Origin: Bacteriovoracaceae bacterium
GTDB lineage: Bacteria; Bdellovibrionota; Bacteriovoracia; Bacteriovoracales; Bacteriovoracaceae
Assembly (NCBI GenBank): GCA_021737405.1
Contig: JAIPEG010000001.1
Coordinates: 248,001 to 312,000, forward strand
Reading direction: 5' to 3'
Length of the DNA: 64,000 bases
The position numbers were made by a program, and so were the translations under genes. The number at the start of each line of letters is the position of its first letter. Within the stretch, counting starts at the first letter, position 1. This document shows, in pieces, positions 1 to 64,000 of this stretch. The notes beneath the pieces were generated by a model, which saw nothing but the letters and a program-made list of their open reading frames with translations, was not told where the DNA came from and did not search any database.

Positions 1-1
1 C

Positions 2-739
2 TACAAGAAAAGACCAGGAACCATTGGTATCTGTGGAATTATTCAAAACCGCTTTAAAATTGATACCGTTACTCACCTTCTTTGCAATGGTTTTACTAAA
101 GAAGAAACAGAAGATGCATTAATTGAGCTGCAATACTTAGGCATTCACAATGTCCTCGCCTTACGAGGAGATGGTCTTAATTACTCAAAGAAAGTTGATA
201 AGGCCCGCACAGTTAATCGCTACGCCATTGATCTCGTTGAACAGATTGAAGACATGAAAAAAGGAAACTTCCTTGATGAGCTAACAGGAGCTGAGCCTCT
301 TAACTTTTGTACAGGAGTTGCAGGTTATCCAGAAAAACATTTTGAAGCACCGAACATGAAGCTTGATCTTCATTGGCTAAAAAAGAAAGTTGAGGCCGGA
401 GCTGAATATGTTGGCACCCAAATGTTCTTTGATAATAAGAATTACTGGAGTTACGTAGATCAGTGTAGAGCTGAAGGCATTAATATCCCAATCGTACCTG
501 GGCTAAAGATTCTAAAAAGCGTTAGCCAACTTCAAAGTATTCCCAAACACTTTTATATAAACTTTCCAGATGAATTAGTTGATGAAGTGATGGAAAACCC
601 AGAGCACGTAAAAGAAATTGGCATCAAGTGGGCCATCAAACAAACGGAAGACCTCATTAACGGAGGCGCTCCATGTGTTCACTTCTATATTATGAATGAC
701 ACTGAAAGTGTTTTACAGGTCGTTAAGAAATTCCGCTAA
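2..739 (+). CDS. metF: 5,10-methylenetetrahydrofolate reductase, 5'-truncated by the window edge
   Basis: Reading frame 2 is open from the first base, so the gene enters from outside the window and only the C-terminal ~245 residues are seen. MetF reduces 5,10-methylene-THF to 5-methyl-THF with NAD(P)H and FAD, supplying the methyl group used by methionine synthase. Seen here: a [19 protein letters not shown]-like stretch followed by LRGDG, and further on the [13 protein letters not shown] and IVPGLKIL segments, all typical of the MetF TIM barrel. The ATG at 254 is internal and not the true start. The next gene, metH, follows after 17 bases on the same strand, so the two steps of methyl transfer to homocysteine are almost certainly co-transcribed. 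Confidence 0.95.
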
Positions 740-756
740 ACCTAAAAGGCAAGAAA

Positions 757-3700
757 ATGAATCTAGAAAAAACTCAAGCTTTTAAGAAGCTTCACTCTTT
801 ATTGGAAGAACGAATCGTTTTCATGGATGGCGCCATGGGAACAATGATTCAGCAACATAAACTTGAAGAAGAAGATTTTCGTGGTGAGCGTTTTAAGGAT
901 CACAACAGTGACCTTAAAGGAAATAATGACCTCTTAAGTCTCACTAGACCCGACATCATCGAGGAAATTCATTATCAATACTTATTGGCCGGCGCCGATA
1001 TTATTGAGACAAACACTTTCTCAGGCACACGAATTGCCCAGGCTGACTATAAGCTTGAAGATGTGGTGCCTGATATTAATCGAGAGTCTGCAAGAATTGC
1101 CAAACGAGCATGTGAGAGAATTCAAAAGGAATTTGGGCGCACTTGTTTTGTTGCGGGTGCCATGGGTCCTACAAATCGCACGGCCTCCATGAGTCCCGAC
1201 GTTAATAACCCAGCCTTTAGGGCCGTGAGCTTTGATGAACTTAAAAAAGATTATTATGAACAGGCAAAGGCCCTCGTTGAAGGTGGCGCTGATATTCTTT
1301 TACCAGAGACCACTTTTGACACCCTTAACTTAAAGGCCGCGCTCTTTGCTATTCAAGAATTAAAAGAAGAACTGGGTCAAGATATTCCCGTCATGATCTC
1401 AATTACGATTACTGATCAATCTGGCCGAACTTTATCTGGCCAAACAGTAGAGGCCTGCTGGAACTCTATTCGCCACGCAAAACCCGTAAGCATTGGTATC
1501 AATTGTGCTCTAGGCGCTAGAGAGATGAGACCTTTTATGGCCGAACTCTCTCGCATTGCTCCCATCTATACTTCTTGCTACCCAAATGCTGGTCTTCCTA
1601 ATCCCCTAGCGCCAACAGGCTACGATGAAACTCCTGATATTACCGGCCGTTTGATGAAAGACTTTGCTGAAGATGGTCTCATCAATATCGTTGGAGGCTG
1701 CTGTGGTACAACTCCTGCTCATATTGCTGCTATTGTGAAACATGTGAGTCCAGTGAAAGCGAGAAAGAAACCTCACGTTCTAGAGGCCATGCGCCTCTCA
1801 GGTCTCGAGCCCCTTACTATTTCTGATGAAAGAGTGACAAAGTTCTTTATGGTTGGTGAGAGAACCAACGTTACGGGTTCACCAAGATTTTCTAAACTCA
1901 TTAAAGAAGGAAAATTTGAAGAAGCACTCGATGTGGGAAGAAGCCAAGTCGAAAATGGCGCTAACATCATTGATATCAATTTTGATGAAGGCCTCATTGA
2001 CGGGGTTGAGTGCATGAGCCACTTCCTAAACCTTGTAGCAGCAGAGCCTGATATTAGCCGCGTGCCTATCATGATTGACTCCTCAAAATGGGAAGTCATT
2101 GAAGCGGGTCTAAAGTGTGTTCAAGGAAAGGCCATCGTTAATTCCATTTCTTTAAAAGATGGCGAGGAAGCTTTCTTAGAAAAAGCAAAACTTATTAAAA
2201 AATATGGTGCCGCCACGGTGGTGATGGCGTTTGATGAGAAAGGCCAAGCTGCCGAGAAAGACGATAAGGTTAGAATCTGTAAAAGGGCCTATGACCTTCT
2301 TGTAGAAAAAATTGACTTTGATCCTCGTGATATAATTTTTGATCCCAATATTTTAACCGTTGCGACGGGTATGGAAGAGCATAATAATTATGCCGTTGAT
2401 TTTATTGAAGCTGTAAGAGAGATCAAAGTGGTCTGTCCGGGCGCTTTAACGTCAGGTGGAGTCTCAAACCTCTCCTTTAGTTTTCGTGGAAATAATATCG
2501 TTAGAGAGGCCATGCATTCCTGTTTTCTCTATTACGCCATTGAGGCAGGCCTTGATTTAGGTATCGTGAACGCAGGAATGCTTGAGGTTTACGAAAATAT
2601 TAAGCCAGACCTTAAAGAAAAAGTGGAAAACGTACTCTTTAACAGAAGTCTTGAGGCCACAGATGAGCTGATTGAATTTTCAGAGCAATTTAAAGGTCAA
2701 TCGAATAAGAAAGATCGCAATGACCTCTCATGGCGAGAATTAGCCTTACAAGAGAGAATTACCCATGCTCTTGTTAATGGGATTACGGAATATATTGAAA
2801 AAGACACCGAAGAAGCGAGAGCTCAGCTAGGAAGACCCCTTGATGTTATTGAAGGTCCGCTCATGTCCGGCATGAGAGTTGTTGGTGATCTCTTTGGTTC
2901 AGGAAAAATGTTCCTCCCTCAGGTTGTTAAGTCGGCTCGAGTAATGAAGAAGGCCGTCGCCTATCTTGAACCTTTTATGGATGAAGAAAAGAGAAAGAAC
3001 CCCAATCAAAAAGAGCAGGGAACTTTTTTGATCGCCACCGTTAAAGGTGATGTTCACGATATTGGTAAGAATATTGTTGCCGTGGTTCTCGCCTGTAACG
3101 GCTACAAAGTCGAAGACATGGGAGTCATGGTCTCATGTGAGCAAATACTAAAACGCGCGGAAGAGATTAACGCCGATATCATTGGTCTCTCTGGTCTTAT
3201 TACTCCAAGTCTTGATGAGATGATTTTTAATGCTCAGGAGATGGAAAAAAGAGGCATGAAAACACCTCTTCTTATTGGTGGGGCCACAACCTCAAAAATG
3301 CATACGGCCGTCAAGATTGCCGAACACTACTCTCAGCCAATTGTTCAAGTTGGAGATGCTTCACTTGTGGTTGATGTTTGTTCAAAACTATTGAGTGATA
3401 AAGAGAGTGAAAATTATAAGTTAGAAATTAAAGCATCCCAACAAAGCCTTCGAGAACGCTTTCATAAAGGGGATGATCGAAAAACCCTCTCCCTAGAAGA
3501 AGCCCGAAGCCGCTCTCCTGAAATTGATTGGAATAAAATCAAACTTGAAGCCCCGGATAAGACAGGCATAAGCACATGGGAAAATATCCCGCTAGATCAG
3601 ATTGTCCCTTTCATTGATTGGTCTCCATTCTTTTGGACATGGCAGATGAAAGGTACTTATCCAAAAATTTTAGAATCTGATAAGTATGGAACAGAGGCCA

Positions 3701-4443
3701 AGAAACTTTTTAAAGACGCCTCAAAAATGCTTTCAGACATTGTTAAAAATAATCGTTTTAGGCCAACCGCCGTTTGGGGGCTTTGGCCTGCAAACTCAGA
3801 AGGCGATGATGTCCGCCTCTTTAAAGATGAAAAGAGATTAGACACACTAGAAGTTCTTCACTTTTTAAGACAACAAAAACAAAATGACGATTCCCTCCCT
3901 TATCGCTCCCTTGCTGATTTTGTCGCACCAATTGGTCACAATGATTACTGTGGAGGCTTCGTTGTCACAATGGGTTCTGAAGTAGAGGCCTATGCGAAGA
4001 CATTTCAAGATCAGGGTGATGACTATTCTTCCATTATGGTAAAGGCCATTGGCGATCGACTAGCAGAAGCACTAGCCGAAATGCTCCACAAGAAGGTTCG
4101 AGACAACTGGAAGTTTGGCCTTACTGAAGAGCTAACTCAAGAAGAACTTATTAAAGAAAAGTACCGTGGAGTAAGACCAGCTCCTGGCTACCCCGCATGT
4201 CCCGATCATACGGAAAAAGAAATTCTCTGGCGTCTACTTGATGCCGAAAAGAATACCGGAGCCACTCTAACAGAAAACTATGCCATGAACCCCGCGAGTT
4301 CTGTATCAGGCTTTTATATGCAGTACCCTCATTCAAAGTATTTTAATCTTGGAATTATTGGTCATGATCAACTTGAAGATTATGCTAAGAGAAAGGGAAA
4401 AACTGTAGAAGAGATGAAAAGGTGGCTCTCGCCTAATCTATAA
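757..4443 (+). CDS. metH: Cobalamin-dependent methionine synthase
   Basis: Cytosolic enzyme that transfers the methyl group of 5-methyl-THF through cobalamin to homocysteine. At 1228 residues it is full length for MetH. Domains in order: homocysteine-binding barrel, with zinc ligands visible in [10 protein letters not shown] (about residue 250) and the [11 protein letters not shown] motif (Cys315, Cys316); pterin-binding barrel starting near [13 protein letters not shown] (about residue 365); cobalamin cap and Rossmann domain with DVHDIGKN (His767 is the lower axial ligand); and a C-terminal AdoMet reactivation domain with [12 protein letters not shown]. All four modules appear intact. It lies 17 bases after metF, with an AGGCAAG-type weak ribosome site before the ATG. 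The need for B12 fits the B12 uptake operon at 11848-16312. Confidence 0.97.
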
Positions 4444-4444
4444 A

Positions 4445-5854
4445 TTAACGACAATTCGTGATCGCCCAAATATTGGAGCGGTCACGCCATCCTCCATAAT
4501 TATACTTAAAAAGCCAAAATGGATAAGTAGAATATAAGAGATCGCAATTTTCCTTGGTCAAAAGACTCTGAAGATCCATGTATTTGGTTGTTAAAACAAA
4601 ACCCTTTAAAACTTCCTCTATTGTGCCTCTCTCGATTAACTCCGTCTTTTCAGATAAGTAGAACTTTAATTCTAGGCTGGGGTTAGCTCGTCCCATTTGT
4701 GAGACAAATTGCAATGACTTAATCTTATGATCGGCCAAGGCCTCATAGAACTTTAAAGGTGTGTAAGCCGGCTTAAAAGTTATCAGTGTAAGGAGGATCA
4801 GGTTTTGAGCGCCAAGGAGGATCAAAAAAACTCTAAACCACTTTAATTTTAAAAGGGAGCGCTCTTGAATAAAAAGAAAACCCATTAGAATTAAGACGGG
4901 AGTAATGGGATAGAGAAAGCGCAGCTCCTTGTGACCAATTAATTGATGAATCAGAATAAATAGGGTAACGGCCCACGTAAGAAGATGCTTTGGTCTCTCT
5001 TTTAAAAACCAGAGCCAGCCGACCCACATGAGAACGCCAAAAAGCCCTAACTTCGTCATCGACATTTTAAAGTAATGGTAAAAGGGATGAGTTCCAAAAC
5101 CACTGACCTTATCAAGAATGATATTTTGATAAACATAATTCCAAGGGGAAAAGGAAATATGCCCATAACCCCAAGAATCAATCCCAAGTTCTAAAAGAAA
5201 CATTCCAATTTGTGGTAGGCAAAAAAAGATCAGCCAATTTTTTAAAGACACTTTTTTGAGGATTAATAAAAAGAGCCCAATACTTAAAACGAAGAAACCA
5301 AGTTGATGACGAAAAAGAAAAGAGAGTCCTGAAAGTAATGAAAAGAGTAATATATCTTTAGAAATCAGTTTCTCTTTTATGAGTGTACTCAGAGACAACA
5401 AAAGAAAGACCGTGCTCCAATTCTCTGAGCTGGTTCTCACTTGCATAAATTTTACAAAGAAAGCGAAATTCAAAAATAAGGCAAAGACTTTATAAAGGAT
5501 CTCATCATTAAAATATACTCGTACCCTTTGAGTAAAAAGACTTAGAGAAAACCATGAGGCCGTGGCCGAAATAAGGCGAAGCCCTAAGGCCATATCAAAA
5601 GCATTTAATCCTAGAATTTTAAAAATATTTAGAAAATGGAGAAATAACCCTGGAAGACTCCACGGCCGAAGCTCTGTCGTATGTTCCCAAGAGGAGAGCT
5701 CAGTGATTAAACCAAGTTTCAGGGCAGCAAAGTCAATGGCATAATACTGCTCATCAGGATGATAGAAGCCAACGGAAAAAATTGAAACGACGAAGGTCAA
5801 AATTAAGGAGACGACAAAAATATTGTTTAAGGATAATTTCCTAATATTTTCCAA
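4445..5854 (-). CDS. GT22-like (ALG9/PIG-B type) polytopic glycosyltransferase
   Basis: A 469-residue integral membrane protein with about nine to eleven hydrophobic segments. Near the N-terminus, after the first membrane segment, it carries HPDEQYY, which matches the HPDE motif of GT-C family 22 mannosyltransferases (ALG9, ALG12, PIG-B). Later HKELRFLYPITPVL matches the HKE(E/L)RF(L/I)(F/Y)P motif of the same family. These enzymes use a polyprenyl-linked sugar donor and act on the outer face of the membrane; the acceptor here is unknown. The gene stands alone and converges on metH, only one base separating the stop codons. GT22 members are best known from eukaryotes, with scattered bacterial examples. 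The family call is good; the substrate is not known. Confidence 0.75.
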   Translation of the reverse strand: MENIRKLSLNNIFVVSLILTFVVSIFSVGFYHPDEQYYAIDFAALKLGLITELSSWEHTTELRPWSLPGLFLHFLNIFKILGLNAFDMALGLRLISATASWFSLSLFTQRVRVYFNDEILYKVFALFLNFAFFVKFMQVRTSSENWSTVFLLLSLSTLIKEKLISKDILLFSLLSGLSFLFRHQLGFFVLSIGLFLLILKKVSLKNWLIFFCLPQIGMFLLELGIDSWGYGHISFSPWNYVYQNIILDKVSGFGTHPFYHYFKMSMTKLGLFGVLMWVGWLWFLKERPKHLLTWAVTLFILIHQLIGHKELRFLYPITPVLILMGFLFIQERSLLKLKWFRVFLILLGAQNLILLTLITFKPAYTPLKFYEALADHKIKSLQFVSQMGRANPSLELKFYLSEKTELIERGTIEEVLKGFVLTTKYMDLQSLLTKENCDLLYSTYPFWLFKYNYGGWRDRSNIWAITNCR

Positions 5855-5972
5855 TGATGACCTTAAAAAGAGTATTTAATATAATTTAATATCTTATCAA
5901 ATTTGACGCTCTCTTGTAAAAATTCGGCCATTTTAAATGGGAATAGACTCACTGCTATGTTAAGATTTCTGC

Positions 5973-6821
5973 ATGAAATCGACCTACAATAAATTTATCG
6001 CGAGAATTAGATGGATTAAGAAATACCTCCCCTTTCTTGTTCCTGAAGTCGATAAAATCAAGATCAGCGATAAACTCACAATTTTCTATTCTCTAAAGGA
6101 TGTTGCAGGCCCTAGTTTTGATATTGGCTATGATCGATTAAAGGCCTTTGAAAATTATGAAATCTTAGATAAGTCCCTTCTTTTAAAATACCTAAAAAAT
6201 GACTCTGTCTTCTTTGATATTGGCGCCAATATTGGCCACTTCAGCTTTTACTTTAAAGAAAAATACCCGCGTCTTAAGTGCCATCTCTTTGAACCTGTTC
6301 CAAAGCTTGCCAATTGTATTACCCAGACCATTAAGGAATCTCAAATTCAAGACGTCACTCTTCATCAGCTAGGACTCTCAAACATTACCGGAGAAGCGAC
6401 CTTCTTTATTGATGACTACAATGACGGGGGTCACAGCTTAAAAGTCGATAAAGTTTCGAAAAAATCTCGAAAAGGGACTCAACTTACGATCAAAACCTTT
6501 CGTCTGGATGATTATTTTTCTAGTATGAATCTAAATAAAGTAGATGTGCTAAAAGTAGATATTCAAGGGGCTGAGTTTGATTTTATTGAAGGTGCTAAAG
6601 AGACCTTAAAAAAATGTAGGCCTATCATGCTTATTGAAGTTGACTCTCATGCTGTCGGTAAATTCATCACTCTTTTAAAAGAGAGTGTCGGTGATATTTA
6701 TGACGTCTTTACGTCAGAAGAAGAGCCTATTAAAGACGAGAAGAAGATCATTGAAATAGAAGCTGAGTATCAAGCTGATGGCAAAAAAGAGGGTAACTTT
6801 CTCTTCTTACCCAAGAGTTAA
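5973..6821 (+). CDS. FkbM-family SAM-dependent methyltransferase
   Basis: A 282-residue protein with the FkbM signature. FFDIGANIGHFSFYF (about residue 80-95) is the SAM-binding motif I; HLFEPVPK follows as the acidic end of strand beta2; VDVLKVDIQGAEFDFIEGA (about residue 193-211) is the characteristic FkbM motif. Family members O-methylate sugars and small molecules, often in polysaccharide or natural-product loci. The N-terminal ~45 residues are basic and may dock on a membrane or partner. It stands alone, and its 3' end overlaps the convergent oxidase gene by 15 bases. The substrate cannot be predicted; the nearby GT22-like gene makes a glycan acceptor plausible. Confidence 0.88.
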   Translation: MKSTYNKFIARIRWIKKYLPFLVPEVDKIKISDKLTIFYSLKDVAGPSFDIGYDRLKAFENYEILDKSLLLKYLKNDSVFFDIGANIGHFSFYFKEKYPRLKCHLFEPVPKLANCITQTIKESQIQDVTLHQLGLSNITGEATFFIDDYNDGGHSLKVDKVSKKSRKGTQLTIKTFRLDDYFSSMNLNKVDVLKVDIQGAEFDFIEGAKETLKKCRPIMLIEVDSHAVGKFITLLKESVGDIYDVFTSEEEPIKDEKKIIEIEAEYQADGKKEGNFLFLPKS

Positions 6822-7910
6822 TTGAATTCTTTCGGCCATGGCCTTCGCTAACGCCGGAGAAGCAGTAAGCCCAGGAGACTCAATCCCTAAAAATTCATAA
6901 TAACCGGAAACGTTATGAACGGTGGGATCTCCTAACCAAAAATCTGGATAGAGTTTCCCATTAAGAAATATTTTTGAACGTATTCCACAATAATCGGCCT
7001 TTAGATCACTCTTTTGAATGCCCTTAAAGAGATTCGAAATAGAAGGGTACATTTTCTCTATGATATCTTCACTTACTGAGTGCTCATATCCCTTCTCACA
7101 ATCCTCAGTATCAGGACCAAAGCGAATAACACCATCCATATCAAAAGAAGTATGAACCCCTAAACCTAATAAATCCTTTGGAGGCACGGGATAAATAAGG
7201 GCCTTGTTATAGTAAGGGATATTTAGTTTTACATAATTTCCCTTAACCCAAAAAGATTCAATATCTCTAAGACCAAGACCTTTTCGAAGTTCTGGAGCAA
7301 AGCCTCCTATGGCATTGACAAAAATATCGCAAGTAAATGTCTCTCGACTTGTTCTTACGATAAATTTATCTCCGTCCTTGGTGACTTCTTCAATTGAGTA
7401 GTCGGGCATAAGGGGAATATCTGATTTATAAAGATCATCTCGAATTTTAGTTGTGGCCTCACTTGGGGAGATGATGCCGCTCATGGGACTAAAGAAGGCC
7501 TTCTCAACAAAACAGTATATTGATATCTCGTCTTTTTCAGTATCGCTGCACCATCTGAGACCTTGAACTCCATTGGCCTTAGCTTTATCAAAAAGCTCAA
7601 CCAGAGCAGGCACTTCTTCTTTAGAAGAGGCGACAAGGAATTTCCCACAACGCTTAAAGGAAATACCAAGTTCATTTGCTAATGACTCCCATAGAAGATT
7701 TCCTTCTAGACAGTATTTTCTCTTAAGTGAATCCAATGGATAATAGAGGCCCGCATGCAAGACCCCACTATTTCTTCCACTGGCAAGATCCCCAAAATAA
7801 TGACCCTTCTCTAAAAGGGCCTTATCTTTTTTGGGGTATAATTTATGAAGTTCTCTCATGGTAAGGAGACCAACAAGGCCTCCGCCACCAACGATTATGG
7901 GTAGATGCAT
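6807..7910 (-). CDS. lhgO: FAD-dependent oxidoreductase of the L-2-hydroxyglutarate oxidase (LhgO) family
   Basis: A 367-residue DAO-superfamily flavoprotein. The N-terminal GGGGLVGLLTMRELHKLYP is the dinucleotide-binding fold, followed by LLEKGHYFGDLASGRNSG and VLHAGLYYPLDSLKRKYC, which are characteristic of LhgO rather than of glycine or sarcosine oxidases. The C-terminal half has DYCGIRSKI and GYYEFLGIESPGLTASPALA, again typical. LhgO oxidises L-2-hydroxyglutarate to 2-oxoglutarate and feeds electrons to the quinone pool at the membrane. The first glycine box reads GGGGLVG, close to the usual GxGxxG. It is followed after nine bases by the 7920-8423 gene on the same strand, which lies upstream in transcription. 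Confidence 0.85.
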   Translation of the reverse strand: MHLPIIVGGGGLVGLLTMRELHKLYPKKDKALLEKGHYFGDLASGRNSGVLHAGLYYPLDSLKRKYCLEGNLLWESLANELGISFKRCGKFLVASSKEEVPALVELFDKAKANGVQGLRWCSDTEKDEISIYCFVEKAFFSPMSGIISPSEATTKIRDDLYKSDIPLMPDYSIEEVTKDGDKFIVRTSRETFTCDIFVNAIGGFAPELRKGLGLRDIESFWVKGNYVKLNIPYYNKALIYPVPPKDLLGLGVHTSFDMDGVIRFGPDTEDCEKGYEHSVSEDIIEKMYPSISNLFKGIQKSDLKADYCGIRSKIFLNGKLYPDFWLGDPTVHNVSGYYEFLGIESPGLTASPALAKAMAERIQLTLG

Positions 7911-7919
7911 GCTTCTAGA

Positions 7920-8423
7920 CTAGCTAGCTTTTAACACTCCGTCGACCAAATCCTCATAACCACAAACTCCATAGAAGAGTACTTTTTTGCCCTTGGTCAC
8001 TTCTTTTACGGGTTTTACTGTGCGCCTATTTCTTATATTTTCTAAAAAGAGATCTATTTCCTTTAACCTTCTCGAAAGCTCATCTTGCTCTTGTGGTTCT
8101 AGCCACACCTTCTTAACTCTTAATAAAGCATTCCCTTCCTTTTTAAAAATAAGATTCACCAAGGAAGAAAAGAGCTCCTTTATTTCGGCCTTCATTCCCT
8201 CCTGATCTTTAACAAGGGGAAGCCAATCCTTCTTTTGGCTCCAGTTGAGTTCATAAATGCCCCCCTGATAAGTGAGAACGCCTTGCTCGATCAGTTTAAA
8301 GAGAACAGCCTTTAAGAGCCCATTCTCTAAACCAGTATGTTCCTCTAATTCATCGAGACGTCGGCCTTTACTCTCTAGCGACTCAATGACAATTCTCTCT
8401 ATGACTAATATTGTTTTTCTCAT
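7920..8423 (-). CDS. Small protein of unknown function with a winged-helix-like N-terminus
   Basis: A 167-residue protein that I cannot assign to a named family. The first ~60 residues (RRLDELEEHTGLENGLLKAV ... LIEQGVLTYQGGIYEL) read like a winged helix: a helix-turn-helix followed by a short beta wing. The middle is helical and charged, and the end (GKKVLFYGVCGYEDLVDG) resembles the closing segment of the TIGR02147-type putative regulators common in Bdellovibrionota and Fibrobacteres, though the protein is shorter than those. It lies 23 bases downstream of another small HTH-like gene on the same strand, so the pair is probably one transcription unit. A regulatory role is inference only. Confidence 0.55.
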   Translation of the reverse strand: MRKTILVIERIVIESLESKGRRLDELEEHTGLENGLLKAVLFKLIEQGVLTYQGGIYELNWSQKKDWLPLVKDQEGMKAEIKELFSSLVNLIFKKEGNALLRVKKVWLEPQEQDELSRRLKEIDLFLENIRNRRTVKPVKEVTKGKKVLFYGVCGYEDLVDGVLKAS

Positions 8424-8446
8424 CTTCTTATTGTCCTTTTTAAAAA

Positions 8447-8770
8447 TTAAGCCGCTTTAGGCATGTCTTGTAGGTAATCCGAGAGTCTCTTTTCTCTCTC
8501 CCATTGAATGCGAAATTCCTTTGTCATGTCTCCTGATAATCTTTCATCCTGAATTTCTTGAATAACATTTTTCCAGTCCAATTCATCACCAGAGTTTTGT
8601 TTTAGAAAAGACTGAAAGATTTCAAACTCACCAATTTTCATTTCGGCCCCATGAAAGAGACGAAAGAGGCGGGTTCGCTCGATTCCCGTCAGGGTGGAAT
8701 ACTCATCAAGAGTCTTCTTTCCAGTTTCTTCGAAAAACCGACTCAATGTTTCCTTTTGCAAAATACTCAT
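8447..8770 (-). CDS. Small putative DNA-binding protein (HTH-like)
   Basis: A 107-residue protein with no recognised family. The segment KTLDEYSTLTGIERTRLFRL (about residues 18-37) has the spacing of a helix-turn-helix, with a Gly in the turn, and the rest is helical and charged. The start is supported by a perfect AGGAGG ribosome site seven bases before the ATG. It is divergent from the EEP-fold gene at 8925, and the 154-base gap between them contains a 19-base inverted repeat that could be an operator. It is followed by the winged-helix-like gene at 7920-8423, so a two-gene regulatory operon is possible. Confidence 0.6.
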   Translation of the reverse strand: MSILQKETLSRFFEETGKKTLDEYSTLTGIERTRLFRLFHGAEMKIGEFEIFQSFLKQNSGDELDWKNVIQEIQDERLSGDMTKEFRIQWEREKRLSDYLQDMPKAA

Positions 8771-8887
8771 TAAACCTCCTGAGATTTCTCTTATTGCTAA
8801 ACTGAACCCAGCAAGAACAGTGCCGACTGTTGTTATTTGATAAGTTATTAATTTTCTTTGTTCTTCTAGGTAGGAGGCCCACTACTT

Positions 8888-8906
8888 TTGGTCTAAAATA
8901 GACCAA
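8888..8906. promoter_or_regulatory. 19-base perfect inverted repeat, possible operator
   Basis: TTGGTCTA-AAA-TAGACCAA is a perfect 8+3+8 repeat lying 18 bases upstream of the ATG at 8925 and just before its AAGGAG ribosome site. The centre contains TAAAAT, which could serve as a -10 box, so a bound repressor would block transcription. A small HTH-like protein is encoded divergently at 8447-8770. As RNA the repeat could also form a short hairpin. The operator function is inferred. Confidence 0.45.
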
Positions 8907-8924
8907 GTATGAAGGAGTCATAGA

Positions 8925-9701
8925 ATGCTTTGTGTCATGAGCACCAATATTCGCTTTTCTAACCCACATGATGGGGAAAATGATTGGCCTAATAGAAAGG
9001 ACTTTCTTGCTTCACTCGTGAAGAGAGAATCTCCCGTTCTTCTTGGCACTCAAGAAGGAAGAGAGCCTCAAATTCGCGAGCTTCAAGACCTTATTCCAGA
9101 ACTTCAACTCGTTGACGGTCATCGAGACTGGATTGAAGAGCGGATGTACCCTTGTATCTTTGTTGATACAAAGAGATTTGATATTTTAGAAAGTGGAGAT
9201 ATTTGGCTCTCCTCCACTCCTGATGTGGCCGGATCAAAGTCTTTTAATTCAGCCTTTCCAAGGTTGTGCACCTTTGCTCAATTGAAAGAAAAAAGTAGTG
9301 GCTTAAAAATGACTTATGCTAATTGCCACCTCGATCACGTTGAAGAAGAGACGAGAATTGAGCAGGCAAAAGTTTTATGTCTTGAGCTTCGAAAGAAACT
9401 TACTAAAGGTAATCCACTTATCATCTCGGGTGACTTTAATACTTCTCCTCAGAGTAAGGTTAGAAAAATACTCACAAAAGAAATTGATCAATTAAATGAT
9501 CCCTGGATCAATCAGAATCTTCCGGAAGAGACGAGCTTTCATAAATTTGATGGTGAGGATCCCGATGGATCGGCGTCTCGAATCGATTGGATCCTACATC
9601 AAGCGCCACTTCGAGATAAATTGACCTATCTTGTAAAAGAGCACAGAAATGGCCTTTACCCCTCAGATCACTTCTTTGTGGTCTCTCATTTAGAATACTA
9701 A
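8925..9701 (+). CDS. Endonuclease/exonuclease/phosphatase (EEP) family hydrolase
   Basis: A 258-residue metal-dependent hydrolase of the DNase I-like fold. Visible motifs in order: STNIRFSN (metal-binding Asn), LLGTQEG (metal-binding Glu), ANCHLDH (catalytic His), ISGDFN (Asp/Asn pair), RIDWIL and PSDHFFV (terminal Asp-His pair). All active-site elements are present. Length and the DGENDWPNRK opening resemble the small EEP enzymes that act on phosphodiesters or phosphoesters, but the fold covers nucleases, sphingomyelinases and inositol phosphatases, so the substrate is open. No signal peptide is visible, suggesting a cytosolic enzyme. The start is set by AAGGAG nine bases before the ATG. Its 3' end overlaps the convergent psd gene by four bases. 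Confidence 0.85.
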   Translation: MLCVMSTNIRFSNPHDGENDWPNRKDFLASLVKRESPVLLGTQEGREPQIRELQDLIPELQLVDGHRDWIEERMYPCIFVDTKRFDILESGDIWLSSTPDVAGSKSFNSAFPRLCTFAQLKEKSSGLKMTYANCHLDHVEEETRIEQAKVLCLELRKKLTKGNPLIISGDFNTSPQSKVRKILTKEIDQLNDPWINQNLPEETSFHKFDGEDPDGSASRIDWILHQAPLRDKLTYLVKEHRNGLYPSDHFFVVSHLEY

Positions 9702-10633
9702 ATCTTCTCGGCGATTCTTGTTCCAAGTTTTTGATAAACCTCAATGCCTTTGTTGGTATTTTCTATAACCACTTCATCTGGTTTCCATTTACCGGGCTCT
9801 CCCAGAACAATAACGGTAGAGCCTCCAAAGAGAAAATAACCTTTCTCTTCCCCTCTTTTAAAGGCTCCAACCATGGGGCGAGACTGAACAATTTTTCCAA
9901 CACAAATGGCACCCACTTCAACATACGCGAGCTTTCCAAAGTTTACTGTTTCTAAAATTGTCACCTGTCTTTCATTAACAGAGAAAATATTTGGATTTGA
10001 TTTTAAGGCAAGAGGATTTACGGAGTGAAGAACTCCCGGAACCCTATAGTGATCAAGAATTTTTCCATCATCTGGAAAATGAAAACGATGATAATCCACA
10101 GGGCAAAGACGAGCTAAAAGGCAGGGACCATCTTGAAAGACGCCTCCCCATTTTTCATGAGCGAGAAGAGCCTTGCCTCCCCAGAGATCACCTTTAACTG
10201 GAATCGTTTTAGTGGCATCTAAACTTTCATAACCAAAGTAACGGGCCTCACTAAAGGCCGGCATCAAAGCTTTATTGGCCTCAAAGGGCCTAGAGCCATC
10301 TCTAAAGCGGCGAATAAAGAAGCTATTAAAAGAGCGATAAGGATCACTTTCGTCACGCCCCTCTTCTGGTAAATATTCTTCAATCCTAATATTGAAGTCT
10401 TTAATAAAGGGAGCAACTTTTCGATGAGATAAGGAGCTCTCCTGCGCCATACCGTAGAATTTACTCAAGGGCCTTTTGATCAAGTATTTAGATAATTTCT
10501 TTCCAGGAGTGCTCTCATAGAGCCAGCGAACGGCCTTATCACCATAAACTTTCTCTATTTCAAATTTCTCTAAATCTCTATTAAAGTACTTTATTTCCAA
10601 GAACTTAGCCCCTTTTTTGCGATGACCTGACAA
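9698..10633 (-). CDS. psd: Phosphatidylserine decarboxylase proenzyme, with an altered Asp motif
   Basis: Makes phosphatidylethanolamine from phosphatidylserine at the inner membrane. Seen: NSFFIRRF near residue 105, CPVDYHRFHFPDDG (His182, His185), VLHSVNPLAL, NERQV, and FGGSTVIVL (Gly271-Ser272-Thr273), the GST self-cleavage site whose serine becomes the pyruvoyl group. Odd: the usual PAD motif reads MPAFSEARY (about residue 124-132), so the Asp equivalent to E. coli Asp90 is Phe. In studied PSDs this Asp belongs to the Asp-His-Ser set needed for activity. The first possible start is TTG at 10633; a second TTG at 10600, giving MEIKYFNRD, is equally plausible. 311 residues is normal for the family. 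Confidence 0.88.
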   Translation of the reverse strand: MSGHRKKGAKFLEIKYFNRDLEKFEIEKVYGDKAVRWLYESTPGKKLSKYLIKRPLSKFYGMAQESSLSHRKVAPFIKDFNIRIEEYLPEEGRDESDPYRSFNSFFIRRFRDGSRPFEANKALMPAFSEARYFGYESLDATKTIPVKGDLWGGKALLAHEKWGGVFQDGPCLLARLCPVDYHRFHFPDDGKILDHYRVPGVLHSVNPLALKSNPNIFSVNERQVTILETVNFGKLAYVEVGAICVGKIVQSRPMVGAFKRGEEKGYFLFGGSTVIVLGEPGKWKPDEVVIENTNKGIEVYQKLGTRIAEKI

Positions 10634-10653
10634 AGAACTTACATGTTACTTTC

Positions 10654-10682
10654 TTGAATTAAATCGCTTGAGAAATTATACA
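10654..10682 (+). promoter_or_regulatory. Sigma-70-like promoter of the HtrA-type protease gene
   Basis: TTGAAT (10654-10659) and TATACA (10677-10682) are separated by 17 bases, close to the housekeeping consensus. Initiation would fall about 60 bases before the ATG at 10751. Predicted from sequence only. Confidence 0.5.
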
Positions 10683-10750
10683 TATAGTAGGAGCTTTTTG
10701 GCCCGCCAAAATGAAAAAACGTTTATGAAATTGATCGCAAAGGATTAAAG

Positions 10751-11851
10751 ATGCAGAAGATTAAATTACTCCCCTCGTTGGTATTCGTTTTTTATTCCCT
10801 AAGTAGTTTCGCCCTTTTTGGAATTGGCGACAAAGAAGAAAAGAACGACCAAATGGCGATTGAAAAGCTCGCCCTTTTAGAAAGTGAAAAGAATACCGTC
10901 AATGTTTTCGAAAAGAATGTCAGATCAGTTGTGAACGTCAGTAACATCAGAATTGCGAGAACGGGCTGGTGGTTTCATAGTGAAGAAATGGAAGTTCCGG
11001 CCGGAGCAGGTTCTGGTTTTGTTTGGGATGAAGAGGGACACATTGTTACAAACTACCACGTAATCGCAAATGGCGACTCCTTCGTTATCTCTTTTCATAA
11101 GGATAAAGAAACTTATGAAGCAGAAGTTGTAGGGGCTTATCCTCAAAAAGATATCGCCGTTTTAAAACTTAAGAAAAAGCCCAAAAAGCTTTATCCCATT
11201 ATTCCTGGGACATCTCGCTCTTTAAGAGTGGGTCAAAAGGCAATGGCAATTGGTAACCCCTTTGGCCTTGATCATACGATGACCTCAGGAATTATCTCGG
11301 CTACTGATCGAAAGATTCGAGGTGTCGCTAATGTCACGATAAACGGCATGATTCAAACCGATTGCTCAATTAACCCCGGAAACTCTGGAGGTCCTCTTTA
11401 TGATTCCCAAGGACAAGTCATTGGCATGAACACCATGATTTACTCAGCTTCTGGATCATCGGCTGGAGTTGGCTTTTCAGTTCCAGTGGACACGATTAAA
11501 GGTATTGTTCCTCAAATTATAAAACACGGAAAGGTTAAGAGACCAGGTCTAGGAATTGGGTTACTTGAAGAGAGATTAAAGTACCATTTTGGTATCGAAA
11601 AAGGGATCGTCGTAAAATACGTTGATCCAAAAAGTCCTGCAGCATCAGCGGGGCTTGAGGGCATGAGTCGAGACCCTCGAGGACGTTATCTTCTAGGAGA
11701 CATCATCTTAAAAATTGATGGCAAGGAAGTTAATAATTACGATGAAATTTTCAATGTTTTAGATAAGTACAACGTAGGTGATAGTGTTCAGATCGACTAT
11801 CTTCGAGGTGACAGCGTCAAGAAAACGAAACTTAAACTTATGGAGATTTAA
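10751..11851 (+). CDS. Periplasmic HtrA/DegP-type serine protease with one PDZ domain
   Basis: A 366-residue exported trypsin-fold protease for envelope protein quality control. The N-terminus (KIKLLPSLVFVFYSLSSFALF) is a signal peptide. The catalytic triad is complete: His103 in TNYHVI, Asp134 in DIAVLKL, Ser212 in NPGNSGGPL. A single PDZ domain spans roughly residues 260-366 (KYVDPKSPAASAGL ... GDIILKIDGKEV), so the layout is like DegS or short DegQ rather than the two-PDZ DegP. The WWFHSEEMEVPAGAGSGF stretch is the usual loop before the first strand. It is a single gene with its own promoter; its stop overlaps the convergent btuC-like gene by four bases. Substrates are unknown; HtrA proteins are numerous in predatory bacteria. 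Confidence 0.9.
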   Translation: MQKIKLLPSLVFVFYSLSSFALFGIGDKEEKNDQMAIEKLALLESEKNTVNVFEKNVRSVVNVSNIRIARTGWWFHSEEMEVPAGAGSGFVWDEEGHIVTNYHVIANGDSFVISFHKDKETYEAEVVGAYPQKDIAVLKLKKKPKKLYPIIPGTSRSLRVGQKAMAIGNPFGLDHTMTSGIISATDRKIRGVANVTINGMIQTDCSINPGNSGGPLYDSQGQVIGMNTMIYSASGSSAGVGFSVPVDTIKGIVPQIIKHGKVKRPGLGIGLLEERLKYHFGIEKGIVVKYVDPKSPAASAGLEGMSRDPRGRYLLGDIILKIDGKEVNNYDEIFNVLDKYNVGDSVQIDYLRGDSVKKTKLKLMEI

Positions 11852-12828
11852 ACAAAGTTTTTCTTAGTGATAATTAAGAATAAAAAGAAAGGTCCCCCTA
11901 AGAGAGATGTAATTACACCAACTGGTAGGATCATCGTTGGAACAATCACTTGAGCAATCAAGTCACAGAGAACAAGAAAGGCTCCAGAAAAAGCCAATGT
12001 GGGCCAGATATTTTCCCTAAAATCCATGCCCCATATTTTCTTAACAATGTGGGGCACGATTAGGCCCACAAAAGAGATGGGACCCGTAAAAGAAATAATT
12101 ATACTTACACAGAGACTTACGAGAATGAATTGCTCCATTCTTAACTTTTGAATATCAAGTCCCCTACTGATTGCAAAGTTATCCCCTATCGCCATGACAT
12201 TTAAAGAGAGACTCATCCTAAGAAGGTAAATCGTAAAAAGAATGAACACAGGAATAATGATCCAAAACACATCAAAACCAAATACGGCGAGATCACCAAG
12301 AGTCCACTGAATGATCTTCTTGGTGTTAAAGGAGTCATTGATAAAGTGAAGAAAGACAATGCAGCTTGAAAAGAAAAAGCTCGCCACAACACCTGCTAGG
12401 ATTAATATATTTGGATTAAAGTTACTTTTGGTTTTTCCAATAAGATAAATAAATCCGATCGTAACCAGAGCACCGACAAAGGCCAAAAGCCCTGGCAAGC
12501 CAAATGATAAGAGGGGAATTGAAATAGTAAGCCCTAGCCACGATTGCAAGGAAATACCAAGACTTGCCCCAAAGGCCGCTCCAGAAGAAACCCCAAGAGT
12601 GTATGGACTCGCGAGGTTGTTTCTAAAAAGGCTTTGAAAGACAAGTCCGGCGCCTCCAAGAATGGCCCCAGAAATAAAACCCAGCAGTACGCGCGGTAAT
12701 CTTAGTTGATAAAAAATAGTAAGCTCTAGCCCACTTTCAGAATAAGGAGAGATGAAGCCCTCTTTACCAAAAGAGATGGCAAAGAGAATAATGAGAAGTG
12801 GAGAGAGTTTGATCAGTATTTTCTTTAT
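11848..12828 (-). CDS. btuC: Cobalamin-type ABC transporter permease (FecCD/BtuC family), ATA start proposed
   Basis: Inner-membrane channel subunit of the importer. Homology-type features run well upstream of the first standard start (TTG at 12549): the frame reads KKILIKLSPLLIILFAISF (first membrane span), then LRLPRVLLGFISGA and NNLASPYTLGVSSGAAFG, all hallmark FecCD N-terminal motifs. From 12828 to 12549 there is no ATG, GTG or TTG in frame. The likely start is ATA at 12828-12826, which overlaps the btuD stop as ATAA, where an ATGA overlap would be usual, and is preceded by GGTAGG. This gives 326 residues, normal for the family. Alternatives are a start-codon mutation with reduced expression, or a sequence error. 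A C-terminal VGLIVPHIVK motif is present. Last gene of the btuB-F-D-C operon. Confidence 0.85.
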   Translation of the reverse strand: MKKILIKLSPLLIILFAISFGKEGFISPYSESGLELTIFYQLRLPRVLLGFISGAILGGAGLVFQSLFRNNLASPYTLGVSSGAAFGASLGISLQSWLGLTISIPLLSFGLPGLLAFVGALVTIGFIYLIGKTKSNFNPNILILAGVVASFFFSSCIVFLHFINDSFNTKKIIQWTLGDLAVFGFDVFWIIIPVFILFTIYLLRMSLSLNVMAIGDNFAISRGLDIQKLRMEQFILVSLCVSIIISFTGPISFVGLIVPHIVKKIWGMDFRENIWPTLAFSGAFLVLCDLIAQVIVPTMILPVGVITSLLGGPFFLFLIITKKNFV

Positions 12829-13637
12829 AGTGAACCTACCGGATGAAAAAAGCCGATTTTATGATCACTCATAACCCATTCAAATGGGATATCATAGAGC
12901 TTCTTTAAAGTTTCAGCGTTAAAGACTTCCTGAGTCTCACCACTTTCGAGAACCTCGCCTCTTTTTAAGAAAATCGCTTTATGAGAAATCTTGTAACTCC
13001 AATAAAAGTCATGACTCGCTATAATAAAAGAAGTCCCCTTTCTTTTTTGCCAAGAAACGAGAAAGTTGGCGAGAGCATTTTTAACTTGTGGATCTAAGGC
13101 CTGAAAAGGCTCATCTAAGAAAACAATCGGGGTATTTTGATAGAGAGCGGCCGCGACGGACACTCTCTTTAACTCCCCACCACTTAATTGCTCCATATTT
13201 TTCTTCATCAAAGGCTCAAGGCTAAGCTCCTTAACGATTTCATTTAAAAGCTCTAAATCCTCTCCCCCCTCAGAAATCAAATGATTATAGCGACTAAAAT
13301 AAAAGTAATTCTCTACCGTTAGCCCTATTTGCCATTCAGGAAATTGAGGCACGATAGAAAAAAGACGAGAGCGCTCTAGAAGACTAAGGGTTTTAAAATT
13401 TCTTTCATGAATAAGATAAGTTTCATTTGATGAGCGTAAATTTGAAGCCTCTGTTCCCACCATCGAATTAAGGAGCGTACTTTTACCACTCCCGTTTGGT
13501 CCCATAATAACGGTCGTCTCGCCACTAAAGATCTCAAGGTCAATGTCTTTAACGATGTGACAATTATCCATCAATACACTATGACCCAATAGTCTTGCTA
13601 CCAACACCCTTTCATCAAAGCCCACGAGCAACCTCAC
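12825..13637 (-). CDS. btuD: Cobalamin-type ABC transporter ATPase (BtuD/FecE family)
   Basis: Cytosolic ATPase powering B12 import. Walker A is GPNGSGKST, the signature motif LSGGELKR, Walker B PIVFLDEP, and the switch His lies in ASHDFYW. The Q-loop FSIVPQFPEWQ precedes the helical domain. The predicted length, 270 residues, is slightly long because the N-terminal ~10 residues overlap the end of btuF; a start near 13607 (GTG or TTG, giving LVARLLGHSVLMDN) would remove most of the 23-base overlap and is likely. It sits between the binding-protein and permease genes and shares a four-base ATAA junction with the permease. Cobalamin rather than iron is inferred from the riboswitch and the BtuB/BtuF-like neighbours. 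Confidence 0.88.
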   Translation of the reverse strand: MRLLVGFDERVLVARLLGHSVLMDNCHIVKDIDLEIFSGETTVIMGPNGSGKSTLLNSMVGTEASNLRSSNETYLIHERNFKTLSLLERSRLFSIVPQFPEWQIGLTVENYFYFSRYNHLISEGGEDLELLNEIVKELSLEPLMKKNMEQLSGGELKRVSVAAALYQNTPIVFLDEPFQALDPQVKNALANFLVSWQKRKGTSFIIASHDFYWSYKISHKAIFLKRGEVLESGETQEVFNAETLKKLYDIPFEWVMSDHKIGFFHPVGSL

Positions 13638-14406
13638 TCATTAATAAAGAGACTCGAGGGCCTGGAATCAAAGCATAGTCGTTATTAAAGACAAGGATTT
13701 GAGGGATCTTCTTAAGGCCTAATTTGTTTTTGAATACTTTTTTGAGATCATTTGCCTTAAAGGCCTTATCCCGTGTAAAAATAAAAAGAAAATCAGGAGG
13801 GTGAAGAAGAAATGTTTCAAGGGAGATGTCTTTATAGCCCGTATCAAAAGGAGCGATATTACAAAGTCCCGTTAACTCAACAATGTCACTTAAGTAAGTC
13901 ATCTTCGAAGCAATTGAAAAACCTAAAAGATTAGGTATTGTTCCCTTGTAATCGATAGCCGCATAGAAAGTCCCCGTTACATTTTTCGTTTTTAATTCTT
14001 GCTCGCTCTTTTCAAAGGTGGTGAGGACTTGAGGTAAGTCATTACTCTTTAAATCAGTTGCCATCTTCTTTATCGCCAGCTTTATATCACTAAGAGACTC
14101 AAGCTTATAACTTTTGAACGGGAGCCCCAACTTTTTGATCATGCTAGAAAATTTTTGATCATGGGTATCCTGGGTAAGAATGAGTGTTGGATTTAATTTT
14201 ACGATCAATTCATAGTGAGGAGAAAAGGGAGTACCTACTCTAGTAAGGCCTTTAACTTCCTCTGGATAATGACAATAAGTGCTTACTCCAGATAACTGAT
14301 CCTTCGCTCCTAAAGCGTATACAATCTCCGTTAAGGCGGGAGACATGGAGATTACCTTGGCATTGGCCGAAACCATTAAGGACAAAAATATTAAGAGAAA
14401 TATCAT
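13615..14406 (-). CDS. btuF: Periplasmic cobalamin-binding protein (BtuF-like)
   Basis: A 263-residue helical-backbone-type binding protein that delivers B12 from the outer-membrane receptor to the permease. MIFLLIFLSLMVSANA is a cleavable signal peptide. The mature start, KVISMSPALTEIVYALGA followed by QLSGVSTYCHYPEE, closely follows the BtuF pattern, and KLNPTLILTQDT is the usual end of the first domain. It abuts the btuB stop (one base apart) and overlaps btuD, so the four genes form one transcript below the riboswitch. Haem and siderophore binding proteins share the fold; the riboswitch is the strongest reason to choose cobalamin. Confidence 0.87.
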   Translation of the reverse strand: MIFLLIFLSLMVSANAKVISMSPALTEIVYALGAKDQLSGVSTYCHYPEEVKGLTRVGTPFSPHYELIVKLNPTLILTQDTHDQKFSSMIKKLGLPFKSYKLESLSDIKLAIKKMATDLKSNDLPQVLTTFEKSEQELKTKNVTGTFYAAIDYKGTIPNLLGFSIASKMTYLSDIVELTGLCNIAPFDTGYKDISLETFLLHPPDFLFIFTRDKAFKANDLKKVFKNKLGLKKIPQILVFNNDYALIPGPRVSLLMSEVARGL

Positions 14407-16194
14407 TTAAAATGATCTCCCATAGGCCAATAAGAAGTTTCTATCTGGAGTACCAAAGTTTCTAATTTCCTCATATTCTCTATTTAAAATATTTTTCACA
14501 AAGAGCGACACTTTATTCATGCTATCACTATAGGCCAAGAACGTATCAAATGTTAAAAAGCTAGGCATCCTGATATTTCCAACGTCCTGGCGACTGCCAA
14601 CATAACTGCCATTTAATCCCAAATTAAAGCTTTTCTTAAAAGGTGTATCAATATTTAGGGTAAATTTCTGTCGAGGCCTCCTAAGAGCATACTCTCCCGT
14701 GTTGGGGTTTGTTGCTCTTAGAAAGTTAGCACTTAAGGCCACCGTACTTTTCTTGATTTCCCCAGAGAGCATAAGCTCGACACCCTTGTTATTTTGCGCC
14801 CCAAGATTCGCATATCTATTTTGAAGAGAGTCAAAATCAATAAAGTTAGAGTAGAAAATATCAAAATAACTGGCCTCTAATTGATACTGCGCCTTTTTAT
14901 AAAAGATTGAGATTTCTTTTGATTTAGATTTTTCTACTTTCAGATTCATTGAGCCAAAGGAAGAAAAGTTTTGATAAAGACTTGGGGCCTTAAAGCCAGT
15001 GGATTGATTAAATTTAAGGGTGAGATCACCTCTCTTAAGCCCTAATGCTACTCGATAGAGGCTTTCATCATCTACATTTTGAATACTTTCAAATCTGCCA
15101 CCGGTCTCAACAAATATCTCCCCAAAGCTTAAATCTGTATCATAGCGAAAATGGCCATAAGCTGACATTCGTTCTCGACTGCGATCTTTTAAAAATTTCG
15201 TATCGAGGGACTCTGTCTTTTCTCTTTCAAAATGTGCCCCACTTATGAAATCTATTTTATCGGTTAAATAGGACTTATTGATCAGTTCCGCGCGAGTCGT
15301 ATCTCCAGAGTACTGATAAAGAGTGCTTGAGTTATTAAAAATGATCGTTGAGTCCGTTTTAACGGAGCGCTTTTCAAATAGAAAGTTCGGGTTGATTAAT
15401 TCTGAATAGGACTTAAGCCAAGAAAAGCTCACAAGATTGGTTTGATAATTCGTCATATTCCCTGAGACATCTGCCGTTGTGCTATCAAAGTCTGATTCTG
15501 ACTTTTGAAAGGCACTGTTGAGTTTATAAACGTGCCCCTTATATTTTTGCCCTAAATTTAGTTTTAAATTAAAGTTTTCATAGCCATCTTTCTCTGCCAT
15601 TAAAACCTTCTTCTCATTAAAAGAAGAAATTCCTCGGGCCTTATCATGACTTAAGGAGAGCTGTGTCTCCCTCTTACCTTTTGATAGATTAAAGTCACCG
15701 CTTAGGGCGTGTTGCTGAAATGAGCCTAACTGGCCCATAACCTGATTTTTCCCCTTAGTGGTAATTTTGATCACTCCACCAATGGCCTCTGCACCATATA
15801 AGACTCCTTGAGAGCCTTTTAAAATCTCAATTGATTCAATATTTTGAGTATTTAAAAATTCTAATCGAGACCCTCCTCCAATCGCTGTTAAGTCAGTCAC
15901 TCTGACTCCATCGACAAGAACTAAGGTATGGCGATTAGAAGTTCCTCGTAAAAATAAGGAGCTCGCCTTACCAAATGATCCGCTAGTGAAAAGATTTATA
16001 TCGGCGACCTGCTTTAAGAGTTCTGCCACATTAGTGGCCCCACTTCTTTCGATAGTCTTTTCAGAGATTTTCAAAATGCTTGAAGTACTTTGCGAATAAT
16101 CACGCACGAACTTTTCAGCGGTGACGATGATCGGTTGGTCACTAGAAAAGACCAAAGGGGAAAAAAGAAAGAAGCCTAAAATTAACGATTTCAT
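14407..16194 (-). CDS. btuB: TonB-dependent outer-membrane cobalamin receptor (BtuB-like)
   Basis: A 595-residue outer-membrane beta barrel that takes up cobalamin with TonB/ExbBD energy. Signal peptide at residues 1-17, then QPIIVTAEKF, a TonB-box-like segment. The plug domain is clear: ERSGATNVAELLKQV, LFLRGTSNRHTLVLVDGVR and IESIEILKGSQGVLYGAEA. The barrel ends NFLLAYGRSF, with the terminal Phe recognised by the assembly machinery. The length matches BtuB (about 600) rather than larger siderophore receptors. It is the first gene behind the cobalamin riboswitch. An AGGA ribosome site lies just before the ATG. Confidence 0.92.
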   Translation of the reverse strand: MKSLILGFFLFSPLVFSSDQPIIVTAEKFVRDYSQSTSSILKISEKTIERSGATNVAELLKQVADINLFTSGSFGKASSLFLRGTSNRHTLVLVDGVRVTDLTAIGGGSRLEFLNTQNIESIEILKGSQGVLYGAEAIGGVIKITTKGKNQVMGQLGSFQQHALSGDFNLSKGKRETQLSLSHDKARGISSFNEKKVLMAEKDGYENFNLKLNLGQKYKGHVYKLNSAFQKSESDFDSTTADVSGNMTNYQTNLVSFSWLKSYSELINPNFLFEKRSVKTDSTIIFNNSSTLYQYSGDTTRAELINKSYLTDKIDFISGAHFEREKTESLDTKFLKDRSRERMSAYGHFRYDTDLSFGEIFVETGGRFESIQNVDDESLYRVALGLKRGDLTLKFNQSTGFKAPSLYQNFSSFGSMNLKVEKSKSKEISIFYKKAQYQLEASYFDIFYSNFIDFDSLQNRYANLGAQNNKGVELMLSGEIKKSTVALSANFLRATNPNTGEYALRRPRQKFTLNIDTPFKKSFNLGLNGSYVGSRQDVGNIRMPSFLTFDTFLAYSDSMNKVSLFVKNILNREYEEIRNFGTPDRNFLLAYGRSF

Positions 16195-16199
16195 TCATA

Positions 16200-16312
16200 T
16201 TCCTGACGCGGGAGAGGCAACTTGAAAAAAGGATCGGACTTATGAGCTCTGCTCAATTACCGTTGCGCGACAGTGCTGGACTTTCACCAGACTTCACTCT
16301 TTTCGGCCTTTT
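16200..16312 (-). promoter_or_regulatory. Cobalamin (adenosylcobalamin-type) riboswitch
   Basis: On the minus strand, between the yejE-like stop and btuB, lies the conserved core GGTGAAAGTCCAGCACTG (centred on 16275-16288) followed directly by TCGCGCAACGGTA (16257-16270) and AGTCCGA (about 16233-16239). These are the B12-riboswitch core elements, including the CGCAACGGTA loop. GCGTCAGGA just before the btuB start resembles the terminal B12-box region, so translation control by masking the ribosome site is likely. High B12 should shut off the btu operon. The 5' boundary is approximate and may reach into the end of the upstream gene. Confidence 0.9.
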
Positions 16313-17332
16313 CTAATTCATATTGGGATCCATTGCATCCCTAACACCTTCTCCAATTAAATTAAGAAGAGTAAGTGTCGTAAAAAGTGCTCCAGCAGGA
16401 TAAACGGCGAGCCACCAGGCAACCGTAAAATGCTTTTGAGCTTGAGCCAGTAACTCACCCCATGACGGAGTTGGAACCGGCAAACCAAAGCCTAGATAAT
16501 CTAGCATTGATAAGGAAATAACATTGTTTGAGATAACAAAAGGAGCAAAAGTAATTACCGGCACTAAGGAGTTCGGTAAAATATGCTTAAAGATAATTGT
16601 GCTATTCTTAGCACCCATTGAGCGCGCAGCTTCAACAAACTCTCTCTTTCTATTTTTTAAAAACTCACCACGAACATAGTAACTGATAGGAACCCAACCA
16701 AAGACAGATGAAATGGCGACCAGCAAGAACATATTGGGTGTAAAGATACTAATTAAAATCAAAAGGAGAAAGAATGTCGGAATGGTACTAAAGACTTCAA
16801 CAAGTCTTTGACCAATAATATCCACTCTTCCACCAAAGTAGCCCATGATGCCACCAAAACTCACACCAAAAATAAGACTCAAAACCCAAACAAGAAAGGC
16901 ATAGGATATTGAATACTTAAATCCGTAGAGAATTCTAGAAAAGACATCTCGACCCGATTCATCTGTCCCCATAATATTGGTGGCAGTCGGAGGAGATGGA
17001 TATGAGAATACGGTCTCATTTGATTCAAAGGGATTCCACTTAACGATAGGCCATACAACGCAATCATCTTCACCAATCGAGAGCTTCTTGTAGCTCATCA
17101 CCATGGTGTTTTCAAAACCAAATTCACGAGGATGATAATCATTAAAGACAGGAAAGTAGCTCTTTCCCTTGTAGGATAGATAGAGAGGCTTATTGTTGGC
17201 CAACATAGGTGCCGTTATTGTGGCCAAAACCATAATAACAAAAGCCGTTAGTGAGAAAAAGGCCGATTTCCGTGTTTTAAAACGACGCCACCTCTTTCTC
17301 GTTAAGTCATTTGAGATAAAACGTTCAATCAT
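16313..17332 (-). CDS. Peptide ABC transporter permease, YejE/OppC type
   Basis: A 339-residue inner-membrane permease of the dipeptide/oligopeptide family. The basic N-terminus (TRKRWRRFKTRKSAFFS) leads into the first span, then an external segment with YLSYKGKSYFPVFNDY, which is distinctive of YejE rather than plain OppC or DppC. NIMGTDESGRDVFSRILYG is the GTDxxGRD family motif, and EAARSMGAKNSTIIFKHILP is the EAA loop that contacts the ATPase. It overlaps the upstream yejB-like gene by four bases (ATGA). Importers of this type take up peptides, fitting a predator or scavenger. The order is binding protein, permease B, permease E; no ATPase gene follows, the next feature being the cobalamin riboswitch. 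Confidence 0.9.
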   Translation of the reverse strand: MIERFISNDLTRKRWRRFKTRKSAFFSLTAFVIMVLATITAPMLANNKPLYLSYKGKSYFPVFNDYHPREFGFENTMVMSYKKLSIGEDDCVVWPIVKWNPFESNETVFSYPSPPTATNIMGTDESGRDVFSRILYGFKYSISYAFLVWVLSLIFGVSFGGIMGYFGGRVDIIGQRLVEVFSTIPTFFLLLILISIFTPNMFLLVAISSVFGWVPISYYVRGEFLKNRKREFVEAARSMGAKNSTIIFKHILPNSLVPVITFAPFVISNNVISLSMLDYLGFGLPVPTPSWGELLAQAQKHFTVAWWLAVYPAGALFTTLTLLNLIGEGVRDAMDPNMN

Positions 17333-18369
17333 TTGAAATCAATCCTTGGATCAACTAGTACATAAGCAAGGTCACTGATCAAGTTACCAACCAACATGAG
17401 AATTGATTGAATAAAAGTCAGACCCATAATGACATTGTAATCGCGCTCTAATACAGATTGGTAGCCCAGAAGCCCCATTCCATCGAGGTTAAAAATAGTT
17501 TCAATTAGTAGAGACCCTGCAAAGAAGATCGAAAGAAAGCTTCCGATTCCTGTAACAATGGGAATCAAAGCATTTCTAAGTGCGTGCTTAAGAAAAACTG
17601 TTTTCTCAGAGAGGCCTTTCGCTCTAGCAGTACGAATATAATCCTTCTTTATTTCCTCAAGAAGTGAGTTTTTCTGAAGCATTGTTAATACTGTAAATTG
17701 GCCAATCATATAAGAGATACAAGGAAGGACGAAGTGATGAACCCTATCAGCAACCTTTCCCCAGAAACCATAGTAAGTGTAGTCATCTGAGTAAAGCTCT
17801 CCCGCAGGAAACCAATCAAAGAATTGTCCGCCCGAAAAGAAAACGATTAGAAGAATTCCCAACATAAAGCCCGGGATTGAATACATGGCCATAATGACAA
17901 AACTTGAACCGTAGTCAAACTTTGAGCCATTAAAGATGGCCTTTAAAACCCCGAGAGGAATACAAATTAAATAGGAGAGAAAGAGCGAGATGAATCCAAA
18001 TTGCAATGAGACTGGAAACTTACTCATGATCACGTCTGTCACGGGCTCTTCGTAAGTGAAACTTTCTCCAAAATCTAGACTCGCAAGGTTCTTTAACCAA
18101 ATCCAATAACGAACATGGATTGGTTTATCAAAGCCATACTGCTTCTTCAGGGCGTCAATGACCTCTTGAGATACGGCAGATGAATCATTTGAACTACCTA
18201 CACTTGCCGCAGAATCACCACCTGATCCAGCGCCTCCGAATTGCAGTTCTTGTAACTTTCTCTCAACAGGGGAACCTGGTGCCAAGTTGATGATAATGAA
18301 CACAATTAGTGTCACCCCAAACAAAGTTGGGATCATCAGCAAGCTTCTCCTTAAAATATACTGTAACAA
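17329..18369 (-). CDS. Peptide ABC transporter permease, YejB/OppB type
   Basis: A 346-residue inner-membrane permease. It starts LQYILRRSLLMIPTLFGVT, the standard OppB/YejB first span, then NLAPGSPVERKL. Next comes a Gly/Ser/Ala-rich stretch of about 20 residues (residues 45-66) before VIDALKKQYGFDKP; it has the look of a flexible periplasmic linker and is longer than in typical OppB. The EAA loop reads RTARAKGLSEKTVFLKHALR, and the C-terminus YVLVDPRIDF is the normal family ending. It lies 19 bases after the binding-protein gene and overlaps the yejE-like gene by four bases. Confidence 0.9.
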   Translation of the reverse strand: MLQYILRRSLLMIPTLFGVTLIVFIIINLAPGSPVERKLQELQFGGAGSGGDSAASVGSSNDSSAVSQEVIDALKKQYGFDKPIHVRYWIWLKNLASLDFGESFTYEEPVTDVIMSKFPVSLQFGFISLFLSYLICIPLGVLKAIFNGSKFDYGSSFVIMAMYSIPGFMLGILLIVFFSGGQFFDWFPAGELYSDDYTYYGFWGKVADRVHHFVLPCISYMIGQFTVLTMLQKNSLLEEIKKDYIRTARAKGLSEKTVFLKHALRNALIPIVTGIGSFLSIFFAGSLLIETIFNLDGMGLLGYQSVLERDYNVIMGLTFIQSILMLVGNLISDLAYVLVDPRIDFK

Positions 18370-18388
18370 AGCTCTACTCCTAAATTAT

Positions 18389-20023
18389 CTACTGAGAGAC
18401 TTTCCAGAATTCCGTACCAACACCAAACTTGAATGTGTCGCCTGGTCTTTCTATTCTGTCACTGTAGCCGTAAAACCCGAACTTTGGGTTAAAAAGAAAT
18501 GCATAAGGAACATCCTCCGCAATAAGTTTGAAAGCTTCGCGAAGAATTGGGATTCTTTTTTCTCTCTCTAGAGTTTCTCTCGCTTCATCGATGAGTTGAT
18601 CGACTCTCTTGTTTTCATAACTGACAAAGTTTGAGCCTGTATTCTTTGCGGAGTCTGAGTGCCAAATTTGCTTAGGGTCGTAATCAACTGAACCACCAGA
18701 CCAACCAAGTCTTACAGCTTCAAATTTACGTTCATTTAAAAGAGTAATGAATGTGTTCCACTCAACAACTTTAATCTGAACGTCGATTCCTGATTTCTTG
18801 GCATCTTGTTGAAAAGTCACAAGGTACTTTGTGAACTCTTTATTTGGCTCTAGGATCGTGAAGCGAAATGGTGTCTTTGTCCCATTGATCACTTTATCGA
18901 GAATTTGATCACCATCTGTGTCTTTCCAACCATTCTTTCTTAAAAGTTCAAGAGCCTTTTTAGGATCAAAAGCAACTGGTTTTACACTCGGATCAGCATA
19001 AATAGATTGCTGATACCATGGCCCTGTAGCAGGTAGGCGAAGACCGTAGTCATATTTCTCAATCATCTTCTCACGATCAATAAGATGATAAAGGGCCATA
19101 CGAACTTCTTTTGAGCTAAAGAGATCGTTCTTTAAATTCCAACCAATAAAGCCGTAACCCTTAGGTGCTGAGTTTTCAAACTTAACTTTCTTTACTGACT
19201 TGCCCCACTTCTTACCACCAGTTTTCTTTACGAATTCTTCAGCCGTCAATGAGTTGAAATCAAGATCGCCTTTTTCTAAGCGTTGAATGGCGATATTTCC
19301 TTCTTTAATAAAACGCATTCTAATGCGAGCAAAGTTATGCTTAGTGGGATAAGTCGTATTTCCCCACCACTCTTTGTTTTTTTCAAGCACAATAAATTTC
19401 CCACGACTCCAGTCTGCAAAAGTGTATGGACCAGTTCCTACGAGAGTTTTATTGAGTTCCTTTTCTTGTTCTTCATTTGGATTTTCGTAGAGATGTTTTG
19501 GAACAACGCCCATACCAGCGACGACGTCAAAGTTGGCAAAGTATTTCTTCTTGGCCTTAAACTCTACTTTCTTGCCTCCATCTAGAACCTTACAGTATTC
19601 AATATTTTCAAAGTAAGACTTAGAGTGAGCTGTTTTGTATTTATTTTCAGGGTCCATGATGGCTTCAAATGTAAATTTGATATCCTCTGCAGTGAAAGGC
19701 TTTCCATCGTGCCACTTAACGCCTTCTCTTAGAGTAAAAGTGTAAACCAGACCATCCGCTGACGTTTCCCAAGAAGTTGCAAGGGCCGGCTGCCATTCAT
19801 AATTTTCAACATTACGTTCAGCAAGACCTTCAATAATATATCCCTGTACCTGACTAGCGTAGAAATCAGTTGAGGAAAGTGGATTCAAAGTCGTTGGTTG
19901 TTGGGTAAGATTAAAGTTAAAAGTGTCGTCTGAGCTTCCAGCCTTTTTACCCTCTTTGTTACAAGAAACAGTAAGAGTTATAGACATTAAAATGGACACC
20001 AATAAAACGAAATTCAATTTCAT
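18389..20023 (-). CDS. Peptide ABC transporter substrate-binding lipoprotein (family 5)
   Basis: A 544-residue solute-binding protein of the OppA/DppA/YejA class. The N-terminus is a lipoprotein signal with the lipobox LTVSC (Cys21), followed by a polar linker, so it should be anchored in the periplasm. TLNPLSSTDFYASQVQGYI and the WHDGKPFTAEDIKFTFEAI segment are the diagnostic family-5 motifs; the C-terminal YAFLFNPKFGFYGYSDR is also typical. GAGGGA before the ATG gives a good ribosome site. It heads a three-gene operon with the two permeases. Peptide specificity is inferred from family and operon, and nickel or oligosaccharide binders share the fold. Confidence 0.9.
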   Translation of the reverse strand: MKLNFVLLVSILMSITLTVSCNKEGKKAGSSDDTFNFNLTQQPTTLNPLSSTDFYASQVQGYIIEGLAERNVENYEWQPALATSWETSADGLVYTFTLREGVKWHDGKPFTAEDIKFTFEAIMDPENKYKTAHSKSYFENIEYCKVLDGGKKVEFKAKKKYFANFDVVAGMGVVPKHLYENPNEEQEKELNKTLVGTGPYTFADWSRGKFIVLEKNKEWWGNTTYPTKHNFARIRMRFIKEGNIAIQRLEKGDLDFNSLTAEEFVKKTGGKKWGKSVKKVKFENSAPKGYGFIGWNLKNDLFSSKEVRMALYHLIDREKMIEKYDYGLRLPATGPWYQQSIYADPSVKPVAFDPKKALELLRKNGWKDTDGDQILDKVINGTKTPFRFTILEPNKEFTKYLVTFQQDAKKSGIDVQIKVVEWNTFITLLNERKFEAVRLGWSGGSVDYDPKQIWHSDSAKNTGSNFVSYENKRVDQLIDEARETLEREKRIPILREAFKLIAEDVPYAFLFNPKFGFYGYSDRIERPGDTFKFGVGTEFWKVSQ

Positions 20024-20133
20024 ATATTTATCCCTCGAAAATTTAATAGCTTTAAAACTGCTCTACACTAATTGAAATTAGACAAAAATTGAAGGAAAAG
20101 GTCAGGAAAGGCTTAAAATGATTAAGGGATACC

Positions 20134-20835
20134 TTATTTAGGAAAATAGAGCCTTGGGTCAAGGGCCCAGCGATCAACCTTGAGGTTCTTGTCATCAATT
20201 CTATATTTTTCGAGTTTATTATCGATATCGAGGATTCTTCCCTCTAGGTCTTTGTAATTACGATAAGAAGTAAGGCGATCTTCCTCGATACTTCCTAGCT
20301 CCTCGCGCCATTCTGCCTCCAGCTTATCACGAAGAACTTTATAACGCAGATTGACAGCATTCACCTTTTCAATGTGGTTATCCAGGTTCTGTTGATTTTT
20401 TAAAAGACGAGAGTTTAACGCGAGGCGCTTTTTTAATAATATTTTAAGAAGTTCTTTTCCCATCTTGAGGTTGTTAACCAGGTCCTGACTAAAGAGCACA
20501 ATGTAGCCACCCTCTGCTGTATAAATAAAACGCTTGCAGTAACCAAACTCTGGAACCTTAAGGAGCAAATAGTTATTCGACTTTCCAACAACGTAACCTT
20601 TGCATTTTAATTCCGGACCTCTCTCATCCCAAAACTCTAATTGGTCTCTCTTGTTGAGATACTTCATATTTACGAAATCAATCTTTAAACGAATAAGACC
20701 TGCTTCTTCGTTAATGCGAGAGATTCTTCCTGAAAAAATACCAAGGCGCTTTGATTGACCTTCAGTTAAAACGGCTGAGTTTACATCTGTAAAAAAGAGC
20801 ATTGAGAACAATGTAAAAAATAATAAGCGCACCAT
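20134..20835 (-). CDS. Exported protein of unknown function with C-terminal coiled coil
   Basis: A 233-residue protein not recognised as any named family. Residues 1-20 (RLLFFTLFSMLFFTDVNSA) form a signal peptide. Residues 25-105 look beta-rich and contain two Cys (LKCKGYVVG, FGYCKRF) that could pair in the periplasm; the repeated 'short strand, basic, acidic' pattern resembles a small barrel. From about residue 118 to 220 it is continuous helix rich in Lys, Glu and Leu with heptad spacing, so a coiled coil is likely. The gene stands alone on the minus strand. Its function is unknown. Confidence 0.65.
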   Translation of the reverse strand: MVRLLFFTLFSMLFFTDVNSAVLTEGQSKRLGIFSGRISRINEEAGLIRLKIDFVNMKYLNKRDQLEFWDERGPELKCKGYVVGKSNNYLLLKVPEFGYCKRFIYTAEGGYIVLFSQDLVNNLKMGKELLKILLKKRLALNSRLLKNQQNLDNHIEKVNAVNLRYKVLRDKLEAEWREELGSIEEDRLTSYRNYKDLEGRILDIDNKLEKYRIDDKNLKVDRWALDPRLYFPK

Positions 20836-20922
20836 ACACTCTATTATAGAGAGATTAGAATAATTCTAAAGAAGGAAGTAAGTGCCCGATGAATTTACTA
20901 TGGATCTTTTACGAATGGCCGA

Positions 20923-21420
20923 CTAATCGTCACCGTCATCTTGACTAAAATTGTCTTCGATAGATTCTAAAGAATGCTCTAGCATGCCAAAGGAAGCATC
21001 TGGAGTTTCGACCTGAGGAGGTTTTTCCTTTCGATAGGAGTCTAACTCGGCACCAATATAGAGCTGAAGCAATTCATAGCCTTCCTCTAATTCTTTAATG
21101 GCATGGCGGACATGTTCATTAACTGTTCCAGGCATATCGTTAGTAACCATTAGGTACCATTTAAGATCATCAACCAATGCATAAAACTGATCAAGGCCCA
21201 CAATAACCTCTTCACCACAGTTCATAAGATCTTTAACCGTTACGTCATCATATCGATGTTTAAAAACTTCTGGAAAATGTTCACGAGTTCTCTTTGCTGA
21301 AAAAAATTGCATATACTCTGGTTCGCGATACTTTATTCTTTCAAACACTCTTTGAGCGTCAAGACGAAGAATCGTTATTATCTTAAGGGCTTCATTGTCT
21401 TTTCTTTGCTTCTCGTTCAT
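20923..21420 (-). CDS. Hypothetical cytosolic helical protein
   Basis: A 165-residue protein with no signal peptide or membrane segment and no family I recognise. It is mostly helical and charged, opening with RKDNEALKIITILRLDAQRV; the last ~25 residues are acidic (EDNFSQDDGDD). It overlaps the preceding gene by four bases (ATGA), so the two are translationally coupled and probably form partners. Codon usage and ribosome context look like those of a real gene. Confidence 0.6.
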   Translation of the reverse strand: MNEKQRKDNEALKIITILRLDAQRVFERIKYREPEYMQFFSAKRTREHFPEVFKHRYDDVTVKDLMNCGEEVIVGLDQFYALVDDLKWYLMVTNDMPGTVNEHVRHAIKELEEGYELLQLYIGAELDSYRKEKPPQVETPDASFGMLEHSLESIEDNFSQDDGDD

Positions 21421-21884
21421 GACTCTCCTCCCATTTGTGGAAGACGTGCTCTCCTACCACCGGGCCAGCGTTCACTCAAAGCATCTTTGCCAGAAAATTC
21501 ATTCAGAACTTTAGAAATAATGTCGTCGGCCATCAAGGGCAATTTTAACACTATATAGTCTTTTTTGGGCTTAAAAGAAGCGTAGTCTTGAACTTCTTTA
21601 AAAGACGTTAAATGAAGAATAGAAATTCTTCCAGACTTTAAGTAGAAGTCAAAATGGCGCTTTTTACATTCTAAAAGTTTGTGATATTGCGCAATCGTTT
21701 TTGTAAGAATAATAACGGGAACTTTTCTTTTTGAGAGAAAGAAATCTATCTCATTTGGCTTAACAGGAACAAGAGAGACATTCGCCTGCCTCAGTCTTGC
21801 CGCTAGATGAATGAAATCATTATCTAGTTTCGATGCCCATTGAATGTAGAGAATATAATCTTCTGCTGTTTCAAAGCCTTCCAT
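21417..21884 (-). CDS. Hypothetical protein with alternating alpha/beta pattern
   Basis: A 155-residue protein without signal peptide. The pattern of hydrophobic strands followed by amphipathic helices (VSLVPVKP ... VPVIILTKT ... ISILHLTSF ... DYIVLKLPL) suggests a receiver-like or Rossmann-like alpha/beta fold, and the LKLPLMADDIISKVLNEF ending resembles the last helix of response-regulator receivers. However, I cannot place the acidic pocket and phosphorylatable Asp with confidence, so this is at best a degenerate receiver. It is the first gene of the two-gene unit with 20923-21420. Confidence 0.55.
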   Translation of the reverse strand: MEGFETAEDYILYIQWASKLDNDFIHLAARLRQANVSLVPVKPNEIDFFLSKRKVPVIILTKTIAQYHKLLECKKRHFDFYLKSGRISILHLTSFKEVQDYASFKPKKDYIVLKLPLMADDIISKVLNEFSGKDALSERWPGGRRARLPQMGGES

Positions 21885-21925
21885 AGAGGACTTATCGACT
21901 AATTATGTAATCGATCAAGCCCCTC

Positions 21926-22711
21926 TTAAAAGGCCACCTGAATAGGCAACTTTTTCCTACCAAAGGCGATAAGCCTTAAAAGAAACGCCAAAATCACGCC
22001 AAAAAGAACAGTAATGGGACCATTGCCGGGACCACTTGGTGGATTTCCCTTTATAAACGCCACACTTCCACACGCTAAGGCATTTGCCGCTTCTCCCTCG
22101 CCCTTGGCAAGCTCAGAGACAAAACCGACTTCCTGGCGTCTTTGGGTTTCATTTATAGCAGCAACAGCACCAGAGGTGTCGTCATTGCTAAGTTGATTAT
22201 TTCCTTGAAGGGAAGCGTACATAACAGCGTTACTAAAAGGAGAATGATCGAGACCGATAACGTGCCCCAATTCATGGAGAATAGTCTGATAAAGAATATT
22301 AGATAGATTATTTCTTAACGCTGTATTTTCACCATTTAAAATAATTTCAAAACGAGAAAAGTAGGTGCCTGTTCTATAGCGGACTGTTACGGCAAGAGTT
22401 GTGCTGGGATTAAAGCCGGTTTCAGCGGCAAAATTATTACTCCAGCGAATCGCATTTCCAAAGGGGCTGCCGCCAACATCAGCACTTCCTGGAATATTCC
22501 AAATTTCTTTTCCCACACTATCTTCCCATGCACTAACCGCCTGAGAGACGAGTGTAGATAAAACCTGACCTTCACTTTGATTAGTAGCAAAATTTTGAGC
22601 ACTAACAGGAAGTTCCGACCAATAAATTCCCGCTTGAAAATCACTAGTAAAATTGAAGGCAAAAGAGTTGATACTTAGACCTAAGAAGGCCCAAAGGATT
22701 AGGGGTTTCAT
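21926..22711 (-). CDS. Secreted matrixin-type (M10) zinc metalloprotease with C-terminal membrane anchor
   Basis: The zinc motif HELGHVIGLDH follows the HExxHxxGxxH consensus, and VMYASL downstream is the Met-turn, so the protease is likely active. The ATG at 22711 is preferred because AAGGA lies eight bases before it and it places a clean signal peptide (MKPLILWAFLGLSINSFAF) at the N-terminus; an in-frame ATG at 22744 would add 11 residues. No long propeptide with a cysteine switch is visible. The C-terminus has a GNPPSGPGNGP linker, about 18 hydrophobic residues (ITVLFGVILAFLLRLIAF) and then GRKK, an arrangement like sorting or anchoring tails. A role in digesting prey or host proteins is plausible but inferred. 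261 residues. Confidence 0.85.
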   Translation of the reverse strand: MKPLILWAFLGLSINSFAFNFTSDFQAGIYWSELPVSAQNFATNQSEGQVLSTLVSQAVSAWEDSVGKEIWNIPGSADVGGSPFGNAIRWSNNFAAETGFNPSTTLAVTVRYRTGTYFSRFEIILNGENTALRNNLSNILYQTILHELGHVIGLDHSPFSNAVMYASLQGNNQLSNDDTSGAVAAINETQRRQEVGFVSELAKGEGEAANALACGSVAFIKGNPPSGPGNGPITVLFGVILAFLLRLIAFGRKKLPIQVAF

Positions 22712-22770
22712 TTTAAACATCCTTGTTCTCACCACCCAACTCATCCTAAGTTGGGTTTACTGAATGCTTC

Positions 22771-23136
22771 TTAAGCCTTTTGAAGCTCAAAGGAACAAGC
22801 AAGTCCCTCTTGTGCATAGACTTTAAATGTTTCACCTGCTTTGAAATGGTGGGGACCACCTTTTAAGACTGTGAGAGAAAACTCTTCTCCTAGATCACCT
22901 TTTATTTTTTCAGTGACTTTAAAGAGAATGGTTTCCTGGGGAAGTGAAGAAAAAGGAGCACGCGAATCGCTAATTTCTTTTACCACACCCGTAAATCCTG
23001 TGTTGCAAGATTCCGGTGAGAAATTCGTCGTTGCCATAACATTGTTGGAGAGAGAGATGAAAAGGACAAACATTCCAGTTTTAATTCGCGAGAAAAAAAT
23101 AACAGCTACTCGCAGTGTGGGAAAGTTAAGCCTCAT
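22771..23136 (-). CDS. Small exported protein of unknown function
   Basis: A 121-residue protein. AAGGAG seven bases before the ATG supports this start. The first ~35 residues contain a basic head and a hydrophobic stretch (GMFVLFISLSNNVMA), which reads as a slightly long signal peptide. The mature part has SPESCNTGFTGVVKEI, ILFKVTEKIKGDLGEEFSL and FKVYAQEGLACSF, a beta-rich pattern reminiscent of small OB-like or fibronectin-like secreted domains; two Cys could form a disulphide. It lies 26 bases upstream of the metalloprotease on the same strand and probably shares its transcript. Confidence 0.6.
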   Translation of the reverse strand: MRLNFPTLRVAVIFFSRIKTGMFVLFISLSNNVMATTNFSPESCNTGFTGVVKEISDSRAPFSSLPQETILFKVTEKIKGDLGEEFSLTVLKGGPHHFKAGETFKVYAQEGLACSFELQKA

Positions 23137-23453
23137 CCTTGTGCTCCTTTCTTCAATTATTGTCTTCCATGACTTTCTTCTTAAGGACTGGTCATCCTAA
23201 CCTGTCTTGCCTAAGTATAAAGCACAAAGCGTGCCAACATTGAAAAGTAGCTAAAGACCCTTTAATACGTGGGGTCGGCCATTTCAGTGGATCAAATAAG
23301 GACCAAAATAGAGACATTAATCAGACTTTTAACTACTTACGAGAAGTGCCAAAGGGAACCTCTATGTCAAAAAATAGTCCTCACTAAATTTTAGTGAAAC
23401 TTGCAATCCCTATCACTTAACTATTACAGAGACTTAAAATTAGAAATTTCTGT
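23137..23453. other. Intergenic stretch without a supported gene
   Basis: About 317 bases between two minus-strand genes. No ORF with a credible start and ribosome site was found. It contains a 7+1+7 inverted repeat CACTAAA-T-TTTAGTG at 23382-23396 and the short palindrome AGAAATTTCT at 23442-23451, just past the stop of the 23454 gene. Either might help end that transcript, but neither has a convincing U-tract. The promoter for the 22771/21926 pair should also lie here. Confidence 0.5.
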
Positions 23454-24167
23454 TTAAATAAGTCTAGAACTTAGAAAGAGCTCTGGCATAAATTCTTGAT
23501 CATTAGCTTTTAATTTATGAAGGGCTTCATAAGTACATGGAAGTTCATCAGGACCAAACATTTCTAAACAATTTTGGAGATCTTCCATGGTGTCAATATC
23601 TGACCACTCATTCAAAAGTTTGACCTCATAGCCCTTATTCTGAAAACTTCTCACAAGCGAAGTTCCCACATTTTCTGGTGCACTATTAATTTCAAAGCAA
23701 CTGGCCGCCTCTCTAGGGCCTGCGACGAAGTAAATCCCACCATCATTGTCGGGACCTAAATAAATGATCTTACTCTCCATTTTCAAATCTTTTATAAAAT
23801 GAAAAGGAAAGTGAGGAAGGTCAGTACCAGTTAAATAAAAAAACGGGGTTTCTATTTGAGATAGGCCTTCTGCTATTCTTTCAAAGAAGCCCAACTTATT
23901 TTGAAAAATTATCTCTAATGGATTTAAAGAAGATCCGCCTAGGATTTCACTGATCTGCGTTTTCTCTAACTCAGATTCAAGGTCCAGAAGAGGTCTTAGG
24001 GGTAAATCACAATGAATACTATAGCGACTTAAAAAGTCTTTAAAGAAGGCCTTATAAAGAAGAAGGCATTTTTCTGGGTTATCAGGAAAGAGCCTTGTTT
24101 TAACAAGGCCATATCTTGGAGCTTTACCAAAGAGAACGAATTCAATATTTGAACTATTCGACGCCAT
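23454..24167 (-). CDS. TIGR04282-like (DUF2064) nucleotide-diphospho-sugar transferase-fold protein
   Basis: A 237-residue protein of the 'selenium/arsenosugar-associated glycosyltransferase 1' family. The N-terminal LFGKAPRYGLVKTRLFP is the family signature, and FYLTGTDLPHFP with YLGPDNDGGIYFVAG match the later conserved Asp-containing segments. The fold is GT-A-like. Some members have been linked to arsenosugar synthesis, but most are uncharacterised, and no arsenic gene is near. It overlaps lepB by 14 bases, so the two are co-expressed. No signal or membrane segment. Confidence 0.8.
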   Translation of the reverse strand: MASNSSNIEFVLFGKAPRYGLVKTRLFPDNPEKCLLLYKAFFKDFLSRYSIHCDLPLRPLLDLESELEKTQISEILGGSSLNPLEIIFQNKLGFFERIAEGLSQIETPFFYLTGTDLPHFPFHFIKDLKMESKIIYLGPDNDGGIYFVAGPREAASCFEINSAPENVGTSLVRSFQNKGYEVKLLNEWSDIDTMEDLQNCLEMFGPDELPCTYEALHKLKANDQEFMPELFLSSRLI

Positions 24168-24891
24168 TAAAGAAAGTGGTACCTATTCTCCAAGGTCTCA
24201 TATGAAAAGGTTCATGTGACCAAGGATAGACCATATTAAACCAAACAAACAAGGCCTTACCTCTAATATGGCTCTCGGGAACAAATCCCCAAATCCTAGA
24301 ATCTGAAGAATGATCTCGGTTATCTCCCATCATGAAATAATGCCCTTCGGGAACCGTTACTTTCATCTGACCCCTATGAACAGGCATGGCCTCATTATGA
24401 GCAATAATATGTTTTATCGGTCCATTTTGAATCTTAAAAAACTTCATATCAAGCATGCGGCCGTTTCCGTCGTAGAGTTCTCTAAACTCATTGGCCATTT
24501 CAGGAGTAACCTCTTCTCCCTTTATTTCTTTATCATTAACAAATACTCGATTATCAAAAACTTCAATTGTATCACCAGGAAGAGCAACTAACCTTTTCAC
24601 ATAAAGAATGCTGCGATCATTTGGAAATTCAAAGACCATGATGTCGCCCTTTTTGGGCTGCGTGAATTCTGTTAAGTAAACGGGATCACCAAACCATTCT
24701 GAAAAGGGAAGCTTTAGACCATACTGCATTTTATTAACGAGAATAAAATCACCAATGGCCATAGAAGGTAGCATTGAACCAGAGGGAATATGATTGGGCT
24801 CAAAGAATGTTGATTTGAACCCAAATACACCTAAAAAGATAAGGATATAAGAAATTATCTCTTTTTTAATTTTTTCTTTGTCCCAATTCAT
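24154..24891 (-). CDS. lepB: Signal peptidase I
   Basis: A 245-residue membrane protease that removes signal peptides of exported proteins on the periplasmic face. One N-terminal transmembrane segment (IISYILIFLGVFGF) is followed by PSGSMLPSMAIGDFI with nucleophile Ser39. YVKRLVALPGDTIEV supplies the general-base Lys99. GHYFMMGDNRDHSSDSR is the conserved box E. All catalytic elements of the Ser-Lys dyad are present, and the length is normal for a single-span type. Many genes in this window encode exported proteins that would be its substrates. Confidence 0.95.
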   Translation of the reverse strand: MNWDKEKIKKEIISYILIFLGVFGFKSTFFEPNHIPSGSMLPSMAIGDFILVNKMQYGLKLPFSEWFGDPVYLTEFTQPKKGDIMVFEFPNDRSILYVKRLVALPGDTIEVFDNRVFVNDKEIKGEEVTPEMANEFRELYDGNGRMLDMKFFKIQNGPIKHIIAHNEAMPVHRGQMKVTVPEGHYFMMGDNRDHSSDSRIWGFVPESHIRGKALFVWFNMVYPWSHEPFHMRPWRIGTTFFNGVE

Positions 24892-24957
24892 AAATAAAGA
24901 TTCCTTATCATTTAATTTCTTTTCATAAATTTATAGCAAAGTTTTTTGCCCTCTGCC

Positions 24958-24988
24958 AAAAAAAAAGGCCTCCGATTAAGGAGGCCTT
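24958..24988 (-). terminator. Rho-independent terminator of groES-groEL
   Basis: On the minus strand, AAGGCCTCC and GGAGGCCTT form a perfect 9-base-pair stem around a 6-base loop (24965-24988), followed by a run of about nine T residues. It lies 26 bases past the groEL stop. Confidence 0.92.
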
Positions 24989-25013
24989 CATCAAAGCGAA
25001 TTTGTGGGGGGGA

Positions 25014-26678
<1,665 letters not shown>

Positions 26679-26734
26679 CTATTTTAAATAATTAGCTTTA
26701 ACTTTTTGGTTGATCTTACAATTAGCGATAAGGC

Positions 26735-27022
26735 TTATTGTAAAACTCCAAGGATGTCGTCTTCTCTCATAATAAGAAGCTCTTTTCCTTCTACCTTAAC
26801 TTCTGTTCCAGCATACTTTCCGAAAAGAATAGTCTCGCCTTCTTTAACGTCTAGAGCACGAACTGTTCCATCGTTATTTCTGTAACCAGTACCAACAGCA
26901 ATAATTTTGCCTTGAGCAGGTTTCTCTTTGTTGTTGTCAGGAATAATGATCCCGCCAGCAGTTTTTGTTTCTTCTTCAAGTCTTTCGACGAGTACGCGGT
27001 CTTGCAAAGGTCTTACTTGCAT
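26735..27022 (-). CDS. groS: Co-chaperonin GroES
   Basis: Seven-subunit lid for GroEL. 95 residues from the ATG at 27022 ([15 protein letters not shown]), chosen because GGAGG lies five bases before it; a TTG at 27034 lies within that ribosome site and is not the start. [16 protein letters not shown] is the mobile loop that contacts GroEL, and [11 protein letters not shown] and EDDILG-like segments match the family. First gene of the groES-groEL operon. Confidence 0.97.
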
Positions 27023-27087
27023 ACGTTCCTCCAATTTTTGTAGTGCGACAATGCGCGTTTAAAACACTAAAATTTGTTTCGAGACAC

Positions 27088-27115
27088 AATCTAATAGCGA
27101 TTTGATCAGTGTCAA
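27088..27115 (-). promoter_or_regulatory. Predicted promoter of groES-groEL
   Basis: On the minus strand, TTGACA (27115-27110) and TAGATT (27093-27088) are 16 bases apart, about 66 bases before the groES ATG. CTTGAC followed at about the same distance by CTATTAG also resembles heat-shock-sigma promoters of some proteobacteria. No CIRCE repeat (TTAGCACTC-N9-GAGTGCTAA) was found between this promoter and groES, so HrcA control is not supported. Confidence 0.5.
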
Positions 27116-27251
27116 GGGTGGCCCATATAAAAAAAATCAATGTTTCTGGGCTTTTATTAAGTATAAAAGTAAGAAATAGGTTATATAAGGGGCTAAGCTA
27201 GTGTAAATTCAGGATTATAACGATCACTCTCTAATTTAAGGAATTATAGCC

Positions 27252-28988
27252 TTGGGCCTATCTGAATTTTGGAATAACCGCATTCTTAAATTTCTTTTAA
27301 AAAACTCTATCAATGAAGAGAGAACCTACTTTGTTTTAACACTTATCGTTGGACTACTCGCTGCAGTAGTTGCCGTGGGTCTTCATAAGCTGACGCACTT
27401 CCTTGTGGAGTTTTTTGGTACCCAAAAACCTTTTGAGTTAAAGGCATTTCTTTGGGGTGGCTTTGCTCTTTTTGTCAGTGGTTATTTAACCACAAGAAAA
27501 TTTCCGAGCACGTCTGGCTCAGGTATCCCTGGGGTAAGAGTGGGCCTAGCCGTCTATCATGGGCGCATAACGATTGTTCAAACGATCATGAAGTTCATTA
27601 CGAGTGTTCTCTCTTTATCTTCTGGATTTTCTTTGGGAAGAGAGGGACCAACTGCGGCCATCGCAGCGGGAATTGGTTCTTACTTTGGTCAGATCTTTCA
27701 TCTTTCTAAGCGAAAAGTTAAGGCACTTGTTGCAATCGGTGCTGCAGGCGGGATCGCCGCGGCCTTTAACACACCAATCGCAGCCGTCGTGTTTACACTT
27801 GAAGAAATTGTTGGAGATCTTAACGCCAAAGTATTAGGAAATATTGTCATCTCTTCTGTTGTGGCCTCAATTGCAGCTCACCTCATGATGGGCAATAGCC
27901 CAACATTTCAAGCACTCGAGTATAAACTTGGTCACCCTCTCGAACTTGGTCTCTATGTTTTGGTCGGTCTCGCGACGGCAATAATGGGACCTATTTGGAC
28001 GAAGTCCGTTTTATTGTGTCGAGACTTTAATATGAAGATCTTTAAAGGGCACCGCTTAACAATCATCATGGTCACTTTTCTTTTGATTGCAGGAATTTCT
28101 TATATAAGACCTGAAGTGCTTGGCAGTGGTCACGGCACTATTGAGGACGCGCTTTTAAACCTTTTCAAAGATTGGCGATTTCTTTTAAGCCTTTTTGTCT
28201 TGAAGTTTTTTGCCACTACGATTTGCTACGGCTCTGGTGTTAGTGGAGGTCTTTTTCTTCCGACCCTCTTAATGGGCGCCACTCTTGGCAGTTTATGTGG
28301 GAGCGTATTTCAACTGGTTTTCCCCGATATTGGTTTGAATATTGGTGCCTTTGCTCTCGTAGGAATGGGCTCATACTTTGTTTCCGTCATTAGAGCGCCC
28401 TTTACAAGTATCATTATGGTTTTTGAAATGACGAGGGACTATCATATTATCCTGCCTCTCATGATTGCCAATATGGTTAGTTATTACATCAGCTCAAAAC
28501 TTCACGAAGGCTCCATTTATGAATCTATTTCAGAACAAGATGGTGTTCATCTTCCGACAAAAGAAGATAACGAAATCTTAGAGTCACTGATTGTTGAAGA
28601 CGCCATGGTAGAGAGTCCATTTTCAATCAACGCCAATCTCTCTATAAAAGATGCTCATGAGTTAATTGAAGAAGAGCCTTATTCTGGATTTCCTATTTTG
28701 AAAAATGGACTTCTCGTAGGCATGGTGGCCAAGTCTGATATTAAGCAGGCCATAGCTAAAGAAGAATTTGATAAGCCCGTTATGGATATTGCAGAGAAAA
28801 AAATCATCACTATATATCCAGATCAATCTCTCATGGTTGCCTTTCATAAGCTAGATCGCTTTCATGTCTCTCGTCTGCCTGTTGTTAGCAGAATTAACGA
28901 CAAGAGAATGATTGGTATTATTACTGCCGAAAATATTGTCTCTCGCTTTGGCTATCACATAGCTAACAAAACTCACCGCGAGGAATAA
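27252..28988 (+). CDS. CLC-family chloride transporter with C-terminal CBS pair
   Basis: A 578-residue inner-membrane protein. The CLC signature segments are all present: GSGIPGVRVGL, GREGPTAAIAAGIG (gating Glu131), FTLEEIVGD (Glu184/Glu185, the latter at the position of the E. coli proton glutamate Glu203) and GSGVSGGLFLPTLLMGA. Retention of both glutamates predicts Cl-/H+ exchange rather than a passive channel. Residues 455-578 hold two CBS domains (EDAMVESPFSINANLSIKDA and the second ending GIITAENIVSRF), which usually bind adenine nucleotides and tune activity. The start is TTG at 27252 with AAGGA nine bases before it. The GT9 gene follows four bases after its stop. Confidence 0.92.
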   Translation: MGLSEFWNNRILKFLLKNSINEERTYFVLTLIVGLLAAVVAVGLHKLTHFLVEFFGTQKPFELKAFLWGGFALFVSGYLTTRKFPSTSGSGIPGVRVGLAVYHGRITIVQTIMKFITSVLSLSSGFSLGREGPTAAIAAGIGSYFGQIFHLSKRKVKALVAIGAAGGIAAAFNTPIAAVVFTLEEIVGDLNAKVLGNIVISSVVASIAAHLMMGNSPTFQALEYKLGHPLELGLYVLVGLATAIMGPIWTKSVLLCRDFNMKIFKGHRLTIIMVTFLLIAGISYIRPEVLGSGHGTIEDALLNLFKDWRFLLSLFVLKFFATTICYGSGVSGGLFLPTLLMGATLGSLCGSVFQLVFPDIGLNIGAFALVGMGSYFVSVIRAPFTSIIMVFEMTRDYHIILPLMIANMVSYYISSKLHEGSIYESISEQDGVHLPTKEDNEILESLIVEDAMVESPFSINANLSIKDAHELIEEEPYSGFPILKNGLLVGMVAKSDIKQAIAKEEFDKPVMDIAEKKIITIYPDQSLMVAFHKLDRFHVSRLPVVSRINDKRMIGIITAENIVSRFGYHIANKTHREE

Positions 28989-28992
28989 GCAT

Positions 28993-29922
28993 TTGAGAAA
29001 TATCATTATCATTAAAACCGGATTAAGTGAATCACTTGCTCTAGATCATCAAAAGAGCATCATTAGCTTGGGGGATATCTTAAGCTCGACTCCGCTTATT
29101 GATTTTTTCAAAGAGGATAATATTTTTTGGATTACCTCACCACAGGGATTACCTCTTCTTGATGGGATACCGGAGTTAGAAAAGGTTCTCACCGAAAAAG
29201 AAGCTGAATTATATAGCTTTCCTAAAATAGACCTTATTTTAAATTTAGAAAGGTACGCTCCCTCACTAACAATCTCCAAAGAAACAAAAGTTTTTGGTTT
29301 TAGTTTTTTAGACCCAAATATTCTCCACACCTCTTCAGGAAAAGAAAACTTTAAATATGTAAAAGAGCGTCTTGAAACGCAGGGAAAGAAATCACTACAG
29401 GATTTTATTTTCTATATATTAGGGCAAGAGTTCACTGGCGAAACTTATAAGCTCTCCCCTAACTTGTCTGAGCAGTTGCCAGAGGTTTCTTACGACATTG
29501 GTTTTAATTGGAAAGTAGGTGAAAAATGGCCCACAAAAGAAGTCTCTCTTGAAAAATGGAATGAACTGGAAAAGTCATTAATCGAAAACAATTATTCAGT
29601 TTCCTGGCAAGAGGGATTCAATGATTTAAAAGACTATGTCAGATGGATTGCAAAGAACGACTTATTGATAACGAATGATAGTCTTGGACTTCATATTTGT
29701 TTGGCCCTAGGGAAGAGAAATATCTGCTTTTTTGGGCCAACAGACTCTCAAGCCATTTGGACTTATGGCCTCACAGAAATTGTGACCTTTGATGTACCCA
29801 ATAATTATGACTGTCTTCCCTGTTACTCAAATACTTGTCAAATGGAAAAAAAATGTACTGAATTTCTTGATACTTCAAAAGTAATGGATCTCATCAGAAA
29901 AAATGTCACTAAAGCTCTATAA
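28993..29922 (+). CDS. GT9-like (heptosyltransferase-type) glycosyltransferase
   Basis: A 309-residue GT-B fold protein. LITNDSLGLHICLALGKRN and CFFGPTDSQAIW form the typical GT9 donor-binding region (D/S-x-G-x-x-H), and the tail NYDCLPCYSNTCQMEKKC has the Cys-rich finger seen in many heptosyltransferases. The N-terminal half is diverged, and the classic GDxxxxTPL opening reads SLGDILSSTPLIDFF. Family 9 enzymes add heptose or related sugars to LPS core. It begins with TTG, four bases after the CLC gene, and is followed after 42 bases by the first of nine radical SAM genes, so it marks the left edge of the accessory cluster. Confidence 0.8.
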   Translation: MRNIIIIKTGLSESLALDHQKSIISLGDILSSTPLIDFFKEDNIFWITSPQGLPLLDGIPELEKVLTEKEAELYSFPKIDLILNLERYAPSLTISKETKVFGFSFLDPNILHTSSGKENFKYVKERLETQGKKSLQDFIFYILGQEFTGETYKLSPNLSEQLPEVSYDIGFNWKVGEKWPTKEVSLEKWNELEKSLIENNYSVSWQEGFNDLKDYVRWIAKNDLLITNDSLGLHICLALGKRNICFFGPTDSQAIWTYGLTEIVTFDVPNNYDCLPCYSNTCQMEKKCTEFLDTSKVMDLIRKNVTKAL

Positions 29923-29964
29923 ATATGATGATTAAGCAAGGAGCGGCCATTTAGAGCAATCTTA

Positions 29965-30957
29965 GTGAATACGAAAATATTGGACATAACTTCCCCACAA
30001 GAATACGATGGATTCACACTTATGATAGGAAACTCGCGTCCAAGTAGTGAGCCAAAAATGCCAAGTCACAACAAAATAATCGTTCCTTCACATTTTAACT
30101 ATATTGGAATTTTCTTAACACTAGGCTGTAATCTCTCTTGTAGCTATTGCATAAATTATTTAAGTGGTCTCGACAAGTTGAGAAGACCATTAAATACAGA
30201 GCAGTGGATTGATGTCCTTAACAGACTTGAGGTTCCAAACGGACTTCCTCTAACGATCCAAGGTGGTGAGCCATCGATTCATCCAGGCTTCTTTAAAATA
30301 TTACAAGGCATTAGAGAAGATTTAAAGATCGATCTCTTAACTAACCTTCAATTTGATGTGGACGAATTTGCCAAGCATGTTTCACCACAGAGATTTATAA
30401 GAGAAGCCCCTTATGCTTCAATTCGGGTTAGTTATCACCCCGAGACAATGGACCTTCCCCCTTTGCTTGATAAGATTTATAAGCTTCATAAGCTCGGTTA
30501 TCCGATAGCCCTTTATAGCGTCGAAATTGATAAGTATAAGAGTGAGCTCAGTATGGCAAAAGAGATGACTGAGAGACTCGGTATCACCTTTAAGCTAAAA
30601 GAACTACTTGGAGAATTCGACGGTAACCTTCATGGAGACATGTTGTATGAAGGCGCTGTCGCTGCAAAAGAGCTTAAGTCTTGTGAGTGTAAAACTAGTG
30701 AATTACTGGTTTCACCAGAGGCCGAAGTTTATCGCTGCCATCATGATCTCTATAATCGTAAATTTAGAACTGGGGACATAACCGCGAGCAACTTTAAAAT
30801 TGTTGATGAATACAGAACTTGTCACTTTTTTGGAAACTGCAATCCATGTGACATTAAAATCAAAAATAATCGCTTTCAAAAGCATGGCCATACTTCAGTA
30901 ACAATTAAAAACATTCGCCCTAGGGACATTACCCAGAGAGAGGAGACTCTAGCGTGA
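29965..30957 (+). CDS. Radical SAM protein, cluster member 1
   Basis: A 330-residue radical SAM enzyme. IFLTLGCNLSCSYC gives the CxxxCxxC iron-sulfur site (Cys55, Cys59, Cys62), and LTIQGGEPSIHP is the GGE motif for SAM. A Cys-rich C-terminal part (KSCECKTSEL, YRCHHDLYNRKF, NCNPCD) suggests one or two further iron-sulfur clusters in a SPASM/twitch-like domain. The N-terminal ~45 residues are not part of the standard barrel. The start is GTG. Its stop overlaps the next radical SAM gene by four bases (GTGA), so the pair is coupled and may act in one step or in sequence. The substrate is unknown. Confidence 0.85.
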   Translation: MNTKILDITSPQEYDGFTLMIGNSRPSSEPKMPSHNKIIVPSHFNYIGIFLTLGCNLSCSYCINYLSGLDKLRRPLNTEQWIDVLNRLEVPNGLPLTIQGGEPSIHPGFFKILQGIREDLKIDLLTNLQFDVDEFAKHVSPQRFIREAPYASIRVSYHPETMDLPPLLDKIYKLHKLGYPIALYSVEIDKYKSELSMAKEMTERLGITFKLKELLGEFDGNLHGDMLYEGAVAAKELKSCECKTSELLVSPEAEVYRCHHDLYNRKFRTGDITASNFKIVDEYRTCHFFGNCNPCDIKIKNNRFQKHGHTSVTIKNIRPRDITQREETLA

Positions 30958-32024
30958 GTAAACAAGAGCAAAAACTACTTTTAGACGGCTCAAAAATGAT
31001 TCACCATCTCGACAGAGTCGTGGCCTGGCAAAAAAAAGAAGTTATTTATCCTATTTATCTAGCCTTTAGCCCTACAAGTCTTTGCAATCATGCCTGCACT
31101 TTTTGCGTCTATCACTATAAGAAATTTGAACCGATCTTTTTCCCCATGGAATCTTATCGAAGACTAATTGAAGAGTGGTCTAAGCTTGGTATTCGCTCGA
31201 TGTTTTTTGCTGGGGACGGTGAACCGCTTCTTCATAAAAATATCGTCGAGATGATCGAGCTTGCAAAAGAGAGAAATATTGATGTCGCTATGAACACCAA
31301 TGCAAGATTACTCACACTCGATAGGGCAAAGGTTTTTGCTGATAAGCTTACGTGGATACGTATTAGTTTAAATGCAGGAACTCGTGACACTTACGCTAAA
31401 GTTCACCAAACGAATCCAAAAGACTTTGATATTGTTTTAAAAAATATTGAAAACCTCGTAAACATAAAAAAATCTCAAAACAGTGACATCACAATTGGTA
31501 TTCAGTGTGTTCTTCTCAATGAGAATGCTCGCGAAATTGAAGAGCTTGCAAAGAAACTCCGTGATATTGGTGTCGACTACCTTGCCGTTAAGCCCTTTAT
31601 TAAGCATCCTCTCACCAGTTGGGAAATGAATCTCGATAACAAAGAGACCATCATTGAGGAGCTGATTCAGCTAAAAGAACTAAGTACCTCCTCATTCAAG
31701 TTTGCTCTTCGTGAAAACAACTTTAAAGACAGCTCTATTCGATCTTATGGTAAATGCTTGTCTACTGAGTTTATGATTGAAGTTGATGCTAGAGGTGATA
31801 TTTACAGTTGTGGTCCCTACATAGGAGATAGCAAGCACCGATTTGGAAATATCTTAAATCATCCTTTTGAAGTGGTATGGAATAGTGAGGAATGTCGTGA
31901 ACGAATTTCTTATATTAGACATAAAGTCGACGTCTCAAAGTGTATGCCATTTTGTCGTCCAGATGCTGTAAACGAATTTCTGTGGGATCTTGAAAATCCC
32001 CCTCAACATGTTAATTTTATCTAA
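30954..32024 (+). CDS. Radical SAM/SPASM protein, cluster member 2
   Basis: A 356-residue radical SAM enzyme. FSPTSLCNHACTFCVYHY gives Cys44, Cys48, Cys51; FFAGDGEPLLH takes the place of the GGE motif (GDGEP). The C-terminal region YSCGPYIGDSKHRFGNI, with VSKCMPFCRPD, is a SPASM-type auxiliary cluster domain. The GDGEP form and length recall radical SAM proteins in carbohydrate and lipid loci rather than peptide maturases. GTG start, overlapping the upstream radical SAM gene by four bases. It is the last gene of the operon running from the CLC gene; the next gene is convergent, seven bases away. Confidence 0.86.
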   Translation: MSKQEQKLLLDGSKMIHHLDRVVAWQKKEVIYPIYLAFSPTSLCNHACTFCVYHYKKFEPIFFPMESYRRLIEEWSKLGIRSMFFAGDGEPLLHKNIVEMIELAKERNIDVAMNTNARLLTLDRAKVFADKLTWIRISLNAGTRDTYAKVHQTNPKDFDIVLKNIENLVNIKKSQNSDITIGIQCVLLNENAREIEELAKKLRDIGVDYLAVKPFIKHPLTSWEMNLDNKETIIEELIQLKELSTSSFKFALRENNFKDSSIRSYGKCLSTEFMIEVDARGDIYSCGPYIGDSKHRFGNILNHPFEVVWNSEECRERISYIRHKVDVSKCMPFCRPDAVNEFLWDLENPPQHVNFI

Positions 32025-32031
32025 AAAAGTC

Positions 32032-33018
32032 TTAACGAAAGACGCGCTCATTATCTTTAAATCCAGAACTTAGTAGAGACCCAATTAATGTGGGCTTTGT
32101 TGCCAAAAATGAAAGCATTGTTAACATACCTGAATTCTTAAAGGCCGATGGCATATGGGCCAACTTATAGGCGACACCAATCGAAGGCTCTGGGTTTTCA
32201 ACAAAATGCCAAAAGAAGGCCGGAAACCACATCACATCTCCTGCTTCTAAAGTGATTTCAAAACTTCGTGCATATTTTGAAAGAGGAAATGCGGGATCAG
32301 ACTTAAGATCAATATTCAATTTACTAAAGAAGTAAGCCCTTCTCTCTGGCCGAACTCCTAAGAATAACCTTTCATCAGGTTCCCAAAAGGTCCATGTCTT
32401 CTTTCCCCGCAGTTGAATGAAAACTGTGTTTGATAAAGCATTGTGGATCGGTGTGTGAGTCTTTTCTCCTCCTATAAAGAGGAATAACTTCTTTCCAAAC
32501 GACCCGGGCAAAGAGAAGCGATTTAAAAAGTTAAAATCGAGATCTTTCTTTAAATTTGAGTCATGATGAATAATTGGTGAAAACTTCAAATATACTTTAG
32601 AGCCCTCTCTTAAGCTCTTAATATATTTCTTCATTGTGGTTACACCAAAATCTTGAACCCCTTTTTCGTGAAGGCCCTCACTATTTAAAATCGATATTTC
32701 TTTATCTGCGAAATAATCTACGAAGAAATCAAAATCCCATTTCTTAGAACAAGGCCATTCATTACCCGCTTGTCGAAAGACTTGGACCTTGTCAGTTCGG
32801 CCCCAACTTTTAACCTCATCCCCAGGAAAAAATTCTTCAAATGTAGGGTCCTCTGAATCTAATAGATTGTTATCAAAACTTTGACGAATTTCTTCAATTA
32901 GTTGATCTTCTTTTTTTCCAAATAGTTTACGAAAAAGACCATGACCTAAAATATGCTCAAGTAAAAACAGCCTGTTATAGCGTTGCCATTGTACAGAACT
33001 AACCCTTTTTGGATTCAA
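32032..33018 (-). CDS. JmjC/cupin_8-like protein with altered iron site
   Basis: A 328-residue cupin-like protein. Near residues 189-208, TPIHNALSNTVFIQLRGKKT matches the cupin_8/JmjC strand in which iron ligands normally read HxD or HxE; here the motif is His192-Asn-Ala194, so the acidic ligand is missing. The distal region LEAGDVMWFPAFFWHFVEN retains a likely third ligand, His271. A missing acidic ligand could mean a non-catalytic protein, or an open coordination site as in Fe(II)/2OG halogenases; neither can be decided here. A second JmjC-like gene with an intact HxE starts divergently at 33141. No signal peptide. Confidence 0.75.
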   Translation of the reverse strand: MNPKRVSSVQWQRYNRLFLLEHILGHGLFRKLFGKKEDQLIEEIRQSFDNNLLDSEDPTFEEFFPGDEVKSWGRTDKVQVFRQAGNEWPCSKKWDFDFFVDYFADKEISILNSEGLHEKGVQDFGVTTMKKYIKSLREGSKVYLKFSPIIHHDSNLKKDLDFNFLNRFSLPGSFGKKLFLFIGGEKTHTPIHNALSNTVFIQLRGKKTWTFWEPDERLFLGVRPERRAYFFSKLNIDLKSDPAFPLSKYARSFEITLEAGDVMWFPAFFWHFVENPEPSIGVAYKLAHMPSAFKNSGMLTMLSFLATKPTLIGSLLSSGFKDNERVFR

Positions 33019-33140
33019 TCTTACCCTTCCGTTTTCAATAATTATTGCTGCTTATTATACCATAGAAGTCTTTGATAAAGACTTAATCTTTGATGCAACG
33101 AGATATGGTGTTAAGCTATTAAAAGGAGTCCACATTTAAA

Positions 33141-34046
33141 ATGAAATTAATACCTTATTCCATATGGCTAATGGCCCACATTTTTCAAAGTGAAACTTTG
33201 CTCAAATACTTTTATAAGAGACCCGCCAATAGCGAAAGCTTAGATAATGAAAATAATTTTACCCCTATTGAAGAATGTGACGGTCAGTCCCTCGACACCA
33301 ATCAATTTAAGAATCTGATTTATAAAAGAAGGCCCATTATCATCAGGGGTATCGCGACCGCAGGTCTTAAAGATGAAATTAACCACGAATATCTCCTAAA
33401 GTATTTTGGCGATCAGCTCGAAGTTACAAGAAACTCCGATGACTCTTCTTCAAATCCAATGCCCATAAAAGAAATACTCAATAATGAGAAGTTAAAGCAG
33501 ACCATCGCAAGTCCTGTCCTTATGTCTCATGCAAAACTTAATCAAGATGTAAATATTGAGGAGTGGATCCCTGAGAAAACGATTCTCAAGGCCCCTATAT
33601 TAAACAAAGTCCTCTTTGCTTCTAAAAAGGGCTTTATTGCGAACCTTCACATGGAACCGGGTAGAATAATGAATATCCAACTCTCCGGTAAGAAACAATG
33701 GTTTCTGGTTCCACCAGTAATGTCCCCCTTTCTTCAACCACAATTAACTGACACGACTATTCACTTTTCAAATAATATTAGAACCAAGGCCGACCTTCTA
33801 GAAAATCTACCTAAAGGTGCGACGGTGTACACTGCTGAATTAGAAAAGGGCGATGCTTTATTGATTCCTCCCTTTCACTGGCATGTAGTTGAAAATCATG
33901 ATGACTCCGTCTCAGTGGCCTATCAATGGATGACTTTCTTTAGGTCTTTTATAGAGAACCCTTTAATGAACCTATTTGTTCTAACTTGTCGAAAAAGTCC
34001 TATCATCTCTCTCATTAAGAAGGATCACTCAAAAAGTGAAAGTTAA
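33141..34046 (+). CDS. JmjC/cupin_8-like Fe(II)/2-oxoglutarate oxygenase
   Basis: A 301-residue protein. FIANLHMEPGRIMNIQLSGK gives the first iron ligands as His170-Met-Glu172, and ALLIPPFHWHVVEN gives the distal His248; both lie in the usual cupin_8 context, so an active dioxygenase is likely. The N-terminal half (ECDGQSLDTNQFKNLIYKRR) matches the Cupin_8 entry segment, in which the protein 'reserves' the substrate. These enzymes hydroxylate proteins or small molecules. The gene is followed by a polytopic membrane protein whose start overlaps its end by 11 bases. Confidence 0.82.
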   Translation: MKLIPYSIWLMAHIFQSETLLKYFYKRPANSESLDNENNFTPIEECDGQSLDTNQFKNLIYKRRPIIIRGIATAGLKDEINHEYLLKYFGDQLEVTRNSDDSSSNPMPIKEILNNEKLKQTIASPVLMSHAKLNQDVNIEEWIPEKTILKAPILNKVLFASKKGFIANLHMEPGRIMNIQLSGKKQWFLVPPVMSPFLQPQLTDTTIHFSNNIRTKADLLENLPKGATVYTAELEKGDALLIPPFHWHVVENHDDSVSVAYQWMTFFRSFIENPLMNLFVLTCRKSPIISLIKKDHSKSES

Positions 34047-35787
34047 AAAGATCATACTTTATCCATTCTTATACCTACTCATGGTTTTCCTTATTGCCTT
34101 AAATAGTAAATTCAATGCATTTGAAGGCAATCTCTATAACAAGAAGCTCTTGAGTATTGTCAAAGACAACGACTTTAATGTCGTAAATAATACCCAACCC
34201 CCGTGGAGTACATTAATTACGGCTACTGATAACGTTGGAGATATGCATGACTTTGGTGCTCCCATTTTATGGGCAGGCATCATTAAAACTTATAATCTCT
34301 TTTTTAATTTTGATGAAATAGTTTTAAATTTCGAAAATGTCTTTATTTCAAATTATGATTCTTTCTTTATCGTCTTTCATCTTTTTTTACTTTTCTTTAT
34401 TAGAAAATGGGAGATAGAAAAAGGCACCAGAGAGTGGCTCTTCTGGGCGATCATTTTGAGTTTATCAATTCACGATTATCTTATAGACAATATTTTTAAT
34501 GCCGATATTATGGCCCTTTTTTTTATGTCCTATATAACCCATTCAATTTTGAAAAAAGATCTTTCAAAAGCACATCCTACCCATGCTTACTCACTTGGGT
34601 TAACCTTTGGGTTGCTGCGAGCGATTAAAATAACATCCATTCTCTATCTTCCGGCTTTTTTGCTGTTCTTCTTACTATCGATTCCCAACAAAAAGGAATC
34701 ATTTCAATTCATAGCAAGGTTTCTCTTAGGCTTTGCCTTAATCTTATTAACTATCCTTATTAATAATTATACGATTTTAGGAGATTGGTCTTTTTTGCAA
34801 GGTTATAATTATTCATATGCACTTATCCACCCACTAAACCTTAATGGCTGGAAGGCAACCTACCTATACCCAAGAAGCCTCTTTCTCCATTCAGTCCCGA
34901 TTCTTGTGATGCTCGTGACATACATTCTTTTCTCGATAAAGAAGGCAAAATCATTAGAGGCCAAAAACATATTCTTTTTGGTGGCTGGCGCTGGAATTTT
35001 GCTAAAGCTTTCCCTAGGGATATTTGGAGCGGCTGATCACTTTCTTGGAGTCGGTGCCCGTCAATTCTTCCTAGATATTCCCGTTATTCTTTTCTTTCTA
35101 AGTTGGGCCTATGAGAAGCAAAAGCGACTAACCACTGGGTGTGTTGTCTTTGGGATTTTAAGTGCCATCTATTTTAACTGCGAGTGGCTTTTACTCAATA
35201 AAGACCCTGAAGCCTTCTCCCTTGTTCCGCTTCTTAATTTTAAAGAAAATTTAATTTTTGCTTTTTCATTGATTCCATATGTTTTTAAGAAGATTTTCTT
35301 TGTATTTAGGTTTTGTGTTCAAGATTTTAGATACATTAGCGTATTTATATTTTTTACTTCAATCGTATTAATTTCTTCTGTTGTTAGAAAAAATGAAAAA
35401 CTTAATAGTTTACTCCCATTTATCTGTGCCTCAGTCTTTATTTACATATCATTTCTGAATTTAAAAAATAATATTAACAATACTTACGACTACTTTTTAA
35501 AGAATGGCTATTCCAATAGAATTATTGGGGCAACTGGTAAGCTTTACCTCTATCATGAAATCAATTCAGGACTTGCCCTTGGCCGGGCCTATGAAGATCG
35601 ATATGGCACGACCAGCTCTCAAGTTTATAGCTCAAGTATCCATAAAGCCCATTTGAATGAAATCAGAAATGATATCCTTTTTATAGGAAGAGAAGTTAAT
35701 CCTAATGGAATACAATCGGGCTACCTTGATCCTCGGTTTCCTTTTAATGAGCCTCTCATTGAGAGGAGTGCACCTCAATCAAAATAA
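34036..35787 (+). CDS. Polytopic membrane protein, possible GT-C glycosyltransferase
   Basis: A 583-residue membrane protein with roughly eleven to thirteen spans and a large N-terminal periplasmic loop (ATDNVGDMHDFGAP, with acidic residues where GT-C enzymes place their catalytic Asp). I do not recognise a specific family; overall layout and the ~80-residue soluble C-terminus resemble GT-C transferases or O-antigen-type membrane enzymes. GTG start (34036) overlapping the upstream oxygenase gene by 11 bases, so the two are coupled. Its 3' end overlaps the convergent methyltransferase gene by 13 bases. In this cluster the probable substrate is a lipid-linked glycan, by inference. Confidence 0.65.
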   Translation: MKVKKIILYPFLYLLMVFLIALNSKFNAFEGNLYNKKLLSIVKDNDFNVVNNTQPPWSTLITATDNVGDMHDFGAPILWAGIIKTYNLFFNFDEIVLNFENVFISNYDSFFIVFHLFLLFFIRKWEIEKGTREWLFWAIILSLSIHDYLIDNIFNADIMALFFMSYITHSILKKDLSKAHPTHAYSLGLTFGLLRAIKITSILYLPAFLLFFLLSIPNKKESFQFIARFLLGFALILLTILINNYTILGDWSFLQGYNYSYALIHPLNLNGWKATYLYPRSLFLHSVPILVMLVTYILFSIKKAKSLEAKNIFFLVAGAGILLKLSLGIFGAADHFLGVGARQFFLDIPVILFFLSWAYEKQKRLTTGCVVFGILSAIYFNCEWLLLNKDPEAFSLVPLLNFKENLIFAFSLIPYVFKKIFFVFRFCVQDFRYISVFIFFTSIVLISSVVRKNEKLNSLLPFICASVFIYISFLNLKNNINNTYDYFLKNGYSNRIIGATGKLYLYHEINSGLALGRAYEDRYGTTSSQVYSSSIHKAHLNEIRNDILFIGREVNPNGIQSGYLDPRFPFNEPLIERSAPQSK

Positions 35788-36842
35788 ATTAATTCGTAAT
35801 CACCTCGATAGCCGGATTCACTAAAGATCCATTGCCACTCCGAAGGAGTAAAGAAGCACTCACATGTAAGCTGCCATCTCATGAGATTCCATTTTTGTCT
35901 TTCATCTTGATAAGACTCTACCCCTAGCCAGCAGGAATTTCGACTTACTCTCTCCATTTCTTTTAGAGCTTTGAATAGTTCTGGTAGGTATAGGTTATGA
36001 AGAGTCATATTTGAAAACACGAGATCAAACGAGTTATCAGGAAAGGGGACTTCACTCGCACACCCTTGAACAATGCAGTCTGTGACCTTAGGCGAACTGT
36101 GATCGATAGCATATTTTGAAATTTCAAGACCCATGATCGTGGCATTTGGTAATAGGCTTTTTAATTCTTTTAAAAGGAAGCCTTTTCCACAACCGATATC
36201 TAAGATGGAGCTATGGTCATTTAAACCATAGTGATTAATAATTTTTTGGGCGATTTCTCTCCAGCGACCATCATCAACATAGCCTCCATATCCTGTGTCC
36301 CTTGACCCATCCCAGTAATCTTTATCAAATTTTTTTGCTAATGCTGCATACTCCGGTTTTTCATCCTTTGCTCTAGCTTGATAATCTCTCTTTGAGCTTA
36401 AGTGATTCTTTGTGACGAAGTTAACGACTTTATTTTCAGCCTTTTTAAATTCTGGATATTCAATAGATCTAAATTTACTGTTTTCAACAATATTTAAGTT
36501 ACTTCTTAGGGCGATAAGTTCTTTTGCAGATTTAAAAATCTCAGCTTCAAGAGCAAAATGAATTTCTGTTTGAGATTTGGCCAAGAAGTTCACTAGGGCC
36601 TCAAAGTCGGAAACACTTAAATTATTCACCTGCCCCATGGAGAAGAAGACGACGATCGTGATGCCCTCATCAACTAACACCTCTCTTCTGATAATATCTG
36701 GATCATCTAACAAGGAAGTTACATGGAGAACATTTGGAAGACCACGACTCTCCAAATAGTTTCTTAGAATTAAGCTTTGTATTCTTTGTGGGTAATGACA
36801 CCCTAGTAACTTATTTGTTGAGATGATTGTTTTAATCTTCAT
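35775..36842 (-). CDS. LIC12192-like domain fused to a SAM-dependent methyltransferase
   Basis: A 355-residue two-domain protein. Residues 1-120 (GCHYPQRIQSLILRNYLESR ... EIHFALEAEIFKSAKEL) match my recollection of the small 'sporadic carbohydrate cluster protein, LIC12192 family', normally about 130 residues and free-standing. A linker with FDKDYWDGSRDTGYGGYVDD leads into a class I methyltransferase with LDIGCGKGFLLKEL (residues 214-227) and PFPDNSFDLVFSNMTLHNL. The FDxxYWxG...GYGG region is common in methyltransferases of surface-polysaccharide loci. It overlaps the upstream 2OG-Fe(II) oxygenase gene by 11 bases. The family call for the first domain is from memory of the sequence pattern. 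Confidence 0.78.
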   Translation of the reverse strand: MKIKTIISTNKLLGCHYPQRIQSLILRNYLESRGLPNVLHVTSLLDDPDIIRREVLVDEGITIVVFFSMGQVNNLSVSDFEALVNFLAKSQTEIHFALEAEIFKSAKELIALRSNLNIVENSKFRSIEYPEFKKAENKVVNFVTKNHLSSKRDYQARAKDEKPEYAALAKKFDKDYWDGSRDTGYGGYVDDGRWREIAQKIINHYGLNDHSSILDIGCGKGFLLKELKSLLPNATIMGLEISKYAIDHSSPKVTDCIVQGCASEVPFPDNSFDLVFSNMTLHNLYLPELFKALKEMERVSRNSCWLGVESYQDERQKWNLMRWQLTCECFFTPSEWQWIFSESGYRGDYELIYFD

Positions 36843-37518
36843 TTTTCCACTCGTTCAATCCAATTCTTGTAAATTCAGACATTTTCCAAATTTGAAAGTA
36901 GTCCAAAAGGGATTTCTTATTCTCAGGACTAAAAAGTGATTTGAACCTTATATTAAGAGAGACTCTTGCAGCGTTTGTTGTGTTTAAAGAGTTGCCATGC
37001 TTTAAAAAGTGCTTAAAAAGAACAACCTCATTTTCCTTAGGCATCAGATAGGCCTTTTCTCCCTTTTTATAAGGGAAGAGATGCATCGTATTTTCAATAT
37101 GGCATTTTGTTAAAGGTATCCAACAGGTTACTTCAAAGGAAGAATTCCCCGTCAAAACATCTGAATGATTGGGAATGATTGAGGTTTCATCTTGAGGGAG
37201 ATGCATAACGAGATTGACCCGTTTTTGTCGCACACAATCAGGACCAATTAACTTTGTTATAAAAGGAGCGAGGGGCTCAAGAAGCCAATCGAGCTTCGCC
37301 TGATCACTATTTATAGTGCTGATAACTTTTAGCCTTTTGGTATTAATGTCCTGAGGACTTATATGATGGTGGATCTCTTCAAGTGATACCGATTCTTCAC
37401 AACCAGCCCCCTCTAAAATTAAGGAGCGCAAAACTGACAACCGCTCATCCCAATGATTTGGCGATACATAGGTGTAACCATCGGTGTTTAGCTCATTAAT
37501 CCAGTCGCATTGATTCAT
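36832..37518 (-). CDS. Sporadic-carbohydrate-cluster-type 2OG-Fe(II) oxygenase
   Basis: A 228-residue protein from the ATG at 37518 (MNQCDWINELNTDGYTYV). An in-frame ATG at 37581 lies inside the divergent aminotransferase and is not credible. IIPNHSDVL gives iron ligands His118 and Asp120, FLKHGN gives His174, and RVSLNIRF gives Arg185, which would bind 2-oxoglutarate; MHLFPYKKG and the CWIPLT strand agree with phytanoyl-CoA-dioxygenase-like enzymes. Family members occur beside LIC12192-type proteins in scattered carbohydrate clusters, as here. Probable role: hydroxylation of a sugar or its precursor. The promoter region gives it an almost leaderless transcript. Confidence 0.8.
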   Translation of the reverse strand: MNQCDWINELNTDGYTYVSPNHWDERLSVLRSLILEGAGCEESVSLEEIHHHISPQDINTKRLKVISTINSDQAKLDWLLEPLAPFITKLIGPDCVRQKRVNLVMHLPQDETSIIPNHSDVLTGNSSFEVTCWIPLTKCHIENTMHLFPYKKGEKAYLMPKENEVVLFKHFLKHGNSLNTTNAARVSLNIRFKSLFSPENKKSLLDYFQIWKMSEFTRIGLNEWKNED

Positions 37519-37524
37519 ATTTGC

Positions 37525-37534
37525 TATTATAATA
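37525..37534. promoter_or_regulatory. Palindromic -10 element between divergent genes
   Basis: TATTATAATA is a self-complementary ten-mer that contains a perfect TATAAT on each strand (37528-37533 plus, 37526-37531 minus). On the minus strand it lies only seven bases before the oxygenase ATG, so transcription would start at or one base from that codon (leaderless). On the plus strand the aminotransferase ATG is at 37573. No good -35 box was seen for either direction, so the call is tentative. Confidence 0.45.
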
Positions 37535-37572
37535 GGGAGTCCAACATTCTGGGAAATTTGGAAGGAAGATCT

Positions 37573-38730
37573 ATGACACAATGGCCCGATAGAAAATGGC
37601 TATGTGATGAGGTTATTGAAGCCGTTAATTACACCCTACGCTATTACAAAGATCTTGGAAAAGACCTTCCAGGCCAGGGTCATTTTGAAGATCGCTATTG
37701 CCAAGCGTTCTCTGACTATCAAGGCGGAGGATTTACTGACGCTGTAAACTCAGGAACATCGGCCATATTTGTGGCCTTATCGGCCTTAGGTGTAGAACCA
37801 AATAGTATTATTCTAAGTTCACCAGTAACAGACTTTGGGACAGTTTCTGCACTCATGCTAAAAGGCGCCCAAATCGTGCTTACAGATTCTAAGAAGCTTA
37901 GCTACAACGCGTGCCTTGAACAAATAAAAGAGGCTGACTTAAATGGGGTTAGTGGCCTCATTCTCACCCACTCATCTGGTGAACCCATCGAAGATATTAA
38001 AGAAATTGCACAATTTTGTAAGAACAATGGTTTTTGGCTTATAGAAGATTGCTCACAAGCTCATGGAGCAAGTATCTCGGGAAGAAAAGTTGGAACCTTT
38101 GGTGATATTGCGGTTTTTTCCACTATGTTTTCTAAAATGCACTCAACGGGTGGCTCAGGCGGACTGGTGTACACGAGAGACGGAGATTTATACGATAGGA
38201 TTAGATCTTTCTCAGATAGAGGAAAGCAGTTTGAAAGAGTTGGATTCGATTCTAAAAATCCCGAATTCATTCTTGGCCCTAGTTTAAATTTTAACAGTGA
38301 TGAAATTTCTTGCAGCATAGGTTTTGTTAACCTTGCGAAGCTAGACTCGGTAATTAAAAGTAGACAAGAGTTTTTAAAGAGATTGAAAGAAAAAATTTTA
38401 GAGCAATCTTTATCTTATGGAATCTCAATTAACATTGAGAAAAGTAGTCCCTACTTCTGTCCCATTTTTATAAAGCGAAGTGAGGAAGAGGCAAAGGACA
38501 TTAAGAACTATCTCGTAAAAAATAATTTCCCTTGTAATCCAAATTACTCTTTTATCGTCTCAGAGTGGGACTGGGCAAAAGTGAACATAGCTCCTCATTC
38601 AAAAGATACAAAGAATGCCATTGAATTTCGAAACAGAAGCTTCAACCTTCTCTTTAATGAGGTTTTTGGTGAGAAGGAACTAGATCTCATTGTAAATCTC
38701 CTTAAAAAAGCGGAGGAGTCTCTTGATTGA
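37573..38730 (+). CDS. DegT/DnrJ/EryC1/StrS-type PLP aminotransferase
   Basis: A 385-residue sugar aminotransferase or dehydratase-type enzyme. The start at 37573 (MTQWPDRKWLCDEV) is set by GGAAGGA nine bases before it; the upstream ATG at 37510 lacks one. Motifs: VNSGTSAIFVALSALG (phosphate cup), WLIEDCSQAHGA (PLP-ring Asp) and FSTMFSKMHSTGGSGG, where Lys188 would form the Schiff base. The Lys context FSKMHSTGG is close to the FFxxKxxTTGEGG consensus. Such enzymes make amino sugars from keto sugars; some are PLP-dependent dehydratases. It leads a three-gene operon with a GT2 and a radical SAM gene. Confidence 0.85.
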   Translation: MTQWPDRKWLCDEVIEAVNYTLRYYKDLGKDLPGQGHFEDRYCQAFSDYQGGGFTDAVNSGTSAIFVALSALGVEPNSIILSSPVTDFGTVSALMLKGAQIVLTDSKKLSYNACLEQIKEADLNGVSGLILTHSSGEPIEDIKEIAQFCKNNGFWLIEDCSQAHGASISGRKVGTFGDIAVFSTMFSKMHSTGGSGGLVYTRDGDLYDRIRSFSDRGKQFERVGFDSKNPEFILGPSLNFNSDEISCSIGFVNLAKLDSVIKSRQEFLKRLKEKILEQSLSYGISINIEKSSPYFCPIFIKRSEEEAKDIKNYLVKNNFPCNPNYSFIVSEWDWAKVNIAPHSKDTKNAIEFRNRSFNLLFNEVFGEKELDLIVNLLKKAEESLD

Positions 38731-39424
38731 TCATAGCTTTATTGTTCCATTATACAACGAAGAGGAAAACATTAAAGGAACAGTTGAGACCATAATTAAT
38801 AGCTCGGCCTCTATCCTTGATACTTATGAAATTATTATTGTAAACGACTATAGTACTGATAACTCAATGTCTATTTGTCGAGATCTTGAAGGCCAGTATC
38901 CCTTTATATATGTTATTTCAAATAGTAAAAACCTAGGTTTTGCAGAGAGCTTTAAGATTGGCCTAGATCGTAGCGCTGGAAACTTCGTCCAATATATTCC
39001 AAGTGATAATGTTATTTGTACTAAATCTCTTACAAAACTTTTAGAACATCGCTTTCCAGGAGAATTAACACTTCAATACTGCCTAAATCCCAAAGAGAGA
39101 GCGTGGTCTAGATACTTAGTTTCTAAACTCTATGGTCAAATCCTTAACTTTTTAAATAAGACTCAAATTAACTACTTCAACGGATTGCATATTTATCCTG
39201 GTGACTTCCTTAGAGGACTCAATATCATAGAGAAGAGCTTCTCTTTCCAGGCGGAAATCGTAGTAGCAGCAATCGCAAGAAACATAAGTTACAACCAAGT
39301 AGGAACGACATGTGCCTTTAAGGATGAGACCTCAAGTGCTTTAAGAATTAGCAATATCACTGGGGTGCTTTTCTTCCTTTTAAAGCAGATCTTTGCGACC
39401 TGTTTTCTTAGGAGACTTACTTGA
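38723..39424 (+). CDS. Family 2 glycosyltransferase
   Basis: A 233-residue GT-A enzyme. FIVPLYNEEENIKGTVE opens the domain, EIIIVNDYSTDNS is the conserved Asp pocket, and SDNVI occupies the position of the DxD-type motif. NLGFAESFKIGL is also typical. It is slightly short for GT2, and the C-terminus ends in a hydrophobic segment (GVLFFLLKQIF) that may contact the membrane, as in dolichyl-phosphate-mannose-synthase-like proteins. TTG start overlapping the aminotransferase gene by eight bases and the next gene by four, so the three are coupled. Confidence 0.85.
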   Translation: MIDHSFIVPLYNEEENIKGTVETIINSSASILDTYEIIIVNDYSTDNSMSICRDLEGQYPFIYVISNSKNLGFAESFKIGLDRSAGNFVQYIPSDNVICTKSLTKLLEHRFPGELTLQYCLNPKERAWSRYLVSKLYGQILNFLNKTQINYFNGLHIYPGDFLRGLNIIEKSFSFQAEIVVAAIARNISYNQVGTTCAFKDETSSALRISNITGVLFFLLKQIFATCFLRRLT

Positions 39425-40440
39425 ATAAGCTTAAGTGGAATCTCTATTCTAAGATTGTTTTAAATAATCTCTCGACACCACCTGGGCCCGGCGTTTTCTT
39501 TAACTTACTCTCATCTTGGATCGAACATAAAATGGGAAGATCCAATCTCCTCTCTTCTCCAAGCTCAGCCGTTCTCTATATTAACAAAACATGCAATTAC
39601 ACTTGCGGCTTTTGCTACAATAAAGACGTCTTAAACGTTGAGCCTTTAGAAGAAAATCTTTTCACTGTAACTGATTTAAATGAATTCCTTCAATCTGATC
39701 ACGGCAAGAATGTCTTAAGGATTGCTCTTATGGGGGGAGAACCATTTATTAACAAGAATATTTTCGACTTGATAAGAATCTGTAAAGAAAACCACAAGAT
39801 AGTTAATATTGTTTCAAATGGCTCTCTTATAAAAGATGACTACATACCTAAAATAAAATCTTCCCGACTTGATGCTATTGGCTTAAGTCTTTATGACAAT
39901 AACCCTGATCATATCGAGCGCCTATCGAGACAATTCAATCATTTTAATATCAACTACTGGGTTCAAACTGTCATTGATGGGACAAACCTTGAGAGCTTAG
40001 AAGAAAAACTCGACTTTGCCTCAAAGGCCTCAATAAAGAACTTCATCATTTCAAACTACAATCCTTATTTTGACGATATGTTTTCAAAGTCCATTAGAAG
40101 CGGGAATAACGACTACACTTTGAAAATCAATGAGCTCTCAAAGAAATACTCAAAAGAGATGAATATTACTTGGCCCACCATTCTTCCAATATCCAAAAAT
40201 GCATCTGGAAGGCCCACAAAGAAGTGCACACTGCCCTTTAGCTATATTCATCTTGATAGTTCCGGGACCATAGCACCATGCTGCTATCGGTATCCCAAAA
40301 TAGAGTATGGAAACCTCTATAAAAATGATGGATGGAATAGCCCATTCAATAAAAAACTTAGAGAAAACATGTATTCTGATGATGAGCCCATTGGGGAGTG
40401 CAAGGATTGCGAAAATCTCTATCGAAATCTTTACTTTTAA
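39421..40440 (+). CDS. Radical SAM/SPASM protein, cluster member 3
   Basis: A 339-residue radical SAM enzyme. INKTCNYTCGFCYNK gives Cys58, Cys62, Cys65; ALMGGEPFINK carries the GGE motif. The C-terminal KKCTLPFSYIHLDSSGTIAP followed by CCYRYPKIEYGN and ECKDCENLY is a clear SPASM domain that would hold an auxiliary iron-sulfur cluster. No peptide substrate gene is nearby. TTG start overlapping the GT2 gene by four bases (TTGA). It is last in the plus-strand operon and meets the minus-strand radical SAM operon ten bases later. Confidence 0.87.
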   Translation: MNKLKWNLYSKIVLNNLSTPPGPGVFFNLLSSWIEHKMGRSNLLSSPSSAVLYINKTCNYTCGFCYNKDVLNVEPLEENLFTVTDLNEFLQSDHGKNVLRIALMGGEPFINKNIFDLIRICKENHKIVNIVSNGSLIKDDYIPKIKSSRLDAIGLSLYDNNPDHIERLSRQFNHFNINYWVQTVIDGTNLESLEEKLDFASKASIKNFIISNYNPYFDDMFSKSIRSGNNDYTLKINELSKKYSKEMNITWPTILPISKNASGRPTKKCTLPFSYIHLDSSGTIAPCCYRYPKIEYGNLYKNDGWNSPFNKKLRENMYSDDEPIGECKDCENLYRNLYF

Positions 40441-40449
40441 AAAAAATAA

Positions 40450-41964
40450 TTATGTTAGCCTCAGTTTTTTCAAAACTAGATGTAATCCGATTTCGATTGG
40501 CCCTTGAGGAGAGCCTTTTTTTAAGTTTTTGATAAGGCTTCCTAGATAACGAGGATTTCTCAAAACACTAATTGAGTAGGCAAAAAGCATCATTGAATTC
40601 GCAACAAATGTATATAGTTGCTCCCTTGGGTACTTAAGTATAAGAAAAGGATTAAAAACCCTTCCTCCTGGAGAATTATTAGACTGATAGTTTAAAATCT
40701 CTTCGTATTCAGAACGAGTTAGATTATTTGTATCATAGGTCTTATCAAAGAGTTCACTACCTGGGTAAGCGGCAAATATAAAAATTACCACATTTTTAAC
40801 TCCCAGTAAGCCTAGTTTAATTACCATCAAAAAGGTTTTCATCAAGTCCAAAATTGATTCTTCAGGAAAACCAATGATGGTAGAGGTTTTTACTTCCATA
40901 CCTAAGTCGAGTGCATGTCTTATAGAGATGTATAATTTCTTATGATCTAGTCGTTTTTTTATTTTTTTTGATAATTCCACTGAACCTGTTTCAGGTGCAT
41001 AGGTTATCTTTGTTGTACCAGATTGTTTCAACAAAGATAGAATTTCTCGATCTAATATTTCAGAGCGAGTCCCAACGGCCATTTCCCATGAAATATGTGG
41101 GAAATTATGTATCAATGCCTCTAGTAGCTCTTTAAACCACTTTTTATTCACTGATGTCGAGAGGTCTTGAAATTCGAAATGCTCTATTGCATATGTCTCT
41201 ATGTCATACTCTATCTCTTTAACAATTGATTCAATAGAGCGCATCACATAGCGAGCGCCCCACATGCTATCTGCCGAGCAAAATGTACACTTATAAGGAC
41301 AACCCCTTGTCGAAATTATTGGCAATGTTCTAACACCAAGTTTAGTAGTTGAAATTTTTTGATCCAAATAGAAGTCTACGGGTATCTTACTCCAGTCTGG
41401 AAAGTGATCATCTAATAGGGTTATTCTAGGTCTTGGTTGAGTTTTCTTAATATCAACGCCTAACCTGTAATATATCCCTCCAACTTCTTCCAAGTCTAAT
41501 TTCTGTTCCAAGGCGAAGTAAAGTGCAACGAGTGAATCTTCTCCTTCACCGTAAACAATATAATCAACGGAAGGTTCATACTTTAGAGTTGGTATGGCCA
41601 TTGAACTTGCGTGTTCACCTCCTAATACAATTTTAATGTTTGGAAGTCTCTCTTTTATGTAAGCGCATAATTCTCTCACAATTTTAAACTCTGTGGTAAA
41701 CATCGCACTAATTCCAACCAAAATTGCATCTATAGGTATTTGAATTAGTATTTCCTCAAATGACATTCCCTCACAGTAAATATCTTCTTTAGGAGTATGA
41801 AACCTTTCCTTTTTTGCAAGGCCATCAATAACTGAATACTCAATATTGTTTTTCTTTAAAGCACTACCGAGATAAGCAATACTAATTGGAGGCAATCCAC
41901 TTCTTCCTACAAAAAAGCTGGAGCTATGTGAAGACATTTTAGGTGGCGATATTAGAACAATCAA
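40450..41964 (-). CDS. B12-binding-type radical SAM protein, paralogue A
   Basis: A 504-residue protein. Residues 1-150 form a cobalamin-binding-type Rossmann domain with ILVGISAMFTTEFKIVREL and IKIVLGGEHASS; as in many radical SAM relatives the DxHxxG motif is absent. The radical SAM core follows with STRGCPYKCTFCSADSMWG (Cys222, Cys226, Cys229). ITYAPETGSVELSKKIKKRL and KTSTIIGFPEES continue the barrel. A ~120-residue C-terminal part has hydrophobic stretches (GVKNVVIFIFAAYPG). It shares the same layout and about the same length as the genes at 43032 and 44561, with many matching blocks. Last gene of an eight-gene minus-strand operon. The substrate is unknown. Confidence 0.85.
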   Translation of the reverse strand: MIVLISPPKMSSHSSSFFVGRSGLPPISIAYLGSALKKNNIEYSVIDGLAKKERFHTPKEDIYCEGMSFEEILIQIPIDAILVGISAMFTTEFKIVRELCAYIKERLPNIKIVLGGEHASSMAIPTLKYEPSVDYIVYGEGEDSLVALYFALEQKLDLEEVGGIYYRLGVDIKKTQPRPRITLLDDHFPDWSKIPVDFYLDQKISTTKLGVRTLPIISTRGCPYKCTFCSADSMWGARYVMRSIESIVKEIEYDIETYAIEHFEFQDLSTSVNKKWFKELLEALIHNFPHISWEMAVGTRSEILDREILSLLKQSGTTKITYAPETGSVELSKKIKKRLDHKKLYISIRHALDLGMEVKTSTIIGFPEESILDLMKTFLMVIKLGLLGVKNVVIFIFAAYPGSELFDKTYDTNNLTRSEYEEILNYQSNNSPGGRVFNPFLILKYPREQLYTFVANSMMLFAYSISVLRNPRYLGSLIKNLKKGSPQGPIEIGLHLVLKKLRLT

Positions 41965-41995
41965 TACAGGCTCCTATAAAAAAACGTTATAGCTA

Positions 41996-43030
41996 TCAAT
42001 ATGTATATAAGGGATCCTTTGCATAAAGATAATGACAACCTATACATTTAGAGGGAGCCACTCCATTTTTCATCTGACTTCTTATTCTTAATAAATCTGG
42101 GGTATTAAATATATCAGAAGTCTCAGTCATCGGGTCACTAAATGCTTCCAATGGATACTGACAGCAAGGTAACACACGGCTCTTTTTATCGATCAAAATC
42201 ATATCCCATGGCTCAGAACAGTTTATCTTCGGATTTGAACCTTGCATATTTTTATGGACTTCACTCCAACGTAAAATAATTTTTGAAGAATAATCAGAAA
42301 GTAATTTCTTTTTAAATTCATTGTAATCTTTGCTAGAAAATATAGCTTTTCGGCTGCAACCATTTTTTTCAATTATGTTCTCAATTGTAATGAATTTTGC
42401 CTTAACCCGAATGGCAAAATTTATTACACTCTCAAGTTGCAGCAAACTCTCGTCAGAAATTATAATACTTATGTTTATGATCGAGAGCTCGGAGAGAGTT
42501 CTGATTTCATCCTCAAGGTGATTTGCTATCCCCTGATAATAGCTTATCGTGATTTGGTGTAACGGATTCTCAGTAAGTTTATCAAGGTATTTTTTTAAAA
42601 AAGTGCCATTTGTAATGGTCGAGCTAACATATGAATTATTATTTAAATAATCGACAATTTCGAAAAATGACTTATTTAACATTGGCTCGCCACCATATAA
42701 GCAAACCTTGGAAGGAGATTTAAGTATTCCTTTTCTTTCAAACCCTAATAGGTCGTCAAGGCTAATCTCATGCTCATCATCAACTTCGCCAACTTTATTG
42801 AGTTCTCCGACATAGTGGCAAAAACTACAATCTAAATTACACCTTTTGGTCATCATTAGATAAACATTTGGCGGAATAAACTTTACTCTAACAAACCTTA
42901 AACGAAACTGTAATCTAACAATTAAATATTTGACACTTATTAAGATTGAGTTCAGCAATCCTATCTTAATAGAAAACTTGGTTCCAAGAATAAAATAAAG
43001 CCAAAATGTATTTAAGTAAACTTTTAACAT
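41996..43030 (-). CDS. Radical SAM protein, cluster member 4
   Basis: A 344-residue radical SAM enzyme. The N-terminal ~50 residues are hydrophobic and basic (LYFILGTKFSIKIGLLNSIL) and may sit at the membrane. YLMMTKRCNLDCSFCHYVGEL gives Cys64, Cys68, Cys71, then VCLYGGEPMLNK holds the GGE motif. The C-terminal region INCSEPWDMILIDKKSRVLP, with CCQYPLEAF and KCIGCHYLY, is SPASM-like. It lies one base after the stop of paralogue B upstream (43032-44558) and 31 bases before paralogue A, so it is embedded between two B12-type enzymes. Its function is unknown. Confidence 0.84.
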   Translation of the reverse strand: MLKVYLNTFWLYFILGTKFSIKIGLLNSILISVKYLIVRLQFRLRFVRVKFIPPNVYLMMTKRCNLDCSFCHYVGELNKVGEVDDEHEISLDDLLGFERKGILKSPSKVCLYGGEPMLNKSFFEIVDYLNNNSYVSSTITNGTFLKKYLDKLTENPLHQITISYYQGIANHLEDEIRTLSELSIINISIIISDESLLQLESVINFAIRVKAKFITIENIIEKNGCSRKAIFSSKDYNEFKKKLLSDYSSKIILRWSEVHKNMQGSNPKINCSEPWDMILIDKKSRVLPCCQYPLEAFSDPMTETSDIFNTPDLLRIRSQMKNGVAPSKCIGCHYLYAKDPLYTY

Positions 43031-43031
43031 T

Positions 43032-44558
43032 TTATTTTATTAACTTCATTTTTTTTACTAGTGAAAATGTTACGTTCTCAACAGCTCCAATTGGTTTACC
43101 GTTAACTATGTTTTTAAAGGAAGAAATAATTTCTTTTGGATTTAGAGCACAACTTACAAAAAAGGTCGATACCATAACTATATTTGTTATAAGATAATAA
43201 AACTGAAATTTAGGTTCAGAGAAAAACTTTACAATATTAAAAACGCTCGGCCCCTCTTTTCCTGTCAAATTATAGACCCGCTTATTGTAAGAGTCATAAT
43301 CAGATTCATTGTAATAATCTCTTGAAAGCTCTGTTCCAAGAAATGGCTGATAGACAGAAATTGTTACTCCTTTAATACCAATAGTCGCCAATCTATAACA
43401 CATCACCACTGTGCCCAAAAACTCTCGCAATGTCTCGTTGGGAAAACCTAGAATAACATTGGTTTTAACTCTTAGTCCTACTTGCTTAGCTATTTTCATA
43501 GATTCATACATTTTTTGATGATTTATCCTCTTCTTTAACTTTTTGGCCATGGATACTGTCCCCGTCTCCGGCGCATAGGTAATGACCCTCATTCCGCTTT
43601 TATAAAGTAAGGAAAGAATCTCTTCATCCAAAATTTCACTTCGCGTTCCGACAGTCATTTCCCACGAGAAGGGGGGAAGGTCGGAAATCATTCTTTGGAG
43701 TAATTCCCTAAACCACTTTTTATTCACTGATGTAGCAAGGTCTATGAAGTCAAAATGCTCAACATTATAATCTCTAATATAATTTCCGAGCTCTTCAATC
43801 ACCCTATCCACACTTTTTGTGACATAGCGAGTTCCCCACATCTCATCATTACTACAAAAGGTACACTGATAAGGGCAGCCTCTGCTACTGATGACAGGCA
43901 TTGCACGATTGCCAAGCTCAGAGTAACTGAGCAAATTATCAAGATAGTAATTGACGTTTATTTTATCCCATGTAGGTTTAATATCATCGATATTTGTAAT
44001 TCTAGAGGGCTTTGAATTTTCCAGGACTTGCCCATTATCCATTTTACTGACAACTCCAGGAATACTCTTAAATCCATTTTCTTTATCAAATGTTTTTAGA
44101 AATATTTCAAAGCTTGTTTCAGACTCCCCAAGAAAAACTGCATCCACGCCCCTCTCAAATCGTAGGATTTGCTTGGCATCAGCACTCGCATGCTCTCCCC
44201 CCAAGATAATCAACTTCTTAGGGAAAATTTCTTTTATTTTCGTAATTAGTTCACGAACAATTAACCATTCACTCGTAAACATAGAAGAAATTCCAATCAC
44301 TTCCGTTTCCGGGCTTATTTTCGCTAAGATATCCTCTATGTATAAACCTTGAATATAATAGCTCGGAAAGGTTTTAAAAACCTTAGATTTACTACCCTCT
44401 AGTCCATCGATAACATCGTAGTCACAACCACAACTTTTGGCTATTGTAGCTAAATAAGCGATATTCAGGGGGGGGCCGCCTAATCTCCCAATATATAAAC
44501 TATTCTCAGGAGTGGTTAGTTTTGGGGGAACAATAAATGTAATGTGCTTTATCGCCAT
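43032..44558 (-). CDS. B12-binding-type radical SAM protein, paralogue B
   Basis: A 508-residue paralogue of the proteins at 40450 and 44561. It opens with AIKHITFIVPPKLTTPENS, aligns with the B12-type Rossmann domain (VIGISSMFTSEWLIVREL, LIILGGEHASAD) and carries SSRGCPYQCTFCSNDEMWG for the radical SAM cluster. The later blocks ITYAPETGTVSMAKKLKKRI and KTNVILGFPNET match the paralogues. The C-terminal part is the most different of the three. It lies two bases after paralogue C and one base before the member-4 gene, so translation is probably coupled along the operon. Confidence 0.85.
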   Translation of the reverse strand: MAIKHITFIVPPKLTTPENSLYIGRLGGPPLNIAYLATIAKSCGCDYDVIDGLEGSKSKVFKTFPSYYIQGLYIEDILAKISPETEVIGISSMFTSEWLIVRELITKIKEIFPKKLIILGGEHASADAKQILRFERGVDAVFLGESETSFEIFLKTFDKENGFKSIPGVVSKMDNGQVLENSKPSRITNIDDIKPTWDKINVNYYLDNLLSYSELGNRAMPVISSRGCPYQCTFCSNDEMWGTRYVTKSVDRVIEELGNYIRDYNVEHFDFIDLATSVNKKWFRELLQRMISDLPPFSWEMTVGTRSEILDEEILSLLYKSGMRVITYAPETGTVSMAKKLKKRINHQKMYESMKIAKQVGLRVKTNVILGFPNETLREFLGTVVMCYRLATIGIKGVTISVYQPFLGTELSRDYYNESDYDSYNKRVYNLTGKEGPSVFNIVKFFSEPKFQFYYLITNIVMVSTFFVSCALNPKEIISSFKNIVNGKPIGAVENVTFSLVKKMKLIK

Positions 44559-44560
44559 AA

Positions 44561-46093
44561 TTATTTTACAAGATAAATACGTTTAAGAAAGTTATGAACA
44601 CCTATTTCTAAAGGGTTCTTTGGACTTCCTGTAAGTGGATTAATGATTAAACTAAAAAACCTACTTGGGAAGCGAAACATACTAAGAAAATAGCATAAAA
44701 CCATGAAGACATTGCCAATAAAGGTATAGGCTTCTTCTTTAGGGTATTTAGATAAATTTTTAAATGAAAATACTCGCGCCCCAGCGGAGTTTATCATTTG
44801 AAACTTTAAAAAATTATTGTAGTCAGATTCGCTAAAGTTCTTAGGGTCGTATAGCTTTTTAAATATCTCTGAACCGGGATAGGGACTAAACGTATAAATA
44901 CTTACTCCCTTTACTCCATAAAGACCTAACATTAAGGCCATCTTGAGCGTCAATAATAGATCGATCAAAGACTCTTCAGGAAAGCCAATAATGATATGGG
45001 CCTTGACCTCCATGCCCAATCTATTAGCGATACTTATTGAATCAAAGAGCTTTTTATAATTTAGCTTTTTCTTTATTTTTTTTGATAATTCAACAGAGCC
45101 TGTCTCAGGTGCATATGTCAACTGGGTCGTCCCCGAATCACGTAAGAGCGTTAAGACTTCCTCATCTAATATTTCTGACCTGGTCCCAACAGTCATCTCC
45201 CAAGTAATTCCAGGAAGCTCTGTTTTCATTCTCTCTAGAAGATTTACGAACCACTTTTTATTAATACTGGTTGATAGATCTTGAAAGTCTATGTGCTGAA
45301 CATTGTACTTTTCTTGATAACTTTTCATTTCACCGATAACAGAATCAACTGAGCGCATCACATAGCGATTGCCCCACATCTCTTCGTTACTGCAAAATGT
45401 GCACTTATATGGACATCCTCTTGTGGCAAGCATCGGCATGCTTCTAACACCTACTCGAGAAAAAGAGAGTTTATTTTTTAAGTAGTATTCAACAGGTATT
45501 TTGTCCCAAAGAGGAAGGAGATCATCCACTTCGGTGATTCTTCCGCAGCTAGGATTTCTTTTTATTATTTGATCTTTTGTCTTATAAATAATCCCAGGTG
45601 CATCTTCCAAATAATTTCCATTTTTAATGTGTTCTAAAAATGAAACTAAAGTAACCTCACTCTCACCATAGAAAATATAATCTATATCAGTATCATATTT
45701 AAGAGTTGGCCCAGGCATTGCCGTCGCATGCTCGCCTCCGAGGACCAATATTTTATCGGGATATCTTTTTTTAATTTTTTTAATTAACTCTCTTACAATG
45801 AGATACTCATTTGAGAACATCGAGCTAATACCGATCACGCTAGAATCAGAGTCTATTGACTCAACGATCTCATCAATTTCAACACCGTGAATGTGAATAC
45901 CAAGTGCTTCGTAAAAGTAAGTCTTCTCAGTCGCCATGGAATCAATAATCTGATATTCAAAGCCAGCGTTATCAATGGCCCTTGCCAAATAAGCGAGATT
46001 TAGAGGAGGTGCTCCTCCTCGGCCAATATAAAACTTCGCACTATGGGAATAGAGCTTTGGCGGCGTTATAAGTGTTATCTTTGGTAAAACCAG
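44561..46093 (-). CDS. B12-binding-type radical SAM protein, paralogue C, CTG start proposed
   Basis: A 510-residue protein if it starts at CTG (46093). The first standard start is TTG at 45988, but coding continues upstream: LVLPKITLITPPKLYSHSA and YIGRGGAPPLNLAYLARAID match the start regions of paralogues A and B. Between a TAG stop and 45988 there is no ATG, GTG or TTG in frame. CTG at 46093-46091 aligns exactly with the ATG of paralogue B and has AGGA seven bases before it. The radical SAM site is ATRGCPYKCTFCSNEEMWG. GEHATAMPGPTLKY lies in the B12-type domain. Lengths of the paralogues (504, 508) support the extension. A frameshift or lost start codon is the alternative. Confidence 0.8.
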   Translation of the reverse strand: MVLPKITLITPPKLYSHSAKFYIGRGGAPPLNLAYLARAIDNAGFEYQIIDSMATEKTYFYEALGIHIHGVEIDEIVESIDSDSSVIGISSMFSNEYLIVRELIKKIKKRYPDKILVLGGEHATAMPGPTLKYDTDIDYIFYGESEVTLVSFLEHIKNGNYLEDAPGIIYKTKDQIIKRNPSCGRITEVDDLLPLWDKIPVEYYLKNKLSFSRVGVRSMPMLATRGCPYKCTFCSNEEMWGNRYVMRSVDSVIGEMKSYQEKYNVQHIDFQDLSTSINKKWFVNLLERMKTELPGITWEMTVGTRSEILDEEVLTLLRDSGTTQLTYAPETGSVELSKKIKKKLNYKKLFDSISIANRLGMEVKAHIIIGFPEESLIDLLLTLKMALMLGLYGVKGVSIYTFSPYPGSEIFKKLYDPKNFSESDYNNFLKFQMINSAGARVFSFKNLSKYPKEEAYTFIGNVFMVLCYFLSMFRFPSRFFSLIINPLTGSPKNPLEIGVHNFLKRIYLVK

Positions 46094-46179
46094 CTTTAAG
46101 TCCTAATTTAGGGGTAAGTGCCTAATATTTTATCATTAAAGCTAATTTTTCAGAAATTTTGAATATGCCTAAACGTTCA

Positions 46180-47289
46180 TCACTTTTTTAGAGAGTTTTT
46201 GGCCATAAAGCCCACTGTTTTTAGCGCAAGAGTGGGGTATCTTACGGCGTTAAAGACATGGCTAGTATTAATGGCACAATCCCAGATACAGTTACACTCA
46301 TTATTTTCTATTGATTTTCGAGCACTCTGAGCTTTTTCCCCATCAATCACTTTTTGAATACTGTAGTCATTATCTCTGACGTTACCTAGCTTATTGTCAA
46401 GCAGATGCTCACAGGCAAACACATCACCCTGATCATCTAAAAGGGCAAACTTCTTAGCTCCAAAACACTTAAATGCACGACCTAAGCTAGGATTGCGAAC
46501 AGCCTTTTCAATAATTTTCTTTGTCTCTTCCTCCATCACCTTTTGCAAGGGTGAAAAGGGCTGATTATTAAATGGCTTATAACCCTCTATTCGTTTTTTA
46601 ATTTGATAATACCTTTCAACATCGACCTCTTTAAGGGTGGGGTCATATGTTTCTCCACGAACAATTCCAAGAGAGATGGAGTCGAATAATTTTAACTCCA
46701 TCATTTCTTCTATAAACCCAGGCATTTCATCTTGGGTCACCCTGTTGTACACAGAGTTAAGTGACATAGATAAATTGCCATACTTCTCTCTTAATCCGGC
46801 AATTAGACGAGCAGTCCGCATAGCATTTTGATGACCATCTTTTAGCTTTCTTACTTTATTATGAATTTTTTCAGGTCCATCAATAGATATCGCCATTCTA
46901 AAAAAGGAATTCGGGTATTTTTCAAGGGAGCTAACAAGAACTTCCTCAATCCTCTCAGTATAATAGGCATTTGTAGGTATAGAGAAATACTTCGTCTTAC
47001 AATTTATCGCAAATAAATCGATAATTTTATCAAGATCTTCCCTAATAAAGGGCTCACCGCCATAAAGATCAACCAAGAGCATATCGGGTAATTGAAGTGT
47101 TATTTTTTCTATTTCCTCTAAGCTCAGCTCTTTTCTTTTTATTGCCTCACCCACTTTATAAAGCTTTCCCGCATCAGCCACATTTTCCCAGTTCCAGCAA
47201 AAATCACAAAAGGCATTACACCGAGAGGTGACCGTGAAGTACAAGTAATTTAAATCTGGTGACAAGGCCCGCTTTAGTTCAGTTATCAT
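46180..47289 (-). CDS. Radical SAM/SPASM protein, cluster member 5
   Basis: A 369-residue radical SAM enzyme. YFTVTSRCNAFCDFCWNWENV gives Cys24, Cys28, Cys31; VDLYGGEPFIRED has the GGE motif. The C-terminal KCFGAKKFALLDDQGDVFAC, with EHLLDNKLGNVRD and ECNCIWDCAIN, is a SPASM-type domain. The N-terminus is short, so the barrel begins almost at the first residue. It overlaps the upstream SGNH gene by 11 bases. About 86 non-coding bases separate it from paralogue C, the longest gap inside the operon, and no ORF is visible there. Confidence 0.86.
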   Translation of the reverse strand: MITELKRALSPDLNYLYFTVTSRCNAFCDFCWNWENVADAGKLYKVGEAIKRKELSLEEIEKITLQLPDMLLVDLYGGEPFIREDLDKIIDLFAINCKTKYFSIPTNAYYTERIEEVLVSSLEKYPNSFFRMAISIDGPEKIHNKVRKLKDGHQNAMRTARLIAGLREKYGNLSMSLNSVYNRVTQDEMPGFIEEMMELKLFDSISLGIVRGETYDPTLKEVDVERYYQIKKRIEGYKPFNNQPFSPLQKVMEEETKKIIEKAVRNPSLGRAFKCFGAKKFALLDDQGDVFACEHLLDNKLGNVRDNDYSIQKVIDGEKAQSARKSIENNECNCIWDCAINTSHVFNAVRYPTLALKTVGFMAKNSLKK

Positions 47290-48358
47290 ATCTTTTTAAT
47301 TCTAACCTTTTTTTGATTTCTATATTTAATTCTTTAGCTATTTTCTTATTTCCGACTTCTGATAGATGGACAAAATCCACGAATCCAATCTCTCCACCAT
47401 CTCTAAGGAGAGAATCCAAATCAAAGCTGTATTCAGGGAGATTTTGTCTCACTTTCGTATAAAAGGGCCGTATATTACTTAAAAAACTAAGCTCTCTATT
47501 ATCTGTAAAGTTCTTTTCCCTTTGTTTTTCTTCCCAAGCAATTGGTTGAAGTACATGTAGAAATCTTACCCCCTTCAGATCACAAATTGCTTTCATCGTT
47601 TTTATATTGAATAAATATCTATCTTCGTAATCTGTAAAAACTGGGCCATAAGATATCTCGATCTTCATAGAAGTGAACATTTTAGATATTCGAGATCTTA
47701 AGTTTGGTAAAAAGGTACTACTTACAAACCTAGAAGGTGATCCAGAAAGCTTTTTATAAAGTAATTCCTGATATGGATGTACCCAAGGGTGATTCTTAGT
47801 GATATCCTCATTTGCCAAAGTATCATTTATCCCATTGAAAGCTATGACCATAGCTATATCTCTAAAAGAGCTTATATCCCTTTGTAGTTTAATCATTTCT
47901 TGATTCGAGCTATAGCCACTAACGGCACCATTTATAATTGTATGAGGAATATCTTTCTCTTTAAGATCTTCGTGGAGAAAGTAGGGCCAATTTCCATGAA
48001 ATATATTTGAATCTGTTGCCGAGCCACCATAAATTAAAATTTTCACGGCCCTAACACCTACATCTCTGGCTGGATGATGAAAATAAATATAACCATCTTT
48101 ACTTTCCCAGTTTTTTTCAAGCGTGGGATGATGCTTCCGTTCAAAACTCGTCATCTTGGCCTTTCGATTGAAAGTATAGCCAAGAAGAGGGTCAAGCTTT
48201 CCATATAGATCAGAAGGTAGCTCGTTTTCCAATCCTTTAAAATAAAAAAGTGGGTAAGTCTCCTGATTAAGAGAAAAAGAGGCAACCTCACAAAGACAAA
48301 TCACAATGACTGGAGCGAGAAATACAAACAACAATTTAAAACAACCTTTAATTTTCAA
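47279..48358 (-). CDS. SGNH/GDSL-like hydrolase with membrane-anchor N-terminus
   Basis: A 359-residue protein with one N-terminal hydrophobic segment (LFVFLAPVIVICLCEVA), so it is probably tethered to the inner membrane facing the periplasm. Hydrolase landmarks: ILIYGGSATDSNIF with likely nucleophile Ser113 (block I), NGAVSGYSS (block II), AFNGINDT (block III) and VDFVHLSEVG (block V, Asp and His). Glycan O-acetyl esterases and acyltransferase partners belong to this superfamily. In this cluster, removal or transfer of an acyl group on a glycan is a reasonable guess. It overlaps the following radical SAM gene by 11 bases. Confidence 0.8.
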   Translation of the reverse strand: MKIKGCFKLLFVFLAPVIVICLCEVASFSLNQETYPLFYFKGLENELPSDLYGKLDPLLGYTFNRKAKMTSFERKHHPTLEKNWESKDGYIYFHHPARDVGVRAVKILIYGGSATDSNIFHGNWPYFLHEDLKEKDIPHTIINGAVSGYSSNQEMIKLQRDISSFRDIAMVIAFNGINDTLANEDITKNHPWVHPYQELLYKKLSGSPSRFVSSTFLPNLRSRISKMFTSMKIEISYGPVFTDYEDRYLFNIKTMKAICDLKGVRFLHVLQPIAWEEKQREKNFTDNRELSFLSNIRPFYTKVRQNLPEYSFDLDSLLRDGGEIGFVDFVHLSEVGNKKIAKELNIEIKKRLELKRYDN

Positions 48359-48359
48359 A

Positions 48360-49325
48360 CTAAGCCTTTATATATCTATTGCCATGAGGGATGCTCTTAA
48401 GCCTTTCTTCATTATTAACAAAGTAATGAGTATAAGTTTTTGCTATTACAAAGCCTTCCTCTTTTTTAATCTCAGGACTTTCATTGCTCCACAGATTGCA
48501 ATTAGCACAAATCCCAACTTCAGAAAAACGCCCTTCTTCATGTAACTTGCGTATTTCACCGACTTTTCCGTTATTCCAAAGATTCAAAACTCCATCATCA
48601 AAGGCATTACCAATTTCCACTTCGGAATGGGTATCAACACAACACAGAGAAACGGATCCATCATAATTCACCATTATTGAATCATATAATGACCAACAGG
48701 GCGTCCGAATCGGGGAGACTTCCCCTTCTACCTGGCGCTGAGGGGAGAATTCCTTATTAACCCTAATAACATCTACTAAACTCTTCCACTTTTGAACGAA
48801 TAACTCTTCCTCGCTCCGATTATTGTCCTCTACAACAAATGAAACGCCAATGCGGGGTAGGAGTTTATCGCCCCTCTCTTTTAAGAGATTTAGAACGTTT
48901 TTCTCCACGAGATGAAGAACGTCCTTTCCCCTTACCTTCTCAAAAGTTTCGGGCTCGATTGCATCTATGCTTACAAAAATTGAATCAATCTCTAGTTCTA
49001 CAAGCTGTTTCGCCATCTTCTCATTTAATAAAATACCGTTGGTGTCCATCGTCACCGTCAGGTTAAAATCTTTTAAAATTTTCAGGTACTTTAAGATATT
49101 TGGTGTTAATAACGGCTCATCCCATGTTTGGGGAGTTACGCGTGGAGAATAAGGAGCGAGCTCTTCACAAAGAGCAATAAACTTTTCAAAGTTCATAACC
49201 CCTGTTTTTCGATCACTCAACGTTGGTGCGTTTTCCCCATGGGTATAACATTTAGGACAACTCAGATTGCAATCACCCTCCTGTAGCCCCAGCAAAACTT
49301 TTTTAGGAAAAAAATTTTCTTTCAT
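48360..49325 (-). CDS. Radical SAM/SPASM protein, cluster member 6
   Basis: A 321-residue radical SAM enzyme. LQEGDCNLSCPKCYTHG gives Cys19, Cys23, Cys26. The GGE motif is replaced by TPQTWDEPLLTPN (DEP). VTMDTNGILLNEKM and the FVSIDAIEPETFEKVRG block are standard barrel parts. RTPCWSLYDSIMVNYDGSVS, with CCVDTHSEVEIGN and GICANCNLW, makes the SPASM-type auxiliary-cluster region. It overlaps the upstream aminotransferase gene by four bases, and its stop is one base from the SGNH gene. Confidence 0.86.
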   Translation of the reverse strand: MKENFFPKKVLLGLQEGDCNLSCPKCYTHGENAPTLSDRKTGVMNFEKFIALCEELAPYSPRVTPQTWDEPLLTPNILKYLKILKDFNLTVTMDTNGILLNEKMAKQLVELEIDSIFVSIDAIEPETFEKVRGKDVLHLVEKNVLNLLKERGDKLLPRIGVSFVVEDNNRSEEELFVQKWKSLVDVIRVNKEFSPQRQVEGEVSPIRTPCWSLYDSIMVNYDGSVSLCCVDTHSEVEIGNAFDDGVLNLWNNGKVGEIRKLHEEGRFSEVGICANCNLWSNESPEIKKEEGFVIAKTYTHYFVNNEERLKSIPHGNRYIKA

Positions 49326-50611
49326 GACTTCCCTGAAAAGTAATCATTCACAAACTTTGCCATCTCATCGATATCTTTAGGCATGAGATACCAATGTGTT
49401 GGCATATAAATAATATTATCTCTCATATTTTGCGTACTTCCAACTTTGGCGCCATTAAGCTGAGGGAGATTCGTTTGACTGCAATCAATGCCCCACTTTC
49501 TTGCCCTTTCCTTAAAATCATTTGGATTCTCTATCCAAATGGGAGTTTTCCAAAAGGTAGCTCCATCAAAATCAATGCCACGAGGAATACTCTCTCTAGC
49601 CTTTATATTTAAAGCATTATAGAATCTTTTGGCATTTCTTATACGTCTCTCCTCTATTTCTATTAAATGAGGCATTCTCTTTAAGCCGATCTTGGCCTGT
49701 AAATCTGTAAAGCGATAAAGAAGAAAAGAGGGAAACCCCACGTTTTCTTTTACCTGATTTGATTGAAAAAATCCTTTTAAAAATCTAAACCCTAGAAACT
49801 TTATCCCTTGTCCAGAAGTGATGGCCTCAACGTTATCCCCTCTTTTAACAACAAGAAGCTTCACCAAAAATCTCGTAAAAAAATAAAAAACATATGGATT
49901 CAGTAACGTTAAAGAAACCCAGTCTTCAAAAGCTGATATCATTAAAAACTTTCGTTCGATTTTCTTTAATTCATTGGTAGATTTTTCTAATATGTGTCTC
50001 TGAAGATCTTTATTTTCCGTAATATAATAAGCACCTCGATGAGTATGAATGACTTTTAGATCACACATTGAACTGAAGGCAAAGTCACTATACTCAAAAA
50101 GCCTTTTTCCTTTCCACTTTGTTAAATAACATTGAGTCAGATCGAGAATCAAAGATAAGTTATGAGACTTACAAAAGTTAAAAACCTTTTCCATGTCAAC
50201 GGGAATACCCGCAAGAGGAGTCAGAAAGAAAACTAAAGCGTTTTTTGGCGGAGTGAAATCATCTAAATCAGGCTCAAAGGAATTTTCCTTAAAATCTATG
50301 AATGTTAGATTTGCCCCAGTATTTGAAATGATCGTTTTCATATCAGGCAAATTAATAGGGGTCATCAGAACTGTAGACCCTGTTCCTACATTGAGATAAT
50401 CCAATGTTAACTTTAAGCAATACCTTGCATTTGGAAGACAATGAACTGGCCTACCAAGCGTTTCGCCTAAGACCTCTTCAAACTTAGCCACTGATTTGGA
50501 TGAACCTAAATCAATGCTCAATAAAGTCTTAAGTATTGTTAGAAAAGGCGTCCACCAAGACATGTAGTAAACGGCTCGTGGGATTTGGCGAATTCTGATA
50601 AATACTCCCAT
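49322..50611 (-). CDS. DegT/DnrJ/EryC1/StrS-like PLP enzyme, divergent
   Basis: A 429-residue protein of the aminotransferase fold. CLPNARYCLKLTLDYLNVG fits the phosphate-binding region, LSLILDLTQCYLTKW holds the PLP-ring Asp and Gln, and FAFSSMCDLKVIHTHRGAYY places Lys186 at the Schiff-base position. The sequence around the lysine is further from consensus than in the 37573 gene, so a non-standard reaction is possible. The first ~35 residues (YYMSWWTPFLTILKTLLS) are hydrophobic and not part of the usual fold, perhaps a membrane contact. First gene of the eight-gene operon running down to 40450. Confidence 0.8.
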   Translation of the reverse strand: MGVFIRIRQIPRAVYYMSWWTPFLTILKTLLSIDLGSSKSVAKFEEVLGETLGRPVHCLPNARYCLKLTLDYLNVGTGSTVLMTPINLPDMKTIISNTGANLTFIDFKENSFEPDLDDFTPPKNALVFFLTPLAGIPVDMEKVFNFCKSHNLSLILDLTQCYLTKWKGKRLFEYSDFAFSSMCDLKVIHTHRGAYYITENKDLQRHILEKSTNELKKIERKFLMISAFEDWVSLTLLNPYVFYFFTRFLVKLLVVKRGDNVEAITSGQGIKFLGFRFLKGFFQSNQVKENVGFPSFLLYRFTDLQAKIGLKRMPHLIEIEERRIRNAKRFYNALNIKARESIPRGIDFDGATFWKTPIWIENPNDFKERARKWGIDCSQTNLPQLNGAKVGSTQNMRDNIIYMPTHWYLMPKDIDEMAKFVNDYFSGKS

Positions 50612-50630
50612 TCAATAAGGCCAAACTCAG

Positions 50631-50659
50631 TTTACAAGGGCTTTACTAAGAAATACAAT
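50631..50659 (+). promoter_or_regulatory. Sigma-70-like promoter of the E1 alpha/beta pair
   Basis: TTTACA (50631-50636) and TACAAT (50654-50659) are 17 bases apart; transcription would start about 23 bases before the ATG at 50689. The region between this operon and the divergent aminotransferase gene is only 77 bases, so the two promoters must lie almost back to back. Confidence 0.5.
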
Positions 50660-50688
50660 TTAGCCCTCATTATAACATCGGTCCATAT

Positions 50689-51627
50689 ATGGAGAAAATC
50701 AAAACATACTACATAGAGACGATGAGGAAACTTATCGCTATTAGAGAGACCGAGCTTTTTATTTCAAAGAAATATGAAGAAGGGTTCTTTAGATGTCCTG
50801 TTCATCTCGCAATCGGTCACGAAGCTGTCCCTTCCGCCATTTTTAGTTTGTACGAAGAAAATCGCTTCGCCTTTAGCTACCACAGAAGTCATCATCATTT
50901 CTTAGCATGTGGCGCAAGCCCAGAAGAACTTTTGTACGAACTGGCAGGTCTTAGCAAGGGATGTTGTCATGGCCATGGTGGCAGTCATCATCTTCGAAAT
51001 GAGAAAGTTGGCTTTCTAGGATCTACTCCCATTATTTCAGGAACTATACCTGTTGCCGTTGGTTACTCTCACGGCCTTAAACTTAAAAATATCAGAGGAC
51101 GTGTTTTTGTCTTTTCAGGAGATACTATTGCGGAGGAAGGCCTTTTTCATGAAAGTCTAAACGCCGCGAGTTTATATCAACTTCCTATAACCTTTGTTAT
51201 TGAAGATAATGGATTAAGTTGCTTTACTCCATCAAGAGACCGCCAAGGTCATAGTGGTTATGAATTCATTGCCCGCTCATTTAACATTCCTTACTTTTCA
51301 GTTGATGGCTCCTCTATTGAGAACTGTCTCTCTAACCTGATTGAACATAAGGACTTAACTGACAAAAACCTTGGACCGACAATGATCCATGCTACGGTAT
51401 TTAGACCTTATGAGCATTGTGGATATCAAATCGAAGACACTGTGGACTGGAGAAATATCTCTGAGAACTGGCCTAAGCTTGACCCACTTCATAATGCCGA
51501 TGCTGAGTTTTCCAATACCAAATATTGTGACGATAAGACTCGGCTAGAGTTTTCAAAAATGGCTCAAGAAACCATCAATAGATGCAATGAGGCTTTAAAA
51601 GTGATTAAAAAGGAATTAAGAAGTTGA
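50689..51627 (+). CDS. Thiamine-diphosphate-dependent dehydrogenase-type E1 alpha subunit
   Basis: A 312-residue E1-alpha-like protein of the pyruvate/2-oxoacid/acetoin dehydrogenase family. RCPVHLAIGHEAVPSAIF, SYHRSHHHFLACGASPEEL and GCCHGHGGSHH are family landmarks, and SGDTIAEEGLFHESLNAAS followed by FVIEDNGLS forms the ThDP-Mg motif: Asp145 and Asn174 retained, the usual GDG reading GDT. It is paired with the E1 beta gene through a four-base overlap, but no E2 (lipoyl transferase) or E3 gene is present. That favours a stand-alone carboligase or decarboxylase acting on a sugar or acyl precursor over a central-metabolism complex. Confidence 0.87.
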   Translation: MEKIKTYYIETMRKLIAIRETELFISKKYEEGFFRCPVHLAIGHEAVPSAIFSLYEENRFAFSYHRSHHHFLACGASPEELLYELAGLSKGCCHGHGGSHHLRNEKVGFLGSTPIISGTIPVAVGYSHGLKLKNIRGRVFVFSGDTIAEEGLFHESLNAASLYQLPITFVIEDNGLSCFTPSRDRQGHSGYEFIARSFNIPYFSVDGSSIENCLSNLIEHKDLTDKNLGPTMIHATVFRPYEHCGYQIEDTVDWRNISENWPKLDPLHNADAEFSNTKYCDDKTRLEFSKMAQETINRCNEALKVIKKELRS

Positions 51628-52655
51628 GCCCTTTATCCTATAATAATTCTATTAACACCGCCTTTAAATCCATCATGAAGGAAGACAGTACTGTTATTGT
51701 CTGGGGGCCAGGTGCAAATGATCCCAAACGAGTTTTTGGAACCACAGCAGATCTTCTAGAGCTTTATGGCCCAGGTAGAGTCTACGATGGAGCTATTTCT
51801 GAAGCTTGCTACACTGGCCATTGCCTAGGTCTAGCGCTTAATGGGTTTAAGCCTATTGTTCACTTTCAAAGAATTGACTTTGCTTTTCTGGCCTGGGATC
51901 AAATCATTAATAACATTTGTAAATGGTCTTCCATGTTTGGAGAGGATATAAATTATTCGATCACTCTTAGAGCAGTAGTCGGGAGAGGCTGGGGACAAGG
52001 TCAGCAGCATTCACAAAACCCCATTTCTATGCTTACAAGTTTTCCTGGCATGAAAATTTATACTCCAACTACTCCTCAGCAAGCTTATTCCTGCTATAAG
52101 TCGACTTATAACGAAAAACAACCCTCCTTTGTTTTAGAGCATCGTTGGCTTCAAGATTATGTAGGCCACCTTGATACGACTAGGCCACATTCTGACCAAA
52201 CTGTTTATAAAAATGGCAAGGATATTACATTGGTTAGTTATTCCTACGGAATTATTGAATGTCTTCGTGCCTCTAAGGCCTTATCTAAGATTGGAGTTAG
52301 TTGCTCCGTAATAGGTGTTAATACATTTGATGAATTTACGAGAGAAAAACTTCAACGTACTTTTGGCTCTCCAGAGAATTCAATCGTGTTTGACCTTCAC
52401 TGGAAGTCTTCTTCTCCTCTCATTAATTTATTGCAAATAAGGGAAACTAAGAAACACAGACTCATCGCCCTTCCCAATTCCTACACGCCCACGGCAAGCA
52501 CTCTCGTAAAAGACTATTACCCTACCTGGGAAGATATATATATGAATGCGTGTGATATTCTTGGAGTTGTTCCTGAGAAGAGTTTTAGAAAATATTTTGC
52601 TAAAAATATTGATCAACCCTTATATGATGATCTACTTATTCAAGAACAATTTTGA
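51624..52655 (+). CDS. Thiamine-diphosphate-dependent dehydrogenase-type E1 beta subunit
   Basis: A 343-residue transketolase-like pyrimidine-binding subunit. YDGAISEACYTGHCLGLAL places the activating Glu60 that contacts the thiamine ring; PIVHFQRIDFAFLAWDQIIN and GGxGxQHSQ-like GRGWGQGQQHSQNP are standard. The C-terminal transketolase domain (DITLVSYSYGIIECLRAS) is complete. TTG start overlapping the alpha gene by four bases (TTGA). Together they should form an alpha2-beta2 ThDP enzyme. E1-like pairs occur in some polysaccharide and 'sporadic carbohydrate' loci; the substrate here is unknown. Its stop is three bases before that of the convergent unknown gene. Confidence 0.87.
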   Translation: MSPLSYNNSINTAFKSIMKEDSTVIVWGPGANDPKRVFGTTADLLELYGPGRVYDGAISEACYTGHCLGLALNGFKPIVHFQRIDFAFLAWDQIINNICKWSSMFGEDINYSITLRAVVGRGWGQGQQHSQNPISMLTSFPGMKIYTPTTPQQAYSCYKSTYNEKQPSFVLEHRWLQDYVGHLDTTRPHSDQTVYKNGKDITLVSYSYGIIECLRASKALSKIGVSCSVIGVNTFDEFTREKLQRTFGSPENSIVFDLHWKSSSPLINLLQIRETKKHRLIALPNSYTPTASTLVKDYYPTWEDIYMNACDILGVVPEKSFRKYFAKNIDQPLYDDLLIQEQF

Positions 52656-52658
52656 AAT

Positions 52659-53231
52659 TTAGCGAATTCGATCTGGGCAGGCAAAAATATCAAAATATTT
52701 TGAAGCTATCGTTAATTGAGTAACCTTACCCTCTTTATCAATATTCTCAATAAAGCCTTTAATTCTTTTTAACTGACCACCTTCTTTAGCCGTTAAATAA
52801 ATGTACTGTCCCTTAAGCATATAATTACCAAGTGTTATTTCATTGTCTAGTGGTGTGCCATTTTTTAAGTCGTACTTATCAAAGTCCCAATTCGCAAAAG
52901 TTAAATTTTCTTCAAATTGCATTATATCGGTCAATTCACCATCAAAATGACAAAATGGCTTATCACTCATGGTCACTTTCTTTTCAATTTTTTTCCCCTC
53001 AATGACTAATGCTATAGGATCATCACTCGAGATGGTACTGCTTTTCATCAATCCGGATACATCGCCAAGATTGGCCTTAAGTGCTTCAATATTTTGGGTA
53101 TTCGTTATAACTTCACCAGTTAAGCGATCGATACTTTTATAAACAAAGGAAAAACCTGCAACGACTATTACGGTGAATAGAAAAATAACAAATAGTATAA
53201 ATTTAGGAGTGCCTTCTTTTTTACTTTTCAT
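52659..53231 (-). CDS. Membrane-anchored protein of unknown function
   Basis: A 190-residue protein. Residues 10-30 (KFILFVIFLFTVIVVAGFSF) form a single transmembrane anchor, followed by a short coiled-coil-like helix (TGEVITNTQNIEALKANLGD) and a beta-rich domain with two distant Cys (PFCHFDGEL, FACPDRI). The likely site is the periplasm. No family is recognised. It is alone on the minus strand between the E1 beta gene and polA and is probably housekeeping-lineage rather than cluster material, by its position and lack of coupling. Confidence 0.55.
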   Translation of the reverse strand: MKSKKEGTPKFILFVIFLFTVIVVAGFSFVYKSIDRLTGEVITNTQNIEALKANLGDVSGLMKSSTISSDDPIALVIEGKKIEKKVTMSDKPFCHFDGELTDIMQFEENLTFANWDFDKYDLKNGTPLDNEITLGNYMLKGQYIYLTAKEGGQLKRIKGFIENIDKEGKVTQLTIASKYFDIFACPDRIR

Positions 53232-53301
53232 CTTTTCCCTTACCTTCTCCCTTCATTATAGATGACGTTTTGGATTTCTTCATTAAGATTTAATCCCAAA
53301 A

Positions 53302-55980
53302 TTAGTCTTTTAATTCATACCAATTTAAGCCAGTACCTATATCAACAGTCAAGGGAACCTTTAGTTTAACTACTGATTCCATAGAGTTACGCACCAAATC
53401 TTTCATTTTATCGACTTCATCGTCTGGAACTTCAAAAATGAGTTCATCATGAACCTGCAAAAGCATTTTTGATGTGAGCTTTTCTTCTTTTAATTTATGA
53501 CTAATATCAATCATTGCCATTTTAATGATATCCGCTGCTGTTCCTTGAATCGGACTATTAATGGCGACTCTTTCTGCCATTGATTTAACGGTTCTATTCT
53601 TTGAATTTATATCGGGAAGAAATCTTTTTCTCCCAGACAATGTTTCAGCATAACCAGTCTCTTCAGCACGCTCTTTAAGAGTATCGAGATAACTCTTTAC
53701 CCGGGAAAATCGTTGAAAATAATTCGTTATGTAATCCTTGGCTTCCTTTCGTGAAATTTTTAATTGTCCAGCAAGACCAAATGAGCTTTGTCCATACATT
53801 AGGCCAAAGTTAACGGCCTTTGCCTTTGATCTTTCATCAGAAGTGACTTCTGATAAAGGGACACCCATAATCTCGCTAGCTGTTTGTCTGTGAATATCTT
53901 CGCCATTATTAAAGGCCTTAATCATTGTAGGATCTTCTGAAAAATGGGCCAAAAGACGAAGTTCAACTTGGGAATAATCCGCTCCTAATAGGATATGGCC
54001 TTCTTTTGCTACAAATGCTTTTCTTACCTTTCGACCAAGCTCGGTTCGAATTGGAATATTTTGAAGATTGGGATTATTTGATGAGAGTCTTCCTGTCGCT
54101 GCAACATGCTGGTTAAAATGAGTATGAAGCCTCATATCTTTCTTATGAACGAGTTCGGGTAGAGTTTTAATATAGGTTGAAAGTAATTTACCAAGCTCTC
54201 TATGTTGGAGGAGTAGACCTGGAACTGGTGATATATTTTTTGCGTCAAGTGCTTCTAATACACTTGAGTCTGTTGAATTACCCGTTTTTGTCTTCTTAAC
54301 CACTGGCAACCCTAGTTTTTCAAATAACAACTCTCCCACCTGCTTTGGGGAATTTAAGTTTATTTCTTCACCAGTAACTTCAAAAACCTCTGCTTCAATA
54401 TTTCCTATGGTTTCCTCAAGCTCTTTTTCCATTTCAGAAAGTTGTGACTTATCTAGAGAAATACCTGCTCTTTCCATTGCAGAGAGGATCGGGATCATGG
54501 GCTCATCAAGCTCACCATAAATCGAAGAGAGGTTTTTCTCTTTTAAATCTGATTTAAAAAGATTCACTAATTTAAAGATGATCGCAGAACGCTCACCACA
54601 AAACTTTGATTTTTCCTCAAGGTTCATTTCCGTTAGATAAATATCCTTTTTTGAACGTGCTCCTAAGTCATAATCAAAAAACTTTTTTGATAAGCTGATG
54701 ATGTCATGGCGAGTACCTGGATCTAAAATATAATGAACTTGTGTTACGTCAAAGGCCCTACATTTAATTTGGAAATTATTCTCTTGAGCGAAAAAGAAGT
54801 CTCTTTTCCAGTGCTCAGAAGCGACTTCCATATCAGAGCTGCCCCAAACGGCACTCAGAAGCTCTTCTAATTCACACTGAGACAATTTACTTTTATCATC
54901 AAAAGAGATGAAATAAGTCGCTTCTCCATCAACTGATAGAGTACAAGAAGAGATCTTTCTTTCAAAAATGTCACCGGAATCAAACTCTGTATGAAATGAA
55001 CAACCTTCCACTGATTCAATGAGTTCAATAACCTTTTCAAATTTCTTTTTATCATTGGCGACAATATGCTCAAAACTAAGCACGCCTGCCGGCATAGGTG
55101 TCACAGACTCAGCATCATATTCAGCCTTTCTGAGATCCATGAGTTTATTAATAATCGTTTTAAAACCAAGGCTTTCCAAAAAGGCGACTAATTCATCTGA
55201 TGGGTAAAAAGATATTTTGGTATCTTCAGCACTTTTCCCTAGGTCTACGTCTTTTACAATTTCAATTAATTTTTTACTTAAAAGGCCTTCTTCTAGGTGT
55301 TCATTAAATGCTGTTATTAACTTCTTTCCTTTAAACGTATCTTTTTCTTCGATACACTTTTCAAGTGTTCCATACTCTGCCAATAGCTTCGCCGCACCCT
55401 TAGCACCAATCCCTCTCATTCCAGGAATGTTGTCGGAAGAGTCTCCTACCATTGATAAGTAATCAACAATTTGTTCTGGTTTTACGCCCATCTTTTCAAA
55501 CACGCCTGATTCATCGTAGATTTTGTCTTTCATGGTATCGAGCATTTTTATGTTACCACCAACAAATTGCATCAGGTCCTTATCACCAGAAGCGATTAAG
55601 ATCTCATCAAAATCATTTTTCCACTGAGTTACGGCAGAACCAATAATGTCATCGGCCTCGTAATTATCGTCTTCTGCATGCGGCAGCTCCATTTTTTGAA
55701 TGAGCTCTTTAATTAAAGCAAATTGAGGAATTAAATCTTCAGGCGCCTCAGACCGGTTGGCCTTATATTCTGAATACATTTCATTACGAAAGGTACCACC
55801 GGCCGTATCCCTTGCCATAAGTATGTGGGTGGGTCGGTATTTACTGAGGATTTTTAGGAACATCGTTAAGACACCATAAACCGCATTCACTGGAGTTCCC
55901 TCAGGTGAAGTCAAAGGCCTAATGGCAAAAAAGGCACGAAAAATAAAATTACTGACATCTACTACGATTAATCTCTTCAT
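53302..55980 (-). CDS. polA: DNA polymerase I
   Basis: An 892-residue repair and lagging-strand polymerase. The start at 55980 (MKRLIVVDVSNFIFRAFF) is preferred because GAGGAC lies just before it; an upstream ATG adds 12 out-of-family residues. The 5'-3' exonuclease domain covers about residues 1-290 (EADDIIGSAV, SGDKDLMQF, GVKPEQIVDYLSMVGDSSDN). The polymerase domain is complete: TGRLSSNNPNLQNIP, GADYSQVELRLLAH (motif A), the motif B helix RSKAKAVNFGLMYGQSSFGL and LQVHDELIFEVP (motif C). The middle 3'-5' exonuclease domain appears inactive: the DxE motif reads FHTEFDS and the third-motif tyrosine region reads CGERSAI. Confidence 0.96.
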   Translation of the reverse strand: MKRLIVVDVSNFIFRAFFAIRPLTSPEGTPVNAVYGVLTMFLKILSKYRPTHILMARDTAGGTFRNEMYSEYKANRSEAPEDLIPQFALIKELIQKMELPHAEDDNYEADDIIGSAVTQWKNDFDEILIASGDKDLMQFVGGNIKMLDTMKDKIYDESGVFEKMGVKPEQIVDYLSMVGDSSDNIPGMRGIGAKGAAKLLAEYGTLEKCIEEKDTFKGKKLITAFNEHLEEGLLSKKLIEIVKDVDLGKSAEDTKISFYPSDELVAFLESLGFKTIINKLMDLRKAEYDAESVTPMPAGVLSFEHIVANDKKKFEKVIELIESVEGCSFHTEFDSGDIFERKISSCTLSVDGEATYFISFDDKSKLSQCELEELLSAVWGSSDMEVASEHWKRDFFFAQENNFQIKCRAFDVTQVHYILDPGTRHDIISLSKKFFDYDLGARSKKDIYLTEMNLEEKSKFCGERSAIIFKLVNLFKSDLKEKNLSSIYGELDEPMIPILSAMERAGISLDKSQLSEMEKELEETIGNIEAEVFEVTGEEINLNSPKQVGELLFEKLGLPVVKKTKTGNSTDSSVLEALDAKNISPVPGLLLQHRELGKLLSTYIKTLPELVHKKDMRLHTHFNQHVAATGRLSSNNPNLQNIPIRTELGRKVRKAFVAKEGHILLGADYSQVELRLLAHFSEDPTMIKAFNNGEDIHRQTASEIMGVPLSEVTSDERSKAKAVNFGLMYGQSSFGLAGQLKISRKEAKDYITNYFQRFSRVKSYLDTLKERAEETGYAETLSGRKRFLPDINSKNRTVKSMAERVAINSPIQGTAADIIKMAMIDISHKLKEEKLTSKMLLQVHDELIFEVPDDEVDKMKDLVRNSMESVVKLKVPLTVDIGTGLNWYELKD

Positions 55981-56038
55981 ATGGGTCCTCAAAAAATTTG
56001 AGACCCACTCTAACAAAGGGTACTAGAACGTGGCAATT

Positions 56039-56542
56039 TTAGGTTGGAGTTGCCCCATTTTCAGGGAACCATGTTGCTTGCTTCTTCTTTTTGGTGACTA
56101 TTTGAGTTCCGTCATGACCCATTACTGAAGTATCCGCCATAACGTCTCCAAGTCGATGACCTGAATCCAGTTTAAAAAGGAAGAAAACTTCAAGAACGAG
56201 AAGGAAAACACCTGCAACAATGGCCAAAATTGGCCCAATTAGGGGAAAAATGGCCAGACCGAGAGGAACAAGAAGTGGGATATTTCGGATTATCGACTGC
56301 TTAACTGTGCATGGACGACCATCCTCCAAAGAAATGACTTGGAAGCCCATAAACTTTTTCCCGACCGATTGACCATTTTGCAGACTGTCAGAAATACCCA
56401 CATAAATGGCCGAAAGGATCAATCCTAGAGGATAGAAGAAGACGCTAAGAACCAGTACGATAAACAGATCGATCGCTTTTGCGATGAGTCTGCTAATACG
56501 CGCCCTGTTAATGGCCTGTTTCAAAAAATAACGTCTTTTCAT
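56039..56542 (-). CDS. RDD-family membrane protein
   Basis: A 167-residue integral membrane protein with about three to four spans. RISRLIAKAIDLFIVLVLSV holds the Arg-Asp pair of the RDD family in its first helix, and RLGDVMADTSVM near the C-terminus has the closing Asp pair. The family is widely distributed, with a few members implicated in sodium or pH homeostasis; the role here is unknown. Its stop lies 22 bases before the polA-side intergenic region. It is divergent from trxA, with a perfect 14-base palindrome between them. Confidence 0.8.
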   Translation of the reverse strand: MKRRYFLKQAINRARISRLIAKAIDLFIVLVLSVFFYPLGLILSAIYVGISDSLQNGQSVGKKFMGFQVISLEDGRPCTVKQSIIRNIPLLVPLGLAIFPLIGPILAIVAGVFLLVLEVFFLFKLDSGHRLGDVMADTSVMGHDGTQIVTKKKKQATWFPENGATPT

Positions 56543-56597
56543 TCCCTTATTCTATCCTATTGAATATTCGTGAAAAGCGAGGAATTTTTTGCTACAT

Positions 56598-56611
56598 GAC
56601 AAATATTTGTC
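56598..56611. repeat. Perfect 14-base palindrome between RDD gene and trxA
   Basis: GACAAATATTTGTC is fully self-complementary and lies 92 bases before the trxA ATG and 56 bases before the RDD start, a position where a dimeric regulator could affect both. It has no U-tract, so it is unlikely to be a terminator. Chance cannot be excluded in AT-rich DNA. Confidence 0.4.
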
Positions 56612-56689
56612 TTTAAAGGGACACTTTTTCATTTCGTTTAATTTATATTATTCTCTAGCACTAGACGTGTATTAGAAGAGGAATAAATC

Positions 56690-57013
56690 ATGAGCAATGT
56701 CGGAAAAGTTGATAAAAGTACTTTCGAAGAAACTGTAATTAAAGCTGATAAACCAATCCTTGTTGATTTTTGGGCCGAGTGGTGTGGACCTTGCCGATCT
56801 CTTGCTCCAATTCTTGATGAAGTGGCCGGTGAAATGGGCGAGAATGCAACCATCGTTAAATGTAACGTTGATGAAAACGGTGAGCTAGCAGCTCAATACG
56901 GAATTCGCGGAATCCCTACGATGATTTTCTTTAAAGGTGGAGAAGCGGCTAAAACATTAGTTGGTCTTCAAACGAAAGAAGAAATTAAGAAACAATTCGA
57001 AGAACTCTCTTAG
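56690..57013 (+). CDS. trxA: Thioredoxin
   Basis: A 107-residue cytosolic disulphide reductase, standard thioredoxin length. PILVDFWAEWCGPCRSLAP holds the redox Cys pair in WCGPC, DENGELAAQYGIRGIPT has the cis-Pro motif, and MIFFKGG completes the fold. No signal peptide. AGAGGA lies eight bases before the ATG. It is followed by a 9-bp hairpin and then by gmhA, 43 bases later. Confidence 0.97.
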   Translation: MSNVGKVDKSTFEETVIKADKPILVDFWAEWCGPCRSLAPILDEVAGEMGENATIVKCNVDENGELAAQYGIRGIPTMIFFKGGEAAKTLVGLQTKEEIKKQFEELS

Positions 57014-57026
57014 ATACCTGCTTTTC

Positions 57027-57048
57027 TAGGGGCTTTTTTAAGCCCCTA
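57027..57048 (+). terminator. Hairpin after trxA, weak U-tract
   Basis: TAGGGGCTT and AAGCCCCTA form a perfect 9-base-pair stem around a TTTT loop, 14 bases past the trxA stop. It is followed by ATTAATTT, not a clean T-run, and the gmhA ATG comes eight bases after the stem. It may be a partial terminator or an attenuator of gmhA. Confidence 0.5.
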
Positions 57049-57056
57049 ATTAATTT

Positions 57057-57638
57057 ATGGAATACATATTAAACTCCTTGCAAGAAGCTCAAGAGACTTT
57101 AAACAAGACTCTTAATGACGAGTCTTTCTTAACTGCACTCTTCGAAGCTACTGATTGCCTAACCAAAACCTTTGAAGGCGATGGTCGTGTCATGAGCTGT
57201 GGTAATGGCGGGTCTTTATGTGATTCAATGCACTTTGCTGAAGAATTAACAGGACGTTATCGTAAAGATAGACGACCTCTCGGCGCCACATCCATTATGG
57301 ACCCCTCGCACATGAGTTGTGTTGCCAATGACTTTGGTTATGAACATATTTTTTCTCGTTTTGTTGAAGGCTGGGGTAAAAAAGGCGATACCCTTCTAGC
57401 GATATCGACATCTGGAAATTCTGAAAATGTTATCAAAGCCGTTGAGTCTGCCAAATCAAAAGGAATGAATACCATCGGTCTTCTTGGAAAAGATGGTGGA
57501 CGCTTAAAAGATATGGTTGATTTTTCACTTATCGTTCCAAGTAATATCACCGACCGAATCCAAGAAGTTCATATTAAGTGCATCCACATTATGATTGAGG
57601 GAATAGAAAGAAAGCTTTTCCCAGAGAATTATCTATAA
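57057..57638 (+). CDS. gmhA: Sedoheptulose 7-phosphate isomerase
   Basis: A 193-residue SIS-domain enzyme making D-glycero-D-manno-heptose 7-phosphate, the first step of LPS-core heptose supply. VMSCGNGGSLCDSMHFAEEL and GRYRKDRRPLGAT, then ISTSGNSENVIKAVE and DRIQEVHIK closely follow E. coli GmhA along the whole length. It starts directly at ATG 57057 with no visible ribosome site, since the upstream hairpin occupies that position. This means an LPS or similar heptose-containing core is likely, which fits the GT9 gene at 28993. Confidence 0.95.
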   Translation: MEYILNSLQEAQETLNKTLNDESFLTALFEATDCLTKTFEGDGRVMSCGNGGSLCDSMHFAEELTGRYRKDRRPLGATSIMDPSHMSCVANDFGYEHIFSRFVEGWGKKGDTLLAISTSGNSENVIKAVESAKSKGMNTIGLLGKDGGRLKDMVDFSLIVPSNITDRIQEVHIKCIHIMIEGIERKLFPENYL

Positions 57639-57773
57639 CCGACCAATGTAAACGGTTTGGTTTATAGAGGAATTCTTTTCCACTCTTAATAAATTCCCCC
57701 ACTTACTTCTAAGTTCCAGTAAAATAATCTTATATAGGCATTAATTAAATCTCATAACAGGAGATACAGAATC

Positions 57774-58442
57774 ATGGAAGGTTCAGTCGAAGGTTCAGCA
57801 GTATTAACAGGTGTAAATTCTATCGCAGACTTTATTCAAAGTGGCGGTGTCTTTATGTGGGTAATTCTTATTATCTGGGCAGTGGGTATAGCCATTAGTC
57901 TTGAAAGATTTATGAAACTTAGTTTTAAGTTTGATGTAGATGGATCTTCATTTATGAATGAACTTCAAAGATACATTCTTAGTAATGATATCCAAGGGGC
58001 CATCAGAGTTTGTTCTGGTTCTGTGGCAGCTCTTCCAAAGGTCTTAAAAAGTGGACTTAAGAGGGCTTCTCAATCAACCCAACAAGTTCAAAATGCCATA
58101 GATGCAACGGCACTTGAGGTCATTCCCAAAGTGGAACTTAGACTAAATTATCTTCAAATGATTGCCAATATTTCTACTTTGTTTGGACTACTTGGAACTA
58201 TCCAAGGTCTTATACAATCGTTTTCAGCTGTTGCCTCAGCAGATCCTGCTCAAAAAGCTGAACTTCTCGCGACGGGGATTTCAAAGGCGATGAATACAAC
58301 ATTCCTCGGACTTCTCGCCGCGATCTCGATCATGATGCTTCATACTTTTCTAAGTTCAAAATCTGAAAAAATCATCAACGAAATTGATGAGTTTTCTGTA
58401 AAGCTACTTGATCTTCTTGGTACTAAAAACGAAAAAGTATAA
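57774..58442 (+). CDS. MotA/TolQ/ExbB-type proton-channel protein (AglR-like)
   Basis: A 222-residue inner-membrane protein. The first span is FMWVILIIWAVGIAISLERF (about residues 25-45); the second and third (LNYLQMIANISTLFGLLGTI and TTFLGLLAAISIMMLHTFL) carry the conserved TolQ/ExbB helical core with GLLGTIQGLI. It should form a channel with the two ExbD-like proteins encoded next. In myxobacteria the equivalent AglR-AglQ-AglS complex powers gliding. CAGGAGAT precedes the ATG. It heads a three-gene operon. Confidence 0.87.
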   Translation: MEGSVEGSAVLTGVNSIADFIQSGGVFMWVILIIWAVGIAISLERFMKLSFKFDVDGSSFMNELQRYILSNDIQGAIRVCSGSVAALPKVLKSGLKRASQSTQQVQNAIDATALEVIPKVELRLNYLQMIANISTLFGLLGTIQGLIQSFSAVASADPAQKAELLATGISKAMNTTFLGLLAAISIMMLHTFLSSKSEKIINEIDEFSVKLLDLLGTKNEKV

Positions 58443-58454
58443 TGGAGTTATAAA

Positions 58455-58982
58455 GTGTTAAGAGCACCTAGTAGAAGAAAAAGAAAAGATCCCCCACAGC
58501 GTTTGAATCTTATTCCGATTCTAGACGCTGTCTTTATCTTTATTTTTTTCCTTCTTATGTCCGCAAACTTTATAAAGATCTTTGAGGTTCAAAGTGATGT
58601 TCCTATAATCTCTAGTGATTCACCTCCTCCTAAAGAGAAGCCTTTGGCCCTTACAGTGAAGGTGACGGGAACAAGTCTTAATATCTATAAAGGTGTACCT
58701 TCTGCTCTGATTAAGAAAATTAATAAAACGGCCAGTGGTGACTATGACCTAGAAAGTCTCCACACATACGTGGTGCAGCTGAAGCAAAACTTTAAAAGCG
58801 AAAGAAGTGTCATCCTAGAACCCATCGTTGATATCGATTACGAAAGTATCGTGAAAATCATGGATGCGATTAGGCTCTTTAGAAATACTGACGAAAAAGT
58901 ATGGATTAAGGATAAAGATGGCGTTGAAACTCAAGCTAAATACTTATTTGATAAAATTGTATTTGGGAATATTAGGAGTTAG
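58455..58982 (+). CDS. ExbD/TolR-type protein 1 (AglQ/AglS-like)
   Basis: A 175-residue single-span protein. A basic N-terminus (SRRKRKDPPQR) leads into LNLIPILDAVFIFIFFLLMS, with the conserved proton-accepting Asp in the membrane segment (ILDAVF). The periplasmic domain of ~120 residues would bind peptidoglycan or a transducer. The start is GTG, 12 bases after the TolQ-like gene. Two different TolR-like proteins together with one TolQ-like protein is the pattern of gliding motors rather than of Tol-Pal. Confidence 0.85.
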   Translation: MLRAPSRRKRKDPPQRLNLIPILDAVFIFIFFLLMSANFIKIFEVQSDVPIISSDSPPPKEKPLALTVKVTGTSLNIYKGVPSALIKKINKTASGDYDLESLHTYVVQLKQNFKSERSVILEPIVDIDYESIVKIMDAIRLFRNTDEKVWIKDKDGVETQAKYLFDKIVFGNIRS

Positions 58983-58990
58983 GGGATAAC

Positions 58991-59506
58991 ATGAGGTTGA
59001 ACCGATCAATTAGAAATAGAGGACGTAGAGGCAAGAGACCGCCTATCGATTTAGATATTACCTCTCTGCTCGACATTCTTGTTATCATGCTCGTCTTCTT
59101 ACTTAAGAGCTATAATGCCACGGGCATTATTATGAACGTTCCCAAAGACATTACCCTTCCGACTTCTAATTCAAGTGACGTTAATACCTCAGGGGTTGTT
59201 GTCCAAGTATCCCCTTCTACACTATGGGTAGATAACCAAATCATCTTAGACAAAGAGAATACAACAGGACGAGTATACGATTATGGTGGCAGAAGGATTA
59301 TTCCTCTGTTTAATGAACTTATTAAGAAAAAGAATCTTATTAAACAAGTAGAAAAGACAGCACCCGAAGCACAGAAGTTCTCAGGCGTTGTGAATCTCAT
59401 TGTTGATAAGACGATCAAATACTCAGAAGTTAAGAAGATTCTCTTCACAGCTGCTGAAGCAGGCTATAAGTCATATAAGTTTGTCGTTTTAGGTGAAGAT
59501 AACTAA
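58991..59506 (+). CDS. ExbD/TolR-type protein 2 (AglQ/AglS-like)
   Basis: A 171-residue single-span protein. RNRGRRGKRPPIDLDITSLL then DILVIMLVFLLKSY hold the membrane Asp (LLDILVI). The periplasmic part ends KKILFTAAEAGYKSYKFVV, a typical TolR/ExbD C-terminal segment. It follows the first TolR-like gene by eight bases. Its stop overlaps the convergent membrane gene by four bases. Together with the two preceding genes it should give a TolQ-TolR1-TolR2 motor. Confidence 0.85.
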   Translation: MRLNRSIRNRGRRGKRPPIDLDITSLLDILVIMLVFLLKSYNATGIIMNVPKDITLPTSNSSDVNTSGVVVQVSPSTLWVDNQIILDKENTTGRVYDYGGRRIIPLFNELIKKKNLIKQVEKTAPEAQKFSGVVNLIVDKTIKYSEVKKILFTAAEAGYKSYKFVVLGEDN

Positions 59507-59982
59507 ATTAAGACAACACTACCGACAAGAAAAATAAATGCGATATTCGTAAAAACTAGCCTCTTGTAGTTAAAAGAGTTTTTAAGGTTGTAAATATTCA
59601 CACCGAGAAAGACACCAGACCAAATAACCACTCCACACTTATAAATCGTATCCCTAATCGTTATATCAACAACTGAAGTTTCTAAAATCAGTGCTCCGAT
59701 CATAAGCATAGTAAAGGTGAGGTTCATTAAATACTTTAATCTCTTCTCTTTAAAGTCTCTGTAATCAGAGCGAGAGGAAAGAATCCACCTCTTCAGTGGT
59801 TGACCATTCACTAGCCTAAAATGAATGTAGGAGTCGTTGGCCATAATGATGAAGAAAAATAGTACTGCCCAATCTGATATATCGTTTACACCATCAAGAT
59901 ATTCACCAAGAAGTAAAATGCCTAACAAGAGAGACAGAAAAGCCTTAAGTGAAATGGAGATATTTCGATAATATAAACTCAA
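59503..59982 (-). CDS. Small membrane protein of unknown function
   Basis: A 159-residue protein with about four to five hydrophobic helices (FLSLLLGILLLGEYLDG, WAVLFFFIIMANDSYIHF, FTMLMIGALILETSVVD, CGVVIWSGVFLGVNIY, FTNIAFIFLVGSVVLI). No family is recognised. It converges on the motor operon with a four-base overlap. It may be unrelated to motility. Confidence 0.55.
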   Translation of the reverse strand: MSLYYRNISISLKAFLSLLLGILLLGEYLDGVNDISDWAVLFFFIIMANDSYIHFRLVNGQPLKRWILSSRSDYRDFKEKRLKYLMNLTFTMLMIGALILETSVVDITIRDTIYKCGVVIWSGVFLGVNIYNLKNSFNYKRLVFTNIAFIFLVGSVVLI

Positions 59983-60098
59983 AATTCCCTCTTGTTACTA
60001 TGCTCAGTCACATTTTAACGCCGATTCATATCAAAGTCCTAATATCAATATAAAATCAATTACTTAAGGTGATGTTCTTGAATTTATATCCTATTAAA

Positions 60099-60118
60099 GT
60101 GACCACAAATTGGGTCAC
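60099..60118. repeat. Inverted repeat downstream of the FHA operon
   Basis: GTGACC and GGTCAC are perfect complements around an 8-base spacer. They lie about 50 bases past the stop of the minus-strand gene at 60168 and could form a weak hairpin ending that transcript, but the following bases (TTTAATAGG on the minus strand) are a poor U-tract. The 185-base gap 59983-60167 otherwise shows no supported gene. Confidence 0.35.
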
Positions 60119-60167
60119 CAAATGAAGAACAATCTTTATAATTTCAAAGAATTAACCGGTCTAAAGT

Positions 60168-60644
60168 TTAAGGACAATTTGATGTGGTGAAGAGAAAATT
60201 ATCTAACATGAAGGATTCTACTTTATCTAGATATTTAAAGTTTCTTAGGGCCTTGATGTCGCTTGATCCATCTAAATCCAACGAGTCAAAAAGAATTGAG
60301 TTATTTTCAAAAAGATAATCTGTAACGTAAGAGTAGTTTTTAAATTTACCATCAAGACTTGTTATTTTTACTGACAATTTAAAATTCTCAAGAAACTCTA
60401 ATGAGACGAGCGTCTTGTGTATAATAGTACAATATTGATCATCATCAAAGTTTTGGTTTTGAATATTTTTGGTATTTTTAGAGAAAATAATGGCATTCTT
60501 TTTTAAAGAATCTAAATCAATCGTTGATATCCCTCTCTTCAAGCGCTCAAATTTGGATTGTACGCCCCAAAATTGTAGAATCAGAAAAGAGAGAGTTAAA
60601 AAACAGAAAGTCCCCCATGCAATGCCATTAAAGTATTTTCTCAT
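60168..60644 (-). CDS. Single-span membrane protein of unknown function
   Basis: A 158-residue protein. An N-terminal transmembrane helix (GIAWGTFCFLTLSFLILQFW) is followed by a periplasmic domain with no recognised fold. Two Cys (DDQYCTIIHK, TSNCP) could pair. It overlaps the upstream FHA gene by four bases, so it is part of the Glt-like operon and probably acts with it. Last gene of that operon. Confidence 0.6.
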   Translation of the reverse strand: MRKYFNGIAWGTFCFLTLSFLILQFWGVQSKFERLKRGISTIDLDSLKKNAIIFSKNTKNIQNQNFDDDQYCTIIHKTLVSLEFLENFKLSVKITSLDGKFKNYSYVTDYLFENNSILFDSLDLDGSSDIKALRNFKYLDKVESFMLDNFLFTTSNCP

Positions 60645-62635
60645 TTAGCTCGTGGATAAAAGTTCATAGGTTGATTAACCTCAACCACGCCTCCTCCGAG
60701 AGGTTCTGGAAAAGGAATTCTTCTAAGCACATTTACGACACAGCCTTTAACTGAAGATGGAAGACTTGAGATACTATCGACCCCGGCCTTAGTGACGTGA
60801 CCAGAAGCTCCGATAATGAAATTAAGTCTAACAATTCCATTGAAGGCACTCTTAGAGCGATCTAAAACCTTTTGGTAACAGAATCTAAACTTAGGGATAT
60901 TTTCTACAAGAATCTGCCTTATTATATCGGGGTCAATACCACCTCGAATAACCGTTTTATAGGGAAGTCCAGCAGTATAAATACTCTTTTTATCACTTAG
61001 TCCTTCTACACCTTTTGAACTATCGAGCTTTCCACTCGTAACACCAGTCAAACTACCAGTATTGTTACTAACCATTGCAGTCGTGAGAGTTGCACCAGTA
61101 TCAGCTTCGTTGATAGAGCTTCCCCTAATCCCACCTGAATAATCGGCTGCCGCCTTGGCAGACTTTGTGCTGCCACCTTTTGAAATCAGATTAGATACTG
61201 TAGATTTGAAATCTGCACTCTTATATGTGTCAACAGCACCTTTTGAGTTAGTTATAGCCGCACTGGCTTTCTTAGGTCTAGACATTCCCGATTTAGCACC
61301 CGTTGTTTTCGCGACTGTTGGAGTAACTTTCGTTGCCTTAACATTCTTAGGCCCCTTGTTTGGCTCCGCCTTTTTAACTTCGCCTACTTTTACAGCATCT
61401 TTACTTCCACTTTTCTGTACCGCATTTTGATCAGTTTTTTGAGTTTGATCTTTTTCGACGACTTTTTCTTTAGGCTTGTCCTTACTCAGCTTTGGACTTT
61501 TTTGTACTACCTTGGGTGCATCCTTCGTCTTATCAATGGCCTTAAATGGGGAGACTGTAGGGCGTCTTTTATAGAGGATAGTTGCTATTCTTTCCGGCGC
61601 TTTTTCTTTTTCAATTTCTTCATCAACTTCAAAAAGTGAAAACGGTATAAGAAAGGAAAAAACCAAGAAGAACATTAATAACAAATATTTTTTGAACTCA
61701 GTATCTCGCCTTAGGACAGGAGCTGGCGCGACTTTTGGAGGAGAATAAGTTTTCCTCACAAATATTTGAATATGTTGATTCGAAAACTGAACAATTTCCT
61801 CATCATATAAAAAGAACGGGGTATTTAAGCTATCTCTTTTTGTGTCTCCAAGACTTTGAACTTCATATCCACTTAAAGGAAGTACTTCTGCCTCACCATT
61901 TTTAATGACGATAAAGGGAACAACATCTCCCTTGCCAAGATATGGATATTCGACTTGGTTCGCCTTAGGGCCATTACCTACGAGTGAATAAGTTCCATCC
62001 TTTCCAGGAATGTAATCTACACTCTGGATACGGTCGTTAAAGACGATTATGATCTCAATCGCATTTCGATTGACTTCATACTTAAATATTGGATAAAGCT
62101 CATCCGCGTCTTCGAAGATATATTCGCTAAATTCAGCCCGTGGATCTTTAGCGAGAGGGTACTTTATACGAGGAACAACATCATCACTATTGGGTATGAC
62201 ACTTGGAGGTGGGGCTTTTGGCAAACTCTTTACCTCCCTAGAATCCTGTTCATGTTGAATAGCAGGAGGAAGAGAAGAGATCATATCAAGTGGTGGTGGT
62301 GGCATATCTGACGAGCGGTAATCACTTATACTTACCTTATTATCACCTAAGTAAAAGGTGTCATTTACATCTAATTCTGCAACAACGACCCTCTCCCCGT
62401 TAACTTTTGTGCCATTCTTAGAGTTAAGATCGTAGACTTTTACTTTATTCTTTTTAGTGATTTCTACCACCGCATGAATCGTACTTATATCATTAAAAGG
62501 AATGACGACATCGCAGGCAAGACCCCTTCCGACAAGAGACCTCTTTTTTGACAAAGGGAAAACCACCCTGCTGCCGTTAGGGCTTTCCGAAGAAATTTCA
62601 AAACTGACCAAGTCCTTAGGGATTTCCTTATCCAT
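60641..62635 (-). CDS. FHA-domain protein with AgmX/PglI (TonB-like) C-terminus
   Basis: A 664-residue membrane-spanning protein. Residues 25-105 are an FHA domain (SLVGRGLACDVVI, STIHAVVEI, NSKNGTKVNGERV), a phosphothreonine reader in the cytoplasm. Residues 316-336 (KYLLLMFFLVFSFLIPFSLF) are a single transmembrane helix. Residues 340-480 are Lys/Pro/Thr/Ala-rich and should cross the periplasm. Residues ~565-664 hold the AgmX/PglI-type C-terminal domain with FRFCYQKVL and VKGCVVNVL. In myxobacteria the related GltG/PglI and GltJ/AgmX link a cytoplasmic signal to the envelope. It is the core of a Glt-like complex. Confidence 0.85.
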   Translation of the reverse strand: MDKEIPKDLVSFEISSESPNGSRVVFPLSKKRSLVGRGLACDVVIPFNDISTIHAVVEITKKNKVKVYDLNSKNGTKVNGERVVVAELDVNDTFYLGDNKVSISDYRSSDMPPPPLDMISSLPPAIQHEQDSREVKSLPKAPPPSVIPNSDDVVPRIKYPLAKDPRAEFSEYIFEDADELYPIFKYEVNRNAIEIIIVFNDRIQSVDYIPGKDGTYSLVGNGPKANQVEYPYLGKGDVVPFIVIKNGEAEVLPLSGYEVQSLGDTKRDSLNTPFFLYDEEIVQFSNQHIQIFVRKTYSPPKVAPAPVLRRDTEFKKYLLLMFFLVFSFLIPFSLFEVDEEIEKEKAPERIATILYKRRPTVSPFKAIDKTKDAPKVVQKSPKLSKDKPKEKVVEKDQTQKTDQNAVQKSGSKDAVKVGEVKKAEPNKGPKNVKATKVTPTVAKTTGAKSGMSRPKKASAAITNSKGAVDTYKSADFKSTVSNLISKGGSTKSAKAAADYSGGIRGSSINEADTGATLTTAMVSNNTGSLTGVTSGKLDSSKGVEGLSDKKSIYTAGLPYKTVIRGGIDPDIIRQILVENIPKFRFCYQKVLDRSKSAFNGIVRLNFIIGASGHVTKAGVDSISSLPSSVKGCVVNVLRRIPFPEPLGGGVVEVNQPMNFYPRAK

Positions 62636-62656
62636 TACTGGGATCCTTTTTAATAC

Positions 62657-62917
62657 CTATCTAATTCTTTCAATACTTTTTCTAATTTCTGCGTTAAAGT
62701 TTTTTCTATAAGGTAATTTATTTTTAAACTTTCTTTGATATCGAGGATTAATTGAAAGGTCGCCAGGGCTACCGGTTTCGCCTTCAATCACGAGGTCTTC
62801 AAAATCAAACTTTTGATATTTTTTATACTTATAAATAATACGAGGGACTTCAACATTACCTTTATCTTGGGCAAATATTAGGGTGCTAAAGCTTAGCCAT
62901 AAAATTAGATATCTCAT
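62657..62917 (-). CDS. Small exported protein of the Glt-like operon
   Basis: An 86-residue protein with a signal peptide (YLILWLSFSTLIFAQ) and a basic mature part (RYQRKFKNKLPYRKNFNAE), rich in Lys, Arg and Tyr. No family is recognised. It overlaps the upstream TPR lipoprotein gene by four bases (ATGA), and the FHA gene follows 21 bases later. Its small size and high charge suggest a structural or adaptor role. Confidence 0.6.
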   Translation of the reverse strand: MRYLILWLSFSTLIFAQDKGNVEVPRIIYKYKKYQKFDFEDLVIEGETGSPGDLSINPRYQRKFKNKLPYRKNFNAEIRKSIERIR

Positions 62918-63813
62918 TTTATTAAACTCCTAATCTTACCAACATAGGCCAACAACGATTGATCCTTAGTCGGCCTTAGATCATCTAACAGGTCCTTAGC
63001 TTTTTCTTTATTACCATTTAAAAAAAGACTATAGGCTAGATTGCAACCCACTTCCGGCCTTAAATAGTAATCACTACTCATGCGATCAAAGATACTAATT
63101 GCCTTGCCATAATTACCGACCGCCATTTCTAAAAAGGCTAAACCGTGAAGAGCATCTTGATCTTTTGAATTAAGTCGAATCATTGATTCAAAGAGTTGCT
63201 TGCCTTCATCAATGAATCCATACATCGCATAAATCTGTGCAAGATTAAAAATGGGGGTAAGGCTAAAAGAAGATACATTTTTAGCTTCCTCATAAGACTT
63301 TAAGGCTTTTTGATAAAATCCCGCTTTTTCAAAGATCACACCAATATTATTGATCGGTGGAGAATAGTCCTTTTTAAGATCTCTAGATTTATTATAAAAA
63401 AGCAAGGCCTTTCTTTCATCGCCTCTCATCATGAAGCAATTCCCAACTTGATTCCAATAAATAGGATTCTTACGGTATTCTTTTAGGAGCTCATCAAAGA
63501 TTGAATCGGCCAAAGAAAAATTACCTCGATAACAGGCCAAGATTGCTTTATCAATTGAACGTGAAACATCGTTTGGTTCTTCAAGTTCCTCTTGTGGGAT
63601 TTTTGAAAGGGACTCTTCTTTTAAAACATCGTTATAACTTGCAACTTTCTCATCAATAAAATCATCTAAAACTTGATACTCGCGAGGAGCAGGCCAATTA
63701 AAACTGTCATTTGTGATATTTTCCAATTCATCCTGACTAGCTTCTTTTTTAACCGTTTGCTTTGAAGCACAACCAGTTAAGAGGATCAATATAACCAAAA
63801 GAGACTTTTTCAT
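62914..63813 (-). CDS. TPR-repeat lipoprotein (GltE/AglT-like)
   Basis: A 299-residue protein. LLVILILLTGC is a lipoprotein signal with Cys15 as the lipidated residue. From about residue 90 on there are at least five TPR-type helix pairs: GNFSLADSIFDELLKEYRKN, GDERKALLFYNKSRDLKKDY, GFYQKALKSYEEAKNV, GFIDEGKQLFESMIRLNSKD and GNYGKAISIFDRMSSDY. TPR lipoproteins such as GltE/AglT form part of the periplasmic side of gliding complexes. Its start overlaps the upstream partial gene by four bases (ATGA), so they are co-translated. Confidence 0.82.
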   Translation of the reverse strand: MKKSLLVILILLTGCASKQTVKKEASQDELENITNDSFNWPAPREYQVLDDFIDEKVASYNDVLKEESLSKIPQEELEEPNDVSRSIDKAILACYRGNFSLADSIFDELLKEYRKNPIYWNQVGNCFMMRGDERKALLFYNKSRDLKKDYSPPINNIGVIFEKAGFYQKALKSYEEAKNVSSFSLTPIFNLAQIYAMYGFIDEGKQLFESMIRLNSKDQDALHGLAFLEMAVGNYGKAISIFDRMSSDYYLRPEVGCNLAYSLFLNGNKEKAKDLLDDLRPTKDQSLLAYVGKIRSLIK

Positions 63814-64000
63814 TTCTTACCTCCTCTATCCATGAGAACTCCATTCTTAACGGGGAAGAATTGAGGAACGACAGGAAGATTATTTTTACTCAGAAAATAA
63901 AAGTTACTTAAAGATAAAATCTTAGAACTATTGATCTGCTTAATGGCTTCAGATTCAAACTCTTCGGCTTTTCTCATGATAGGAAGTGCTATGTCTTTCA
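63810..64000 (-). CDS. C-terminal fragment of a gene cut by the window edge
   Basis: On the minus strand the frame is open from the window edge to a TGA stop at 63812-63810, giving the last 62 residues of a protein. The visible part (RKAEEFESEAIKQINSSKIL then FLSKNNLPVVPQFFPVKNG) has no recognisable domain. Its stop overlaps the ATG of the TPR lipoprotein (ATGA), so it belongs to the same operon. AGAGGAGG inside its end is the lipoprotein's ribosome site. Confidence 0.7.
   Translation of the reverse strand, partial: KDIALPIMRKAEEFESEAIKQINSSKILSLSNFYFLSKNNLPVVPQFFPVKNGVLMDRGGKK

Follow-up and report, generated by a model that had tools for sequence, protein, structure and literature searches.

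A Variable Chromosomal Island Dense in Radical SAM Enzymes and Probably Devoted to Surface-Glycan Biosynthesis in a Bdellovibrio-Like Bacterium

Gene Content and Layout of the Island

Positions 28993-52655 of the window (a stretch of 64,000 nucleotides from a Bacteriovoracaceae genome, analysed as a whole) hold a block of sugar genes from a Bdellovibrio-like bacterium that comprises 21 genes in approx. 24 kb and encodes nine radical SAM (rSAM) enzymes (Table 1). The block is flanked by a chloride channel gene (CLC) on one side and the DNA polymerase I gene (PolA) on the other, and it fills the interval between them except for one 190-amino-acid orphan. The open reading frames were found where a preliminary description of this DNA had placed them. 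That description also held that gaps or overlaps of a few bases run through most of the cluster; indeed, 14 of the 20 gene-gene distances lie within 15 bp either way, but the strand switches across the island in seven alternating runs, and it is therefore not one operon.

Table 1. Genes of the island, with window coordinates and the evidence for each assignment
Gene product	Position	Strand	Evidence
GT9 (heptosyltransferase-like) transferase, rS1 partner	28993..29922	+	PF01075 33.1 bits
rS1, rSAM with conserved C-terminal Cys set	29965..30957	+	PF04055 35.1 bits
rS2, rSAM/SPASM	30954..32024	+	PF04055 80.4, PF13186 29.6 bits
cup1, Cupin_8/JmjC-like, HxA replacing HxD/E	32032..33018	-	PF13621 82 bits
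cup2, Cupin_8/JmjC-like, HxE...H present	33141..34046	+	PF13621 57.8 bits
Large membrane protein, 583 aa, ~11 hydrophobic segments	34036..35787	+	hydropathy
SpoChoClust_1-like domain fused to class I methyltransferase	35775..36842	-	TIGR04323 31.9 bits (cut-off 55); PF08241 66.8 bits
SpoChoClust_2 2OG-Fe(II) oxygenase	36832..37581	-	TIGR04324 165.5 bits (cut-off 150)
DegT1, PLP aminotransferase	37573..38730	+	PF01041 171.7 bits
GT2 transferase	38723..39424	+	PF00535 73.9 bits
rS3, rSAM/SPASM	39421..40440	+	PF04055 51.4, PF13186 30.1 bits
B12a, B12-binding rSAM	40450..41964	-	PF04055 68.7, PF02310 57.4 bits
rS4, rSAM	41996..43030	-	PF04055 40.1 bits
B12b, B12-binding rSAM	43032..44558	-	PF04055 69.3, PF02310 51.3 bits
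B12c, B12-binding rSAM	44561..46093	-	PF04055 72.2, PF02310 49.9 bits
rS5, rSAM, best conserved of cluster	46180..47289	-	PF04055 48.9 bits
SGNH/GDSL-like protein, N-terminal hydrophobic segment (9-27)	47279..48358	-	PF00657 22.3 bits (cut-off 23.6)
rS6, rSAM/SPASM	48360..49325	-	PF13186 47, PF04055 46.7 bits
DegT2, divergent DegT-type PLP enzyme	49322..50611	-	PF01041 73 bits
E1 alpha-like ThDP subunit	50689..51627	+	PF00676 111.7 bits; best PDB matches are PDH E1 alpha chains
E1 beta-like ThDP subunit	51624..52655	+	PF02779 76.8, PF02780 30.5 bits

Radical SAM Enzymes

All nine rSAM proteins pass the Pfam cut-off for Radical_SAM (PF04055), and each carries the previously noted CxxxCxxC motif once (shuffled sequences give 0.03 of nine). 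The 3.36-Mb assembly contains 44 PF04055 matches, of which nine fall inside these 23.7 kb, with approx. 0.3 expected by length. Three of the proteins, B12a, B12b, and B12c, combine PF04055 and CxxxCxxC with a B12-binding domain (PF02310) in one chain, the architecture of B12-dependent rSAM enzymes; this domain is absent from the preliminary description. In a tree, the three paralogues appear as a tandem duplication. Among the 25 NCBIfam models listed per protein, none for the named B12-rSAM methylases and cyclases (BchE, Sden_1168, HpnJ, PhpK, and others) reached its cut-off, the best score being that of BchE (162 versus a cut-off of 481). Because no listed model reaches its cut-off, methyl transfer by the three paralogues, and with it the branching by radical methylation proposed earlier, is plausible by analogy only. 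Hydrophobic stretches lie near the C-terminus of B12b (residues 454-472) and B12c (420-438), and further ones are found in B12c (341-359) and B12a (72-90 and 371-389). The B12c open frame reaches approx. position 46102, beyond the listed reading frame; the extension has no ATG, GTG, or TTG start, and its N-terminus is paralogue-like, so that the start of B12c is probably a CTG at 46093 and not the TTG of the list, which lies downstream at 45988.

As for the other six, a SPASM domain (PF13186) passes the cut-off only in rS2, rS3, and rS6, and rS1, rS4, and rS5 have no Pfam SPASM match. In an alignment of 15 rows, 14 or more retain Cys55/59/62 and Cys242/258/286/292/295 of rS1. Within the phylum, rS1 is present in 16 of 368 genomes and rS5 in 12 (both at E ≤ 1e-25), and rS2 likewise in 12 of 368 (E ≤ 1e-60). 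Identity to rS5 is 77% in a sister species (G006), 50% in another genus (G102), 43% in G081, and 39% in a third genus (G071).

Sugar, Cofactor, and Membrane Enzymes

Pfam matches bear out the two DegT enzymes, the E1 alpha/beta pair, and the two glycosyltransferases reported previously. The start of DegT1 is, by judgement, placed at the ATG at 37573 rather than the TTG at 37510. Lys186 of DegT2 is invariant in all four aligned sequences and is probably the PLP lysine. No 2-oxoacid dehydrogenase E2 or E3 partner of the E1 pair was found among Pfam matches in the island. The PDB matches of GT2 include sll0501, dolichol monophosphate mannose synthase, and undecaprenyl-phosphate formamido-arabinose transferase, the top match being an uncharacterised glycosyltransferase. 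The SGNH-like label given earlier corresponds to a match slightly under its cut-off, and the protein has a 33% identical homologue in G102.

Both proteins described as JmjC-like do belong to Cupin_8/JmjC, but cup1 lacks the acidic iron ligand: H-x-A/G and a distal His occur in five of five aligned sequences. H-x-A/G likewise replaces H-x-D/E at the iron site of 2OG halogenases. cup2 has HME in both aligned sequences. The large membrane protein, again as described, has homologues in G006 and G102 and, at 49 bits, a weak and partial match in G071; neither Pfam, NCBIfam, nor PDB profiles match it (PDB search of the alignment, E ≤ 5), and its single-sequence AlphaFold model is poor (pLDDT 41.8). 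By resemblance, it may be a GT-C-type transferase.

Sporadic Carbohydrate Cluster Genes

The 2OG-Fe(II) oxygenase, correctly recognised before, has no Pfam match, yet it passes the curated cut-off of SpoChoClust_2 (TIGR04324). The adjacent methyltransferase is a true fusion whose N-terminus resembles SpoChoClust_1 (TIGR04323, the LIC12192 family); as this domain and a separate 135-amino-acid protein of G102 (49.4 bits) both stay under the cut-off of 55, it is called SpoChoClust_1-like only. The TIGR04324 cut-off is passed in 18 of 368 phylum genomes; of the 15 loci that do not belong to G000, G006, or G102, 12 also have a methyltransferase homologue near the TIGR04324 gene. Six of these 15 loci were re-annotated with transketolase queries that came from one of the six, and each has a split transketolase pair nearby, whereas the island and G102 carry the E1 alpha/beta pair in its place and are dominated by rSAM enzymes. 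The E1 pair is 13 kb from SpoChoClust_2 in the window and adjoins it in G102. No discussion of either family was found in the open-licence literature that was searched.

A PDB profile search with the SpoChoClust_1 alignment gave no match at E ≤ 5, and the single-sequence AlphaFold model of the SpoChoClust_1-like domain is poor (pLDDT 45.7). In a profile-profile comparison with resolvase, the score was 30.6 (P 2.5e-4, probability 42.8%); 60 column shuffles scored 18.8 at most, and the reversed profile scored 9.8. From 25 loci, a length filter left 16 resolvase rows, and five of these were dropped beforehand (rows in which R-V/T/I-S is missing close to the start, and L159/L160); when all 16 were kept, the comparison scored 27.0 (P 0.0015). 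Only one of 11 SpoChoClust_1 members matches the Pfam Resolvase model (E 0.041), and a single member is likewise matched by each of eight unrelated Pfam models, in some cases at a better E-value. A resolvase fold for this domain is thus a lead only.

The CLC-PolA Slot and Its Contents in Relatives

In sister species, the CLC-PolA slot is empty or otherwise filled. In G005, 50 bp separate CLC from PolA; G003 lacks a CLC match and has approx. 330 bp at this place; G001 and G002 carry an MBOAT gene and an open reading frame of approx. 355-372 amino acids; and G004 has a different rSAM-rich set. In G006, a collinear set retains 17 of the 21 genes in the same order at 34-77% identity, with SDR, NTP_transferase, and HAD genes beside it. 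Constant flanks with differing contents, as in O- and K-antigen loci, are seen across the seven genomes of the genus that were compared. Outside the genus, 12 of the families are reshuffled on one 20-kb contig of G102, which also has a weak DegT1 match, and in G071, DegT2, rS3, and rS5 stand beside GT2 and GT4 genes, with a weak B12-rSAM match and the weak, partial match to the membrane protein. Because slot contents vary, 17 of 21 genes are collinear in G006, and 12 families are reshuffled in G102, sequence comparison indicates that the island is a real, modular unit. Scattering of the genes with no shared occurrence in relatives, which the preliminary description had named as grounds for abandoning its view of the cluster, was looked for, and G006 and G102 argue against it.

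GT9 and rS1 are particularly closely associated. Among 61 genomes searched, GT9 occurs in 14 of 16 with rS1 and in none of 45 without it, always within approx. 3 kb of rS1 in all 14 (Fisher P 5e-12, uncorrected for the relatedness of the genomes). The two apparently form a stand-alone pair at least once, and in other genera GT9 and rS1, often with rS2, are found apart from the other island genes. G006 lacks GT9, rS1, rS2, and SGNH; thus, this module is not required by the rest.

Related Gene Sets and Known Systems

Plasmids of Azospirillum and Solidesulfovibrio carry homologues of rS2. A group of ten genes (SIS, two DegT, rSAM, hypothetical, E1 alpha, E1 beta, PfkB kinase, and two SDR) is shared, with some rearrangement, by G173 and an Azospirillum plasmid, their rSAM proteins being 79% identical. 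The stretch at 195-230 kb of the Azospirillum oryzae plasmid NZ_CP054615.1 resembles the island in its E1 alpha/beta, two DegT, rSAM, methyltransferase, and SGNH genes and also has SIS, PfkB kinase, and SDR genes; unlike the island, this stretch has three rSAM genes, none annotated as cobalamin-binding, and the matching proteins are only 27-32% identical to those of the island. In Solidesulfovibrio, the rS2 homologue is surrounded by pseB/pseC/pseF, a gene of the N-acetylneuraminate synthase family, SIS, and PfkB. The SIS, kinase, and nucleotidyltransferase genes of the relatives are absent from the island in the window. A search of plasmid records gave nothing for rS1 or the G102 SpoChoClust_2 protein and weak matches (24-28%, five records) for rS5.

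On a 36-kb plasmid of Brachyspira hyodysenteriae, glycosyltransferase, epimerase, and rfb genes are accompanied by several rSAM genes; the region varies between strains, and a role in LOS or glycosylation has been proposed for it (PMC4267127). It is likewise an rSAM-rich glycan region, and rS2 is 26% identical to a SPASM protein of the plasmid; however, it is plasmid-borne, and the passages that describe it name no B12-rSAM, ThDP pair, or SpoChoClust gene (PMC4267127). The earlier statement that known families alone give no product is correct, but two of the families already bear an NCBI carbohydrate-cluster name, and this rSAM-dense region had already been tabulated (PMC4267127), with no explanation found in those parts of the open-licence literature that were covered.

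For comparison, the ArnB-ArnC-ArnT system of lipid A decoration shares with the island a DegT aminotransferase, a GT2 (here with a weak ArnC-type PDB match), and a multi-span membrane protein. In contrast, DegT1 scores 80.9 versus 631 for the model of that aminotransferase, the island has far more tailoring enzymes, and neither Pfam, NCBIfam, nor PDB profiles support ArnT homology of its membrane protein.

Proposed Product and Alternatives

Because of the SpoChoClust_2 membership, the swapped slot contents, and the glycan-type neighbours in relatives and on the named plasmids, a surface glycan, as suggested previously for what is a coherent unit, appears to be the best explanation of the product class. 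The island is probably an accessory cassette for the biosynthesis of a surface glycan (LPS or another glycolipid), swapped at a fixed chromosomal slot and composed of three sub-modules. In putative order, an amino sugar, perhaps of heptose type, would be built, tailored by B12-dependent radical methylation, and joined to a surface acceptor. In module (a), the E1 pair, the SpoChoClust_1-like methyltransferase, and the SpoChoClust_2 oxygenase together with the DegT enzymes would yield a sugar that bears amino, methyl, and hydroxyl decorations. That its precursor is of heptose type is a guess based on related genomes: in some of them, SIS isomerase, sugar kinase, or nucleotidyltransferase genes accompany a similar set. 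The core of module (b) would be DegT2, rS3, rS5, the B12-rSAM enzymes, GT2, and the membrane protein: GT2 may attach the sugar to a lipid carrier, successive positions of the sugar may be C-methylated by the B12-rSAM paralogues, and the membrane protein, to judge from hydropathy and resemblance, may transfer it outside the inner membrane. In the separable module (c), which often includes rS2, the sugar transferred by GT9 would be heptose-like, and rS1 would modify it either beforehand or afterwards. As counter-evidence, Pfam and NCBIfam searches of the island matched neither Wzx nor Wzy, nor any family of ABC exporters or O-antigen ligases. Export and polymerisation genes (Wzx/Wzy or ABC), as O- and K-antigen loci carry them, are not among its Pfam matches, and the membrane protein at 34036 is unassigned. 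The absence of the relatives' SIS, kinase, and nucleotidyltransferase genes, the 13 kb between the E1 pair and SpoChoClust_2, and the sub-cut-off SpoChoClust_1 score also weigh against this reading.

A narrower proposal is tentative and on balance doubtful: GT9 and rS1 would be a two-gene system in which the rSAM enzyme remodels a heptose-like LPS sugar or its donor, and the glycan made by the island around it would be of amino-heptose type, carry several C-methyl groups, and perhaps be halogenated by cup1. The two-gene reading itself concerns radical chemistry on the LPS core or a nucleotide-sugar donor, by a pair carried alone or inside larger islands.

The same sugar chemistry could instead serve a diffusible small molecule (aminoglycoside-, nucleoside-, or phosphinate-like) that is exported rather than surface-attached. 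DegT and glycosyltransferase families are common in antibiotic clusters, and the best-scoring B12-rSAM models include P-methyltransferases, ApyD, ArsL, and AprD4; these models, however, score far below their cut-offs, Pfam finds no NRPS, PKS, or exporter family in the island, the neighbour genes in relatives are of sugar-nucleotide and pseudaminate type, and the cassette pattern of the slot better suits surface antigens, which makes this pathway unlikely. Slightly less likely still is lipid tailoring, in which membrane lipids would be the substrates that B12-rSAM and SPASM enzymes methylate, cyclise, or cross-link, with only a head group coming from the sugar genes. It would account for the hydrophobic stretches in B12a, B12b, and B12c and for HpnJ, HpnR, and the lipid-biosynthesis B12-rSAM model TIGR04072 among the sub-cut-off matches, but the scores are far below cut-off, and Pfam finds none of the gene families for hopanoids, ladderanes, or fatty acids in the island.

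That the slot merely gathers unrelated cargo with no common pathway is already disfavoured and quite improbable: module (c) is missing in G006 and separate in other genera, and the GC content of the island is a few points below that of the window's upstream half but not below that of the downstream sequence; yet chance does not suit the collinearity with G006 or the families kept together in G102. Least probable of all is a RiPP locus, with SPASM rSAM enzymes and cupin hydroxylases acting on a ribosomal peptide. Cupin_8/JmjC hydroxylases are known from RiPP loci, and many peptide maturases are among the sub-cut-off rSAM matches, yet no listed maturase model reaches its cut-off. A search of the gaps for a precursor gene gave four open reading frames of at least 15 codons lying mostly in gaps (18-43 codons), all unremarkable and none convincing.

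Implications

rSAM-dense glycan regions are already known, as on the Brachyspira plasmid (PMC4267127), and the sharpest new point is the pairing of GT9 with rS1, which is small enough for expression and assay and makes the question directly testable. If the surface-glycan reading is true, it would provide a first role for two NCBI-named carbohydrate-cluster families. Moreover, bacteria would then regularly use rSAM and B12 chemistry to diversify their surface sugars, exchanging cassettes at one fixed site much as in O-antigen loci.

Island layout and radical SAM content

The window comes from a draft genome (3.36 Mb, 84% complete) whose host, a Bdellovibrio relative, is presumably marine, judging from its family. 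Twenty-one genes lie between a CLC channel gene and a 190-aa orphan next to the DNA polymerase I gene (PolA); they form seven alternating strand runs, and 14 of the 20 gene-gene gaps measure at most 15 bp either way. Nine of the 21 encode radical SAM (rSAM) proteins, all of which exceed the Pfam cut-off and contain CxxxCxxC once (shuffles expect 0.03 of nine), and three of these, B12a-c, carry a B12-binding domain. The island holds 9 of the 44 Radical_SAM matches in the whole genome.

Another rSAM-dense stretch of the host genome (G000:C30:86606-98649, in L220) has five PF04055 matches in 12 kb. The 190-aa protein has an N-terminal hydrophobic segment, with no Pfam match and no homologue above the score limit in the scanned loci. 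In B12c, ATG, GTG and TTG are absent at the position homologous to the start of its paralogues, and a CTG with AGGA upstream agrees with the paralogues' N-termini.

Positions of island genes and neighbouring features in the window
Feature	Position
CLC channel	27252-28988
GT9 transferase	28993
rS1 (rSAM)	29965
rS2 (rSAM)	30954
cup1 (Cupin_8/JmjC-like)	32032-33018
cup2 (Cupin_8/JmjC-like)	33141
Methyltransferase fused to SC1	35775-36842
SC1-like domain	36387-36842
SC2 oxygenase	36832
DegT1 (PLP enzyme)	37573
rS3 (rSAM)	39421
B12a (B12-binding rSAM)	40450
rS4 (rSAM)	41996
B12b (B12-binding rSAM)	43032
B12c (B12-binding rSAM)	44561
B12c, homologous start region	45988-46102
B12c, CTG	46093
rS5 (rSAM)	46180
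rS6 (rSAM)	48360
DegT2 (PLP enzyme)	49322
E1a (ThDP)	50689
E1b (ThDP)	51624
190-aa orphan	52659-53231
190-aa orphan and PolA	52659-56016
SIS	57057

A cassette swapped between CLC and PolA

The slot was compared across seven genomes of the genus. Only 50 bp separate the CLC and PolA genes in G005; in G003 (88% complete), where a search for the CLC gene gave no match, about 330 bp separate a 99-aa ORF from PolA. G001 and G002 have one MBOAT O-acyltransferase gene and an ORF of about 355-372 aa, to which G001 adds two smaller open frames. The slot of G004, split across two contigs, is filled differently: no fewer than six rSAM genes follow PolA and at least one follows CLC, and the contents include an rS2 homologue (62% identical). 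In G006, 17 of the 21 window genes are found in the same order at 34-77% identity, without GT9, rS1, rS2 and SGNH and with a fourth B12-rSAM gene; matched flanking genes are 49-96% identical. On this evidence, the cluster delimited at 28993-52655 in the preliminary description coincides with a swapped cassette.

The rSAM-rich island of G004 (L134-L135, L133) also encodes a PhyH-like oxygenase, a methyltransferase and an FG-GAP repeat protein. Between CLC and Cpn60, G006 (L049:7138-15624) carries GDSL, sub-cut-off rSAM, class V aminotransferase and carbamoyltransferase genes that are absent from the window island.

Separable parts of the island

The same families recur, reshuffled, in other genera. 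Bases 1-19000 of a single 20-kb contig of G102 hold 12 window families in a different order (rS3, methyltransferase, SC2, E1b, E1a, rS5, GT9, rS1, a B12-rSAM, SGNH, DegT2 and the membrane protein), together with a weak DegT1 match; identity to the window is 50% for rS5, 51% for rS1 and 24% for the membrane protein. In G071, from a third genus, rS5, DegT2 and rS3 adjoin GT2 and GT4 genes, with weak matches to the membrane protein (partial, 49 bits) and to B12-rSAM (120 bits); SC and E1 genes are absent from this locus. rS5 is rare, being found in 12 of 368 phylum genomes at E<=1e-25 and at >=39% identity in five, including the window's own. These recurrence patterns split the island into three parts: a SpoChoClust module, a GT9-rS1 module, and a core comprising DegT2, rS3, rS5, B12-rSAM and the membrane protein.

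The GT9-rS1 pair provides the sharpest testable claim on the island. rS1 occurs in 16 of 368 genomes, in nine genera. When the window GT9 was searched (E<=1e-6, a threshold that more divergent GT9 proteins escape) in these 16 and in 45 hand-chosen genomes of the same family without rS1, it matched in 14 of the 61, all carrying rS1 (Fisher's exact P = 5e-12, related genomes not being independent). The two rS1 genomes without a match are G095, which has a fragmentary rS1, and G094, whose contig starts approx. 310 bp ahead of the gene. GT9 and rS1 lie within approx. 3.0 kb of each other in all 14 genomes and within approx. 105 bp in nine. The pair looks like a stand-alone unit in G085, amid diaminopimelate epimerase, FtsJ and protease genes, and in G062, whose layout is similar as judged from ORF size only. 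In the GT9 alignment, the columns conserved in 13 or all 14 rows include a T-x-D-S-L-G-x-H segment, and a C-terminal Cys set is kept in the aligned rS1 sequences. rS2 (>=55% identity) is found in eight genomes, seven of which also have rS1 within approx. 5 kb.

In the SpoChoClust module, SC2 passes the cut-off of TIGR04324 ('sporadic carbohydrate cluster 2OG-Fe(II) oxygenase'), as do proteins in 18 of 368 phylum genomes, and the methyltransferase N-terminus resembles TIGR04323 with a score below its cut-off. With G000, G006 and G102 excluded, 12 of 15 TIGR04324 loci have a methyltransferase homologue in the fetched stretch, the others being L100, L109 (a 9-kb contig) and L111. Six of these 15 loci (L098, L099, L101, L102, L104, L112) were re-annotated with transketolase queries from L098, and each carries an SDR together with a split transketolase pair. 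In G102, an E1 alpha/beta pair directly adjoins SC2 in the transketolase pair's place; in the window, which has no transketolase pair, the E1 pair is 13 kb from SC2. The SC1-methyltransferase fusion occurs in some genomes, and SC1 is a separate 135-aa gene in G102.

A single 507-aa frame (L104:8541-10061) joins an SC1-like domain to a DegT-type aminotransferase. In profile comparison, the SC1-like domain (in the window and at L050:5868-6272) weakly resembles the catalytic domains of serine recombinases (resolvases), and its residues vary where aligned resolvases carry the D-R of LDRLGR.

Predicted chemistry and product

In a tree of 28 B12-rSAM sequences, B12a-c cluster with three G006 copies (support 100/100), the fourth G006 copy clusters with that of G102 (100/99), and G051 has a triplet of its own (100/99). 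Such repeated tandem duplication suggests paralogues that act one after another in similar reactions, for which methylation at different positions is the simplest reading. None of the named models listed is reached by B12a-c.

In cup1, HNA stands where a facial triad has H-x-D/E; cup2 has HME. All five aligned sequences (window cup1, L049, L057, L059, L204) show H-x-A/G with the distal His retained. In 2OG halogenases, H-x-D/E is altered and the site is open to halide; by analogy, cup1 may have such a halide-open site, or else be a pseudo-enzyme. The homologous loci had been fetched for B12-rSAM or rS1, and their closeness to B12-rSAM genes is therefore biased.

Heptose nucleotide synthesis usually begins with SIS and a sugar kinase. 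Since the window island has neither gene, we infer a heptose as its sugar only by way of its relatives. SIS lies just outside the island and is found in all five sister slot contigs reaching it (G001, G003-G006), island or no island; the G002 contig stops before this position. Next to its set, G006 has two SDR genes, one NTP_transferase gene and one HAD phosphatase gene. Ten genes (SIS, two DegT, rSAM, a hypothetical, E1 alpha, E1 beta, PfkB kinase and two SDR) are clustered, partly rearranged, both in G173, from another family (L064), and on an Azospirillum oryzae plasmid (L222); the rSAM proteins are 79% identical across phyla, likely because of horizontal transfer. On a Solidesulfovibrio plasmid, an rS2 homologue (35%) adjoins SIS, with PfkB kinase and pseudaminate genes nearby, a link to nonulosonate sugars.

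Among the matches listed from the open-licence literature, a scope mostly outside subscription journals, no paper concerned SpoChoClust or a radical SAM-heptosyltransferase pair. The one precedent found for rSAM-dense glycan genes is a Brachyspira hyodysenteriae plasmid (PMC4267127). The island is real, modular and swapped, its radical content is unusual, and its product class is most likely a surface sugar.
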